Shown piece by piece: positions 1 through 64,000 of a stretch of 64,000 nucleotides of DNA. The position numbers and the translations under genes were made by a program. This DNA comes from Haliclona indistincta. Lineage: Eukaryota; Porifera; Demospongiae; Haplosclerida; Chalinidae. The stretch lies in contig OZ024792.1 in assembly GCA_964017065.1 (NCBI GenBank), positions 6,567,754-6,631,753 of the forward strand, written 5' to 3'. The notes under the pieces were generated by a model. That model had not been told where the DNA came from. It was given only the letters and a program-made list of their open reading frames with translations, and did not search any database. How positions within the stretch are numbered: position 1 is the stretch's first letter; each line of letters begins with the position of its first letter.

Positions 1-1
1 T

Positions 2-3000
2 TTCAGAATAAATCCTGTAGATGACCAGCTTCCAAGATTGATAGCAAACGAGCCACTATTTGTATTGTCTGACTACCGATATGAAAGCTTCAATGTCAGT
101 GTTTTGCAGATGGCAGATAATGACACCTCTGGAAAAGACCAACTTGAATATAACGTAACAAGTCCTCCGAGGTACGGCAAACTCCACAGGCGTCGGGGTC
201 CATCTTCTGATCTTCCTCTTCTCTCTGAAGTGGACCAGTGGAACCAGACTAGCAGATTCTCTCAGCAAGACATAGAGAACACTCTGATCTGGTATAGACA
301 CACTAATCTCTTCACATGGATCGACTCTTTTGAATTTGAAATCACTGACGGCACAAACGAGGTCTCAGAAACTTTTGTCAAGAAAATAATAGTCCTACCC
401 AATAAACTCAACTTAGCCATCAATCCTGCCAGAGTTGTTGAAGGTGGTCAGACAGTGCTTCCCCGCAATAGCTTTCGTGCTATTCATCCTTACTTTGCTG
501 ACAAACAGTTCACAGTTCACATTCTATTGTCTCCAAACGGGGATGTGCGATATGTCAGCAACAACAGCATTACGACCACGTTCACATCTGAAGACCTTGC
601 AAACTCACAGATAAAGTACGTCCACAAAGGTGACGAAAACCCTGTTGCTAAATTTACCTTCTACCTGGATTTTGGTCTTCGGAGGAGTGCATCGATAAGT
701 TATTCTATCAATGTTGAGTCAGTAAATGACAATCCTCCAGTTCTTCGCACAACCAAGACGTTAGTACTGTGGGCTAAGCAAGTTGTCACCATTAACCAGA
801 CATATCTTCTTACAACAGACAGAGATTCACCTCCCAGTGAACTTCGCTATATCTTCAAGTTTGAACCTGGACAAGCTAGCGACGGACATTTTGCTCTTCA
901 AAGCTCTCAAGATGTTCCCAACACCAACTTCACACAGGAGCAAGTGGACTCCAACAGCATCGTGTTTGTGGATTTACACACATACGATGGTGTTAGAAAT
1001 ATCTCGTTCTCAGTCAGTGACGGTTTGTTCACTGTACATGGCTTCTTTGTCGTGGATGCAAAAGTGCTTAAGCTGCACAGACCCTACATTGGTGTTCGAA
1101 TGGTGGTGAGCATAGGAATGGCTGCTAATCTCACTGAAGCAGCTCTCTACTTTCAAACAAATGCAATCTCTCCAAGTACCTCACCGAGGCAAATAGTGTT
1201 CAATTTGAAGCCAGGATCTCCTAAGTACGGTTCAGTCTATCGTGTTGGAGATCGCTCTAAGTCAATCTCCAGTTTCACTCAAGAAGACATAGACCATGAT
1301 CGAGTTGAGTATGTTCATGAAGCTGTTGATGTTTGGGAAGGTCAAGACCAGCTCAACCTTGTTGTCTCGACTCCTTTAGCTGACAGTGTTCACGACACAG
1401 AGAACATCACTATCCTGCTGCCTCCAATCCAAGCAGATCCTCTGGCTACTGTCGGTGCTCTCATTGTGTCAGAGAACAACGTCAGCTGCCTCAATCTGAG
1501 CATTCTTGATGCGAGAAATTTCCGCTACATGGTCTCCAAAACTACTAAACTATCACTTGCTTCAGTAAGACTAGCTTATCGAGTCTACGCTCCTCCAAAT
1601 TTGGGACACGTTCTTGCTAGAAACGAAGAAGTCCAGGGCTTCAATCAAGGTGACGTGGAGGAGGGAGTGGTCTGCTACAAGCACAGAAATGGCACAGAGT
1701 CCGAGAAAGATGAGTTCACACTTGAAGTTATGGTGGTCTCAAATAACAGCGAAAGCGAGATAAATGTTTTAAACAGCACCATGGCAACCATCGCTGTAAA
1801 CATAATATTGTACAATGATGAAGAGCCTTTTCTACTGAGTTCTTGGGCTCCACAGAAGAACATTATTGTCAGCTTCCCTAGTCCAATAACAAAAGCTGAC
1901 ATAGAGGTGCAAGACAAAGACAACTCTCCCTCTGAAATTTGCTTCACTGTTTTGTCACTTGATGGAGACAATGGCTTAAGATTGCAAGGTGATCCTATCA
2001 CTGAAATCACCAAATTTACTCCAAGCGACATCAACAACGGTCTTCTCTATTTCAATGCTTCTAACAGTATCACTTTACAGTTCAATTTTAGTTTTACTGA
2101 CGGGATGTACGAGTCTAATGTGCATACCTTCTCTCTGACTGCTGTCGACCATAACTGGACGGTAGAAGAAAATGATATCTTCATCCCTCAGACAAACCCA
2201 TCTGTCATCCTCTCAACAGACACAATTAAGGTGACTACCAACGGATTTGTTGAGGAGACCGTGTACACCATTATCCAAGCTCCTAGTCACGGTCAAGTGG
2301 ATGTGTCTGGTCTAGCAGCTGGTAATTTCACTCAGTCTGACTTGATATCTGATCTTGTTGTTTACAAGCTCACGGACTATTCTGTGTACAATGATTCGTT
2401 CACTATTCAAGTGACCAACCGTCAACTATCGAGGATTGTTAAGGTCCATGTGACTATTGAAGCTGATGATTCCGGCACGAAGCAGGATAAGCTGCTCGAA
2501 GCCGACATGTGTCAGGTTCTTCCTCCAGACATAATTGACCTGTCTTCACTCTCCTTGCGTCGAAATGGTGTCATCTTGTTGAAACTTGTCGAGGACCTCA
2601 AATACGGTGAATTGAGGGTGTTCTATGATCAGCCACATCGAACCAAACGTAACACTTATTATGACTACAAGCCAGGTCGTAGTAAACGTGGTGCTGGTAA
2701 GAGAGAGTTCCGATATGACGATTACAAGAGCGGGTTTGTCTACTATATGTGGAAGTTGATGCCAAACGTTACTGCAAACAGCACCTATATGGAGACTCTG
2801 AGTGTGAAGGTTGTTGTCAACGGTCTGCCTCCTGGATTCTTGTCAGTAAATTTCACAGTGGTAGCACCCCCAGGAGCTACTATGCTGCCGACCACATCTG
2901 TAACAGTGTCTTCCACACCGTCCAGTGAGTCTACAACTGCTCCTACTTCAGGAACAGATAACTCCGGCGCTAACAGTGTAGTAAATCTGCTGGTGCCAAC

Positions 3001-3859
3001 AGTGGGTATTGTTGTGCTAATCCTGATCGTAACGGTGGTGATATTTGTCTTCTGTTTGGCCCACTCTGGCAAAATTATGACCTCGCTGAAATCAAAGAAG
3101 GCTGGCTCTATTCTGTCTTTCCCAGCACATCGTGGTTTATCACCGTATCGAGCTCCTTCACACAGCACTCTTCGTTCGCCACATCTTCGTGGTAGAGTGG
3201 AAGAGGATGTAATGAGAGACGATGAAACAAACTCTGATATCTCGTCTGCTGCTTCAATTGTTGTGCTGCCCACATTTCAGAGTCACCATCAAGTTCCTCC
3301 TGCCTTCTTGCGGCAAGGATCACAGGGCTACGTCTCAGGCTCCACCTATTCTCACACACTGAGCTATGGCGACAGCCCACTTTATGATGAAGACGATGAA
3401 ACCAGCACAAGAACAACTCCATTTCCTTTACAGCGTATTTTAGAAAGTCCTGTACCAAGAAGTGCTCTCCACTCGCCAACTCGTCTTGACAACTCGTCGT
3501 ATGCCTTTGCAAGAGGCAGCCATGCACGAGCAACAAGCCCAGCACGAGGGAGAGGTTTTTCTGCAGGCAGAGCAACTGGTCGCCTGTCTCCATCAAAGAG
3601 CACGTCGATGAGAGAAGTCTCTTACAATCCTCAATTTCGATTGGTAAGAACGTTTTCTCGTGAAAGCAGCACCACCATGGATTACGAGAGTGAAAGCTCC
3701 TGTCCCAGAGACACTCCAAGATTACAACATACCACTAGTCCTGGCTTAGCCGTGACTACCAAATCTTCTTCCCCCACGAGTGCACCAGCAGCAAATGACA
3801 ACGAAAAACTCTATCGAACAACCAATCCTGTTCTAAAGGATACCGAATACTGGGTCTGA
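2..3859 (+). CDS. CSPG4/NG2-like transmembrane proteoglycan, copy 1 (5' part outside window)
   Basis: Membrane proteoglycan of the CSPG4 (NG2) type; family members link extracellular matrix to PDZ scaffolds. The frame is open from base 2, so the exon continues beyond the left edge. The visible 1,285 residues carry many degenerate CSPG repeats with the recurring signature of a Y/HG-x-L strand, an F-T-Q-x-D-I/L turn and a Y-x-H motif. Two dibasic stretches (HRTKRN, GRSKRG) near residue 885 could be furin-like cleavage sites. They are followed by a Ser/Thr-rich stem, one transmembrane helix (around 2985-3060, VGIVVLILIVTVVIFVF), and a cytoplasmic tail of about 260 residues, much longer than in vertebrate CSPG4. 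The protein ends in EYWV, matching the QYWV PDZ ligand of vertebrate CSPG4. It aligns without indels to copy 2 (constant offset 17,195) with about 20 amino-acid differences. FRAS1/FREM proteins share the repeats, but the tail favours CSPG4. Confidence 0.85.
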   Translation, partial: FRINPVDDQLPRLIANEPLFVLSDYRYESFNVSVLQMADNDTSGKDQLEYNVTSPPRYGKLHRRRGPSSDLPLLSEVDQWNQTSRFSQQDIENTLIWYRHTNLFTWIDSFEFEITDGTNEVSETFVKKIIVLPNKLNLAINPARVVEGGQTVLPRNSFRAIHPYFADKQFTVHILLSPNGDVRYVSNNSITTTFTSEDLANSQIKYVHKGDENPVAKFTFYLDFGLRRSASISYSINVESVNDNPPVLRTTKTLVLWAKQVVTINQTYLLTTDRDSPPSELRYIFKFEPGQASDGHFALQSSQDVPNTNFTQEQVDSNSIVFVDLHTYDGVRNISFSVSDGLFTVHGFFVVDAKVLKLHRPYIGVRMVVSIGMAANLTEAALYFQTNAISPSTSPRQIVFNLKPGSPKYGSVYRVGDRSKSISSFTQEDIDHDRVEYVHEAVDVWEGQDQLNLVVSTPLADSVHDTENITILLPPIQADPLATVGALIVSENNVSCLNLSILDARNFRYMVSKTTKLSLASVRLAYRVYAPPNLGHVLARNEEVQGFNQGDVEEGVVCYKHRNGTESEKDEFTLEVMVVSNNSESEINVLNSTMATIAVNIILYNDEEPFLLSSWAPQKNIIVSFPSPITKADIEVQDKDNSPSEICFTVLSLDGDNGLRLQGDPITEITKFTPSDINNGLLYFNASNSITLQFNFSFTDGMYESNVHTFSLTAVDHNWTVEENDIFIPQTNPSVILSTDTIKVTTNGFVEETVYTIIQAPSHGQVDVSGLAAGNFTQSDLISDLVVYKLTDYSVYNDSFTIQVTNRQLSRIVKVHVTIEADDSGTKQDKLLEADMCQVLPPDIIDLSSLSLRRNGVILLKLVEDLKYGELRVFYDQPHRTKRNTYYDYKPGRSKRGAGKREFRYDDYKSGFVYYMWKLMPNVTANSTYMETLSVKVVVNGLPPGFLSVNFTVVAPPGATMLPTTSVTVSSTPSSESTTAPTSGTDNSGANSVVNLLVPTVGIVVLILIVTVVIFVFCLAHSGKIMTSLKSKKAGSILSFPAHRGLSPYRAPSHSTLRSPHLRGRVEEDVMRDDETNSDISSAASIVVLPTFQSHHQVPPAFLRQGSQGYVSGSTYSHTLSYGDSPLYDEDDETSTRTTPFPLQRILESPVPRSALHSPTRLDNSSYAFARGSHARATSPARGRGFSAGRATGRLSPSKSTSMREVSYNPQFRLVRTFSRESSTTMDYESESSCPRDTPRLQHTTSPGLAVTTKSSSPTSAPAANDNEKLYRTTNPVLKDTEYWV

Positions 3860-4408
3860 ATACACAGCAACTCATCATCATCTTCATCACATTCTGTTCA
3901 ACCGGACTTCTCCAGTATAAAAATTTCACCCATCAAAGAGTGATTTTTCATAAGTATATAAATATTTCTGTCACCTTTATCTCTTGACTCACCGAAAAAC
4001 AAAGCACAAATCTATATTACGTATGCATGTTCGTAGATACAATGTTATGTTTTTGTAACATAGAATGTTTTAAATTGTTTCTGTATATACTGTGAACGAC
4101 TCAATCTACAGCCATTGTTCGAGTACTCATGACTATTGTTACAAGTTATAATAATTATTGTTCAATGCGACAAAGCTGAAAAAGTCACTACGTAGACTGA
4201 GCAGCGTCTGGTAGAGATGCATGCGTTTGTAGCATCGTTCAACGACAGAGTACATCGTACAGTTTGTTTTCGTTACGTTATTGTTAACGGGGTGAAGGTA
4301 AACCAAAAAATAATGATAATAAATTTGACGTTATTGTTACAAAGCTCTGAAAATTGGGATAAAAGAGTAGTAAGGAAAAAGTAATAGTAAGCATTAGCAC
4401 TATATACA
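3860..4408 (+). other. 3' flank of CSPG4-like copy 1, no gene seen
   Basis: AT-rich 3'UTR-like sequence following the EYWV stop. It is closely matched at 21055-21600 behind copy 2, with several small indels. Part of it (around 4180-4265) reappears at 58862-58945, showing that this flank was also copied to the far end of the window. No RNA gene or conserved ORF is recognised. Confidence 0.5.
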
Positions 4409-4880
4409 TGTAACTGTACGTTGAATAGCTGAAAGGACTAAGCAGTAATGGTATGTGATAGTGCTCTGAGGGTTCTTCCAGTGTGAACACAATCTGTGAT
4501 GACAGAACATGAATTGAAGTGGTCAGGAGACTCTAGGATCACTTACGTCAACATAACACATGCATAAGGATAGAACCCTTTGACTCTCTGTGCATTGAAG
4601 TACGTATTTGTATCAAAGTGAACTCTGTATGTTCCAACACGTAGTATATGTGTTCAGAGCTCAGGAGAGTTGAACAGCGTCCATCAAGATCAGTGTACAA
4701 ACAGTAAAGATGAACAGTAAGACTTACTGGTGATGATATTACTACTCACCCAGACCCTAGCACTACTCACCCAGACCCTAGCTCTACCCACTGCCCATCA
4801 GCTAATAGCTGAGCTATGCTGACAGGAATCTGTCCAGCTGGTCTGCCTCGAGCAGTATCCAACACATGATCTGAGTGGTA
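4409..4880 (-). pseudogene. HIUase (transthyretin-like) copy A, decayed
   Basis: Remains of a 5-hydroxyisourate hydrolase gene, an enzyme of urate breakdown. Reading down the minus strand: a fragment with [15 protein letters not shown] (about 4865-4756), an exon with [20 protein letters not shown] (about 4690-4547), and a last exon from 4493 with [17 protein letters not shown]. Damage is visible. A 4-nt insertion breaks the HVLDT region, a short deletion removes the acceptor before the second exon, an insertion of about 11 nt interrupts its end, and the conserved C-terminal YRGS has become YSYM with run-on reading. It lies head-to-head with Roco A, about 280 bp from that gene's first exon. 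Confidence 0.7.
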
Positions 4881-5084
4881 ACTGGGAGGTGATGAGCTCG
4901 AGCCTCGAGCATCCGATCACGCTTCTAATTGAGCGTTAAGTTTACGTTTAAGAAAAATACAAGTTAATATTAAGTAAGCTTACTGTACTGCACTGGGCGC
5001 GGTGACCGTACCGTACCGAGAGGCGAGATCTCCCCAAACCCTCAGATCTAGATCAGCCCTTAGTTGCACTGCCGCTTGCGCCGT

Positions 5085-5117
5085 GCCCCCTGCTACAGTG
5101 TCACTGTGGCAGGGGGC
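5085..5117. promoter_or_regulatory. Conserved hairpin upstream of Roco A exon 1
   Basis: An almost perfect 33-bp palindrome: GCCCCCTG...CAGGGGGC with CACAGTG-like inner arms. It lies about 40 bp upstream of the Roco A start codon, between the divergent HIUase and Roco units. The same palindrome precedes exon 1 of Roco B and Roco C, but not the internal exon 1 copies at 29188 and 45338. It could be a promoter element or a 5'UTR stem-loop; which one cannot be told from sequence. Confidence 0.5.
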
Positions 5118-5157
5118 TGTGAAAAAAGCTGAGTAGTTCGAGTACGAACTGAGAAAG

Positions 5158-8100
5158 ATGGCGACCAAGGTAAGGTCACTTTGGGTAAGTACATAAAGTG
5201 GGAGGGGCCCTAGCTGACATTTATTTGTAATTTCGGACGATTCCTAATTTGTCAGACACGCATTGATGTGGTTTAAGTTCACACAGCCTGCCCATAATCT
5301 GTACCACCATAGATAATACAGTACACGGTGGATATGCAGCAAGTTGAAGCAACGAGCCGGTATACTGCAATCCAGGGTGGGACGATCACTGCATTGGGTA
5401 ACACGGACGTTTCCAAATAATTATTTACAAGAAATGAATGGCAGCAGTAGTAGTGTGTGCTCAAGACAAAATATTGAGCTCCTTGATCCTTTTCTGCGTA
5501 CAAATGTGTTTTGATGCAGCAGGGCAAGGATGATAGTATTCGCTAGTATTTTCTTGGTATTATCAGTCTAGCCAATAATCTAATATAAAAACTGCAACAA
5601 CAAGCTTTTTCCCTGCTACTTGGGGCATGTCTGCTGTTCTCTACGAAGCGTAGCGCTCCAATAGTATTTTGATGCACTGCACTACACAATAAGCTACCAA
5701 AGACATACAACAAACCAGCACTACATAAACCAGCACTGTAATATTCGAACATAAGTAGCCGTAACACAGGATTTCAGGAAAAACATCAGAATTTGCAGCC
5801 TAGCATTATAACTAGGCCATTTTTAGCAACTGTCTCTTCAACAGCAAATGAACATGTGTGCTATTTGATTCAACTTCCACCCGGTTCTCACAACCGTGGA
5901 AACATCTTTACAACTTCGTGCAACTCGATCAGGAGCGATGGAGAGTGTCCCAGCACATCTCCGTGGATCCCTTCGTTTATCACACCGTTTTAATATCTAC
6001 CGTGTACTATATTATCTATTATACCACATGATAGCTATGATGTGTGCCTCAAACATGCTAACTATAGATGGTGATGGTATAAAGGTAACTTGCATGATCT
6101 GTTTCCAGTAGTGCTGCCACGATATAGAATTTGTAGGTCACATGTCATGAAGGATTATGAAGCAAAAATCTTTATGTTGATTTGATCAGGATACTTTCAG
6201 TTTAAAAGCTAATTCTCAACTACAGCGGTTTTATTACTTCTTGCAAGGAAGATTCGAGTGTAAAGTGTCACCTTGCAGTCACTAATGTGTCAAGTCACTG
6301 GTATTTATTCACAAAATGGAGCATGATCAAAGACTAAGGCAGCGTTCACACGGCTCCGCTTCAAAAGTAACCAGGTATCAGGTATTCGTTTTCATCCAAG
6401 AATGTACAGTGTTCACACGTATCCGTGTACATCGAAACTACTACTACTAGAGCCTGGGTACGAGGCTACAGCTATGCATGCATGCCTCCCAAGCGCATGC
6501 ACGACACTCATGTGCTAGTGTCTCTAAGTATTCGGAATCCCTGTTCACACGGCGCCTGATATTGACTCCGATTTCAAGGTCTCCACTAAAGTCTCCGGAT
6601 ACAAACGCACCTGGATTCAGTGTCCGTTTTCATTGGATGCTTTATCCTTGCAAGAAGTAATAAACGCTGTAACTGCACTAATCAGCAAATAATGTTCAAT
6701 ATACGACAGAAGTACATATCGATGATTATAGCAAAATGTATAGTCATTCTATTGTCATATCAATTATGTTGTGGCAGCACTAGTTTCCAATCCTGCGGTT
6801 ATGCTAAATACTTATTGTACTCACACGTACGATGCTTTGAAATTTTTCTCTTCTTTCTCTACTCTATCATCAACATCAGGAGGTGAGTAAAACTGAATCA
6901 TTGTGTGCATGTTATGTTGTTTGATTATTTCTTTTCTCTTCTCTGTCTACTCTATCATCAACATCAGGAGGTGAGTAAAACTGAATCATTGTGTGCATGT
7001 TATGTTGTCTTTTCTCTTCTCTGTCTACTCTATCATCAACATCAGGACGTGAGTAAAACTGAATTATTGTGTGCATGTTACTGTGTTTGATTATTTCTTT
7101 TCTCCTTCTCTGTCTACTCTATCATCAACATCAGGAGGTGAGTAAAACTGAATTATTGTGTGCATGTTACAGTGTTTGATTATTTCTTTTCTCTTCTCTG
7201 TCTACTCTATCATCAACATCAGCCGGTGAGTAAAACTGAATTATTGTGTGCATGTTATGTTGTTTGATTATTTCTTTTCTCTTCTCTGTCTACTCTATCA
7301 TCAACATCAGCTGGTGAGTAAAACTGAATTATTGTGTGCATGTTACTGTGTTTGATTATTTCTTTTCTCCTTCTCTGTCTACTCTATCATCAACATCAGG
7401 AGGTGAGTAAAACTGAATTATTGTGTGCATATTACCGTGTTTGATTATTTCTTTTCTCTTTCTCTGTCTACTCTATCATCAACATAAGGAGGTGAGAAAA
7501 ACTGAATGCATATTACCGTGTTTGATTATTTCTTTTCTCCTTCTCTGTCATCTACTCTATCATCAACTTCAGGATGTGAGTAAAACTGAATTATTGTGTG
7601 CATGTTTTACTTTACATTACAATTTTTCTTTGTCCTTCTCTATCATCAACATCATGCAGTTGGTAAGTTCAACTGAAATAGTCTATAATTATTTGCATGG
7701 ATTAATTTCTATCAACATCTGCTTGGAATAACATTTTGCTATTTCTTTGTTTGTCTGTTACTATAGCCTAAAGAGGTGAGTTGTGTCATCTATAGTGAAT
7801 TATAAAACTGCTTGTGAATTAATTTATTTTCTGTTGTCTTAGCATGATATCAGACAGGTGAGTGTCATGTTGTGGTGTGCTCAAGGATCACTAAGTAACT
7901 AAATAACTATTTATTTATTAGAAAAGTAAGAATTGTGTGTAGGTAAATGATTGCTCATTTTGAAATGTTTTGAGTGTCTGAGGTGTATTCCCAAGCACTG
8001 AAGAGTGAAAGTGTGGTGGTATCATATGGTCGTATCATGTTGATCGGTTTGGGAGCAGCAGGAAAGACTAGTCTGATACATGGCTTGATGAATCAGCAGC

Positions 8101-11100
8101 TACCTGACAGAGCTAACTCAACTATTCTGGCTAGTACTCGATCTGTCAAGTACTACTGGATAAAAACAGAGAAGGGTCGATATAGTCACTGGACAGAACT
8201 CTCCAATGAAGATAAGACTCAAGAAGTTGCTCAAGCTGCAAAGAGTTCAAATGTTCACCACTTAGGAAGGTAATTTGACTGTTCAGCTATATAGCATGCA
8301 TTTCATACTAGCAGTATAAATTGGTTCTTTTTTCTGTTGTACGTTTTATAGAGATCAGTCCATGTCATGTCAGGAAATTTTTGACAAAAGTGATCAATCA
8401 TTGGCACAGTACAGAGAGAATGTTGTTGAAAAAATGGTAGAATCTAAATCTCATGCTTCCAAAAATGAGGTGTTGCTGCACATCTGGGATTGTGGTGGTC
8501 AACCTGTGTTTCTCAGCGTTCTTCCTGCTTTTCTTAGCTCCAGAACAGTATTTCTACTTGTCTTTGATGCTTCTCTTGAGCTTGATGATCTTTGTAAAGT
8601 TATTGTCAATATTGATGGACATAGTCATATGAAAGAGACACTGGATATCTCTGCTTTGAGTCTCCTTCAGATGTGGATGGCTTCAATTCATGCTCGGTTT
8701 GGTGAAGGTGGTGAAGCATCTTGTCCTAGGATAATCGTAGTTGGCACTCATGCTGACCAGCTTGGACCAGATCAGTCTAAAAGGAAGTGCCTAGATAAGA
8801 TTTTGTCAGTTGTCATGGAAAAGGATTACTCCAACATTCTAATGGATGAGCTGGAAGGAATAATAGTTGACAATACTACTGCAGGAATGGGAGAGAGAGA
8901 AGATAAAGGAATCGGCCAGCTTCGAGAGACTATCCATGAATTTGTTCGAGACAATCTTTCTAAAGATACTCCAGTCAGTTGGGTTGAATTTCGCAATGTG
9001 TTGCAGCCCTATGTTAGAAAGCCAGTTGTGCAATTAGATGAAGTTTACATATGTGCTGGGAAATGTTCTATTCCTAGAGAGGAGGTTCCCAGTGCTCTCA
9101 ATTTCTACCATGAGCTAGGTGTGCTGTTGTTCTACCCTAATGTGCATGGCCTTGAGTCTGTGGTGATCCTAGAGCCCCAGTGGCTGGTTGATGTGTTTGG
9201 AACACTCTTTTGCAAGTGGAAATATCAAGATAAGCACAGAAAGATGTGTGCATTGTTTAGTGACTATGGTGTTCTTACTAAGCCACTCTACAATGAAGTA
9301 CTTAGACCGCTCTTAAAGGGCACTAATGTCACTCCTGATGCAGTCTTGAAATTGTTAGAAAAATTTCAATTGGCTGTTCAAATCGAAATAATTGACTTGT
9401 TTGAAACAGACAGCAAGCAATACTTTGTTCCTCTGATGTTGAAGCACAACAATGGTCTTGGTACAGTAGATGTGCAGTCTGCAGCTAATTCACCACAATC
9501 ATTTGTCAAAAGAGCATCTCCTCTTCACATTGTATTTAGATCTGGCTGCGTTCCTCCTGGCTTCTTTGTACGACTAGCAGCCTGTCTATCTAGTGAAAAA
9601 GGTGTCATAGTTGTCTTTTGTGTTGGCATCTGGTGTAATAAAATCACCATGCGTGTTAATGGGAGGGTGGACAAGTTGATTATCACTGAATACACGGACA
9701 CAGTGGAAATTCAATTTTTTTGTAAAGAAGAATCAGAAGAATCTTTTCGAATGTCGTGCAGAAATGTCTTCATGTTGTTGCAAAGGTCCTTTACTTCAAT
9801 CTCCGAATGGTTGCCAAAAGCAAATCCTCAGCTTGCTTTCTGTTGCACTCAGTGCATTGATCCAGCTCAGATGGCTTCTTTTAGACACCATCAAGATATA
9901 TATTGTAGATTTAGTCAGGAGCATACTGTGAGCGATTCTCTTCATTGTAAGCATAAAGATCACAGCTTCAAGCCTACTCATAGTCAACGATATTGGCTCT
10001 GCCCTGTTGACAAGGATAGTAAACAAGTCTCTAAGGTATAGCTATAATACGACAATTTCATTAGGGAACACTGTTGTTATTGTACTTCTCTAGGAGCTTC
10101 AAATTGCTGAGTCTCTCACTAGAGCCATGCATCTCACTGATATAGCAGCTCTTGCTAAAGAGCTGGAGATGATGCCAGCTACAGGCATTGTACCAGATGA
10201 CCTCATTGAACAGTTTTATAACACCGGTGGAGGTATTGTTGAGCTGGCTCGGTCCCTCAGAGCAATCAAGCTGAACACACTAGCTGACAAGTGAGATAAA
10301 TATGCTTGTTAATAAATTAATGTGTCATTGATCCCTGTGAATGAATGCTACATTATCTTGTTAATATCATGACAAGCAAATGTTTTGTACAGGTTAATTT
10401 CAGGGGATATAAATTTCACAGTACCTGATGAGTCACAGTCAAAGGGTATGATTATTATAGTGAACAGATTGTTGTTGATCTTTCTTTAGCCTCTAGTCCC
10501 TCAGTTAATGATTATGTTAGAGCAGTAAGCAATGTTACTGATTGGCATCAACTTGGCTTACATCTCGATCTGACTATGAGCCAATTACGCAAGATTGAAT
10601 CCACTTTCCGTACTGATGGTGTAGATAGAATGAAGGCTGAGATGCTCCACGTGTGGCAGAAATGTTATCCTGATGCATCTTGGAAAGAACTTATCATAGC
10701 TTTGGAAGATATGAACGAGAACAGTGTAGCTAATAAAATAGAAGAGAAATACTGTCCAATCACAGGTGATCAAGTGATTTAGTAGCATTGATATCATAAT
10801 CCATGCATTACCATTAGCAGCAGCTACTGTACCACCACCATCACATGCAGCTACCTCTACTGTACCACCACCATCACATGCAGGTACCTCTACTGTACCA
10901 CCACCATCACATGCAGGTACCTCTACTGTACCACCACCATCACATGCAGCTACCTCTACTGTACCACCACCATCACATGCAGCTACCTATACTGTACCAC
11001 CACCATCACATGCAGCTACCTATACTGTACCACCACCATCACATGCAGGTACCTCTACTGTACCACCACCATCACATGCAGGTACCTCTACTGTACCACC

Positions 11101-13257
11101 ATCATCACATGCAGCTACCTCTACTGTACCACCACCATCACATGCAGCTACCTATACTGTACCACCACCATCACATGCAGGTACCTCTACTGTACCACCA
11201 CCATCACATGCAGCTGCCTCTACTGTACCACCACCATCACATGCAGCTACCTCTACTGTACCACCACCATCACATGCAGCTACCTATACTGTACCACCAT
11301 CATCACATGCAGGTACCTATACTGTACCACCACCATCACATGCAGCTACCTATACTGTACCACCATCATCACATGCAGGTACCTATACTGTACCACCACC
11401 ATCACATACAGCTGCCTCTACTGTACCACCACCATCACATGCAGGTACCTATACTGTACCACCACCATCACATGCAGCTACCTATACTGTACCACCATCA
11501 TCACATGCAGGTACCTATACTGTACCACCATCATCACATGCAGGTACCTATACTGTACCACCACCATCACATACAGCTGCCTCTACTGTACCACCACCAT
11601 CACATGCAGGTACCTCTACTGTACCACCACCATCACATGCAGCTACCTCTACTGTACCACCACCATCACATGCAGCTACCTATACTGTACCACCACCATC
11701 ACATGCAGCTACCTATACTGTACCACCACCATCACATGCAGGTACCTCTACTGTACCACCACCATCACATGCAGGTACCTCTACTGTACCACCATCATCA
11801 CATGCAGCTACCTCTATACTGTACCACCACCATCACATGCAGCTACCTATACTGTACCACCACCATCACATGCAGGTACCTCTACTGTACCACCACCATC
11901 ACATGCAGCTGCCTCTACTGTACCACCACCATCACATGCAGCTACCTCTACTGTACCACCACCATCACATGCAGCTACCTATACTGTACCACCATCATCA
12001 CATGCAGGTACCTATACTGTACCACCACCATCACATGCAGCTACCTATACTGTACCACCATCATCACATGCAGGTACCTATACTGTACCACCACCATCAC
12101 ATACAGCTGCCTCTACTGTACCACCACCATCACATGCAGGTACCTATACTGTACCACCACCATCACATGCAGCTACCTATACTGTACCACCATCATCACA
12201 TGCAGGTACCTATACTGTACCACCATCATCACATGTAGGTACCTATACTGTACCACCACCATCACATGCAGGTACCTATACTGTACCACCACCATCACAT
12301 GCAGCTACCTATACTGTACCACCATCATCACATGCAGGTACCTATACTGTACCACCACCATCACATACAGCTGCCTCTACTGTACCACCACCATCACATG
12401 CAGGTACCTCTACTGTACCACCACCATCACATGCAGCTACCTCTACTGTACCACCACCATCACATGCAGGTACCTCTACTGTACCACCACCATCAGATGC
12501 TGTTGAATTGACAGCTCGTGTTAGTTCAGGTAATATTTTTATTTACCCATGACAAGAAAATAAAGTTTTGATTAATTCTTGTATCCCTCCACATTTATGT
12601 AGTGGAAGAACGGTGTCAGATGCCTCAATTGGAGCCCCAGAGCTACTTAAGTTTGATGAGAAAGCATTTGGACACTACTAGTATATTTCCAGGCAGAAAT
12701 CCTCTGGTGAGTTAACACTCGTGTTGGTAAGACTCATGATCATATGTATTATGTCTATAGGTAAAAGCAGGACTAGACTCAGAAACTGTCATCAAACATT
12801 CACCATCAGTTCTAAAAGGTTAGCTTTGTAATTCACTTTGTGACTTAATATTGAATTTCCATGCTCATTTCAGTTCCTACAGATCTTAGTGCTTCACCCT
12901 CTGTACCTCCCGCATCACCAGTATCCACTGTTGATCTATCTACCATACCTGATGATGGTACACTAAGTGAGTATTGTATGTTGTAGTGAGTGTATCAATG
13001 TGACTATGCTTGTATAATTGCTACATGCAGATATCTCAAATCTTAAAGATTTGTTGACAGCTCTGAAGTGTAAAAGCAGTGACTGGTTTGATCTTGGGCT
13101 ACAGCTCGAAGTGAATTATTGTGCTTTAAAAGAAATTGAAGCTGGTTACAGCAAAGCCAAACAGTGCATGCGAGAGATGCTTGCTGCATGGCTGAAGGGT
13201 CAGGGAGGAGAGTGTACTAAACAAGCTCTTGAAACAGCACTGTCAGAAATTGACTAG
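5158..13257 (+). CDS. Roco (Roc-COR) GTPase A, two Death domains, microexon N-terminus
   Basis: Predicted signalling GTPase. Proposed exons: 5158-5184 (M-A-T-K-V-R-S-L-W), the 3-nt microexons at 6880-7575, then 7660-7662, 7767-7775 (PKE), 7843-7857 (HDIRQ), 7922-7925, 7975-8269, 8352-10035, 10094-10290, 10393-10445, 10490-10765, 10818-12529, 12603-12706, 12761-12818, 12874-12966 and 13031-13257. Phases match at every junction. Roc motifs: P-loop GLGAAGKTS, switch DCGGQ and base-specificity THAD. A COR region follows (VSWVEFRNVL to ILEPQWLVDVFG), then a Cys/His-rich segment (CCTQC...CKHKDH). Death domain 1 is in 10490-10765 (DWHQLGLHLDL...SWKELIIAL); a second Death-like domain is in 13031-13257 (SDWFDLGLQLEVN). 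The repeat exon carries a +2 frameshift near 11815 leading to a stop at 12236, so this copy may be truncated there. If the 10765 donor is unused, a short form stops at 10782. The 7974 acceptor is GAG, a poor one. Confidence 0.75.
5185..6839 (+). other. Roco A intron 1 (duplicated non-coding block)
   Basis: A non-coding interval between exon 1 and the microexon array. It starts with GTAAGTACATAAA and is recognisable at 22335-24060, 29218-30610, 38307-40840 and 45368-46640, which marks the extent of the duplicated cassette. No conserved ORF is shared among all copies. A block at 6338-6640 looks like a separate insertion (listed separately). Confidence 0.6.
6338..6640. mobile_element. MITE-like insertion in Roco intron 1
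   Basis: A block of about 300 bp starting GGCAGCGTTCACACGG and ending near CCGTTTTCATTGGATGC, with inner segments that are reverse complements of each other (GTATTCGTTTTCATCC against GGATACAAACG-type sequence). It is present in the intron 1 copies at about 23551-23853 and 40259-40603 but replaced by unrelated sequence in the internal copies at 30340 and 46410. That presence/absence suggests an insertion. Element class and target duplication are not resolved. Confidence 0.4.
6840..7662 (+). repeat. Microexon array A: about 88-bp units, each with one 3-nt exon
   Basis: Nine tandem units plus a terminal variant. Each is an 86-nt intron starting GTGAGTAAAACTG and ending ACTCTATCATCAACATCAG, followed by a 3-nt core and the next GTGAGT. 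Cores: GAG 6880, GAG 6968, GAC 7046, GAG 7135, CCG 7223, CTG 7311, GAG 7400, GAG 7489 (AAG acceptor, GTGAGA donor), GAT 7573. A diverged last unit with TTG at 7660-7662 uses a TGCAG acceptor and a GTAAGT donor. Spacing is 78-89 bp, but AG-to-GT distance is always 3. Read as phase-0 codons these give acidic and hydrophobic residues and no stop. Confidence 0.85.
10818..12500 (+). repeat. 33-bp coding VNTR, about 51 units (Ser/Thr/Pro stalk, Roco A)
   Basis: Tandem 33-bp units encoding AATSTVPPPSH (variants AGTSTV, AATYTV, VPPSSH) in the frame set by splicing from the Death-domain exon (ACA G joined to CA GCA GCT). The stalk would be rich in Ser, Thr and Pro, like a mucin or flexible linker. One unit near 11811-11820 reads CCTCTATACT instead of CCTCTACT or CCTATACT, a +2 change that shifts the frame; the shifted frame meets TAG at 12236-12238. 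The other two frames are also largely open (MQLPLLYHHHH and YCTTTITCSYL), an effect of the repeat. Confidence 0.85.
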
Positions 13258-13524
13258 CTTCTGAATACTGGATCACCATAGTGAGTTTGGAATGCAATCC
13301 TTTAGTGCCTAGGTTCTGTCTACACTTACTATCTTGCATATTATGTATGACTATGAGCTACATTTCTTGACATTTCTTTTCAAGACATCCTCTTAGCTAC
13401 AGCTTAAGTTCTCTCTGTATATAAGTGTATTGTTTTGGTGATCAGAACCCTTTGTTAATGTTATATTTTCTCTTGACTGGCTGCCATGACAAGTAGCTAC
13501 TAAAGTGAACACCTAGTCTGTCTT
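13258..13524 (+). other. 3' flank of Roco A, no gene seen
   Basis: AT-rich sequence after the TAG stop of Roco A; no conserved ORF, RNA or repeat recognised. Confidence 0.4.
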
Positions 13525-14060
13525 AGCTATCTCTACTGCCCTTCCTCACGCGGGTGACTGGTTGAACTCTATTCCATCAATCTCCACCTGCATGACAGTG
13601 AATTCCGTGTTTGCCTTTGCTACTGACTTGGCCTCAGAATTCAGGGAGATAACTTGCTCTGTCCAGTTTGCAACCTTCCTTCAGATGACTTCGGAGACCA
13701 CGGGATAGGATGTGTTGGCAACAGAGACAGGATCCAGAGGCATGATGCTGTGCAGGATGTCCTGTTTGCTGCAGCTCAGCTTTTCTGCTTTGGCTCCGCG
13801 TAAGGAGGTCCCTTCTCCGTCCCTTCTCCTAAACTAGCTGCTCATCTGGTGGCTGAGTCTATGGGTGGCTGGAGTGATGATGCAATTTCTATTATTCAAA
13901 GTGTTGGTCACATGCTGGGTCAGAGACTTGGTGTCTCTCCGCACATTACTAATCGACAACTTTTTCAAAAACTTTCGGTGACTCTCTGTCGGGGAAATGC
14001 TATACTCTTCTGCTGAGGAGACGGCATCCAGGTCCCCTTGCTCTTGACTTTCATTCCTAG
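13525..14060 (+). pseudogene. Degraded retroelement C-terminal ORF fragment
   Basis: In shifting frames this stretch encodes the end of an RT-type ORF: ALPHAGDWLNSIPS, then LHDSEFRVCL, then a CPVC...DDFGDH...GC zinc-knuckle pattern followed by RDRIQRHDAVQDVLF. This Cys-Cys-His-Cys plus RHD arrangement matches the C-terminal region of the intact element at 59215-62196 (CICG...HALSC...RHDDIRDL). Stops and frameshifts show it is dead. It lies between Roco A and the truncated 5' end of CSPG4-like copy 2, so it may mark the duplication junction. Confidence 0.6.
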
Positions 14061-14470
14061 CTATTTTATTTTTGTCTGTGTCTTCTTTGTTGTTTTTTGT
14101 TTGATTTTTTCTTATGTTTTGTCTGATTTTTTTATGTTTGACATCTTAGTGTAGCATTCACTCCTTCATAATTATTGTACACAGAATTAATTAACAATGG
14201 TATAATCATACGTAACAATAGTTTTTCAACATTAATAATATCTTATTACTTGCAGGTATGAAATTATGGCGTGCCTTTTTATGATGATTTTTACTTCCAA
14301 TGCTCAATGGTCTTTCCTCTCTGGACCTTACCACCACCTACACAATTACAAGCCCCTGTTATTTCCTTTAGAAGTTCACCTTAGTACTTAAGCTAGTAAA
14401 CTTAACTACCTGCAACTTGTAACTTTAATTGTTGAAATATTATAATTATCTTTAATGTACGCTATGTTAG
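14061..14470. other. AT-rich spacer before CSPG4-like copy 2
   Basis: No coding or RNA signal recognised. Ends with the acceptor GCTATGTTAG at 14461-14470 used by the first visible CSPG4-like exon. No signal peptide or laminin-G exons, expected for a full CSPG4-type gene, could be found here. Confidence 0.4.
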
Positions 14471-17400
14471 TACAGCTGCTGTACCAGATGGTATGGGCAT
14501 GCTGCTTGATAGCTTTCAGTTCAATGTCTTCAGCAATCAGCTGCCAGGTCCTGAAGGATCTTTCTACATCCGTGTTCTCTCTCTTGTGAAGCCCTCCTTG
14601 GTTGCTGCTGCTGCAGCCAATGTCTCTGTAGCTGAAGGAGGTGAGGTGACGGTGACTAGAAGCGGGTTCTCTGTGTCTTTGAGCTCACCTCTGCTTGAGG
14701 ATCTCCAGCAATGGTGGAACGAACCCATTGATATAAACCAACTGGGGATTGAAGTTATTATCACCCGCCAACCACAACATGGAAAGCTGATCCTATTTGG
14801 AAACCCACTGTCTGGAGAGGTCACAGTGCCTCTAAGATTGTTCCAGAATAACTCGGTTCTATACGCTCATGATGGATCTGAAAATTTTCTCGACAGTATC
14901 GGCTTTCGTCTTCGAGCTACCTCGGTTGGTTCTTTGCCTCTAATTCTCCCTGACCAGACAGAAGTGACTACTCTGTGGATCAACATTCAACCAGTCAATG
15001 ATAACTCTCCCATTCTCACTCAGTCTGGACCCATCACACTCACCGAGGGCTCCTACATAACTCTCAACTCATCCATGCTCCATGTTGAAGACCCTGACCG
15101 AAACACTAGCCCGGCTGATATCAGCATCGAGCTTCTTCCAAATCAGACAGACCCTAACAGTCGGTTTGCTACCATGCAAATGATTGACCAGGCAATCGAA
15201 AGGTTTCGATACAGCGACATCTTACAGAAGAGAATTGTCTTCTACAGTGCTATTAGCACGGAAGGACAGCTAGAGTTTACAAGAGGTGTTCGTGTCACTG
15301 ATGGTGCCCACAGTCATGAAACGGTATGCAGCTGTTGTGTCTATGTTCATTCTATTACATAATACTACTAAGAATGGATATTATGTCTGCTGTGTGTGAC
15401 TGTTTTTTTTCCTCCTGCAGATTGTCAACATCTCGATCACTCCTATTGTTATTTCAGCTACAGCCATCCTTCAGGACTGTCACGCTGAACTCGACACTCT
15501 CTCCAACTCTCTCTCCGTGTCTCTGCCGGTCAGCGCCTTCAATCTCAGCATTAGTTCTAGAAGACTGATCCATCAAGTGCTTGTCTATATCACAACATCA
15601 CCAGAGCATGGAGAAATTACAGATAGTTCCTCTAACAGCACTTCAGCTCTCAACAAATTCATGTATGTCGACATGGAGGAGCATCGAATACACTACACTC
15701 TGTCAGATCGTCACACAAGAATGAACATGGACACATTTGACGTTACGTTCAAGCTCGGTCATGGGACCAGCAATCCGGTTCCATTTCGTGTGTGTATTCT
15801 TCCTCTGCCTCATCCTTATCTCGTCAACAATAGACTGATCAACATAAAGGAGGGGACAGAGATTGTTGTCACCAATCAAACACTAAGAGCAAACCAGACT
15901 CGGCCCACTCACGGAAGCCTAGCTGACATCCGCTATTATATCACTCAGAGCCCTGCCCACGGAACCTTGGTGAATAACACAAGAAATGAGCGACCACTGG
16001 TGACATCGTTCACACAAGCAGACATAGATGGTGAAATGATTAGTTTTGTCAGCCCCACGATAAAAAATCACATTAACAGTGATAATTTCAGTTTCACACT
16101 TGCGAACGAGTACTATAACGTCACTCAGTCAGTCTACTCAATAGAGGTTGCCTACGAGATCACCGACATTAAGACCATTCACGAGTTCACCGTCAAAGAA
16201 GGAGAACATCATATCATTACTACGGATGAGTTTTTCGTTGCAGTTCCTCCTGGCTACAATGAGTTCACTATCCACATTGTAGTGCAACCACGTTACGGCA
16301 ACCTCATCTTGACTTACCCGAACTACACTGCAGAAAAAGATCCTGGGATTATAAACATGGAGGAGGTTAGGAATGGATACTTCTCTTACAATCTCGATCT
16401 CTCAGAGGAGACCAACTTTACCTTCTTCCACTTCATTGTTTTAGCACGCAGACCAGACCACCCACTTGAATCCCTCTCGTACACCTGCAATATCAATGTG
16501 ATCCTAGTGAACGACAATGCTCCTGTAGAATTACTAAACGTCGCTCCTCATGTATTCAACCAGGGTGAAGTTGCCATCACTTCAGCTGAACATCTCAAAC
16601 TAACTGATGCTGATATTGGATATAATTCCAATGATCTGAAGTACGTTCTACAAGATCCGTATCGTCGCGGTCCACTCCAAGGCTACCTGTACTTTGCTAA
16701 TGATTCAACCACAAAGATCGACACCTGGTACCAAGGTGACATGAACGGTGCTTTGCACTATCGCCATGACGGTAAAATACCAAAAACCTCGTATGATCAC
16801 ATGAATATAAACGTCTCTGATGGAGTACACGTTGTGTCTATTTTATTCCACATTTCAGTAAAGGACATCCAATTCACTCGCACACAGATTTCATCAGTTT
16901 TGCTCGATGAGGGAGCCAGAATAGTTGTCTCAAAAGACCATCTTGTGTATTCAGTCAACATAGTTGATACTCAACCAGCTGATTACAAGTACACTGTTGT
17001 CACTCCTCCCTCCCACGGAAAATTAGAGAAATTAATTTTTTTACCGCCTTTTGTACAAGAAGTCAGTTCTTTTACACAAAAAGAGTTGAATGATTTTGAT
17101 ATCTTTTACGCCCATGATGGATCAGAAACTACCATGGATAGGTTCACTTTCTCATTGACTGTTAGAGGATACACAAAGAATGATGACTATGTCTCTTTCA
17201 GAATAAATCCTGTAGATGACCAGCTTCCAAGATTGATAGCAAACGAGCCACTATTTGTATTGTCTGACTACCGATATGAAAGCTTCAATGTCAGTGTTTT
17301 GCAGATGGCAGATAATGACACCTCTGGAAAAGACCAACTTGAATACAACGTAACAAGTCCTCCGAGGTACGGCAAACTCCACAGGCGTCGGGGTCCATCT

Positions 17401-20400
17401 TCTGATCTTCCTCTTCTCTCTGAAGTGGACCAGTGGAACCAGACTAGCAGATTCTCTCAGCAAGACATAGAGAACACTCTGATCTGGTATAGACACACTA
17501 ATCTCTCCACATGGATCGACTCTTTTGAATTTGAAATCACTGACGGCACAAACGAGGTCTCAGAAACTTTTGTCAAGAAAATAATAGTCCTACCCAATAA
17601 ACTCAACTTAGCCATCAATCCTGCCAGAGTTGTTGAAGGTGGTCAGACAGTGCTTCCCCGCAATAGCTTTCGTGCTATTCATCCTTACTTTGCTGACAAA
17701 CAGTTCACAGTTCACATTCTATCGTCTCCAAACGGGGATGTGCGATATGTCAGCAACAACAGCATTACGACCACGTTCACATCTGAAGACCTTGCAAACT
17801 CACAGATAAAGTACGTCCACAAAGGTGATGAAAACCCTGTTGCTACATTTACCTTCTACCTGGATTTTGGTCTTCGGAGGAGTGCATCGATAAGTTATTC
17901 TATCAATGTTGTGTCAGTAAATGACAATCCTCCAGTTCTTCGCACAACCAAGACGTTAGTACTGTGGGCTAAGCAAGTTGTCACCATTAACCAGACATAT
18001 CTTCTTACAACAGACAGAGATTCACCTCCCAGTGAACTTCGCTATATCTTCAAGTTTGAACCTGGACAAGCTAGCGACGGACATTTTGCTCTTCAAAGCT
18101 CTCAAGATGTTCCCAACACCAACTTCACACAGGAGCAAGTGGACTCCAACAGCATTGTGTTTGTGGATTTACACACATACGATGGTGTTAGAAATATCTC
18201 GTTCTCAGTCAGTGACGGTTTGTTCACTGTTCGTGGCTTCTTTGTCGTGGATGCAAAAGTGCTTAAGCTGCACAGACCCTACCTTGGTGTTCGAATGGTG
18301 GTGAGCATAGGAATGGCTGCTAATCTCACTGAAGCAGCTCTCTACTTTCAAACAAATGCAATCTCTCCAAGTACCTCACCGAGGCAAATAGTGTTCAATT
18401 TGAAGCCAGGATCTCCTAAGTACGGTTCAGTCTATCGTGTAGGAGATCGCTCTAAGTCAATCTCCAGTTTCACTCAAGAAGACATAGACCATGATCGAGT
18501 TGAGTATGTTCATGAAGCTGTTGATGTTTGGGAAGGTCAAGACCAGCTCAACCTTGTTGTCTCGACTCCTTTAGCTGACAGTGTTCACGACACAGAGAAC
18601 ATCACTATCCTGCTGCCTCCAATCCAAGCAGATCCTCTGGCTACTGTCGGTGCTCTCATTGTGTCAGAGAACAACGTCAGCTGCCTCAATCTGAGCATTC
18701 TTGATGCGAGAAATTTCCGCTACATGGTCTCCAAAACTACTCAACTGTCACTTGCTTCAGTAAGACTAGCTTATCGAGTCTACGCTCCTCCAAATTTGGG
18801 ACACGTTCTTGCTAGAAACGAAGAAGTCCAGGGCTTCAATCAAGGTGACGTGGAGGAGGGAGTGGTCTGCTACAAGCACAGAAATGGCACAGAGTCCGAG
18901 AAAGATGAGTTCACACTTGAAGTTATGGTGGTCTCAAATAACAGCGAAAGCGAGATAACTGTTTTAAACAGCACCATGGCAACCATCACTGTAAACATAA
19001 TATTGTACAATGACGAAGAGCCTTTTCTACTGACTTCTTGGGCTCCACAGAAGAACATTATTGTCAGCTTCCCTAGTCCAATAACAAAAGCTGACATAGA
19101 GGTGCAAGACAAAGACAACTCTCCCTCTGAAATTTGGTTCGCTGTTTTGTCACTTGATGGAGACAATGGCTTAAGACTGCAAGGTGATCCTATCACTGAA
19201 ATCACCAAATTTACTCAAAGCGACATCAACAACGGTCTTCTGTATTTCAATGCTTCTAACAGTATCACTTTACAGTTCAATTTTAGTTTTACTGACGGGA
19301 TGTACGAGTCTAACGTGCATACCTTCTCTCTGACTGCTGTAGACCATAACTGGACGGTAGAAGAAAATGATATTTTCATCCCTCAGACAAACCCATCTGT
19401 CATCCTCTCAACAGACACAATTAAGGTGACTACCAACGGATTTGTTGAGGAGACTGTGTACACCATTATCCAAGCTCCTAGTCACGGTCAAGTGGGTGTG
19501 TCTGGTCTAGCAGCTGGTAATTTCACTCAGTCTGACTTGATATCTGATCTTGTCGTTTACAAGCTCACGGACTATTCTGTGTACAATGATTCATTCACTA
19601 TTCAAGTGACCAACCGTCAACTATCGAGGATTTTTAAGGTCCATGTGACTATCGAAGCTGATGATTCCGGCACGAAGCAGGATAAGCTGCTCGAAGCCGA
19701 CATGTGTCAGGTTCTTCCTCCAGACATAATTGACCTGTCTTCACTCTCCTTGCGTCGAAATGGTGTCATCTTGTTGAAACTTGTCGAGGACCTCAAATAC
19801 GGTGAATTGAGGGTGTTCTATGATCAGCCACATCGAACCAAACGTAACACTTATTATGACTACAAGCCAGGTCGTAGTAAACGTGGTACTGGTAGGAGAG
19901 AGTTCCGATATGACGATTACAAGAGTGGGTTTGTCTACTATATGTGGAAGTTGATGCCAAACATCACTGCAAACAGCACCTATATGGAGACTCTGAGTGT
20001 GAAGGTTGTTGTCAACGGTCTGCCTCCTGGATTCTTGTCAGTGAATTTCACAGTTGTAGCACCCCCAGGAGCTACTATGCTGCCAACCACATCTGTAACA
20101 GTGTCTTCCACACCGACCAGTGAGCCTACAACTCCTCCTACTTCAGGAACAGATAACTCTGGTGCTAACAGTGTAGTAAATCTGCTGGTGCCAACAGTGG
20201 GTATTGTTGTGCTAATCCTGATCGTAACGGTGGTGATATTTGTCTTCTGTTTGGCCCACTCTGGCAAAATTATGACCTCGCTGAAATCAAAGAAGGCTGG
20301 CTCTATTCTTTCTTTCCCAGCACATCGTGGTTTATCGCCATATCGAGCTCCTTCACATAGCACTCTTCGTTCGCCACATCTTCGTGGTAGAGTGGAAGAG

Positions 20401-21054
20401 GATGTAATGAGAGATGATGAAACAAACTCTGATATCTCGTCTGCTGCTTCAATTGTTGTGCTGCCCACATTTCAGAGTCACCATCAAGTTCCTCCTGCCT
20501 TCTTGCGACAAGGATCACAGGGCTACGTTTCAGGCTCGACCTATTCTCACACACTGAGCTATGGCGACAGCCCACTTTATGATGAAGACGATGAAACCAG
20601 CACAAGAACAACTCCATTTCCTTTACAGCGTATTTTAGAAAGTCCTGTACCAAGGAGTGCTCTCCACTCACCAACTCGTCTTGACAACTCGTCGTATGCC
20701 TTTGCAAGAGGCAGCCATGCACGAGCAACAAGCCCAGCACGTGGGAGAGGGTTTTCTGCAGGCAGAGCAACTGGTCGCCTGTCTCCATCAAAGAGCACGT
20801 CAATGAGAGAAGTCTCTTACAATCCTCAATTTCGATTGGTGAGAACGTTTTCTCGTGAAAGCAGCACCACCATGGATTACGAGAGTGAAAGCTCCTGTCC
20901 CAGAGACACTCCAAGATTACAACATACCACTAGTCCTGGCTTAGCCGTGACTACCAAATCTTCTTCTCCCACGAGTGCACCAGCAGCAAATGACAACGAA
21001 AAACTCTATCGAACAACCAATCCTGTTCTAAAGGATACAGAATACTGGGTCTGA
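14471..21054 (+). CDS. CSPG4/NG2-like transmembrane proteoglycan, copy 2 (5' exons missing)
   Basis: Same family as the gene at 2-3859 but longer. Two visible exons: 14471-15323 and 15421-21054, with a 97-nt GT-AG intron joined in phase 0. The frame is open back to the acceptor at 14470, with T-A-A-V-P-D before the first Met at 14493. The true N-terminus must therefore lie on upstream exons, or was lost in the duplication. About 2,160 residues carry roughly a dozen CSPG repeats (for example ITRQPQHGKLILFG, YAHDGSENFLDSIGF), many N-glycosylation sequons, dibasic sites (RTKR, RSKR), a Thr/Ser/Pro stem, one transmembrane helix near 20180-20255 and a cytoplasmic tail of about 260 residues ending EYWV, a PDZ ligand like the QYWV of vertebrate CSPG4. 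Laminin-G domains are not visible. Upstream sequence is a dead retroelement and Roco A. Confidence 0.85.
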
Positions 21055-21600
21055 ATACACAGCAACTCATCATCATCTTCATCACATTCTGTTCAACCGG
21101 ACTTCTCCAGTATAAAAATTTCACCCATCAAAGAGTGATTTTTCATAAGTATATAATATTTCTGTCACCTTTATCTCTTGACTCACCGAAAAACAAAGCA
21201 CAAATCTATATTACGTATGCATGTCCGTAGATATTATGTTATGTTTTTGTAACATAGAACGTTTTATTGTTTCTGTATATACTGTGAACGACTCAATCTA
21301 CAGCCATTGTTCGAGACTCATGACTATTGTTACAAGTTATAATAATTATTGTTCAATGCGACAAAGCTGAAAAAAGTCACAACGTAAACTGAGCAGCATT
21401 TGGTAGAGATGCATGCGTTTGTAGCATCGTTCAACGACAGAGTACATCGTACAGTTTGTCTTCGTTACATTATTGTTAACGGGGTGAAGGTAAACCAAAA
21501 AATAATGGATAATAAATTTGATGTTACAAAGCTCTGAAAATTGGGATAAAAGTAGTAAGGAAAAAATGAACTAAAGTAATACTAAGCATTAGCACTATAT
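21055..21600 (+). other. 3' flank of CSPG4-like copy 2, no gene seen
   Basis: Counterpart of 3860-4408, with small indels. AT-rich 3'UTR-like sequence; no gene seen. Confidence 0.5.
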
Positions 21601-22040
21601 AACTGTACGTTGAATAGCCGAAAGGACTAAGCAGTAAAGGTATTTGATAGGGCTCTTCCAGTGTGAACACAATCTGTGATGACAGAGCATGAATTGAAGT
21701 GGTCAGGAAACTCTAAGATCACTTACATCAACATAAGGATAGAACCTTTGACTCTCTGTGCATTGAAGCACGTATTTGTATCAAAGTGAACTCTGTATGT
21801 TCCAACATGTAGTACGTGTTCAGAGCTCAGGAGAGTTGAACAGCGTCCATCAAGATCAGTCACACTGTGTACAAACAGTATGAGATGAACAGTACTGGTG
21901 ATGATATTACTACTCACCCAGTCCATAGCTCTACCCACTGCCCATCAGCTGATAGCTGAGCTATGCTGAAAGGAATCTGTCCAGCTGGTCTGCCTCGAGC
22001 AGTATCCAACACATGATCTGAGTGGTACTAACTGGAGATG
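21601..22040 (-). pseudogene. HIUase copy B, decayed
   Basis: Second HIUase relic, head-to-head with Roco B. Readable pieces: [35 protein letters not shown] followed by [11 protein letters not shown], and a last exon with [13 protein letters not shown]. Lesions: a 4-nt insertion in the HVLDT motif (shared with copy A), a 1-nt deletion after QRVKG that shifts the frame, an in-frame loss of residues from the EPSEHYHIP motif that removes the catalytic-region HYH, and loss of the C-terminal YRGS. Its shared lesions place it closest to copy A. Confidence 0.7.
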
Positions 22041-22234
22041 AGCTCGAACCTCGGCTCGAACAGCCCATGCCATATCCGATCACGCTCTAATTGAGCGTTA
22101 CGTTTAAGAAAAAATTAATAATTATTATAATAATTTATTATAATAATTTTATTAAAGTAAGCTCGCGGTGACCGAGAGGCGAGATCTCCCCAAACCCTCA
22201 GATCAGCCGTTAGTTGCACTGCCGCTTGCGCCGT

Positions 22235-22267
22235 GCCCCCTGCTACAGTGTCACTGTGGCAGGGGGC
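22235..22267. promoter_or_regulatory. Conserved hairpin upstream of Roco B exon 1
   Basis: Same 33-bp GCCCCCTG...CAGGGGGC palindrome as at 5085 and 38207, about 40 bp upstream of the ATG at 22308. Confidence 0.5.
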
Positions 22268-22307
22268 TGTGAAAAAAGCTGAGTAGTTCGAGTACGAACT
22301 GAGAAAG

Positions 22308-25300
22308 ATGGCGACAAAGGAAAAGTCACTTTGGGTAAGTACATAAAGTGGGAGGGGCCCTAGCTGACCTACATTTATTTGTAATTTCGGACGATTCCTA
22401 ATTTGTCAGACACGCATTGATGTGGTTTAAGTTCACACAACCTGCCCATAATCTGTACCACCATAGATAATACAGTACACGGTGGATATGCAGCAACGAG
22501 CCCGTATACTGCAATCCAGGGTGGGACGATCACTGCATTGGGTAACACGGACGTTTCCAAATAATTATTTACAAGAAATGAATGGCAGCAGTAGTAGTGT
22601 GTGCTCAAGACAAAATATTGAGCTCCTTGATCCTTTTGTGCATACAAATGTGTTTTGATGGAGCAGGGCAAGGATGATAGTATTCGCTAGTATTTTCTTG
22701 GTATTATCAGTCTTGCCAATAATCTAACATAAAAACTGCAACAACAAGCTTTTTCCCTGCTACTTGGGGCATGTCTGCTGTTCTCTACGAAGCGTAGCGC
22801 TCCAATAGTATTTTGATGCACTGCACTACACAATAAGCTACCAAAGACATACAACAAACCAGCACTATATAAACCAGCACTATATAAACCAGCACTATAT
22901 AAACCAGCACTACATAAACCAGCACAGTAATAATTATTCGAACATAAGTAGCCGTAACACAGGATTTCAGGAAAAACATCAGAATTTGCAGCCTAGCATT
23001 ATATCAAGGCCATTTTTAGCAACATGTCTCTTCAACAGCAAATGAACACGTGTGCTATTTGATTCAACTTCTACCCGGTTCTCACAACCGTGGAAACATC
23101 TTTACAACTTTGTGCAACTCGACCAGGAGCGATGGAGAGTGTCCCAGCACATCTCCGTGGATCCCTTCATTTATCACACCGTTTTCATATCTACCGTGTA
23201 CTGTATTATCTATTATACCACATGATAGCTATGATGTGTGCCTCAAAACATGCTAACTATAGATGGTAACTTGCATGATCTGTTTCCAGTAGTGCTGCCA
23301 CGATATAGAATTTGTAGGTCACATGTCATGAAGGATTATTTCACTGTTATCTATTTGAACTTGACAAACATGAAGTAAAAATCTTTATGTTGATTCGATC
23401 AGGATACTTTCAGTTTAAAAGCTAATTCTCAACTACAGCGGTTTTATTACTTCTTGCAAGGAAGATTTGAGTGTAAAGTGTCACCTTGCAGTCACTAATG
23501 TGTCAAGTCAGTGGTATTTATTCACAAAATGGAGCATGATCAAAGACTAAGGCAGCGTTCACACGGCTCCGCTTCAAAAGTAACCAGGTATCAAGTATTC
23601 GTTTTCATCCAAGAATGTACAGTGTTCACACATATCCGTGTACACCGAAACTACTACTACTAGAGCCTGGGTACGAGGCTACAGCCATGCAAGCATGCCT
23701 CCCAAGCGCATGCACGACACTCATGTGCTAGTGACTCTAAGTATTCGGAATCCCTGTTCACACGGCGCCTGATATTGACTCCGATTTCAAGATCTCCACT
23801 AAAGTCTCCAGATACAAACGTACCTGGATTCAGTATCCGTTTTCATTGGATGCTTTATCCTTGCAAGAAGTAATAAACGCTGTAACTGCACTAATCAGCA
23901 AATAATGTTCAATACACGACTGAAGTACATATCGATGATTATAGCAAAATGTATAGTCATTCTATTGTCATATCAATTATGTTGTGGCAGCACTAGTTTT
24001 CAATCCTGCGGTTATGCTAAATACTTATTGTACTCACACGTACGATGCTTTGAAATTTTTCTCTTCTTTCTCTACTCTATCATCAACATTAGGATGTGAG
24101 TAAAACTGAAATATTGTGTGCATGTTACAGTGTTTGATTATTTATTTTCTCCTTCTCTGTCTACTCTATCATCAACATCAGGAGGTGAGTAAAACTGAAT
24201 TATTGTGTGCATGTTACTGTGTTTGATTATTTCTTTTCTCCTTCTCTGTCTACTCTATCATCAACATCAGACTGTGAGTAAAACTGAATTATTGTGTGCA
24301 TGTTACTGTGTTTGATTATTTCTTTTCTCCTTCTCTGTCTACTCTATCATCAACATCAGGAGGTGAGTAAAACTGAATTATTGTGTGCATGTTACAGTGT
24401 TTGATTATTTCTTTTCTCCATCTCTGTCTACTCTATCAACAACACAGTTCGTGAGTAAAACTGAATTATTGTGTGCATGTTACAGTGTTTGATTATTTCT
24501 TTTCTCCATCTCTGTCTACTCTATCAACAACATCAGGGGGTGAGTAAAACTGAATTATTGTGCATGTTACAGTGTTTGATTATTTCTTTTCTCCTTCTCT
24601 GTCTACTCTATCATCAACATCAGGATGTGAGTAAAACTGAATTATTGTGTGCATGTTACTGTGTTTGATTATTTCTTTTCTCCTTCTCTGTCTACTCTAT
24701 CATCAACATCAGTCGGTGAGTAAAATTGAATTGTACCATAGGAAGCCTTATTTTCAAAGGCACCGCCAGTGATATGTAATAGTTAATGTATGGCTCCGCG
24801 TGTAACATTGGATTTGTACGCACGAGCTTGCGGTCGAGATGTAAAAATAGACCACGAGGGCGGAGCCCGAGTGGTCTATTTTTACATCGAGACCGGAAGC
24901 GTGTGCGGACAAATCCAATGTTACACGAGGAGACATACATTAATTGTTTTGTTATGTACTCGTTCAAATTCCCACTAGTGTGAGCGTGCTCGTTGTGTAT
25001 ATAAGGTGCGCACAACAGAGCTCTTCACCTTCCGGTAGGGCTGCTGTCATGTAAATTGTTGGCAATGCGGGCACCACTGTCCTGCTATGCGCCATGAGAT
25101 TTATTCATGGTTGCCGCCAGACCCGCCCATGAGTGGTACAATACAGTTGTACCACTCTGAGCTCCCAGTGCATACATTTGCATTGGGAATTTGCCGTGTA
25201 ACAATTCGTTTGTTACACTCTTCGGCACTGGTTTTAATGGAACATCCGATTTGTTCCACTGGCGGTGTCTTTGAAGAAAGGGTGGAGTATATAACAAATT

Positions 25301-28300
25301 TCAGATATACCATGGAAAGTCACATGATTTCCTGTGGAATAACTAGATATTCCATGGTTTATCATGTGATTTCCTGTGGTATATCTGGATATTCCATGGG
25401 TAGTCACATGACTCCCACTGGGCAAAAAAGATCATAGAAATGATCTACCTTCCAGAGAAAAAATAGGAAGGGGTGAGAGTTGCGAGTCAACCTCACCAGT
25501 AAACTAAAGAAAATTAAAAAGATTTCTATCGAAATCAGAAGGATGTAGGGTTGTGAAATCTACCACTGGTCAACAATGTAAACTAACAAGGAACAAGCAT
25601 GGAATGGTAACACGATTGACTTGCTAACAGACCATAGATCCCTACATCAGTGGCTGCTGTAGTTGACTATAGCTAGTTCAACTTGTTGCTGTTGACTGAC
25701 ACCTGACTTGCATTCAGCTTGTGACAGCTTATGTACAGCCACTGATGTAGGGATCTATGGTCTGTTAGCAAGTCAATCGTGTTACCATTCCATGCTTGTT
25801 CCTTGTTAGTTTACATTGTTGACCAGTGGTAGATTTCACAACCCTACATCCTTCTGATTTCGATAGAAATCTTTTTAATTTTCTTGTTTGTGTCCTTTTT
25901 TCTTTTTCAGTGAAGTGCAGTTCAATATCATGCAATTACTGTGCCATCTTTGTTTCCACCATTGGTTTGGTTTTCCTGTTGTTGATGGCTTTTCTTTATT
26001 ATTAACAATTTTAAACTTGTAGCTAAATAATTCTTATGCTGTAGATATCAGCTCGCCTACGCATGCATGAATACTGTGCATACGAGCCCCACCCACACTT
26101 GTTTACAGCGGTTATAATTGTCTGGCAAGGCAGAATGGTGATTCTGCGCTTGCTAGCTTACCGTTCTTCGAAGACTCCAGACAAATATGTGTTCTCCGTG
26201 CTTGGTCACGTGCGCTAACCACAGCTTGGTCACGTGCGTATTGCGCAATCACATTAATGGCGTCTAACACTTAGCTGACAATGGATCACGATCGAGAAAT
26301 CGCGGAATTTATATCGCCGTTTCGCTAAAAACTAAGTTCAAAAGGCACATGCCAGGAGAATTTCACGACTGTTCGTGGGTGTTTTGGTCCCGGCACTGCT
26401 CACGTAAAGGTGCTAGGCGAGTGGAAGAAAGAATAAGAAGAAAACGAAGATGACGAAACTCGATTTTCACCGTTTCCCCAGGTTCGTCACTTTAGTAACA
26501 ATCTTGAGCTATCTCCTTGCTACTGTAAGATGGGGCAACGCCAGATAGCAGATTTAAGTGTCTTTGGACGTATAAAATTCATCACCAGGCGAAATATCAG
26601 CGTTTGAACGCTAATACATGTATGTAGCCGCCATCTTGTTTTCTCGTTCAACCCTACATAGGGAGACACTACCGTGTCTCCCTAATAAACAGTGCGCAAG
26701 CCACCCTTATTTATCCTAAAGAAACCTACAGGCATCAGTGGGCATTGTGGTTGCCATGATATAAGTCAGTTATACCATGCAACCATTAATCCCTCGGGAT
26801 TAAGGGGGCGGTGCATGTTTTTATGGGGGACTTTGATGTGCTGCATCTTGTTTTCTGCTTAGCATATATGCACAAAAGTGCTTTTATTGATTAGACCAAG
26901 TCTAACACTACCTGCCGTGCAACTATGGCGAGCTGGTGACGCTCTCGGGTACGCACAAAAGACCTCGCTTCTGCTACATGGTTTGTACACGTTTTCTCGA
27001 CTTCTGAGCTAGAGATCGACGCGCTGTAAACGCAGTACTATTCAGTACCATCTTGCGCAGAAACGTATAGAGCGATTTGTCGATATTCGTTCGCGAAGGT
27101 AGCAAAGCAGCGTTCGTGCACTAGAAAAAACTACGCTGTAAAAAAAGTAAGCGCTATTACGAAAATTCGCTCTATACGTTTGTGCGCAAGATGCTACTGA
27201 ATAGCACTGCGTTTACAGCGCGTCGATCTCTTGCTCAGAAGTCGAGAAAACGTGTACAAACCTTCCGTGTATTATTTCTGCCATACTCTTATGGGAGATC
27301 GGTTTGTTTATAAATAGTTATTCAACCACAACAACATAACCATGTAACTATGAATAATTTGAATATTAAGTCCTTGCACCGCCACCTTAATAGTTATTGC
27401 TTCGTGTATTCGTGATACACCACGGGTAGGCATGGTATAACGTATACTTATTGTGTGCATGTTATGTTGTTTGATTATTTCTTTTCTCCTTCTCTGTCTA
27501 CTCTATCATCAACATCAGCCGGTGAGTAAAACTGAATTATTGTGTGCATGTTGCTGTGTTTGATTATTTCTTTTCTCCTTCTCTGTCTACTCTATCATCA
27601 ACATCAGGATGTGAGTAAAACTGAATTATTGTGTGCATGTTACTGTGTTTGATTATTTCTTTTCTCCTTCTCTGTCTACTCTATCATCGACATCAGAGGG
27701 TGAGTAAAACTGAATTATTGTGTGCATGTTACTGTGTTTTGATTATTTCTTTTCTCCTTCTCTGTCTACTCTATCATCAACATCAGGAGGTGAGTAAAAC
27801 TGAATTATTGTGTGCATGTTACTGTGTTTTGATTATTTCTTTTCTCTTCTCTGTCTACTCTGTCATCAACATCAGCCGGTGAGTAAAACTGAATTATTGT
27901 GTGCATGTTACTGTGTTTGATTATTTCTTTTCTCCTTCTCTGTCTACTCTATCATCAACATCAGGAGGTGAGTAAAACTGAATTATTGTGTGCATGTTAC
28001 AGTGTTTGATTATTTCTTTTCTGCTTTTCTGTTTTCTCTATCATCAACATCAGCTGGTGAGTAAAACTGAATTATTGTGTGCATGTTACAATGTTTGATT
28101 ATTTCTTTTCTCCATCTCTGTCTACTCTATCAACAACATCAGTTGGTGAGTAAAACTGAATTATTGTGTGCATGTTACAGTGTTTGATTATTTCTTTTCT
28201 CCTTCAGGAGGTGGGTAAAACTGAATTATTGTGTGCATGTTACTGTGTTTGATTATTTCTTTTCTCCATCTCTGTCTACTCTATCAACAACATCAGGGGG

Positions 28301-31300
28301 TGAGTAAAACTGAATTATTGTGTGCATGTTATGTTGTTTGATTATTTCTTTTCTCCTTCTCTGTCTACTCTATCATCAACATCAGCCGGTGAGTAAAACT
28401 GAATTATTGTGTGCATGTTACTGTGTTTGATTATTTCTTTTCTCCTTCTCTGTCTACTCTATCATCAACATCAGCCGGTGAGTAAAACTGAATTATTGTG
28501 TCCATGTTACTACCGTATAGCTGGTTATTTTCGACGGCCAAATATTTCGTTAGTAAAATTTTAGATTGGATCTAATTTTCGATACTCACTTGCCGTTCGA
28601 AAATAAAATCCAGGCTAAAATTTATTGCCCTTCATCTCGAACTCAATGGCGTTGTAATGTTGGAGAACTGTATAGTCGTTAAACCACGCCAGCCACGTTT
28701 TATGTTTGTTCAATGGAACCATAGAGTCGAAGATAAGTTGCTGTACCGCGGTGTCCGCCTTTTCGCTCATTGTGCTAGTAAGACTTAGTCTGTCGCGTGC
28801 AGCAGTGCGCATGGCAGCCATTTCTCTAACAGAGGCGTTTGGCGTTCAGTTTTACTGCTATCGCGGCACCAGGCTACCCGCTGCTACAGTCAGATTCTGG
28901 TAAGAAGCGTTGGAAGTGGGCTCTAGCCTCGATCTGTTCGCATGTGTTTGCATGAGAAAATTTTGGGTGTTCAAAATTTTGGTATGGTTCAAATTTTCGT
29001 GGATTTAATTTTCGATCAGCAGTCGTTGATCGAAAATTAAATCCAGTCGAAAATAACCGGCTATACGGTATGTTTGATTATTTCTTTTCTCTTCTCTGTC
29101 TACTCTATCATCAACATCAGGAGGTGAGTAAAACTGAATTATTGTGTGCATGTTACGGTGTTTGATTATTTCTTTTCTCCTTCTCTGATGGCGAGAAAGA
29201 AGGAAAAGTCATTTTGGGTAAGTACATAAAATGGGAGGGGCCCTGCCCTTGTGTATTTGTAATTTCGGACGATTCCTAATTCCGGACACTATATAGCATG
29301 CATGATGATTTGTCAGACACGCATTGATGTGGTTTAAGTTCACACAGCTAGTCTGTACCACCACAGATAATACAGTACACGGTGGATATGCAACGAGCCC
29401 GTATACTGCAATCCGGGGTGGACAATCACTACATCGGGTAACACGGACGTTTCCAAATATTTACAAGAAATGAATGGCTGCAGCAGTAGTAGTGTGTGCT
29501 CAAGACAAATATTGAGCTCCTTGATCCTTTTGTGTGTACAAACGTATTTTGATGTAGTAGAGCAAGGATGTTAGTATTCGCTGGTATTGCTTATGAATTC
29601 CTGGTATTATCAGTCTTTCCAATAATCTAACATAAAAAACCGTAACAACAAGCTTGTTCCCTGCTACTTGGGGCGTGTCTGCTGTTCGATCTCTACGAAG
29701 CGTAGTGCTCCAATAGTATTTGATGCACTGCTCTACACAATAAGCTACAAAAAAAACATACAGCAAACCAGCACTAAACGTCAGAATTTGCAGCCTAGCA
29801 TTATAACAAGGCCATTCATTTTATAGCAACAGTCACATCAACAGCAAATGAACACATGTGCTATTTGATTCAGCTTCTTGGAACCGTAGAAACAGCTTTA
29901 CAACTTCGTGCAACTCGACCAGGAGCGATGCAGTGAGTGTCCCAGCACATCTCCGTGGATCCCTTCGTTTATCACACCGTTTTCATATCTACCGTGTACT
30001 GTATTATCTATTATACCACATGATAGCTATGATGTGTGTCTCAAACATGCTAACTATAGATGGTATAAAGGTAACTTGCATGATCTGTTTTCAGTAGTGC
30101 TGCCACGATATAGAATTTGTAGGTCACATGTCATGAAGGATTATTTCACTGTTATGAAGTAAAAATCTTTATGTGGATTCGATCAGGATACTTTCAGTTT
30201 AAAAGCTAATTCTCAACTATAGCGGTTTTATTACTCCTTACAAATAGACTTGAGTGTAAAGTGTCACCTTGCAGTCACTAATGTGTCAAGTCACTGGTTA
30301 ACACAATCAATTTATTAACACAGTGGAGCATGATCAAAGACTTAATGGAATTTTTAACGCATTAGTTCTACGCTCTACAGTTAACGCTTTATCCTTGCAA
30401 GAAGTAAAAATCGCTTTAACTGCACTAATCAATATTCAATACACGACTATAATTATTACACTGTACTACATTATCGATGATTATGGCAAAATATGTAATA
30501 TTGCACAGTCATTCTATTGAAATATTAACTATGTTGTGGCAGCACTAGTTTCCAGTCCTGCGGTTATTTTTAGTCTAAATACTGATTTTGCTCATACGTA
30601 CAATGCTTTAAAATTCTTTTTTTTTTCTCTGTCTACTCTATCATCAACATCAGGAGGTGAGTAAAACTGAAATATTGTGTGCTTGTTACGGTGTTTGATT
30701 GTTTCTTTTCTCCTTCTCTGTCTACTCTATCATCAACATCAGAGGGTGAGTAAAACTGAATTATTGTGTGCATGTTACTGTGTTTGATTATTTCTTTTCT
30801 CTGTCTACTCTATCATCAACATCAGATGGTGAGTAAAACTGAATTATTGTGTGCATGTTATGGTGTTTGATTATTTCTTTTCTCTGTCTACTCTATCGAC
30901 AACTTCAGAAGGTAAGACTGAATTTTTGTGTGCATGTTACGATGTTTGATTATTTCTTTTCTACTTCGCTTTCTACTCTATCATCAACATCAGGAAGTGA
31001 GTAAGACAAAATTATTGTGTACATGCAAGAGTACATTACCTAAGAGTATGCAACCGTCAATATACCCCCTAGGACGGCGTTGGACATTTTCTACGTCACA
31101 AGTTTATACAGCAGAAAGCATTAGGGCTGCTATGCTAATGATATTCACAACACCTGTAATAATAATCATCACTCTGTGGTAATGCTATCATCACCGAGGT
31201 TGGCTTGGTTGTGTAAACTTGTGACGTAGAAAATGTCCAACTCCGTCCTAGGGGGTATATTGACGGTTGCATACTCTTAGGTAATGTACTCTTGGTACAT

Positions 31301-34300
31301 GTTATGGTGGTATGTGATTATTTCTTTCCTTCTTCTCTGTCTACTCTATCAACAACTTCAGAAGGTGAGTAAAACTGAATTATTGTGTACATGTTACGGT
31401 GTTTGACTATTTCTTTTCTCCTTCTCTGTCTACTCTATCATCAACATCAGTGGGTGAGTAAAACTGACTTATTGTGTGCATGTTACAGTGTCTGATTATT
31501 TCTTTTGTCCTTCTCTGTCTACTCTATCATCAACTTCAGAACGTGAGTAAAACTGAATTATTGTGTGCATGTTACGGTGTTTGATTATTTCTTTTCTTTC
31601 TCCATCATTAACATCAGCGGGTGAGTAAAACTGAATTATTGTGTGCATGTTACGGTGTTTGATTATTTCTTTTCTCCTTCTCTGTTTACTCTATCATCAA
31701 CATCAGCCGGTGAGTAAAACTGAATTATTGTGTGCATGTTACGGTGTTTGATTATTTCTTTTCTCCTTCTCCATCATTAACATCAGCGGGTGAGTAAAAC
31801 TGAATTATTGTGTGCATGTTACGGTGTTTGATTATTTCTTTTCTCCTTCTCTGTCTACTCTATCATCAACATCAGGAGGTGAATAAAACTGAGTTATTGT
31901 GTGCATGTTACAGTGTTTGATTATTTCTTTTCTCCTTCTCTGTCTACTCTATTATCAACATCAGAATGTGAGTAAAACTGAATTATTGTGTGCATGTTAC
32001 TGTGTTTAATTATTTCTTTTCTCCTTCTCTCTCAACTCCATCATCAACATCAGCCGGTGAGTAAAAATGAATTATTGTGTGCATGCTACTGTGTTTGATT
32101 ATTTCTTTTCTCCTTCTCTCTCAACTCTATCATCAACATCAGCCGGTGAGTAAAAATGAATTATTGTGTGCATGTTACAGAGTTTGATTATTTCTTTTCT
32201 CCTTCTCTCTCAACTCTATCATCAACATCAGATGGTAAGTAAAACTGAATTATTGTGTGCATGTTACAGTGTTTGATTATTTATTTTCTCCTTCTCTGTT
32301 TTATCTATAATCAACATCAGTCGGTGAGTAAAATTGAATTATTGTGTGCATGTTACGATGTTTGATTATTTCTTTTCTCCTTCTCTGTCTACTCTATCAT
32401 CAACATCAGCCGGTGAGTAAAATTGAATTATTGTGTGCATGTTACGGTGTTTGATTATTTCTTTTCTCCTTCTCTGTTTACTCTATCATCAACATCAGCT
32501 GGTGAGTAAAACTGAATTATTGTGTGCATATTACAGTGTTTGATTATTTATTTTCTCCTTCTCTGTCTACTCTATCATCAACATTAGGTGGTCAGTAAAA
32601 ATGAATTTTGTGTGCATGTTACAGTGTTTGATTATTTCTTTTCTCCTTCTCTGTCAACGCTATCATCAACAGCAGGATGTGAGTAAAACTGAATTATTGT
32701 GTGCATATTACGGTGTTTGATTATTTCTTTTCTCCTTCTCCATCATTAACATCAGTGGGTAAGTAAAACTGAATTATTGTGTGCATGTTACGGTGTTTGA
32801 TTATTTCTTTTCTCCTTCCCTCTCAACTCTATCATCAACATCAGCTGGTGAGTAAAAATGAATTTTTGTGTGCATGTTACGATGTTTGATTGTTTCTTTT
32901 CTCCTTCTCTCTCAACTCTATCATCAACATCAGAGAGTAAGTAAAACTGAATTATTGTGTGCATGTTACGGTGTTTGATTATTTCTTTTCTCCTTCTCTT
33001 TCTACTCTATCATCAACATCAGACGGTCAGTAAAACTGAATTATTGTGTGCATGTTACGGTGTTTAATTATTTCTTTTCTCCTTCTCTTTCTACTCTATC
33101 AACAACATCAGCCGGTGAGTAAAACTGAATTATTGAGTGCATGTTACGGTGTTTGATTATTTCTTTTCTCCTTCTCTCTCAACTCTATAATCAACATCAG
33201 GAGGTGAGTAAAACCGAATTATTGTGTACATGTTACAGTGTTTGAATATTTCTTTTCTCCTTCTCTGTCTACTCTATCATCAACATCAGGTGGTGAGTAA
33301 AACTGAATTATTGTGTGCTCGTTACAGTGTTTGATTATTTCTTTTCTCCTTCTCTGTCTATCTACCATCAACATCAGTATGTGAGTAAAACTGAATTATT
33401 GTGTGCATGTTTGACTTCACATTACAATTTTCCTTTCTCCTTCTCTACCATCAACATCATGCAGTGGGTAAGTTGAACTGAAATAGTCTGTAATTGTGTG
33501 CATGTAGTAATTTTTGTGAACACCTGCTTGAAATAACACTTTCTTCTTTCCTTGTTTATCTGTTACTATAGCCTAAAAAAGTGAGTTGTGTCATCTATAG
33601 TGAACTGTATTAATTAATTTATTTCCTGTTGTCTTAGCATGATATCAGACAGGTGAGTTTCATGTTGTGCTGTGCTCAGGGATCAAGTAACTAAACAACT
33701 ATTTATTTCATTAGGAAAGTAAGAATTGTGTGTAGGTAAGTGATTGCTCATTTTGAAATGTTTTCAGTGTCTGAGGTGTATTCCCAAGCACTGAAGAGTG
33801 GAAGTGTGGAAGTATCATATGGTCGTATCATGTTGATCGGTTTGGGAGCAGCAGGAAAGACTAGTCTGATACATGGCTTGATGAATCAGCAGCTACCTGA
33901 CAGAGCTAACTCAACTATTCTGGCTAATACTCGATCTGTCAAGTACTACTGGATAAAAACAGAGAAAGGTCGATATAGTCAGTGGACAGAACTTTCCACT
34001 GAAGATAAGACTCAAGAAGTTGCTCAAGCTGCAAAGAGTTCAAATGTTCACTACTTAGGAAGGTAATTTGACTGTTCAGCTATAGCATGCATTTCTTACT
34101 AGCTTTATAAGTTGGTTCTTTTGTTCTGTTGCGTTTTATAGAGATCAGTCCATGTCATGTCAGGAAATTGTTGACAAAAGTGATCAATCATTGGCACAGT
34201 ACAGAGAGAATGTTGTTGAAAAAATGGTAGAATCTGAGTCTCATGCTACCAAAAATGAAGTGTTGCTGCACATCTGGGACTGTGGTGGTCAACCTGTGTT

Positions 34301-37040
34301 TCTCAGCGTTCTTCCTGCTTTTCTTAGCTCCAGAACAGTATTTCTACTTGTCTTTGATGCTTCTCTTGAGCTTGATGATCCTTGTAAAGTTATTGTCAAT
34401 ATTGATGGACATAGTCACACGAAAGAGACACTGGATATCTCTGCTTTGAGCCTCCTTCAGATGTGGATGGCTTCAATTCATGCTCGGTTTGGTGAAGGCG
34501 GTGAAGCATCTTGTCCTAGGATAATCTTAGTTGGAACTCATGCTGACCAGCTTAGACCAGATCAGTCTAAAAGGAAGTGCCTAGATAAGATTTTGTCAGT
34601 TGTCATGGAAAAGGATTACTCCAACATTCTTATGGGTGAGCTGGAAGGAATAATAGTTGACAATACTACTGCAGGAATGGGAGAGAGAGAAGATAAAGGA
34701 ATCGGCCAGCTTCGAGAGACTATCCATGAATTTGTTCGAGACAATCTTTCTAAAGATACTCCAGTCAGTTGGGTTGAATTCCGCAATGTGTTGCAGCTCT
34801 ATGTTGGAAAGCCAGTCGTGCAATTAGATGAGGTTTACAGATGTGCTGGGAAATGTTCTATTCCTAGAGAGGAGGTTCCCAGTGCTCTCAATTTCTATCA
34901 TGAGCTTGGTGTGCTGTTGTTCTACCCTAATGTGCATGGCCTTGAGTCTGTGGTGATCCTAGAGCCCCAGTGGCTGGTTGATGTGTTTGGAACACTCTTT
35001 TGCAAGTGGAAGTATCAAGATAAGCACAGGAAGATGTGTGCATTGTTTAGTGACTATGGTGTTCTTACTAAGCCACTCTACAATGAAGTGCTTAGACCGC
35101 TCTTAAAGGGCACTAATGTCACTCCTGATGCAGTCTTGCAATTGTTAGAAAAATTTCAATTGGCTGTTCAAATCGAAATAATTGACTTGTTTGAAACAGA
35201 CAACAAGCAATACTTTGTTCCTCTGATGTTGAAGCACAACAATGGTCTTGGTACAGTAGATGTGCAGTCTGCAGCTAATTCACCACGATCATTTGTCAAA
35301 AGCGCATCTCCTCTTCACATTGTATTTAGATCTGGCTATGTTCCTCCTGGCTTCTTTGTACGACTAGCAGCCTGTCTATCTAGTGAAAAAGGTGTCATAG
35401 TTGTCTTTCGTGCTGGCATCTGGTGTAATAAAATCACCATGCGTGTTAATGGGAGGGTGGACAAGTTGATTATCACCGAGTACACGGACACAGTGGAAAT
35501 TCAATTTTTTCGTAAAGAAGAATCAGAAGAATCTTTTCGAATGTCGTGCAGAAATGTCTTCATGTTGTTGCAAAGGTCCTTTACTTCAATCTCCGAATGG
35601 TTGCCAGAAGCAAATCCTCAGCTTGCTTTCTGTTGCACTCAGTGCATTGATCCAGCTCAGATGGCTTCTTTCAGACGCCATCAAAATATATATTGTAAAT
35701 TTAGTCAAGAGCAAACTGTGAGCGATTCTCTTCATTGTAAGCATAAAGATCACAGCTTCAAGCCTAGTCATAGTCAACGATATTGGCTCTGCCCTGTTGA
35801 CAAGGATAGTAAACAAGTCTCTAAGGTATAGCTATAATACGACAATTTAATTAAGGAACACTGTTATTATTGTACTTCTCTAGGAGCTTCAAATTGCAGA
35901 GTCTCTCACTAGAGCCATGCATCTCACTAATAAAATAGCTCTTGCTAAAGAGCTGGAGATGATGCCAGCTACAGGTGTTGTACCAGATGACCTCATTGAA
36001 CAGTTTTATAACAACGGTGGAGATACTGTTGAGCTGTCTCAGTCCCTCAGAGCAATTAAGCTGAAGACACTAGCTGACAAGTGAGATAAATCTGCTTGTT
36101 AATAAATTAATGTGTCGTTGATCCTGTGAATGAATGCTACATTATCTTGTGAATATCATGATTGTATAGGTTAATTTCAGGGGATATAAATCTCACAGTA
36201 CCTGATGAGTCACAGTCAAAGGGTATGATTATTATAGTGAACAGATTGTTGTTGATCTTTCTTTAGTCTCTAGTCCCTCAGTTAATGATTATGTTAGAGC
36301 AGTAAGCAATGTTACTGATTGGCATCTACTTGGCTTACATCTGGATCTGACTATGAGCCAATTACGCAATATTGAATCCACTCACCGTACTGATGGTGTT
36401 GATAGAATGAAGGCTGAGATGCTCCACGTGTGGCAGAAATGTTATCCTGATGCATCTTGGAAAGAACTTATCATAGCTTTGAAGGATATGAACGAGAACA
36501 GCGTAGCTAATGAAATAGAAGAGAAATACTGTCCAGTCACAGGTGATCAAGCGATTTAGTAGCATTGAAATCATAATCCATGCATTACCATTAGCAGCAG
36601 CTACCTCTACTGTACCACCACCATCACATGCAGCTGCCTCTACTGTACCACCATCATCACATGCAGCTACCTCTACTGTACCACCACCATCACATGCAGC
36701 TACCTCTACTGTACCACCACCATCACATGCAGCTACCTCTACTGTACCACCACCATCACATGCAGCTACCTCTACTGTACCACCACCATCACATGCAGCT
36801 ACCTCTACTGTACCACCACCATCACATGCAGCTGATGAATTGAGAGCTCGTGTTAGTTCAGGTAATATTTTTATTCATTAATATTAATTTTAACTGTGCT
36901 ATAATGATAATAGAAGCAGTTACCAGTGCCAGTAGTGACAAGAGACAGTCAGTGAACAATGTAACAGAGAACACCAGTAGGTCCCATAATTGTGTTCCTT
37001 TTTATCAATAATTATGGGTGATTTTTCAGAACATGTGTAG
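22308..37040 (+). CDS. Roco (Roc-COR) GTPase B, Death domain, microexon arrays, stop before TM
   Basis: Paralogue of Roco A. Proposed exons: 22308-22334 (M-A-T-K-E-K-S-L-W), microexons in arrays B1 and B2, 33465-33467, 33572-33580 (PKK), 33638-33652 (HDIRQ), 33715-33718 (GAAA), 33768-34062, 34142-35825, 35884-36080, 36170-36222, 36267-36542, 36595-36861, 36914-36976 and 37030-37040. GAA A joined to TG TCT GAG places E-M-S-E-V in frame with the Roc P-loop GLGAAGKTS; DCGGQ and THAD follow. COR, the Cys/His-rich segment and the Death domain match A. Unlike A, the 33767 acceptor is a good TTTTCAG. The stalk has only about seven 11-residue units. The last exon reads K-H-V then TAG, where C has CAG and continues into a transmembrane helix, so B is predicted soluble; the preceding donor is also weaker (GTAGGT). 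Intron 1 to P-loop spans over 11 kb, inflated by five insertions or cassette duplications. Confidence 0.75.
22857..22926 (+). repeat. 16-bp tandem repeat
   Basis: About five copies of AAACCAGCACTATATA in Roco B intron 1. The A copy has only about two imperfect units at the matching place, so this is a local expansion. Confidence 0.7.
24040..24732 (+). repeat. Microexon array B1, first part (8 units)
   Basis: Same 86-nt intron plus 3-nt exon unit as array A. The cores translate in order as D, E, T, E, F, G, D, S (GAT, GAG, ACT, GAG, TTC, GGG, GAT, TCG). The TTC unit has an altered acceptor context (ACACAG). The array is interrupted within the intron part of the next unit by a large insertion at 24733. 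Confidence 0.85.
24798..24934. repeat. Inverted repeat
   Basis: TAACATTGGATTTGT... pairs with ...ACAAATCCAATGTTA. Inside it a second pair, GTAAAAATAGACCAC and GTGGTCTATTTTTAC, makes a long imperfect hairpin. Confidence 0.8.
25509..25883. repeat. Long perfect inverted repeat (about 148-bp arms)
   Basis: Left arm 25509-25656 and right arm about 25736-25883 are reverse complements over nearly their whole length, separated by about 79 bp. Arm ends are GAAAATTAAAAAGATTTC and GAAATCTTTTTAATTTTC. It is a foldback element, recent judging from arm identity. Confidence 0.85.
26980..27262. repeat. Inverted repeat (about 100-bp arms)
   Basis: Left arm begins GGTTTGTACACGTTTTCTCG; right arm ends with its complement at 27262. 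Arms carry a few mismatches (for example CTAGAGATCGACG against CGTCGATCTCTTG), so it is older than the 25509 repeat. Confidence 0.8.
27449..28510 (+). repeat. Microexon array B1, middle part (12 units)
   Basis: The array resumes with cores reading P, D, R, E, P, E, L, L, E, G, P, P. One unit near 28201 is shortened (acceptor CTCCTTCAG directly after the pyrimidine tract, donor GTGGGT) yet keeps the 3-nt core GAG. Confidence 0.85.
28511..29070. mobile_element. Mariner-like MITE with TA target duplication
   Basis: A 560-bp insertion inside an array intron. The inverted termini CCGTATAGCTGGTTATTTTC and the complement of CCGTATAGCCGGTTATTTTC flank it, with TA at both ends. A TA duplication with short inverted repeats fits the Tc1/mariner style. 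No transposase is present; the small ORFs inside have no recognisable family. Confidence 0.75.
29071..29187 (+). repeat. Microexon array B1, last unit and junction
   Basis: One unit with core GAG (about 29123), then half an intron up to TTCTCCTTCTCTG. The sequence then jumps directly into a copy of Roco exon 1 at 29188. This is a duplication junction inside an array unit. Confidence 0.8.
29188..29217 (+). CDS. Internal duplicate of Roco exon 1 (M-A-R-K-K-E-K-S-F-W)
   Basis: ATGGCGAGAAAGAAG... encodes ten residues and ends in phase 0 at GTAAGTACATAAA, like the exon 1 copies at 5158, 22308 and 38280. It lacks their upstream hairpin and promoter-like block because it is fused to array sequence. 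It could serve as an alternative first exon. An internal exon is also possible: GAGAAAG just before AAG GAA AAG TCA TTT TGG could act as an acceptor and give a phase-0 18-nt exon. Use is not shown by sequence alone. Confidence 0.5.
29218..30609 (+). other. Duplicated Roco intron 1 block (B, internal)
   Basis: Homologous to 5185-6839 but lacking the block at 6338-6640. No gene seen. Confidence 0.6.
30610..33467 (+). repeat. Microexon array B2 (29 units plus terminal TGG)
   Basis: Cores before the insertion at 31026: E, R, M, K, E. After it, first twelve: K, W, N, R, P, R, E, N, P, P, M, S. Last twelve: P, L, V, D, W, L, R, T, P, E, V, Y. The terminal diverged unit has TGG at 33465-33467 with a TGCAG acceptor and GTAAGT donor. 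Several units have altered donors (GTAAGA, GTAAGT, GTGAAT, GTCAGT). The first eight residues match array C2 in order, with the eighth being AAC here and AAT there, both Asn. Confidence 0.85.
31026..31294. mobile_element. Palindromic foldback element with 7-bp target duplication
   Basis: Starts CAAGAGTACATTACC and ends GGTAATGTACTCTTG; the arms are near-perfect complements for roughly 90 bp. It is flanked by GTACATG at 31019-31025 and 31295-31301. It is inserted in the intron part of an array unit. A short element with similar ends, CAAGAGTTCATTA...CTTG, lies near 40427-40458. Confidence 0.8.
36595..36832 (+). repeat. 33-bp coding VNTR, about 7 units (Roco B)
   Basis: Same AATSTVPPPSH unit as in Roco A and C, contracted to about seven copies. 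Exon length 267 nt preserves the phase into the next exon. Confidence 0.85.
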
Positions 37041-37073
37041 AGAGATGAGTTTTCTACTAGCACCTGGATTCTA

Positions 37074-37330
37074 ACAATAATAGTGCTGTTTGTTATCGTG
37101 TGTTGTATCGCTGAAATAGTATACTTTGCTATACATTAATAATAGTGCTGTTTGTTATCGTGTGTTGTATCGCTGAAATAGTATACTTGCACTGTACATT
37201 AATAATAGTGCCGTTTGCTTTCATGTATTGTATCACTGAATAATTATTAGTATACTTTGCTGTACTTTAATAATAGTGCCGATTGTTATCATTGTTGTAT
37301 CACTGAAATAGTTTACTTTGCAGTACATTG
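37074..37330 (+). repeat. 62-bp tandem repeat from the former transmembrane exon
   Basis: About four units starting AATAATAGTGCTGTTTGTTATC. The first unit overlaps the transmembrane-coding part of the last Roco exon; later units are 3'UTR copies with point changes. The 62-bp unit is not a multiple of three, so the copies do not extend the protein. Confidence 0.75.
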
Positions 37331-37564
37331 TGGTGTCATTCTGTCACAACGATTTTCTCGTCGCTCGGTGAAAACTAAGCGCTGAAACAAGGAACACAGA
37401 TAGAAATCGATACTTGCTCTGATTTGTATTTGAAGAATTTCAGTTATAGAGCTTATTGCATAAGTTACAGCGTAGACACACAAGCTGCATTCATTACGTT
37501 AGTGTTACAAATCTCTGAAATTGAGATTGCTAAGAAAAGTTTAAACAATAGGTTGTTAAGCTAG
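37331..37564. other. Spacer between Roco B and HIUase C
   Basis: No gene seen. Closely similar to 52930-53162, between Roco C and HIUase D. Confidence 0.5.
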
Positions 37565-38015
37565 TTAGCTTCCTCTGTACGTTGAATAGCCGAAAGGACT
37601 AAGCAGTAATGGTATGTGATAGTGCTCTGAGGGCTCTTCCAGTGTGAACACAATCTGTGATGACAGAACATGAATTGAAGTGGTCAGGAGACTCTAAGAT
37701 CACTTACGTCAACATAAGGATAGAACCCTTTGACTCTCTGTGCATTGAAGTACGTATTTGTATCAAACTGAACTCTGTATGTTCCAACACGTAGTATGTG
37801 TTCAGAGCTCAGGAGAGTTGAACAGCGTCCATCAAGATCAGTCACACTGTGTACAAACAGTAAAGATGAACAGTACTGGTGATCACCCAGACTCTAGCTC
37901 TACCCACTGCCCATTAGCTGATAGCTGAGCTATGCTGACAGGAATCTGTCCAGCTGGTCTGCCTCGAGCAGTATCCAACACATGAGTGGTAACTGGAGAC
38001 GACCATGTGCTGTTA
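37565..38015 (-). CDS. 5-hydroxyisourate hydrolase-like, copy C (5' end unresolved)
   Basis: Enzyme of urate catabolism: hydrolyses 5-hydroxyisourate, the urate oxidase product. Minus-strand exons: about 38010-37887 with [20 protein letters not shown], 37846-37708 with [13 protein letters not shown] and FYPYVD, and 37654-37565 with [19 protein letters not shown] then TAA. It retains all family hallmarks: HVLDT, DGRC, HYH and the C-terminal YRGS. Introns are short with GT-AG ends. No start codon is obvious upstream; reading back from [11 protein letters not shown] gives N-S-N-S-T-W and then a stop, so a first exon is missing or was lost in the duplication. It is head-to-head with Roco C, about 270 bp apart, so the two may share a promoter region. 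Confidence 0.7.
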
Positions 38016-38206
38016 CTGTTAGTTTTCTCCGCTTAAACTATTTCAGTTGCTGGAGCTACATGTAGCCAATTGAGCGTACGTTTAAGAAAATTAATATTAA
38101 AAGTAAGCTTAGGGCCACGTGCCATCGGCGCCCGGTGACTGAGATCTCCCCAAACCCTCAGACTCGCCCTCAGATCAGCCCTTAGTTGCACTGCCGCTTG
38201 TGCCGT

Positions 38207-38239
38207 GCCCCCTGCTACAGTGTCACTGTGGCAGGGGGC
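38207..38239. promoter_or_regulatory. Conserved hairpin upstream of Roco C exon 1
   Basis: Third copy of the 33-bp palindrome GCCCCCTG...CAGGGGGC, about 40 bp before the ATG at 38280. Confidence 0.5.
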
Positions 38240-38279
38240 TGTGAAGAAAGGTGAGTAGTTCGAGTACGAACCGAGAAAG

Positions 38280-41200
38280 ATGGCGACCAAGGAAAAGTCA
38301 CTTTGGGTAAGTACATAAAATGGGAGGGGGCCTGCCCTACATGCATGTAATTGTATTTTCGGACGATTCCTAATTCTGGACACTATTTAGCATGCATGAT
38401 GATTTGTCAGACATGCATTGATGTGGTTTCAGTGCTAATTATAATTTTTGTGCATTGCCTGACAATTGTCAGGCCAAGGCAAAGTTTGTCCGGACATCAA
38501 CAAAAAGTGACCAGATAAGACATACAGCATGCACTTCAATAATGTACTGAGGTAGCCTCTAAGTCTTGGTGTTTACAAAGCTGTTACAAGCCAAACCACA
38601 GCAAGTAGCTGTCACTCTGAGTGAAAACTTTCCCCTTTTACCACTATCAAAGCTGACTATTGTGTTTGGTATGACCTGACAATTATGTCAGAACAAAGAC
38701 TTATTTGACCTGTCATTGAAGCAATTTGACCAGACAAATGTCCGATGTCTGGACACAGGAGCACATGAACAGAAGGAGCGTGCAACTGTAAACCGCGCGT
38801 TAGTGCCAACAGTGTATAATTAGATTCACAGATGTGTGCTCAGAACTTCCATATTTGGAAGTTTTTGTGCTTCATTAAATATGCGTGACGTACGTTCTGT
38901 GCACGTGATACATAATAGATCTAAGTGCGGCAAGAGAGGATGGCGCGAACCCATCGACGTCTTAGTCAGGCCAGCTCCAAGAGAAAGCTGATCATGCTGT
39001 CTCCCCGGCGGATCCGTTTACAACAAGTGAAGAACTCGCCCGTGAGGAGCGCAATGAAAGCTGGGATGACCGTATTCAAGCTGAGCAACACCAGGCGCGC
39101 TCGCTGTCGTAAACTTACCAAGTAATGCGCGTTAAATAGATATGACGTACGTTCATACCTAGGTAAAGCGGAAGTACGTCATTAATTATTAAAGTGTTGG
39201 CACTGTACGTTGCACGCTCCTTCTGTTCATGTGCTCCTGCTGGACATTATAATTACCACTGCGGTTTAAGTTCTCTGTACCACCATAGATAATACAGTAC
39301 ACGGTGGATATGCAACGAGCCAGTATACTGCAATCTGGGGTGGGACAATCACTGCATTGGGTAACACGGACATTTACAAATATTTACAAGAAATGAATGG
39401 CAGCAGTAGTAGTGTGTGCTCAAGACAAAATATTCAGCTCCTTGATCCTTTTGTGCATACAAACGTATTTTGATGTAGCAGGGCATGGATTTTAGTATTC
39501 GCTGGTATATTCTTGGTATTATCAGTGTAGCCAATAATCTAACATAAAACCGTAACAACAAGCTTGTTCCCTGCTACTTGGGGCGTGTCTGCTGTTCTCT
39601 ACGAAGCGTTGTGCTCCTATAGTATTTTGATGCACTACACAATAAGCTACCAAAAACATACAACAAACCAGCACTAAACGTCAGAATTTGCAGCCTGGCA
39701 TTATAACAAGGCCATTTTATAGCAACAGTCTCTTCAACAGCAAATGAACACGTGTGCTATTTGATTTAGCTTCTACCCGCTTCTTGGAACCGTAGAAACA
39801 GCTTTACAACTTCGTGGAACTTGACCAGGAGCGATGGAGGGTGTCCCAGCACATCTCCGTGGATCCCTTTGTTTATCACACCGTTTTCATATCTACTGTG
39901 TACTGTATTATCTATTATACCACATGATAGCTATGATGTGTGCCTCAAACACTAACTATAGATGGTATAAGATGATCTGTTTCCAGTAGTGCTGCCACGA
40001 TATAGAATTTGTAGGTCACATGTCATGAAGGATTATTTCACTATTATCTATTTGAACTTGACAAAAATGAAGTAAAAATCTTTATGTTGATTCGATCAGG
40101 ATACTTTCAGTTTAAAAGCAGGTTAAAAGCTAATTCTCAACTACAGCGGTTTTATTACTTCTTGCAAGGAAGATTTGAGTGTGAAGTGTCACCTGGCAGT
40201 CACTAATGTGTCAAGTCACTGGTATTTATTCACAAAATGGAGCATGATCAAGGACTAAGGCAGCGTTCACACGGCTCGGCTTCAAAAGTAATCAGGTATT
40301 CGTTTTCATCCAAGGATGTACAGTGTTCACACGTATCAGTGTACACCGAAACTACTACTAGAGCCTGGGTACGAGGCTACAGCCATGCATGCATGCCTCC
40401 CAAGCGCATGCACGACACCAAGAGTTCATTACCAAGAGTTCATTAGGTAACGAACTCTTGACGACACTCATGTGCTAGTGACTCTAAGTATTCGGAATCC
40501 CTGTTCACACGGCGCCTGATATTGACTCCGATTTCAAGGTCTCCACTAAAGTCTCCGGATACAAACGTACCTGGATTCAGTATCCGTTTTCATTGGATGC
40601 TTTATCCTTGCAAGAAGTAATAAACGATGTAACTGCACTAATCAGCAAATAATGTTCAATAAACGACTGAAGTACATATCGATGATTATAGCATAATGTA
40701 TAGTCATTCTATTGTCATATCAATTATGTTGTGGCAGCACTAGTTTTCAATCCTGCGGTTATGTATTTAGTCTAAATACTTATTGTACTCACACGTACGA
40801 TGCTTTGACACTTTTCTCTTCTTTCTCTACTCTATCATCAACATCAGGATGTGAGTAAAACTGAAATATTTTATGCATGTTACCGTGTTTGATTATTTCT
40901 TTTCTCTGTCTACTCTATCATCAACATCAGATGGTGAGTAAAACTGAATTATTGTGTGCACGTTATGGTGTTTGATTATTTATTTTCTCCTTCTCTGTCT
41001 ACTCTATCAACAACTTCAGAAGGTGAGTAAAACTGAAATATTGTGTGCATGTTACGGGGTTTGATTATTCTTTTCTATTTCGCTTTCTACTCTATCATCA
41101 ACATCAGGAAGTGAGTAAGACAAAATTATTGTGTACATGTTACGGTGTTTAATTATTTCTTTTCTCCTTCTCTGTCTACTCTATCATCAACATCAGGAAG

Positions 41201-44200
41201 TGAGTAAGACAAAATTATTGTGTACATGTTACGGTGTTTAATTATTTCTTTTCTCCTTCTCTGTCTACTCTATCATCAACATCAGGGGGCGAGTAAAATT
41301 ATTGTGTGCATGTTACAGTGTTTGATTATTTCTTTTCTCCTTCTCTGTCTACTCTATCATCAACATCAGGAAGTGAGTAAGACAAAATTATTGTGTACAT
41401 GTTACGGTGTTTAATTATTTCTTTTCTCCTTCTCTGTCTACTCTATCATCAACATCAGGGGGCGAGTAAAATTATTGTGTGCATGTTACAGTGTTTGATT
41501 ATTTCTTTTCTCCTTCTCTGTCTACTCTATCATCAACATCAGAAAGTGAGTAATGCTGAATTATTGTGTGCATGTTATGGTGTTTGATTATTTCTTTTCT
41601 CCTTCTCTGTCTACTCTATCATCACCATCAGAGAGTGAGTAATGCTGAATTATTGTGTGCATGTTACAGTGTTTTATTATTTCTTTTCTCCTTCTTTGTC
41701 TACTCTATCATCAACATCAGGAGGTGAGTAAATAGTAGTTATATACCGATCAGGAGGTGTTTAAGCGATTTAAAGCCCGCGGGCGTAGCCCAAGAGCTTT
41801 AAATGCTTAAACACCGACTGTGAGGTATATAACTACTTTAAACCATAGTGCGCTGCTTGCCTAACGTCTAGCTGGCTACCTCGCGTCGCAGGAAGACCGC
41901 AGGGCAGCCCGAGCGCCATTTGTTTGTGGATTCTCGAATGCGGCGGCCATCTTGAAACGCTTGCGGGCTGTACACGATTTATAGCCCTCATTAACGGTCG
42001 TTACATCAAAGAGAATTATTCATACTATGGTTTAAAACTGAATTATTGTGTGCATGTTACAGTGTTTGATTATTTCTTTTCTCCTTCTCTGTCTACTCTA
42101 TCATCAACATCAGGTGGTGAGTAAAACTGAATCATTGTGTGCGTGTTACAGTGTTTGATTATTTCTTTTCTCTTTCTACTCTATCATCAACATCAGCCGG
42201 TGAGTAAAACTGAATTATTGAGAGCATGTTACGGTGTTTGATTATTTCTTTTCTCCTTCTCTGTCTACTCTATCATCAACATCAGCCGGTGAGTAAAACT
42301 GATTATACTGAGAGAATGTTACTGTGTTTGATTACTTCTTTTCTCCTTCTCTGTCTACTCTATCATCAACATCAGCCGGTGAGTAAATCTGGATTATTGT
42401 GTGCATGTTACGGTGTTTGATTATTTCTTTTCTCCTTCTCTGTCTACTCTATCATCAACATCAGACGGTGAGTAAAACTGAATTGTTGTGTGCATGTTAT
42501 GGTATTTAATTATTTCTTTTCTCCTCTTTCTACTCTATCATCAACATCAGCGGGTGAGTAAAACTGATTATTGTGTGAATGTTACGGTGTTTGATTATTT
42601 CTTTTCTCCTTCTTTGTCTACTCTATCATCAACATCAGGGGGTGAGTAAAACTGAATTATTGTGTGCATGTTACAGTGTTTGATTATTTCTTTTCTCTTT
42701 CTACTCTATCATCAACATCAGCCGGTGAGTAAAAATGATTATTGAGAGCATGTTACGGTGTTTGATTATATCTTTTCTCCTTCTCTGTCTACTCTATCAT
42801 CAACATCAGTATGTGAGTAAAACTGAATTATTGTGTGCATGTAATGGTATTTAGTTATTTCTTTTCTCCTTCTCTGTCTACTCTATCATCAACATCAGTT
42901 GGTGAGTAAAACTGAATTATTGTGTGCATGTTATGGTATTTAGTTATTTCTTTTCTCCTTCTCTGTCTACTCTATCATCAACATCAGGTGGTGAGTAAAA
43001 CTGAATTATTGTGTGCATGTTACAATGTTTGATTATTTCTTTTCTCCTTCTCTGTCTACTCTTGCTATCATCAACATCAGAAAGTGAGTAATGCTGAATT
43101 ATTCAGTCGAATCGCAACCGTACTTTCTATTTGCAAGCGGAAGAGGCGTGGTCGACTTTTTGGCAAGCTTTTTTCCTCGTCGAGTAGCCTGGTTGTTGGT
43201 AGATATTCTGAGACCAGGGAGTCCTATTTGCCGTTAAAACATCGATAACCCCCCTTGTGATTAATATGCGAATCTTTTTATCGAGTTTTGGATGCGCGTT
43301 TGCTACTGCTCAGAGAGCTGTGGAAGGATAAGTCCGAGGAAGCCATCGTCGCCATCTTGGCTGTGTCACACAAAAGTGTTTCCAACGTTGCTACGGTAAG
43401 CAGAACAGTAGTTTTCAAGTATTCTGTGTGTCAAGCTATGTTTTTAACACATGTTTGACTAGACTATACTGTGATTGCAGTTTTAATACGGAAGTGTACC
43501 TACGAGAAAGGAGACTAACTGGAATTATCAAGTGAGTCAAGTGTACATTATACTATTGAAATTGTTGCTCTAGCGTGTATATTTCCCAAAACTTGTAATG
43601 CAATGTTGTAGCTAAGGGCTTATTTGTAAAATAATGGGCTCTTCTGTGCCTTGGCTTAGTAAAGTAGATATATACTAGAGATGGGTTAGGTGAAAGTGCA
43701 CTCCTGTTTTAGGTTTTACACCACAAGAGGCACATGGAGTCGGTTGTTTAGTTTGTTATAAATCTCATAGTAGTACTTTTGACCAAGAAGATGAGGCTTT
43801 TCTGGCAGTTGTTCTACATGCAAGTATTCTCTAAGTACTTGTTCATTAAATGATGCTCGTGTTAGTGTACCCGAAGCTCTGCAAAGTTTGTGCATGCAGT
43901 GGTATTGCATGTCTTGCGATAGCATGTGTGTGTCCTGTGATAGCATGTCTGTGTCCTGTGATTGTGTGTCTTGCGATAGCATGTGTGAATACGCATCTTG
44001 AGATAGCATGCCTGTGTCTAGTAATCGTGTGTCTTGTAATAGCGTGTCTTACGATAGAGTGTGTGGCTCTGTTTCTTGTGATAGCATGCCGTGTACACAG
44101 TGACTTATCTTTTCCCATTTTGGCTTGTGTGAATGATTGTGACAGTACCTTTTGCCTTCCAGTTTATCCTTCTTACATGTTACAGCGGTTTCACTACTTC

Positions 44201-47200
44201 TTGCAATCTAAACGCGTCAACCGTAGAGCGTAAACCGTGGTCAGTCTGAATCACGCAATGTAATAAACCTTCCAAATAAGGCAAGGATCACGCTTTGCGC
44301 TTTTGTGGCTGTTGCAAGGAGTAATAAAACCGCTGTACACTATTGTGTGGTGGTAGTGTGTCCAGGTGTGCAAGTGCATAATCTTTTTCTTTCTCACTCC
44401 AGCGCTCAAAGCGGATCATATATCCTCCAGCTCTTCCACAGAGGAAGCATTCCTTTTTTGCTGATGGCTCCATTGCTATGATAACATCAATTATACGCAT
44501 CAATTTTGTATTACATTTGTGAAGTAATTTTAGAATTGTTAGAATCTCAGAACAGTAACTTTTAAAACATCACTTTGTAGCTACAAGTGTACTCTATCAC
44601 CTAGTGCTTGTAGATAGTGTGTACCTGCTTTAATACAGAAGTGTACCTAAGCTAAGTAGGTGCAATCAAAATACTGACCTTCTTTGTATTCCTAAGTGAA
44701 CTGCGTCTTCCAGCTGTTTTTGCTTTACGTTATTTGCATGCGAAGTACTTACACCTTTGTTCTACATGCTTGTAAAGTTAGGTTGGTCTAGCATCAATCA
44801 TGTAAGTGTGGCGAGCGTTTTAGTCGAGCGTCCTGTTTGCGCAAAAACGCCATTACTCGCGTGCGTGGGCGTACCCGTTGCAAATAAAATCCCAATGCCA
44901 TAATACAATAATTGTACGGTTGCGATTCGACTGTATTATGTGAATGTTACAATGTTTGATTGTTTCGTTTCTCCTTCTCTGTCTACTCTATCATCAACAT
45001 CAGAGAGTGAGTAATGCTGAATTATTGTGTGCATGTTACAGTGTTTGATTATTTCTTTTCTCCTTCTTTGTCTACTCTATCATCAACATCAGAGGGTGAG
45101 TAAAACTGAATTATTGTGTGCATGTTACAGCGTTTGATTATTTCTTTTCTCCTTCTCTGTCTACTCTATCATCAACATCAGAAAGTGAGTAATGCTGAAT
45201 TATTATGTGAATGTTACAATGTTTGATTATTTCGTTTCTCCTTCTCTGTCTACTCTATCATCAACATCAGACGGTGAGTAAAACTGAATTATTGTGTACA
45301 TGTTACGGTGTTTGATTATTTCTTTTCTCCTTCTCTGATTGCGAGAAAGAAGGAAAAGTCATTTTGGGTAAGTACATAAAATGGGAGGGGCCCTGCCCTT
45401 ATGTATTTGTAATTTCGGACGATTCCTAATTCCGGACACTATTAATGCGTGATGATTTGTCAGACACGCATTGATGTGATTAAATTTCACACAGCTAGTC
45501 TATAGCCAGTACCACCTAGATAATACAGTACACGGTGGATACGCAACAAGCCCGTATACTGCAATCCGTGGTGGGACAATCACTGCATCGGGTAACACGG
45601 GCGTTTCCAAACATTTACAAGAAAGAATGGCAGCAGTAGTAGTGTGTGCTATAGACAAATTTTCAGATCCTTGGTCGTTTTGTGCGTACAAACTTATTTT
45701 GATGCAGTAGAGCAAGGATGTTAGTATTCGCTTGTATTGCTTATGAATTCCTGGTATTATCAGTCTTTCCAATAATATAACATAAAAAAACGTAACAACA
45801 AGCTTGTTCCCTGCTACTTGGCTGTTCTATCTCTACGAAACGTAGTGCTCCAATAGTATTTGATGCACTGCTCTACACAATAAGCTACCGAAAAACGTTT
45901 TTATACAGCAAACCAGCACTAAACGTCAGAATTTGTAGCCTAGCATTATAACAAGGCCATTTTATAGCAACAGTCTCTTCAACAGCAAATGAACACATGT
46001 GCTATTTGATTCAGCTTCTTGGAACCGTAGAAACAGCTTTACAACTTCATGCAGCTCGACCAGGAGCTATGCAGTGAGTGTCCCAGCACATCTCTGTGGA
46101 TCCACTCGTTTATCACACCGTTTTCATATCTACTGTGTACTGTATTATCTATTATACCACATGATAGCTATGATGTGTGCCTCAAACATGCTAACTATAG
46201 ATGGTATAAGATGATCTGTTTCCAGTAGTGCTGCCACGATATAGAATTTGTAGATCACATGTCATGAAGGATTATTTCACTGTTATGAAGTAAATATCTT
46301 TATGTTGATTCGATCAGGATACTTTCAGTTTAAAAGCTAATTCTCAACTATAGCGGTTTTATTACTCCTTACAAATAGACTTGAGTGTAAAGTGTCACCT
46401 TGCAGTCACTAATCACTTTATCCTTGCAAGAAGTAAAAAACTGCTGTAACTGCATTAATCAATATTCAATACACGACTATAATTATTACACTGAAGTACA
46501 TATTGATGATTATAGCAAAATGTATAATAATTTATTGCACAGTCATTCTATTGACATGGCAGCACTAGTTTCCAGTCCTGCGGTTATTTTTAGTCTAAAT
46601 ACTGATTGTACCCACACGTACGATGCTTTGAAAATTTTCTCTTTTTCTCTGTCCACTCTATCATCAACATCAGGAGGTGAATAAAACTGAAATAGTGTGT
46701 GCATGTTACAGTGTTTGATTGTTTCTTTTCTCCTTCTCTGTCTACTCTATCAACAACATCAGAGGGTGAGTAAAACTGAATTGTTGTATGCATGTTACGG
46801 TGTTTGATTATTTCTTTTCTCCTTCTCTGTCTACTCTGTCATCAACATCAGATGGTGAGTAAGACTGAATTATTGTGTGCATGTTATGGTGTTTGATTAT
46901 TTCTTTTCTCCTTCTCTGTCTACTCTGTCAACAACTTCAGAAGGTGAGTAAAACTGAATTATTGTGTGCATGTTACGATGTTTGATTATTTCTTTTCTAC
47001 TTCGCTTTCTACTCTATCATCAACATCAGGAAGTGAGTAAGACAAAATTATTGTTTACATGTTATGGTGGTATGTGATTTCTTTCCTCCTTCTCTGTCAA
47101 CTCCATCAACAACTTCAGAAGGTGAGTAAAACTGAATTATTGTGTACATGTTACGGTGTTTGATTATTTCTTTTCTCCTTCTCTCTCTACTCTATCATCA

Positions 47201-50200
47201 ACATCAGTGGGTGAGTAAAACTGACTTATTGTGTGCATGTTACAGTGTCTGATTATTTCTTTTGTCCTTCTCTGTCTACTCTATCATCAACTTCAGAATG
47301 TGAGTAAAACTGAATTATTGTGTGCATTTTACGGTGTTTGATTATTTCTTTTCTCCTTCTCCATCATTAACATCAGGGGGTGAGTAAAACTGAATTATTG
47401 TGTGCATGTTACGGTGTTTGATTATTTCTTTTCTCCTTCTCTGTCTACTCTATCATCAACTTCAGAATGTGAGTAAAACTGAATTTTTGTGTGCATGTTA
47501 CGGTGTTTGATTATTTCTTTTCCCCTTCTCCATCATTAACATCAGCGGGTGAGTAAAACTGAATTATTGTGTGCATGTTACGGTGTTTGATTATTTCTTT
47601 TCTCCTTCTCTGTTTACTCTATCATCAACATCAGCCGGTGAGAAAACTGAATTATTGTGTGCATGTTACGGTGTTTGATTATTTCTTTTCTCCTTCTTTG
47701 TTTACTCTATCATCAACATCAGGAGGTGAATAAAACTGAATTATTGTGTGCATGTTACGGTGTTTGATTATTTCTTTTCTCCTTCTCTGTTTACTCTATC
47801 ATCAACATCAGCCGGTGAGAAAACTGAATTATTGTGTGCATGTTACTGTGTTTGATTATTTCTTTTCTCCTCTGTCTACTCTATCATCAACATCAGCCGG
47901 TGAGTAAAACTGAATTATTGTGTGCATGTTACGGTGTTTGATTATTTATTTTCTCCTTCTCTGTTTACTCTATCATCAACATCAGCCGGTGAGTAAAACT
48001 GAATTATTGTGTGCATGTTACGGTGTTTATTTCTTTTCTCCTTCTCTGTCTACTCTATCATCAACTTCAGAATGTGAGTAAAACTGAATTTTTGTGTGCA
48101 TGTTACGGTGTTTGATTATTTCTTTTCCCCTTCTCCATCATTAACATTAGCGGGTGAGTAAAACTGAATTATTGTGTGCATGTTACGGTGTTTGATTATT
48201 TCTTTTCTCCTTCTCTGTTTACTCTATCATCAACATCAGCCGGTGAGAAAACTGAATTATTGTGTGCATGTTACGGTGTTTGATTATTTCTTTTCGCCTT
48301 CTTTGTTTACTCTATCATCAACATCAGGAGGTGAGTAAAACTGAATTATTGTGTGCATGTTTTACTTTACATTACAATTTTTTTGTTCTCCTTCTCTATC
48401 ATCAACATCATGCAGTTGGTAAGTTCAACTGTATTAGTCTATAATTATTTGCATGGATTAAGTCTATCAACATCTGCTTGGAATAACATTTTCCTATTTC
48501 TTTGTTTATCTGTTACTATAGTCCAAAGAGGTGAGTTGTGTCATCTATAGTGAACTATAAAACTGCTTGTGAATTGATTTATTTTTCTTTTGTCTTAGCA
48601 TGATATCAGACAGGTGAGTTTCATGTTGTGCTGTGCTCAAGGATCAAGTAACTGAATAACTATTTATTTTATTAGGAAAGTAAGAATTGTGTGTAGGTAA
48701 ATGATTGCTCATTTTGAAATGTTTTGAGTGTCTGAGGTGTATTCCCAAGCACTGAAGAGAGGAAGTGTGAAGGTATCATATGGTCGTATCATGTTGATCG
48801 GTTTGGGAGCAGCAGGAAAGACTAGTCTGATACATGGCTTGATGAATCAGCAGCTACCTGACAGAGCTAACTCAACTATTCTGGCTAGTACTCGATCTGT
48901 CAAGTACTACTGGATAAAAACAGAGAAGGGTCGATATAGTCACTGGACAGAACTTTCCAATGATGATAAGACTCAAGAAGTTGCTCAAGCTGCAAAGAGT
49001 TCAAATGTTCACCACTTAGGAAGGTAATTTGACTGTTCAGCTATAGCATGCATTTCTTACTAGCAGTATAAGTTGGTTCTTTGTTCTGTTGTACGTTTCA
49101 TAGAGGTCAGTCCATGTCATGTCGGGAAAGTGTTGACAAAAGTGATCAATCATTGGCACAGTACAGAGAGAATGTTGTTGAAAAAATGGTAGAATCTAAG
49201 CCTCATGCTTCCAAAAGTGAGGTGTTGCTGCACATCTGGGATTGTGGTGGTCAACCTGTGTTTCTCAGCGTTCTTCCTGCTTTTCTTAGCTCTAGAACAG
49301 TATTTCTACTTGTCTTTGATGCTTCTCTTGAGCTTGATGATCCTTGTAAAGTTATTGTCAATATTGATGGACATAGTCACATGAAAGAGACACTGGATAT
49401 CTCTGCTTTGAGCCTCCTTCAGATGTGGATGGCTTCAATTCATGCTCGGTTTGGTGAAGGTGGTGAAGCATCTTGTCCTAGGATAATCTTAGTTGGCACT
49501 CATGCTGACCAGCTTAGACCAGATCAGTCTAAAAGGAAGTGCCTAGATAAGATTTTGTCAGTTATCAAGGAAAAGGATTACTCCAACATTCTAATGGATG
49601 AGCTGGAAGGAATAATAGTTGACAATACTACTGCAGGAATGGGAGAGAGAGAAGATAAAGGAATCGGCCAGCTTCGAGAGACTATCCACGAATTTGTTCG
49701 AGACAATCTTTCTAAAGATACTCCAGTCAGTTGGGTTGAATTCCGCAATGTGTTGCAGCTCTATGTTAGAAAGCCAGTCGTGCAATTGGATGAAGTTTAC
49801 AGATGTGCTGGGAAATGTTCTATTCCTAGAGAGGAGGTTCCAAGTGCTCTTAATTTCTATCATGAGCTTGGTGTGCTGTTGTTCTATCCTAATGTGCATG
49901 GCCTTGAGTCTGTGGTGATCCTAGAGCCCCAGTGGCTGGTTGATGTGTTTGGAACACTCTTTTGCAAGTGGAAATATCAAGATAAGCACAGGAAGATGTG
50001 TGCATTGTTTAGTGACTATGGTGTTCTTACTGAGCCACTCTACAATGAAGTGCTTAGACCGCTCTTAAAGGGCACTAATGTCACTCCTGATGCTGTCTTG
50101 AAATTGTTAGAAAATTTTCAATTGGCTGTTCAAATCGAAATAATTGACTTGTTTGAAACTGTCAGCAAGCAGTACTTTGTTCCTCTGATGTTGAAGCACA

Positions 50201-52742
50201 ACAATGGTCTTGGTACAGCAGATGTGCAGTCCGTAGCTAATTCACCACAATCATTTGTCAAAAGAGCATCTCCTCTTCACATTGTATTTAGATCTGGCTA
50301 CGTTCCTCCTGGCTTCTTTGTACGACTAGCAACCTGTCTATCTAGTGAAAAAGGTGTCATAGTTGTCTTTCGTGTCGGCATCTGGTGTAATAAAATCACC
50401 ATGCGTGTTAATGGGAGGGTGGACAGGTTGATTATCACTGAGTACACGGACACAGTGGAAATCCAATTTTTTCGTAAAGAAGAATCAGAAGAATCTTTTC
50501 GAATGTCGTGCAGAAATGTCTTCATGTTGTTGCAAAGGTCCTTTACTTCAATCTCCGAATGGTTGCCAGAAGCAAATCCTCAGCTTGCTTTCTGTTGCAC
50601 TCAGTGCATTGATCCAGCTCAGATGGCTTCTTTCAGACACCATCAAGATATATATTGTAAATTTAGTCAAGAGCAAACTGTGAGCGATTCTCTTCATTGC
50701 AAGCATAATGATCACAGCTTCAAGCCTACTCATAGTCAACGATATTGGCTCTGCCCTGTTGACAAGGATAGTAAACAAGTCTCTAAGGTATAGCTATAAT
50801 ACGACAATTTAATTAAGGAACACTGTTATTATTGTACTTCTCTAGGACGAAAATCAGCTTCAAATTGCAGAGTCTCTCACTAGAGCCATGCATCTCACTA
50901 ATAAAATAGCACTTGCTAAAGAGCTGGAGATGATGCCAGCTACAGGTGTTGTACCAGATGACCTCATTGAACAGTTTTATAACAACGGTGGAGATACTGT
51001 TGAGCTGGCTCAGTCCCTCAGAGCAATCAAGCTGAAGACACTAGCTGACAAGTGAGATAAATCTGCTTGTTAATGTGTCATTATTAGTCCTGTGAATGAA
51101 TGCTACATTATCTTGTTAATATCATGACAAGCAAATGTTTTGTACAGGTTAATTTCAGGAGATATAAATTTCACAGTACCTGATGAGTCACAGTCAAAGG
51201 GTATGATTATTATAGTGAACAGATTGTTGTTGATCTTTCTTTAGCCTCTAGTCCCTCATTTAATGATTATGTTAGAGCAGTAAGCAATGTTACTGATTGG
51301 CATCTACTTGGCTTACATCTGGATCTGACTATGAGCCAATTACGCAAGATTGAATCCACTCACCGTACTGATGGTGTTGATAGAATGAAGGCTGAGATGC
51401 TCCACGTGTGGCAGAAATGTTATCCTGATGCATCTTGGAAAGAGCTTATCATAGCTTTGAAGGATATGAACGAGAACAGCGTAGCTAATAAAATAGAAGA
51501 GAAATACTGTCCAGTCACAGGTGATCAAGTGATTTAGTAGCATTGATATCATAATCCATGCATTACCATTAGCAGCAGCTGCCTATACTGTATCACCACC
51601 ATCACATGCAGCTACCTCTACTGTACCACCACCATCACATGCAGGTACCTCTACTGTACCACCACCATCACATGCAGCTACCTCTACTGTACCACCACCA
51701 TCACATGCAGGTACCTCTACTGTACCACCACCATCACATGCAGGTACCTCTACTGTACCACCACCATCACATGCAGCTACCTCTACTGTACCACCACCAT
51801 CACATGCAGCTACCTCTACTGTACCACCACCATCACATGCAGCTACCTATACTGTACCACCACCATCACATGCAGCTACCTCTACTGTACCACCACCATC
51901 ACATGCAGCTGCCTCTACTGTACCACCACCACCACATGCAGCTACCTATACTGTACCACCACCACCACATGCAGCTACCTCTACTGTACCACCACCATCA
52001 CATGCAGCTACCTCTACTGTACCACCACCATCACATGCAGGTACCTCTACTGTACCACCACCATCACATGCAGCTACCTCTACTGTACCACCACCATCAC
52101 ATGCAGCTACCTCTACTGTACCACCACCATCACATGCAGGTACCTCTACTGTACCACCACCATCACATGCAGCTACCTCTACTGTACCACCACCATCACA
52201 TGCAGCTACCTCTACTGTACCACCACCATCACATGCAGGTACCTCTACTGTACCACCACCATCACATGCAGCTACCTCTACTGTACCACCACCATCACAT
52301 GCAGGTACCTCTACTGTACCACCACCATCACATGCAGCTACCTCTACTGTACCACCACCATCACATGCAGCTACCTCTACTGTACCACCACCATCACATG
52401 CAGCTACCTCTACTGTACCACATGCAGCTGATGAATTGAGAGCTCGTCATGTTAGTTCAGGTAATATTAATTTTATATTCATTAATATTAATTTAACTGT
52501 GCTATAATGATAACAGAAGCAGTTACCAGTGCCAGCAGTGACAAGAGACAGTCAGTGAACAATGTAACAGAGAACACCAGTAAGTCCCATAATTGTGTTC
52601 CTTTTTATCAATAATTTTGGCTGATTTTTCAGAACATGTGCAGAGAGATGAGTTTTCTACTAGCACCTGGGTTCTAGCAATAATAGTACTGTTTGTTATC
52701 ATGTGTTGTATCACTGAAATAGTATACTTTGCTGTACATTAA
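38280..52742 (+). CDS. Roco (Roc-COR) GTPase C, Death domain and C-terminal transmembrane segment
   Basis: Most intact paralogue. Proposed exons: 38280-38306 (M-A-T-K-E-K-S-L-W), microexons in arrays C1 and C2, 48416-48418, 48522-48530 (SKE), 48599-48613 (HDIRQ), 48676-48679 (GAAA), 48729-49023, 49104-50787, 50846-51051, 51148-51200, 51245-51520, 51573-52460, 52517-52579 and 52633-52742. Roc motifs are GLGAAGKTS, DCGGQ and THAD, then COR, a Cys/His-rich region and a Death domain (DWHLLGLHLDL...SWKELIIAL). The 50846 exon has three extra codons relative to A and B. A Ser/Thr/Pro stalk of about 26 repeats leads to a short spacer and a hydrophobic segment, STWVLAIIVLFVIMCC, ending 13 residues before the stop. 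No signal peptide is seen, so a tail-anchored topology is the simplest inference. The P-loop exon acceptor is TTTTGAG, weaker than in B. Confidence 0.8.
38400..39240. mobile_element. Insertion in Roco C intron 1 with inverted-repeat part
   Basis: Sequence absent from the other intron 1 copies. A segment 38757-39230 has arms reading AGGAGCACATGAACAGAAGG and its complement, with TTGGCAC...GTGCCAA inner pairs. Between them one frame (around 39007-39110) reads DPFTTSEELAREERNESW, an Arg/Glu-rich pattern that could be a host or transposon protein fragment. The part before 38757 has GACAATTGTC palindromes and TCCGGACATC/GATGTCTGGAC pairs. Class unknown. Confidence 0.45.
41732..42033. mobile_element. 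Hairpin insertion in array C1
   Basis: A 300-bp insertion right after GTGAGTAAA of one unit. It contains TAGTTATATACC...GGTATATAACTA and GGTGTTTAAGC...GCTTAAACACC pairs (41732-41839), and an outer pair AAACCATAG...CTATGGTTT around 41840-42033. The TAAA at both edges may be a target duplication. Confidence 0.6.
43104..44933. mobile_element. TIR transposon remnant in array C1 (1.8 kb)
   Basis: Perfect 20-bp inverted termini CAGTCGAATCGCAACCGTAC with flanking TATT at 43100-43103 and 44934-44937. The interior holds a run of imperfect short repeats around ATAGCATGTGTGTGTCCTGTG (about 43910-44095) and no convincing transposase. It is a non-autonomous DNA element inserted in the intron part of a microexon unit. 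Confidence 0.75.
45338..45367 (+). pseudogene. Internal duplicate of Roco exon 1, start codon lost
   Basis: Matches 29188-29217 exactly except that ATG is ATT. The GTAAGTACATAAA donor is kept. Fused to array sequence at the same point as the B copy, so both descend from one event. Without ATG it cannot be a first coding exon; it could only function as an internal exon. Confidence 0.6.
45368..46639 (+). other. Duplicated Roco intron 1 block (C, internal)
   Basis: Homologous to 29218-30609; no gene seen. Confidence 0.6.
46640..48418 (+). repeat. Microexon array C2 (20 units plus terminal TTG)
   Basis: First ten cores: E, R, M, K, E, K, W, N, G, N. Last ten: R, P, E, P, P, P, N, R, P, E. The terminal diverged unit has TTG at 48416-48418. 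Several donors are altered (GTGAAT, GTGAGA). No large insertion interrupts this array. It leads to the 9-, 15- and 4-nt exons and then the Roc exon of Roco C. Confidence 0.85.
51573..52435 (+). repeat. 33-bp coding VNTR, about 26 units (Roco C)
   Basis: Units encode AATSTVPPPSH and AGTSTVPPPSH, with a few VPPPPH. The exon is 888 nt, and the frame is preserved through to the transmembrane exon. Confidence 0.85.
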
Positions 52743-52932
52743 TAATAGTGCTGTTTGTTATCATGTGTTGTATCACTGTAATAGTATACTCTGCTGTACA
52801 TTAATAATAGTGCTGTTTGTTATCATGTGTTGTATCACTGTAATAGTATACTTTGCTGTACATTAATAATAGTGCTGTTTGTTATCATGTGTTGTATCAC
52901 TGTAATAGTATACTTTGCGCTGTACATTGTGG
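52674..52932 (+). repeat. 62-bp tandem repeat spanning the TM codons and 3'UTR
   Basis: About four units starting AATAATAGTRCTGTTTGTTATC. The first is coding (transmembrane helix to TAA at 52740-52742) and the rest follow in the 3'UTR. In the 3'UTR copies GAAATAG has become GTAATAG. Confidence 0.75.
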
Positions 52933-53162
52933 TGTCATTCTGTCACAACGATTTCTCGTCACTCGGTGAAATCTAAGCGCTGAAACAAGGAACACAGATA
53001 GAAATCGATACTTGCTCTGATTTGTATTTGAAGAATTTCGGTTATAGAGCTTATTGTATAAGTTACAGCGTAGACACACAGCTGCGTTCATTACATTAGT
53101 GTTACAAATCTTTGAAAATTGGGATTGCTAAGAAAAGTTTAAACAATAGGTTGTTAAACTAG
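52933..53162. other. Spacer between Roco C and the HIUase/DNase gene
   Basis: No gene seen; convergent with the minus-strand gene that follows. Confidence 0.4.
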
Positions 53163-54295
53163 TTAGCTTTCTCTGTACGTTGAATAGCCGAAAGGACTAA
53201 GCAGTAATGGTATGTGATAGTGCTCTGAGGGCTCTTCCAGTGTGAACACAATCTGTGATGACGGAGCATGAATTGAAGTGGTCAGGAGACTCTAGGATCA
53301 CTTACGTCAACGTAAGGATAGAACCCTTTGACTCTCTGTTCATTGAAGTACGTATTTGTATCAAAGTGAACTCTGTATGTTCCAACACGTAGTATATGTT
53401 CAGAGCTCAGGAGAGTTGAACAGTGTCCATCAAGATCAGTCACACTGTGTACAAACAGTAAAGATGAACAGTACTGATGATGATATTACTACTCACCCAG
53501 ACCCTAGCTCTACCCACTGCCCATCAGCTGATAGCTGAGCTATGCTGACAGGAATCTGTCCAGCTGGTCTGCCTCGAGCAGTATCTAACACATGAGTGGT
53601 AAATGGAGACCTCTTCACACGTGGAGTACCACACGATGGAGTAGCTGTTGGAAAGAACGAGAGAGAAAAGAGTGATATTGTCATAGCAGCTAGCTAGAGC
53701 ATTGAAAATCAAAATGTGAATCAAATAGGCATCTAAAATTGCTCAAACACACTTTCAGACGGTAGTAGATGGTTTTAACACATGCAGCTGTAGAATGCAG
53801 TGTTTCCTGCCAGTACAGTTGTGTCTTACAGCAGTACCTGATGGAGTGAGTGATGATGGTGTATTTGTTGATGATGGTGTAACTGACGGTACTGTATTAG
53901 CTACTATGGGTATAGCCCCAGCATGAAAAACTCAGCATCACACCACAGCAGGAAACAGTGACAAATTCTAACTAGGTCTCAGACTCTCAGTTACAAAAAT
54001 AGAGCTCTAATGAACACATACTCGTGACGGACACAAATGCATGACCCTTGTGCATACTGCGCACGGGTACCCAGTCAATGTTTTCAGCTATATTCTACTA
54101 ACCTCTGAGAGACAGCTCAACTGGATAGTGGTCACTGACTGCTTGTGTCTAGAGGGAGAGGATTACTATATCTGTGGTGATGATGCTGTACTGACCTGTT
54201 CTAGTGTCAGGTTGAGCTCAGTATCGTACCTGACCACTCTGGCACTACCTGGCACCACGTACTGATTGAACCCAACATGAGTTATGATTCTGAAG

Positions 54296-54359
<64 letters not shown>

Positions 54360-57300
54360 AACTATCATAGCACAGATTGAGGACTAAAAGTTTGAATTAT
54401 AAACCAAATCAATTTGTTCAAGTAAAAGGTGACATAAACCCTAAACCCAAAACTAAGGGACAAAAAATTGGTAAAAACAGGCTTGTACTAGATATTTTAA
54501 TTTGTAAAATTTATCAAGAAATACAACTGCAAAAACCAGAACTATTAATTTAGCAGTTACTGGCTATGTGTCTCTTACCTGTCATAAGCACAGTGTGTAT
54601 TAGTGTTGGTAGTAGTATCAATATCACTGCTAATCCACCATGTGAAGTTAGTGTTATTGAACAATGTTAGTGTGTTGAATACACTCTTAGACACATAGGT
54701 ACAGTCAGCATTAAGATCACCCATGATAATACCATCCAACGTGTTGAAGTGATCAGATACTGAATCAAATACAGTCACTAGGTCATTGATCTCACTGACA
54801 GCATCAGAGGGACGAGTGTGAGAGGCAATGATGAAGAATTGAGGAAGATCTGTAAGTGAGTGTGAGAGAGAGTTGTTTGTGGAACTAAGGCATCATGACT
54901 GTTGCAATATTTTCAAAATTCAAAATCAAACCACAAAAAAATTTGTTGTTGCAACATGTCAATAAGTTTCCTTAATATTGTTTTACACAATCTATAGGTA
55001 GATTGCAAACTCTGATGGTGATAAATTTGATTCCTGATTAGGCTAAAAAAATAATCATGTTTATTTTGATGATCTATGACTATGAATGCTGTATTAGATG
55101 GTCCAGCATTGGAAGCAAGTATTGTCTGACAGCTAGCTACGTTAAGTTATAGATAAACTACACCTACCGCGGTTTACAGGATGGATATACACGAGGCAGT
55201 TAATTGACTAGGCATCTAATCAATTAACCGTGCCTCATGTATATCTGATAACCCAATGTACAGGTACAGGTCTATACTACAATGCATTTGAGTCTACGCA
55301 TGCACATTTTGTGCCTCGTGCACAGCAAACTCAATGGATAGCTAGCTAGGGTCATGTGAAGAGAACGGACCACATTCCCTTCTTAAGAACGTGGTCGTCT
55401 TGATCCTTGATCGTCATCTAATAACTTTCCAAGGTTGTGTGTATGGGATTCAGATGACTGGCGGTTCTTTTGATCACACCCACGCATTGTAGTATAAAGA
55501 GTGTAGTAGCACAGTATCTGATAACACACACACCCACCTTCACATTCCTGTAGTAGACACCTCATCAGTACAGCATATGGTGGACGCTCATGCTGATCTC
55601 TAGTATCAGGATAAAGGAATGTGTTGATCACCTCGATAGAGCTGTACCTAAAACACAAGAGAGAGTGAGTGAGTGAGTTAGTGAGTGAGTGAGTGAGTGA
55701 GTGAGTGAGTGAGTGAGTGAGTGAGTGAGTGAGTGAGTGAGTGAGTGAGTGAGTGAGTGAGTGAGTGAGTGAGTGAGTGAGTGAGTGAGTGAGTGAGTGA
55801 GTGAGTGAGTGAGTGAGTGAGTGAGTGAGTGAGTGAGTGAGTGAGTGAGTGAGTGAGTGAGTGAGTGAGTGAGTGAGTGAGTGAGTGAGTGAGTGAGTGA
55901 GTGAGTGAGTGAGTGAGTGAGTGAGTGAGTGAGTGAGTGAGTGAGTGAGTGAGTGAGTGAGTGAGTGAGTGAGTGAGTGAGTGAGTGAGTGAGTGAGTGA
56001 GTGAGTGAGTGAGTGAGTGAGTGAGTGAGTGAGTGATACATATCATACATGTTGATCACAACAAACCTGTATATGAAGGCATACTGCTCCTTCTGGTTGG
56101 AGCGTCCAACACGATCACTCACATTATACTGATATACTATCCCATCAACTGCTGTAGCACTAATAGAACAATAGACTCACTCACACACAATGTATTTAGA
56201 CAAGTAATAAAAACATTTTAACCAAAATGCAAGAGATTTAGGGTTGGTACATTTTTCGAAAAAGTAAGGAAACAAGATTTTGAGGATTGTAACAATAGCA
56301 GTATAATGTTACCTCCCTATTAAATTAACCACAACTATCGAAAGCAGTTAATTTAGGGAGGTAGCATTATGCTGCTATTGTTACAATCCTCAAAATCTTG
56401 TTTCCTTACTTTTTCGAAAAATGTACCAACCCTAAATCTCTTGCATTTTGGTTAAAATGTTTTTATTACTTGTTTGTTTTCTTTTTATTTATTAATGACT
56501 TAGTTGGCACTTATTATGCCTCGGTGGGCGGAGCCACGGGGCATACAGTAGTCGTGTTGTGTGTCTGTCTGTCACTCCGTCTGTTACTTCAGTATCTTAG
56601 CGTACGCTGAAAGTTAAGCTTTGGAACTGGCAATGCAAGTAGAACATGATATTATCTCGCTTTTGAACATGTGAAAGTTGTATACGAAGCTTCGTTCTTG
56701 AGTTATGGCGTGATTTGCTTACTTTGTTTGCCGTTGCTGGCGATCTGGACTTCTCGAAAGGCAAAGCTGTCCACAGTTGACTGCCTAGAAGCTGATAGGT
56801 TAGAATTTTACTACAGGATAGCAGCGCAGATCCAGAGAAGTCGTGTAAGCAAGCTATGGAAGCTATCTAGCTCGTGGTATGCGTGCGCTGTGCATGCTAA
56901 ACACTGTAGACACGCCCAGTTGAATTGTGGTTAGCACTGATTGGCTTCTGACTAAAGCATTGTGACTGCTGTACAGAAATCCTGTATACATGCATCTGTA
57001 GTTGCTGTGTTTGTGGAATGGTGGATAGTTGCGTTTGTTGATATTTGTAGCAGTATTCTCACAAGAATGAGTGCAGTAGTCTTGTTGCAGTATACTTTAA
57101 CTTGTTTCTACTGCAGCTTACACTTTCATGATACTGTTTTGATCCTTCTGTGAATCTAATGCATGCATATATACGTGCTGTCATAATTATGCATCTGCTA
57201 ATTGAATGCCATACATGCTACATGTACTGCACCGAGGCATCTGCACCTTTGGTGCTTCATGTTAATACAGTGTTACTGTAAAGAGAACAGTACTACACTT

Positions 57301-58532
57301 GCATTCGGCTCTGCACTACATGCAACACAGACCATACAACATTAGCTTAGCTTAAGCTAGCTTTCTCACCAAGCCTGACAGGCAAATCAGTGAAGATTTG
57401 CTCGTTGTCTGCAGTGAACACTGCTAGTAAAAGCAGCACTCGCGTTCCAAGCCATTTGTATTAAGGTGCGCTTGTATTAGAATTATTACATACACGGGCG
57501 TGCGCGAGTAGGCGTAACCTAGTAACGGAGTTCAAGCAGAAGCATGGAATGGAGTCTGTTATGGACCAAAAATCGCTGTTTTTCTGGAATTACTCGCTTC
57601 TCCCAATGTTTTAGGCCTAAATAGATGTCAGGTGCACTAATGGTCATAGGTAGCGTTGCTTCTGTGTACGTTTAGTTGCGTTTGGTTCGCTCACTACTGT
57701 GCTAGACTCGCTGAAAAAGAAGAAAAAAGAAAGAAGGAAAGAAGAAGATGAACAAACGGGTGACCACGTGAACTCTGGTTTACCACCTTAAACCTGGTTT
57801 CTTTTGCTTCTGAAGGTCTCTTTGTAATCGCACAAATCGTGCAAGGAGCTTAAGAACGTTAGATTATCTTGAAACGCCCGTACGGCGAAGATATGGCAGT
57901 GCCGTACTTAGTGCCTCCAGGCGAGACGCCATCTTGTCATGCCCATAGCAACTGCCCTTGTAGTACTTATTAGTAGACTCATTGTAAGCGCTTACCTCTT
58001 AGGATAGCCCCTAGGTAGTTAAAACACCCCTGATGTCGTCAACAGCCAAGATATACGTGAATTATTGCGTTTAGCCTAAGTGTAGCCGCCATCTTATTTT
58101 CCGCACAACCCTAAATATGCCACGTCTACCGCGTGGCATAATATAGTAGTAATCACTCCATGCTAGCTCACCTGTAGCTAGACCATGCGGAGTAGGTGAC
58201 TTACTTGTTGATTCTGTTGACAAACTGTGGTAACACTGTCATTGCTGCATTCTGTAGCTCAATCAGTATTCCTAGGTCATATTGGCGAAATATCTGCACA
58301 AACAGCAGTAGATCTCGCTTCACACTACCTCATCAATGAACTTGTTTACCTGAATTAGGTCGTTGACAACTTCAACCATCATCTATGCTTCAACGTTGGA
58401 GAATTTCGACTGTCCAAACTGCCGTACGTTAAAGGACATTACACGCAGTCCCTGCACACTATAGCTGCAACCAGACATTAGTAACAGTGCTGTGAGCACT
58501 GATACCAGGCTAGTAGACATAATCTCTACCAT
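53163..58532 (-). CDS. DNase I-like protein joined in frame to a HIUase domain (possible fusion; one nonsense codon)
   Basis: Minus-strand exons: 58532-58350 (hydrophobic signal-like start, then [12 protein letters not shown]), 58293-58205 ([13 protein letters not shown]), 56148-56067 ([12 protein letters not shown]...KEQYAF), 55647-55538 ([15 protein letters not shown]), 54849-54579 ([27 protein letters not shown]...CAYDR), 54289-54196, 54148-54103 ([13 protein letters not shown]), 53903-53838 (Ser/Thr/Pro linker), 53644-53497 ([15 protein letters not shown]), 53444-53306 and 53252-53163 ([19 protein letters not shown]). DNase I catalytic positions (E, H of SHT, D of GDLNAD, H of SDHYP) are present. 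Phases fit from 56148 to the end, including DNase to linker to HIUase (all phase 1). Problems: TAG at 58383-58385 in the first exon, and a phase mismatch between 58205 and 56148, so one small exon is unseen. If the 54103 donor is skipped, a stop at 54098-54100 ends a DNase-only protein. The HIUase part has DGHC and YRES instead of DGRC and YRGS. Confidence 0.6.
54294..54358. repeat. (GA)n microsatellite
   Basis: GA dinucleotide run in a DNase I-like intron. On the minus strand its CT run forms the polypyrimidine tract of the acceptor at 54289/54290. Confidence 0.9.
54850..55537. other. DNase I-like intron with a small hairpin
   Basis: No gene seen. Contains an imperfect hairpin at 55186-55246 (TATACACGAGGCAGTTAATT against AATTAACCGTGCCTCATGTATA), which looks like a very short foldback element. 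Confidence 0.6.
55664..56036. repeat. (GTGA)n microsatellite, about 90 units
   Basis: Nearly pure GTGA tetranucleotide run of about 370 bp with one interruption near 55680, in a DNase I-like intron. The SLTH-repeat reading on the minus strand is an artefact of the repeat. Confidence 0.95.
56200..56473. repeat. Long inverted repeat (about 120-bp arms)
   Basis: ACAAGTAATAAAAACATTTT at the left pairs with its complement ending at 56473. Arms are almost perfect apart from the centre (GTATAATGTTACCTCCCTA against TAGGGAGGTAGCATTATGC). A foldback element in a DNase I-like intron. Confidence 0.85.
56510..58140. mobile_element. Hairpin-bounded element, full-length copy
   Basis: The left end is a short palindrome, TGCCTCGGTGGGCG...CACGGGGCA, and the right end a second one, TGCCACG...CGTGGCA. 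Both are preceded or followed by TTA/TAATA, so the two ends are also inverted copies of each other (TTATGCC-N-CG). About 400 bp of its left part recurs at 62743-63070. The interior has small ORFs without recognised domains. It sits in the intron between the first two groups of DNase I-like exons. Confidence 0.6.
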
Positions 58533-58945
58533 TGTTGATAATACAGTACACGCAACGAGCCCGTATACATTGTTTAGTACCAGAAATCCCTGCGTATAGT
58601 CCTCGTTAATTAATTAGTTGCTGAATCCAGCTACTAAAAAGCTGATTGGTCACTTTGGCTATGAATATTAACAATCCGGTCACTGCATCGAAACATTTAA
58701 TGGCTGCAGGCAGTAGCAGTGTGTGCTCAAGACAAACGTAATATTGAGCTCCTTGATCGTTTTGTGCGTACAAATGTATTTTGATGATGCAGTAAGGCAA
58801 GGATGTTAGTATTATCAGTCAGCCACACCCTGTGCTATTAGTCTCGTGCCAGAGCATGAAGTTCACAACGTAGACTGAGCAGCGTCTGGTAGAAATGCAT
58901 ACGTTTGTAGCATCGTTCAACGACAGAGTACATAATACAGTCTGC
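58533..58945 (+). other. Scrambled fragments of the duplicated block
   Basis: 58535-58850 resembles Roco intron 1 (about 5300-5560: AATACAGTACACG, CTCCTTGATC, TGTGTGCTCAAGACAAA). 58862-58945 resembles the 3' flank of the CSPG4-like gene (4180-4265). Their order differs from the main copies, so this is a rearranged edge of the duplication. Confidence 0.6.
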
Positions 58946-58993
58946 ATTCATTATGCCTCGGTGGGCGGAGCCACGAGGCATACGGTAATCGTG
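58946..58993. mobile_element. Left end of a hairpin-bounded element, split by a TIR element
   Basis: The palindrome TGCCTCGGTGGGCGGAGCC...GAGGCA matches the left end of the 56510 element. The rest continues at 62743 after the nested insertion. Ends with GTAATCGTG, the target duplication of the inserted element. Confidence 0.7.
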
Positions 58994-59093
58994 TAGTCTC
59001 GTCCCCAGACCACACCTCTTCCGCCTACTTCAGAGAGGGTCTGGTTGCTTTGGTCGATTTTCTTGGCATTTTGCTAGACAAGTGTTACGTAAT

Positions 59094-62000
59094 TTTTTTT
59101 TTTTTTTTTTTTTTTTGAAGGAGTGTCCACGTGGGACAAAGATTATTTTTTCACACTGAGGTGTAGAAAGAAAATATAAGTTGAAAATAAAAATAGTGAT
59201 AGTCTATTCAGAATTCAGATCATGGGTACACGGCTCTCGCTGATTGCAACATCCATGTGAACATCAGAAGTTGGATGATGGTAGGAGGAGCGTGAACCCC
59301 GCAGACACATGACGGCAGATCTTACAAGAGAGAATCCAATAGAGCAACGGAGCCAAGAAATAGTTTTGCTGTAGGCTTGGTGACGCTTTTCTGCCAGTAG
59401 GGAGGCAAGTCTCTTGTACATGATGGTGGCGGCAGGAGCCATGCCACCTGTTGCGGAGAAAACAAGTGGTGTAAAAGAGCCCATTTCAATCTCGCGAACT
59501 CGTTGTTCGTATGCACGTCGTTTGAGGCCTTCATGCTGTCTGTATGTTGAAGTGAGGGATGACCTGCAATTGCTTGGTGCGAGGGGGTTAAAAACCCTTA
59601 CATCAAAAAATGCACTCTGATGCCTGTCACCCCAGAATCCTTGTGCACGAACATCCAACCGAGCACCATCCTCTGTGTTTGAAGTCAAATGAGCGAGTCT
59701 TTCACCTGTAAGCGGTTGTAAGGTGGGCTCTACAGCTACATTGGAGCAAACCTCAGTTAGAAGTTTTGCAGTCAGGTCTCTTATGTCATCATGACGAATT
59801 GATGGAAACCCCCCATGAGGGCAACTAAGAGCATGTTCTGAGGAAAAGCTGGTTCCACATATACATTGAGAGGGTAGGTTAGATGGTTTCCATCCATATC
59901 GAAGACAGAGAGCATCACGAAAAGAGCCTTTTGGCAGAGCAAACCCATGCTCACTTATGGGTAATGTCATTAACCAACTGGAGGCACCTTTCTCACTGCC
60001 CAAGTCCATGGCTCTCTTTAGTCCTGATGATAGGTGATCGCGCAGTCTCTCAGCTTCCTCTGTCTGGGCTTTTCGTTTATCTATCTTCACCCATCTCTTG
60101 ATGACAGTTTGGACCATACTCACATTATCTTGGCATGTTTTCTCTTGTTTGAGTATTGAGGTGGTGAGGGGTTTAGTTATTCGAATAGAGCTGTCATACT
60201 GGGTCGCAGCATTCTTCACTGGATTGAGTATACCCAGTCCACCTAATCGAGTTGGCAGCTCAAGCAGATTTCGTTCTTGGTCAGTGAGTCCTGTTCTTCC
60301 TGTCAACGCAGGAAGAAGTTTGTGTCGAATGGCATCCTCAAGTGGTTGAAACAATTCACTCACATCAGGAACAGTCCTCATCAAGTACGTCCATTTGCTA
60401 CACATGCCATGAGTCAAGGCGGCAAATGCAGCATGAGGTTGACTCAAGGCAACAGAAGACAAGCAGGCGGTCTGATCTACCCACTCTTGGACCTTGGCCT
60501 TAACAAAACCATTAATAAAAGACTCTGTTCCCAAGGCAGCTCCCAGGTGTCTTCTTCCTTCAGTTGTAATTTGAACTCCAGAATCAGCAAAAATTTCTTT
60601 AGCAAGATCATATAACTCTTCTCTGACGATCAACCATGTCTTGGCCGAGTTTGCATGGTAGCCATAATCAGGCCCACAAGATAACAATTGAGACCACCAT
60701 TCATGTAACTGATTCAACTTCCCACCTGCTGTGGCATCATCCGCATACCATGTCTGTTTCACTTGCTGATCGAGCTTGTGAATCAGTGGGAGAGTTCCTA
60801 AAGCGTACATTGCCATCGCAAGGGGGTCTCCTTGAGTTGTTCCTTCTTGCGAAAGCAGAGTTTCACCACCGACAAAGAGCTGAGGATCGTTTCTGTATGT
60901 GTTGATCAGAACTCTGGCAAGAGGAGGACACATTTGCTGAATGTTAAGAAGAGCCACTTTCCGGTTCAGCGTGTTAAATGCGTTAGTGGCATCCACGAGA
61001 AGAATTGCCTCAGTGCTGGGATCCTCAGAAATCGTCTTCATGGCATGAACAGCAGCTTCACAGCCTCCTTGTTGTCCGCCACAGACTTGCAAAGCACCAG
61101 CCACCTCTTCAATTTCACTACCAATGGTGGAGAGGATAGCTTTTCCCAGGATGCGACGCACCACTTCACCAATTCCTATGGGTCGAACTCCTGGACATTT
61201 ATTGAGAGCAATAAGTCTACAGGCAACAAAGGCAGTCAGACAGTCAGGATCCACATAGGAGGTACATATCTTTTTACAAAAATTAGCCAGAGAATCACAC
61301 AACTCATCTGAGGCTCGCTGGAAAGATGAACAAATACGCCGCCACCCTTGAGCATCAATTCCTGAAGGACCAGCAGCACCCTCAGTCTTCAGTGCACTTG
61401 TACGGATCAGAGAGCCAGTAATGTGATCAAAAATGACAGGATGTGGTTCAGCTGGAGGAGGGACAGAGGGGTCAAAAGCAGAAGGTGTTACCGGTTTAGC
61501 CTCTGGATGTTTTAGCTTGAGAATGTCACGTACAGTAGTAGCTGTTCCATTTGTGACAATTTTTTCGTCAAGAGAAAGAGGAGGTCCATTGTCTTGTTTA
61601 GACAGTAGGCGCAATGCTGGCTTGACCTTTCCTTCCATCATCAACTTTGCAAAGGAGCGTGCTAGTTTCTCTTGAGATTTTGGGTCCCGGGATGTCTTGG
61701 GTAACCGCTGTTGAATTGTGCGGCCCTCATGAAGTAAACTCGCAATATCTCCCTCCTTCCAAAGCTTCATGCGGCGTTCAAGACATTGCACATGATCTTT
61801 CACTTTCGACAAATGGTGAGGTTTTTGTAGGAGAAGAGATGGTAGGGTCATTGCAGCGGTGATGGCTACCGACTCAAGTGTGGAAGCCTCAACATAAGCA
61901 TTGAAAAGATGAGCTAGTTCAAACACAAATGCTTTTCCCACTTTTCCAGAAGGGACTTTGAAGACATTACGCTTCCAGTGAACCACTTCATTGTATGCAC

Positions 62001-62245
62001 TGACAATCACTTCCTTGAAAATAGCACCATCAACATTTCCCCATTTAAAAAAGGGGCTATTTGCCTGAACAAACGGAGGAAGGTGCTCATCTTGAGTGGA
62101 AGTACAGGCGGATGAATGAGAGATTGAGTTAGAGGTACCATTTATAGAATCAACTGCTGTGACAGTATCTGTCTCAGCCAGGTCTATAGCTGCCATGCTT
62201 GTAGACCCACTTGGAAGGTTCTGACAATGCCCCTTCGCACCTGGT
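59094..62245 (-). mobile_element. Non-LTR retrotransposon, complete insertion with poly(A) and 16-bp TSD
   Basis: On the minus strand the element runs from 62245 to a poly(A) tail (T run 59093-59116 on the + strand). Flanks are ACAAGTGTTACGTAAT at 59078-59093 and 62246-62261. This is the mark of target-primed reverse transcription. It holds one long intact ORF, suggesting recent activity. Confidence 0.85.
59215..62196 (-). CDS. Retrotransposon ORF: reverse transcriptase with C-terminal zinc knuckle and nuclease-like region
   Basis: About 993 residues. The start at 62196 (M-A-A-I-D-L) is chosen because the open frame beyond 62245 lies outside the element. The central reverse transcriptase has VRPIGIGEVVRRILGKAI, a polymerase D in LLVDATNAFN, TQGDPLAMAMYALGTLPLI and the YADDA catalytic box. 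The C-terminal part has a CICG...HALSC zinc-knuckle pattern, RHDDIRDL, and an ARLDV...FFDVRV pair resembling a restriction-like (PD-D/E-x-K) endonuclease, as in R2/NeSL-type elements. No APE endonuclease is seen at the N-terminus. Function: copying the element RNA into DNA at the cut target. The family assignment to RLE-type elements is an inference from the C-terminus. Confidence 0.8.
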   Translation of the reverse strand: MAAIDLAETDTVTAVDSINGTSNSISHSSACTSTQDEHLPPFVQANSPFFKWGNVDGAIFKEVIVSAYNEVVHWKRNVFKVPSGKVGKAFVFELAHLFNAYVEASTLESVAITAAMTLPSLLLQKPHHLSKVKDHVQCLERRMKLWKEGDIASLLHEGRTIQQRLPKTSRDPKSQEKLARSFAKLMMEGKVKPALRLLSKQDNGPPLSLDEKIVTNGTATTVRDILKLKHPEAKPVTPSAFDPSVPPPAEPHPVIFDHITGSLIRTSALKTEGAAGPSGIDAQGWRRICSSFQRASDELCDSLANFCKKICTSYVDPDCLTAFVACRLIALNKCPGVRPIGIGEVVRRILGKAILSTIGSEIEEVAGALQVCGGQQGGCEAAVHAMKTISEDPSTEAILLVDATNAFNTLNRKVALLNIQQMCPPLARVLINTYRNDPQLFVGGETLLSQEGTTQGDPLAMAMYALGTLPLIHKLDQQVKQTWYADDATAGGKLNQLHEWWSQLLSCGPDYGYHANSAKTWLIVREELYDLAKEIFADSGVQITTEGRRHLGAALGTESFINGFVKAKVQEWVDQTACLSSVALSQPHAAFAALTHGMCSKWTYLMRTVPDVSELFQPLEDAIRHKLLPALTGRTGLTDQERNLLELPTRLGGLGILNPVKNAATQYDSSIRITKPLTTSILKQEKTCQDNVSMVQTVIKRWVKIDKRKAQTEEAERLRDHLSSGLKRAMDLGSEKGASSWLMTLPISEHGFALPKGSFRDALCLRYGWKPSNLPSQCICGTSFSSEHALSCPHGGFPSIRHDDIRDLTAKLLTEVCSNVAVEPTLQPLTGERLAHLTSNTEDGARLDVRAQGFWGDRHQSAFFDVRVFNPLAPSNCRSSLTSTYRQHEGLKRRAYEQRVREIEMGSFTPLVFSATGGMAPAATIMYKRLASLLAEKRHQAYSKTISWLRCSIGFSLVRSAVMCLRGSRSSYHHPTSDVHMDVAISESRVPMI

Positions 62246-62299
62246 ACAAGTGTTACGTAATACTCGTGCAATAAAACGTAATGAATATTAAAACAAAAC

Positions 62300-62659
62300 A
62301 TGGCGGCTCAGAGCAATACACAGCATCAATGTTTGGTCTGCAGATGTGACGTCGATCGAGGAGAGAAATATCGACGACGACGAAGGATAGATAAGTGCTC
62401 ACATGACTTCAAAGTTTACGCTATGATGTTGGGGTTGAAAACCGTGAACTTTGACGATCCTACCTTTGCTTGTAGAGCTTGCTTCGCAGATCTCGAGAAG
62501 GGAGTAAAGACTGTTACATCACTAAAGTCCATAGCCACGCAAACACGAATTTCTGCTGGGATTGACTTCCCTGACGCCATCATTCTATCGATGTGGTTTG
62601 TATTACGTAAGAGTTGGCCTTCTGACCAATCAGATTCTATCCCACAAATTCCAGGATAA
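62300..62659 (+). CDS. Unknown protein with Cys-pair (zinc-finger-like) N-terminus
   Basis: Open frame of 119 residues starting M-A-A-Q-S-N-T-Q, with CLVCRC near residue 11, a further Cys at 33, and CRAC near residue 58. This pattern could bind zinc. An Arg cluster (KYRRRRRID) lies between. A GTAAGAG donor at about 62608 suggests the exon may end before the nominal stop. It lies inside the TIR element at 58994-62733, about 40 bp from the retroelement, so it is either captured host sequence or a transposon protein. No family recognised. Confidence 0.4.
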   Translation: MAAQSNTQHQCLVCRCDVDRGEKYRRRRRIDKCSHDFKVYAMMLGLKTVNFDDPTFACRACFADLEKGVKTVTSLKSIATQTRISAGIDFPDAIILSMWFVLRKSWPSDQSDSIPQIPG

Positions 62660-62742
62660 ATCTACTTCCGGAGCCAAGAAAATCGACCAAAGCAACCAGT
62701 AGGCGGAAGAGGTGTGGTCTGGGGACGAGACTAGTAATCGTG

Positions 62743-63070
62743 CTGCGCTGTCTGTCACTCTGTCTGTAACGCCATTTCTGCGGCGCACGCAAAAAGGTAA
62801 GCTCTGAAACTTGCAATGTAGGTAGAACTCGATATTATCTCGGTTTTGATCGTGTGAAAGCTTTACACGAAGCTTCGTTCTTGAGTTAGCTTTGTTTGCC
62901 GTTGCTGGCGATCTGGACTTCTCCAAAGGCAAAGCTGTCCACAGTTGACTGCCTAGAAGCTGATAGGTTAGAATTTTACTACAGGATAGCAGCGCAGGTC
63001 CGTAGAAACTGCCAGAACTACTGACATTGTAGGCACGCCCAGTGGTCAGCACTGTTTGGCTTCTCATTGC
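62743..63070. mobile_element. Continuation of the split hairpin-bounded element
   Basis: Matches 56550-56960 closely (CTGTCTGTCACTCYGTCTGT, CACGAAGCTTCGTTCTTGAG, TTGACTGCCTAGAAGCTGAT). Together with 58946-58993 it reconstitutes the left part of the family; the right end is missing. Confidence 0.7.
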
Positions 63071-63097
63071 ATAACTATTTTTTTATTTTATTTATTT

Positions 63098-63570
63098 TGG
63101 CGGTCAACAATCACTGGACTGGACCAGTGGACTGGACTACAAAACAGGAAACCGCGCCCATAATTACTATACTACTAAACCCAAGACCATAAAAACCTTC
63201 GCCTAACGGTGCCCAGTATTCGCTAACGGGCGATTTAACACTAAGGATCGTCGTTCCCGGCGTTTTAACACTAAGGATCATCGTTCCCGGTGTTTTAACA
63301 CTAAGGATCGTCGTTCCCGGCATTCTAACACTAAGGATCGTGAGGTGGCGAATATTTAGGTTGATCCCCATACTGGGCACTGTTATGGGTCCATACTGGG
63401 CGCTGTTAGGCGAATACTAGGCGCTGTTAGGTCCATACTGGGCGCTGTTAGGCGAAGGTTTTTATGGTCTTGGGTTTAGTAGTATAGTAATTATGGGCGC
63501 GGTTTCCTGTTTTGTAGTCCAGTCCACCAGTCCAGTCCACTAGTCCAGTCCAGTGATTGTTGACCGCCAT
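63098..63570. repeat. Large inverted repeat with internal 30-bp tandem repeats
   Basis: TGGCGGTCAACAATCACTGG at the left is complemented at the right end; arms of roughly 100-130 bp include GGAAACCGCGCCCATAATTA and its complement. The centre holds about four 30-bp units around TTAACACTAAGGATCG (63235-63345), plus TCCATACTGGGCGCTGTTAG-type repeats. A foldback element. Confidence 0.8.
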
Positions 63571-63577
63571 TTATTTT

Positions 63578-64000
63578 TAACCCTCGGCGCATGCGCGAGG
63601 GTTACGGTACTTGCTCTGTCATTAACCCTCGGCGCATGCGCGAGGGTTACGGTACTTGCTTTGTCGTTCGGTCGGTCTGTCTGTCTGTCTGTCTCTCTTC
63701 TGCTACAGAGATCAGCGATCGCTTCTACGCGTCAACTAAGGTATGAACAGGCTAAGCATGACCATGGCTTGCAATGTGACTCGTGGATTTTGCTAAAGTG
63801 CTTTTGTTCTCGAGTTATGGCTGGCTCACCTTGCATGACGGCCGTCTTTGACCTCTCTGACGACAAAAGCGCCCATAGTTGACTACCTAGGTACTTGTAG
63901 ATTCCATCTAAACTGCAAGACAGCTCTGGGGGTGCGTAGACATCTCAAGAAAAAGCCTATCAAGGCCAAGAGCAATGGCTACCTACTCAGTGTTCACGGT
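63578..64000 (+). mobile_element. Start of another hairpin-bounded element (runs off the window)
   Basis: Two 44-bp tandem copies, each starting with a perfect palindrome CCCTCGGCGCATGCGCGAGGG followed by TTACGGTACTTGCT, then CTGTCTGTCTGTCTGTC and TTCTCGAGTTATGGC. The order (palindrome, CTGTCTGTC run, TTCTYGAGTTATGGC) parallels the elements at 56510 and 62743, so it is a diverged member of the same group. Confidence 0.55.

Follow-up and report, generated by a model that had tools for sequence, protein, structure and literature searches.

The 64,000-nt stretch of the Haliclona indistincta genome analyzed here (GCA_964017065.1, OZ024792.1, 6,567,754-6,631,753, forward strand; hereafter, the window) raises the question of why its GTPase genes are preceded by long arrays of intron-like units with only three bases between one unit and the next. 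The explanation that we favor, with a probability of about 0.78, is that the arrays are predicted single-codon exons joined serially downstream of a short exon 1 and ahead of the GTPase exons, which would give every ROCO (Roc-COR) paralogue its own hypervariable N-terminal peptide of 10-78 residues.

Organization of the three genes in the window

Gene A comprises the following features:

5158..5184, +, predicted exon 1 (MATKVRSLW), 27 nt, phase 0, with an in-frame stop 8 codons upstream
6880..7662, +, array of 10 predicted single-codon units (EEDEPLEED plus a terminal L)
7767..7775, +, predicted 9-nt exon CCTAAAGAG (PKE)
7843..7857, +, predicted 15-nt exon CATGATATCAGACAG (HDIRQ)
7983..8269, +, first GTPase exon (VYSQAL...GLGAAGKTS P-loop); Roc 25.2 bits, below the cut-off of 27
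8350..10038, +, second GTPase exon; remaining Roc 31 bits, COR-A 52.2 bits
10432..10782, +, Death-domain reading frame; 37.3 bits over 10432-10767
10824..12500, +, 33-bp tandem repeat (TVPPPSHAATS-type), 3' of the Death domain

Genes B and C comprise the following features:

22308..22334, +, gene B predicted exon 1 (MATKEKSLW)
24093..24715, +, gene B array cluster 1, 8 units
27519..28477, +, gene B array cluster 2, 12 units
29121..29123, +, gene B isolated unit (GAG), adjoining an exon-1-like copy
30654..33467, +, gene B array cluster 3, 29 script-found units plus AAG at 30909-30911, the last being TGG
33572..33580, +, gene B predicted 9-nt exon CCTAAAAAA (PKK)
33638..33652, +, gene B predicted 15-nt exon (HDIRQ)
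33776..35831, +, gene B GTPase exons; Roc and COR-A by scan of the second exon
36209..36559, +, gene B putative Death-domain reading frame, resembling that of gene A
38280..38306, +, gene C predicted exon 1 (MATKEKSLW)
40848..43083, +, gene C array cluster 1, 23 units, including two that have a GC donor
45004..45273, +, gene C array cluster 2, 4 units
46674..48418, +, gene C array cluster 3, 21 units, the last being TTG
48522..48530, +, gene C predicted 9-nt exon TCCAAAGAG (SKE)
48599..48613, +, gene C predicted 15-nt exon (HDIRQ)
48737..50793, +, gene C GTPase exons; Roc and COR-A by scan of the second exon
51187..51537, +, gene C putative Death-domain reading frame, resembling that of gene A

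The window contains 109 units with exactly 3 nt from the acceptor AG to the donor GT or GC, 108 of them found by a mismatch-tolerant script and one by eye (AAG, 30909-30911), and the script-found units carry 23 distinct triplets. The first-pass annotation had counted about 106 units with this exact spacing and 23 core values; our count agrees with the latter and extends the former by the three terminal units (triplets TTG, TGG, and TTG), which use the variant acceptor CATCATGCAG. On its + strand, the window has 69 exact copies of the donor GTGAGTAAAACTG and 71 of the acceptor ATCATCAACATCAG; the other strand has neither. The AG-3-GT arrangement was recovered by re-anchoring those units whose initial gap differed from 3. 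One intron of the window is shortened (donor at 28211, 65 bp past the preceding donor), and two donors, at 41289 and 41462, are GC.

The GTPase was assigned by a domain scan that covered genes A, B, and C for Roc and COR-A, and gene A for the Death domain. The second exon of genes A, B, and C matches Roc with 31, 30, and 28.7 bits, respectively (cut-off 27), and COR-A with 52.2, 53.6, and 52.3 bits (cut-off 35.3), whereas the P-loop exon of gene A scores only 25.2 bits on its own because an intron splits the Roc domain. Thus, a Roc domain followed by COR, which defines the ROCO family, is present in genes A, B, and C, and the Death domain of a ROCO subset is present in gene A (37.3 bits, cut-off 22.6). 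The GTPase behind nine arrays likely carries a Death domain. The second GTPase exon shows dN/dS values of 0.20 to 0.67 in 36/36 gene pairs.

Ten gene copies in the genome

The array structure continues beyond the window on either side and recurs at four further loci. The script detected 403 units in the genome, distributed across ten gene copies with 10 to 78 units each; 400 of them are intact and three have one dead splice site. In the window and the first 15 genome stretches together, 393 of the 396 units show AG-3-GT/GC spacing; the three exceptions, none of them in the window, have a destroyed AG or GT and never another spacing. Searching the whole genome with the pattern written backwards gave 3+3 hits vs 127+112 with the forward pattern, so the arrays are not due to chance; this control and the conservation of the columns lead us to reject a chance or low-complexity repeat.

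The predicted exon 1 is present in 10/10 copies as a 27-nt, phase-0, MATKEKSLW-like sequence ending at a GTAAG donor, with an in-frame stop 8 codons upstream in nine of them. Nine of the ten copies continue to the conserved 15-nt exon (HDIRQ) and a ROCO-type GTPase gene, and a predicted 9-nt exon follows the array in most copies. The 9-nt and 15-nt exons both fit phase 0, and the exon that opens Roc is in the same phase 0 as the predicted exons upstream. In the array C10up, the next exon 1 follows with no GTPase exons in between, and gene C6-1 has a shortened GTPase frame. Viral contigs (viral_contigs) yielded no relatives, and a plasmid search with a GTPase exon gave no match. A protein search returned 687 matches, and the closest among the best 120 of these 687 (P0001-P0003) carry no splice evidence, being frames of a single exon that lack the first GTPase exon.

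Variability of triplets and introns

The first-pass annotation described nearly constant flanks around a variable 3-nt core, and the column entropies bear this out: 1.91, 1.92, and 1.04 bits for the three triplet columns vs 0 to 1.06 bits for the flanking columns, except for +25 (1.50). Counted as effective trinucleotides, the core has 17.8 and core-free windows have at most 6.2, although the plain count of distinct core values, 30, is unexceptional, since rare variants raise other windows to 37. The commonest unit spacing is 89 bp, but 159 of 355 neighboring pairs (those 60-110 bp apart) have another one, and 38 of 393 spacings exceed 110 bp, in part from diverged units that were missed.

The aligned arrays A and B1 differ at 12/24 triplet sites (50%) and at 29/637 non-triplet sites (4.6%), and the GTPase dS of this gene pair is 0.07. 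In this duplicated block, triplet divergence therefore greatly exceeds that of the introns and of the synonymous GTPase sites. Even in 840 unit pairs with 0 mismatches in 60 flanking bases, the mean triplet difference is 1.61 out of 3. Against our preferred explanation, 11 of the 25 pairs whose flanks match over 140 bases have the same triplet, and fast change is not universal: in the first four aligned B2/C2 units, the triplets are identical (0/12 sites) and 15/366 non-core sites differ. Gene conversion that reshuffles a bank of triplets could mimic part of the fast divergence and also counts against this explanation. An introner-like insertion of introns between the codons of an older exon is disfavored, because A and B1 do not share codons (12/24 core sites differ). 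The first four aligned B2/C2 units do share them (0/12 differ), which qualifies this rejection.

Coding and splicing rules in the arrays

At the level of sequence, the array behaves as spliced coding DNA. Across 379 units, the AG/GT columns mismatch in 5/1516 cells (0.3%; 1, 1, 1, and 2 in the four columns) vs 714/10612 (6.7%) in the other 28 columns, with a Fisher p of 2e-35 that, like the other p-values of this section, overstates the significance because the units are related by duplication. When the triplets of the ten copies are joined, leaving out the three units with dead splice sites, there are 0 stops in phase 0, 11 in phase 1, and 22 in phase 2. YAG triplets are absent (0/400 vs 42.6 expected from column shuffles). 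A YAG triplet would create a competing acceptor and thereby remove the payload. Without TAG, the TAA and TGA triplets amount to 0 vs 2.6 expected (p 0.07), and we do not rely on stop avoidance alone since it overlaps with YAG avoidance.

The third base of the triplet follows the amino acid. NAT makes up 45/53 of the T-ending triplets, whereas NAG makes up 89/307 of the G-ending ones (Fisher 1e-14), and the contrast persists on distinct gene-triplet pairs (16/20 vs 15/82, 4e-7). In the TA box, 10/10 triplets are TAT, while the other boxes end in G in 307/390 cases. CAN triplets number 0 vs 37 expected, a total absence that is only partly explained and that counts against the single-codon exon reading. 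Hydrophobic-moment tests on the joined peptides, which likewise count against it, detected neither an order signal nor a helix signal (0/9 genes below 5%; gene A is too short).

The initial proposal of tandem single-codon exons ahead of a Death-domain GTPase gene is supported by the phase-0 exon 1, the stop-free phase, the conserved splice dinucleotides, the fast triplets, and the Roc, COR-A, and Death matches. Its variable peptide is evident in the DNA as variation between paralogues, and variation between transcripts is possible.

Alternative explanations

Some of these properties would also be expected if the units were splicing ratchets or decoys that aid the removal of a long first intron by recursive splicing or tune expression, with an irrelevant or skipped payload and exon 1 joined to the 9-nt or 15-nt exon. 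Every unit is an acceptor with a donor close behind, as in a ratchet point, the clusters are separated by long stretches (the spacings above 110 bp, some of them from missed diverged units), and 3 nt is the cheapest frame-neutral payload. We consider this explanation unlikely, because a neutral payload should diverge like the intron, yet the values are 50% vs 4.6% in A and B1; moreover, the third base depends on the amino acid, and the YAG triplets that would remove the payload are absent. It is highly improbable that the arrays are a non-functional minisatellite, i.e., a tandemly duplicated piece of intron with a chance acceptor and donor and no selection. Unit length and copy number do vary, C10up lacks GTPase exons, and C6-1 has a shortened frame; however, the AG-3-GT mismatch rate is 20-fold below that of the other columns, YAG is absent, one phase is free of stops, and the array structure precedes 9/9 of the GTPase copies found.

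Two other alternatives leave the exons in place. Local hypermutation instead of selection, compatible with the exon reading, might vary the triplets, since all three bases differ in 11/25 pairs with identical 140-nt flanks, 9 of these 11 from one alternating GAG/AGA stretch of C10up. However, the triplets conform to the constraints of coding and of splicing, as they include no YAG and no stop and their third base depends on the amino acid. We know of no mechanism that mutates exactly the three bases between AG and GT, and this alternative seems rather unlikely. The odds of our preferred explanation overlap with those of combinatorial codon splicing, a tentative variant of it in which each transcript would take a different ordered subset of codons and each gene would produce many in-frame N-terminal peptides. 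Array donors and acceptors are nearly alike, any donor-acceptor pairing would keep the frame and make no stop, and very small exons can be easily skipped, with examples in PMC4674806. With free skipping, however, the loss of a single acceptor would be nearly harmless, yet acceptors are kept as well as donors (1, 1, 1, and 2 mismatches in 379 units).

Comparison with known systems

Dscam arrays consist of mutually exclusive Ig-domain exons. Like them, the sponge arrays would form a series of similar exons able to diversify one protein region, but each sponge exon would be a single predicted codon, any number of which preserves the frame. The comparisons that follow draw on excerpts of the cited papers. 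In brown algal ROCO genes, shuffled 72-bp exons encode one LRR each, diversifying selection has been reported, and alternative splicing has been proposed to diversify immune receptors (PMC11378527, which also mentions Dscam). The sponge genes share with them the Roc-COR family and a tandem, frame-neutral exon array N-terminal to the GTPase, and differ in that the predicted exons are 3 nt long, conservation lies in the introns, and a Death domain is located C-terminally in gene A. The micro-exon genes (MEG) of schistosomes contain 10 to 20 exons of 6 to 81 bp (also given as 3-81), mostly of 15 bp, with introns of up to 5 kb, and their products are secreted (PMC10526429). Both systems place many very small exons in series, multiples of three (mostly so in MEG), whereas the sponge predicted exons are of 3 nt, number up to 78 per gene, are separated by near-identical introns of ~86 nt, and precede a GTPase.

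Isolated exons of 3 nt or 1 nt are described in Drosophila hth (PMC7392893) and Arabidopsis APC11 (PMC4674806), and the fungal lipS gene has two 3-nt exons (PMC5639578). They indicate that spliceosomes can include exons as small as those predicted here, although these genes have one or two tiny exons and not hypervariable tandem arrays. For APC11, intron definition plus recursive splicing is the proposed mechanism (PMC4674806). In recursive splicing (RS-exons, PMC6224609; fly ratchet points, PMC8605326), a splicing event recreates the donor for the next step, as we propose for the sponge arrays; fly ratchet points juxtapose acceptor and donor around a zero-length exon, whereas three bases lie between them in 400/400 intact sponge units. 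A literature search on microexons in open-licence papers found no tandem single-codon exon arrays among the matches listed.

Proposed mechanism and implications

According to the single-codon exon reading, each unit would consist of a short-intron-like stretch (~86 nt, with a GTGAGT donor, a pyrimidine tract, and AG) followed by three bases. Splicing of the array would be intron-defined and stepwise, because donor and acceptor complexes could hardly co-occupy sites 3 nt apart. Each joined 3-nt exon would extend the 5' exon and leave the next GTGAGT directly behind it, where this GTGAGT may act as donor for the following acceptor. We infer that most units are normally included, since 400/403 keep both splice sites while other intron positions drift. 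As every exon would be one whole codon, unequal exchange, unit loss, or skipping would never break the frame. Such frame-safe turnover may allow fast change in peptide length and sequence while the introns are homogenized, and the triplets may be under diversifying selection, as expected for a recognition or evasion surface of a death-domain signaling protein. On the other hand, a set of some 400 3-nt exons spread across ten gene copies would be out of the ordinary for any spliceosome, which counts against this reading. More speculatively, ROCO-Death transcripts may splice an ordered but variable subset of the 10-78 single-codon exons, working as a codon-by-codon generator of an immense stop-free set of N-terminal peptides for intracellular recognition or self/non-self discrimination.

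If the triplets are spliced in, they would be the smallest whole-codon exons used as building blocks, with one exon per amino acid and up to 78 in series, and very small exons could no longer be regarded as rare curiosities, as the working assumption has it. They would also imply that long runs of 3-nt exons can be spliced step by step, and that a kind of inverted gene exists, with homogenized introns and hypervariable exons. Since standard annotation is likely to miss such exons, similar genes may have been overlooked elsewhere. The sponge arrays would also represent a new diversification route for a ROCO-Death signaling protein, within a family whose exon-array variation has already been described in brown algae.

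Gene organization in the window

Three genes of the same family (A, B and C), all on the + strand, lie in the window (G000:C10:6567754-6631753), within a searched genome of 144 Mb in 46 contigs. The three share one layout. A predicted exon 1 of 27 nt (ATGGCGACCAAGGAAAAGTCACTTTGG or a close variant; MATKEKSLW) is separated by an intron-like first stretch of 1.7 to 2.5 kb from the array, whose units measure 89 bp and which closes with a variant terminal unit. Next come a predicted 9-nt exon (PKE, PKK or SKE), one of 15 nt (HDIRQ) and the GTPase exons, which open with VYSQAL. Domain scans matched Roc and COR-A in A, B and C, and Death in gene A, the one gene scanned for this domain.

Repeated features of the three genes
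1-7507 and 17196-24731: two copies of one block (94% identity), which takes in exon 1, an array and the last part of a Cadherin_3 (CSPG4-like) gene
29188-29217: second exon-1-like copy inside gene B, fused to half an array unit, ATGGCGAGAAAGAAGGAAAAGTCATTTTGG
45338-45367: second exon-1-like copy inside gene C, fused to half an array unit, ATT replacing ATG
10824-12500: 33-bp tandem repeat (TVPPPSHAATS-type), 3' of the Death-domain frame of gene A, ~51 copies
36597-36833: same type of repeat and position, gene B, ~7 copies
51575-52421: same type of repeat and position, gene C, ~26 copies

The internal exon-1-like copies of B and C are possibly alternative first exons or scars of unequal exchange. 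The length of the 33-bp repeat differs greatly among the three genes. Other features of the window are a long open frame (15400-21054, 1884 aa) that lies between the GTPase genes A and B and matches Cadherin_3 ten times, a GAGT tetranucleotide repeat of ~94 copies (55659-56036), and a 1030-aa open frame with a YADD motif (59215-62307, - strand), perhaps a retroelement reverse transcriptase.

Each unit is composed of GTGAGTAAAACTGAATTATTGTG..., a pyrimidine tract, ...CTATCATCAACATCAG and three bases, the triplet. By script, the window yields 108 units (10 in A, 50 in B and 48 in C; terminal units counted), with 23 distinct triplets and two GC donors, and one further unit (AAG, 30909-30911) was recognized by eye. 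The first-pass annotation had counted 106 units and 23 triplet values; both figures hold, the script's units and the one found by eye including three terminal ones.

Copies across the genome

Pattern searches located the unit, among the matches listed, at three loci on contig C3 and one on C6, in addition to C10. From the surroundings of these places we retrieved 21 stretches, each of 10 kb. Exact donors number 239, and 228 of them fall in the first 15 stretches or the window, as do 289 of the 296 places at which a 22-nt unit pattern fits with at most 3 mismatches. Gene models of all ten copies were built by one script, yielding 403 units, 400 of them intact. This count covers the array-bearing copies.

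Units per gene copy (prefix, contig; A, B and C in the window)
C3a: 20
C3b: 78
C3c: 53
C6-1: 52
C6-2: 25
C10up: 35
A: 10
B: 50
C: 48
D: 32

A phase-0 exon 1 followed by GTAAG is present in 10/10 copies, the search pattern having set the 27-nt length and required GTAAG or GTGAG. An in-frame stop lies eight codons upstream of the ATG in nine copies, and further up in C3a. The HDIRQ exon and the GTPase follow the array in 9/10 copies; in C10up no GTPase was found before the next exon 1, despite its 35 units. C10up is an orphan array with its own exon 1 (MVTKEKSLW), extending from ~6562075 up to the window start (G000:C10, stretch L014). The script finds the 9-nt exon in six of the nine GTPase-linked copies, and it is also visible in C3a and C6-1, D having been checked by script alone. 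The second GTPase exon is open over 573 to 590 aa in 8/9 copies (320 aa in C6-1), and its dN/dS is below 1 in 36/36 pairs (0.20 to 0.67).

Signatures of probable spliced coding DNA

The question of splicing was addressed through selection signatures in the DNA of one genome. The gap between acceptor and donor is 3 nt in 393/396 units of the first 15 stretches and the window, the other three having a dead AG or GT, and intron length varies in 159/355 neighbouring unit pairs. The spacing had been claimed to persist even in mutated units, and indeed the apparent exceptions in the window are small changes beside the sites that keep the gap. Among 379 units at gap 3, the splice-dinucleotide columns have 1, 1, 1 and 2 mismatches, and the 28 other scored columns 1 to 59 each (pooled, 5/1516 versus 714/10612).

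When the triplets are joined, dead units excluded, phase 0 is free of stops and the two others contain 11 and 22; exon 1, the 9-nt exon, the 15-nt exon and VYSQAL are all consistent with phase 0. Stop triplets number 0/400 versus 16.7 expected from column shuffles. TAG, however, doubles as a YAG acceptor, and without it the expectation falls to 2.6, with a p of 0.07 that is indicative, as are all p-values on units, these being related by descent. YAG triplets (CAG, TAG) are likewise absent (0/400, where 42.6 are expected); GAG and AAG, by contrast, occur often. A YAG triplet would create a competing acceptor, deleting that codon. This competition accounts for the absence of CAG but does not cover that of CAA, CAC and CAT: CAN triplets number 0/400 versus 37 expected, so that no array encodes His or Gln. 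Cys is never encoded either in the 400 units.

The commonest last base of the triplet is G, the base that donors prefer at the end of an exon. NAT makes up 45/53 of the T-ending triplets, i.e., Asp, Tyr and Asn, amino acids that have no G-ending codon, and TA-box triplets are TAT in 10/10. This third-base pattern suggests selection at the amino-acid level, although a small number of founder units could explain part of it. No helix order signal was found in the joined peptides.

Speed of triplet change

Arrays A and B1 (the first array of gene B) lie within the duplicated block. In their alignment the triplets differ at 12/24 sites and the remainder at 29/637; a nearby intron differs at 34/1408, and the GTPase dS for the A-B pair is 0.07. 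Between B2 and C2 (later arrays of B and C), where the register is less certain, triplets differ at 43/63 sites and the rest at 148/1734. The first four aligned B2/C2 units have identical triplets (0/12, with 15/366 elsewhere), and thus fast change is not universal among triplets.

In 840 unit pairs with 0 mismatches over 60 flanking bases, triplets differ by 1.61 of 3, and unlike units, with 1.8 of 3, are barely above this value. As a control, eleven three-base windows elsewhere differ by 0.04 to 0.40 in pairs whose flanks otherwise mismatch at one base or none. In 25 pairs with 140 identical flanking bases, the triplet differs in 14 and is the same in 11, nine of the 14 coming from a single alternating GAG/AGA stretch in C10up.

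Comparison with known systems and proposed mechanism

Among the literature compared, the nearest precedent is the brown algal ROCO family, which is reported to have shuffled, alternatively spliced arrays of 72-bp LRR exons ahead of the GTPase (PMC11378527). Other reports describe exons of 6-81 bp in schistosome micro-exon genes (PMC10526429) and exons of 3 or 1 nt, singly or in pairs (PMC7392893, PMC4674806, PMC5639578). As described there, none of these is a hypervariable single-codon array, and no tandem array of this kind appeared in the literature among the matches listed.

The donor lies three bases past the acceptor, and therefore both could hardly be bound simultaneously. The simplest scheme would be intron definition across the 86-nt introns with stepwise splicing: every step would add one codon, and the growing exon would then end at the next donor. 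This scheme has also been put forward for APC11 of Arabidopsis, which has a 1-nt exon (PMC4674806). Since nearly all units retain both splice sites, we think that most array codons would normally be used. Skipping of a subset would keep the frame, and thus subsets of units may also be skipped in a combinatorial use of codons.

The predicted products would be gene-specific peptides ahead of a Death-domain ROCO protein, such as EEDEPLEEDL in A and ERMEDIDELPRLPEPLEEEEDIEEEIERLRML in D. From the family and the fast change, our guess is that these peptides may have a role in recognition or in escape from recognition.
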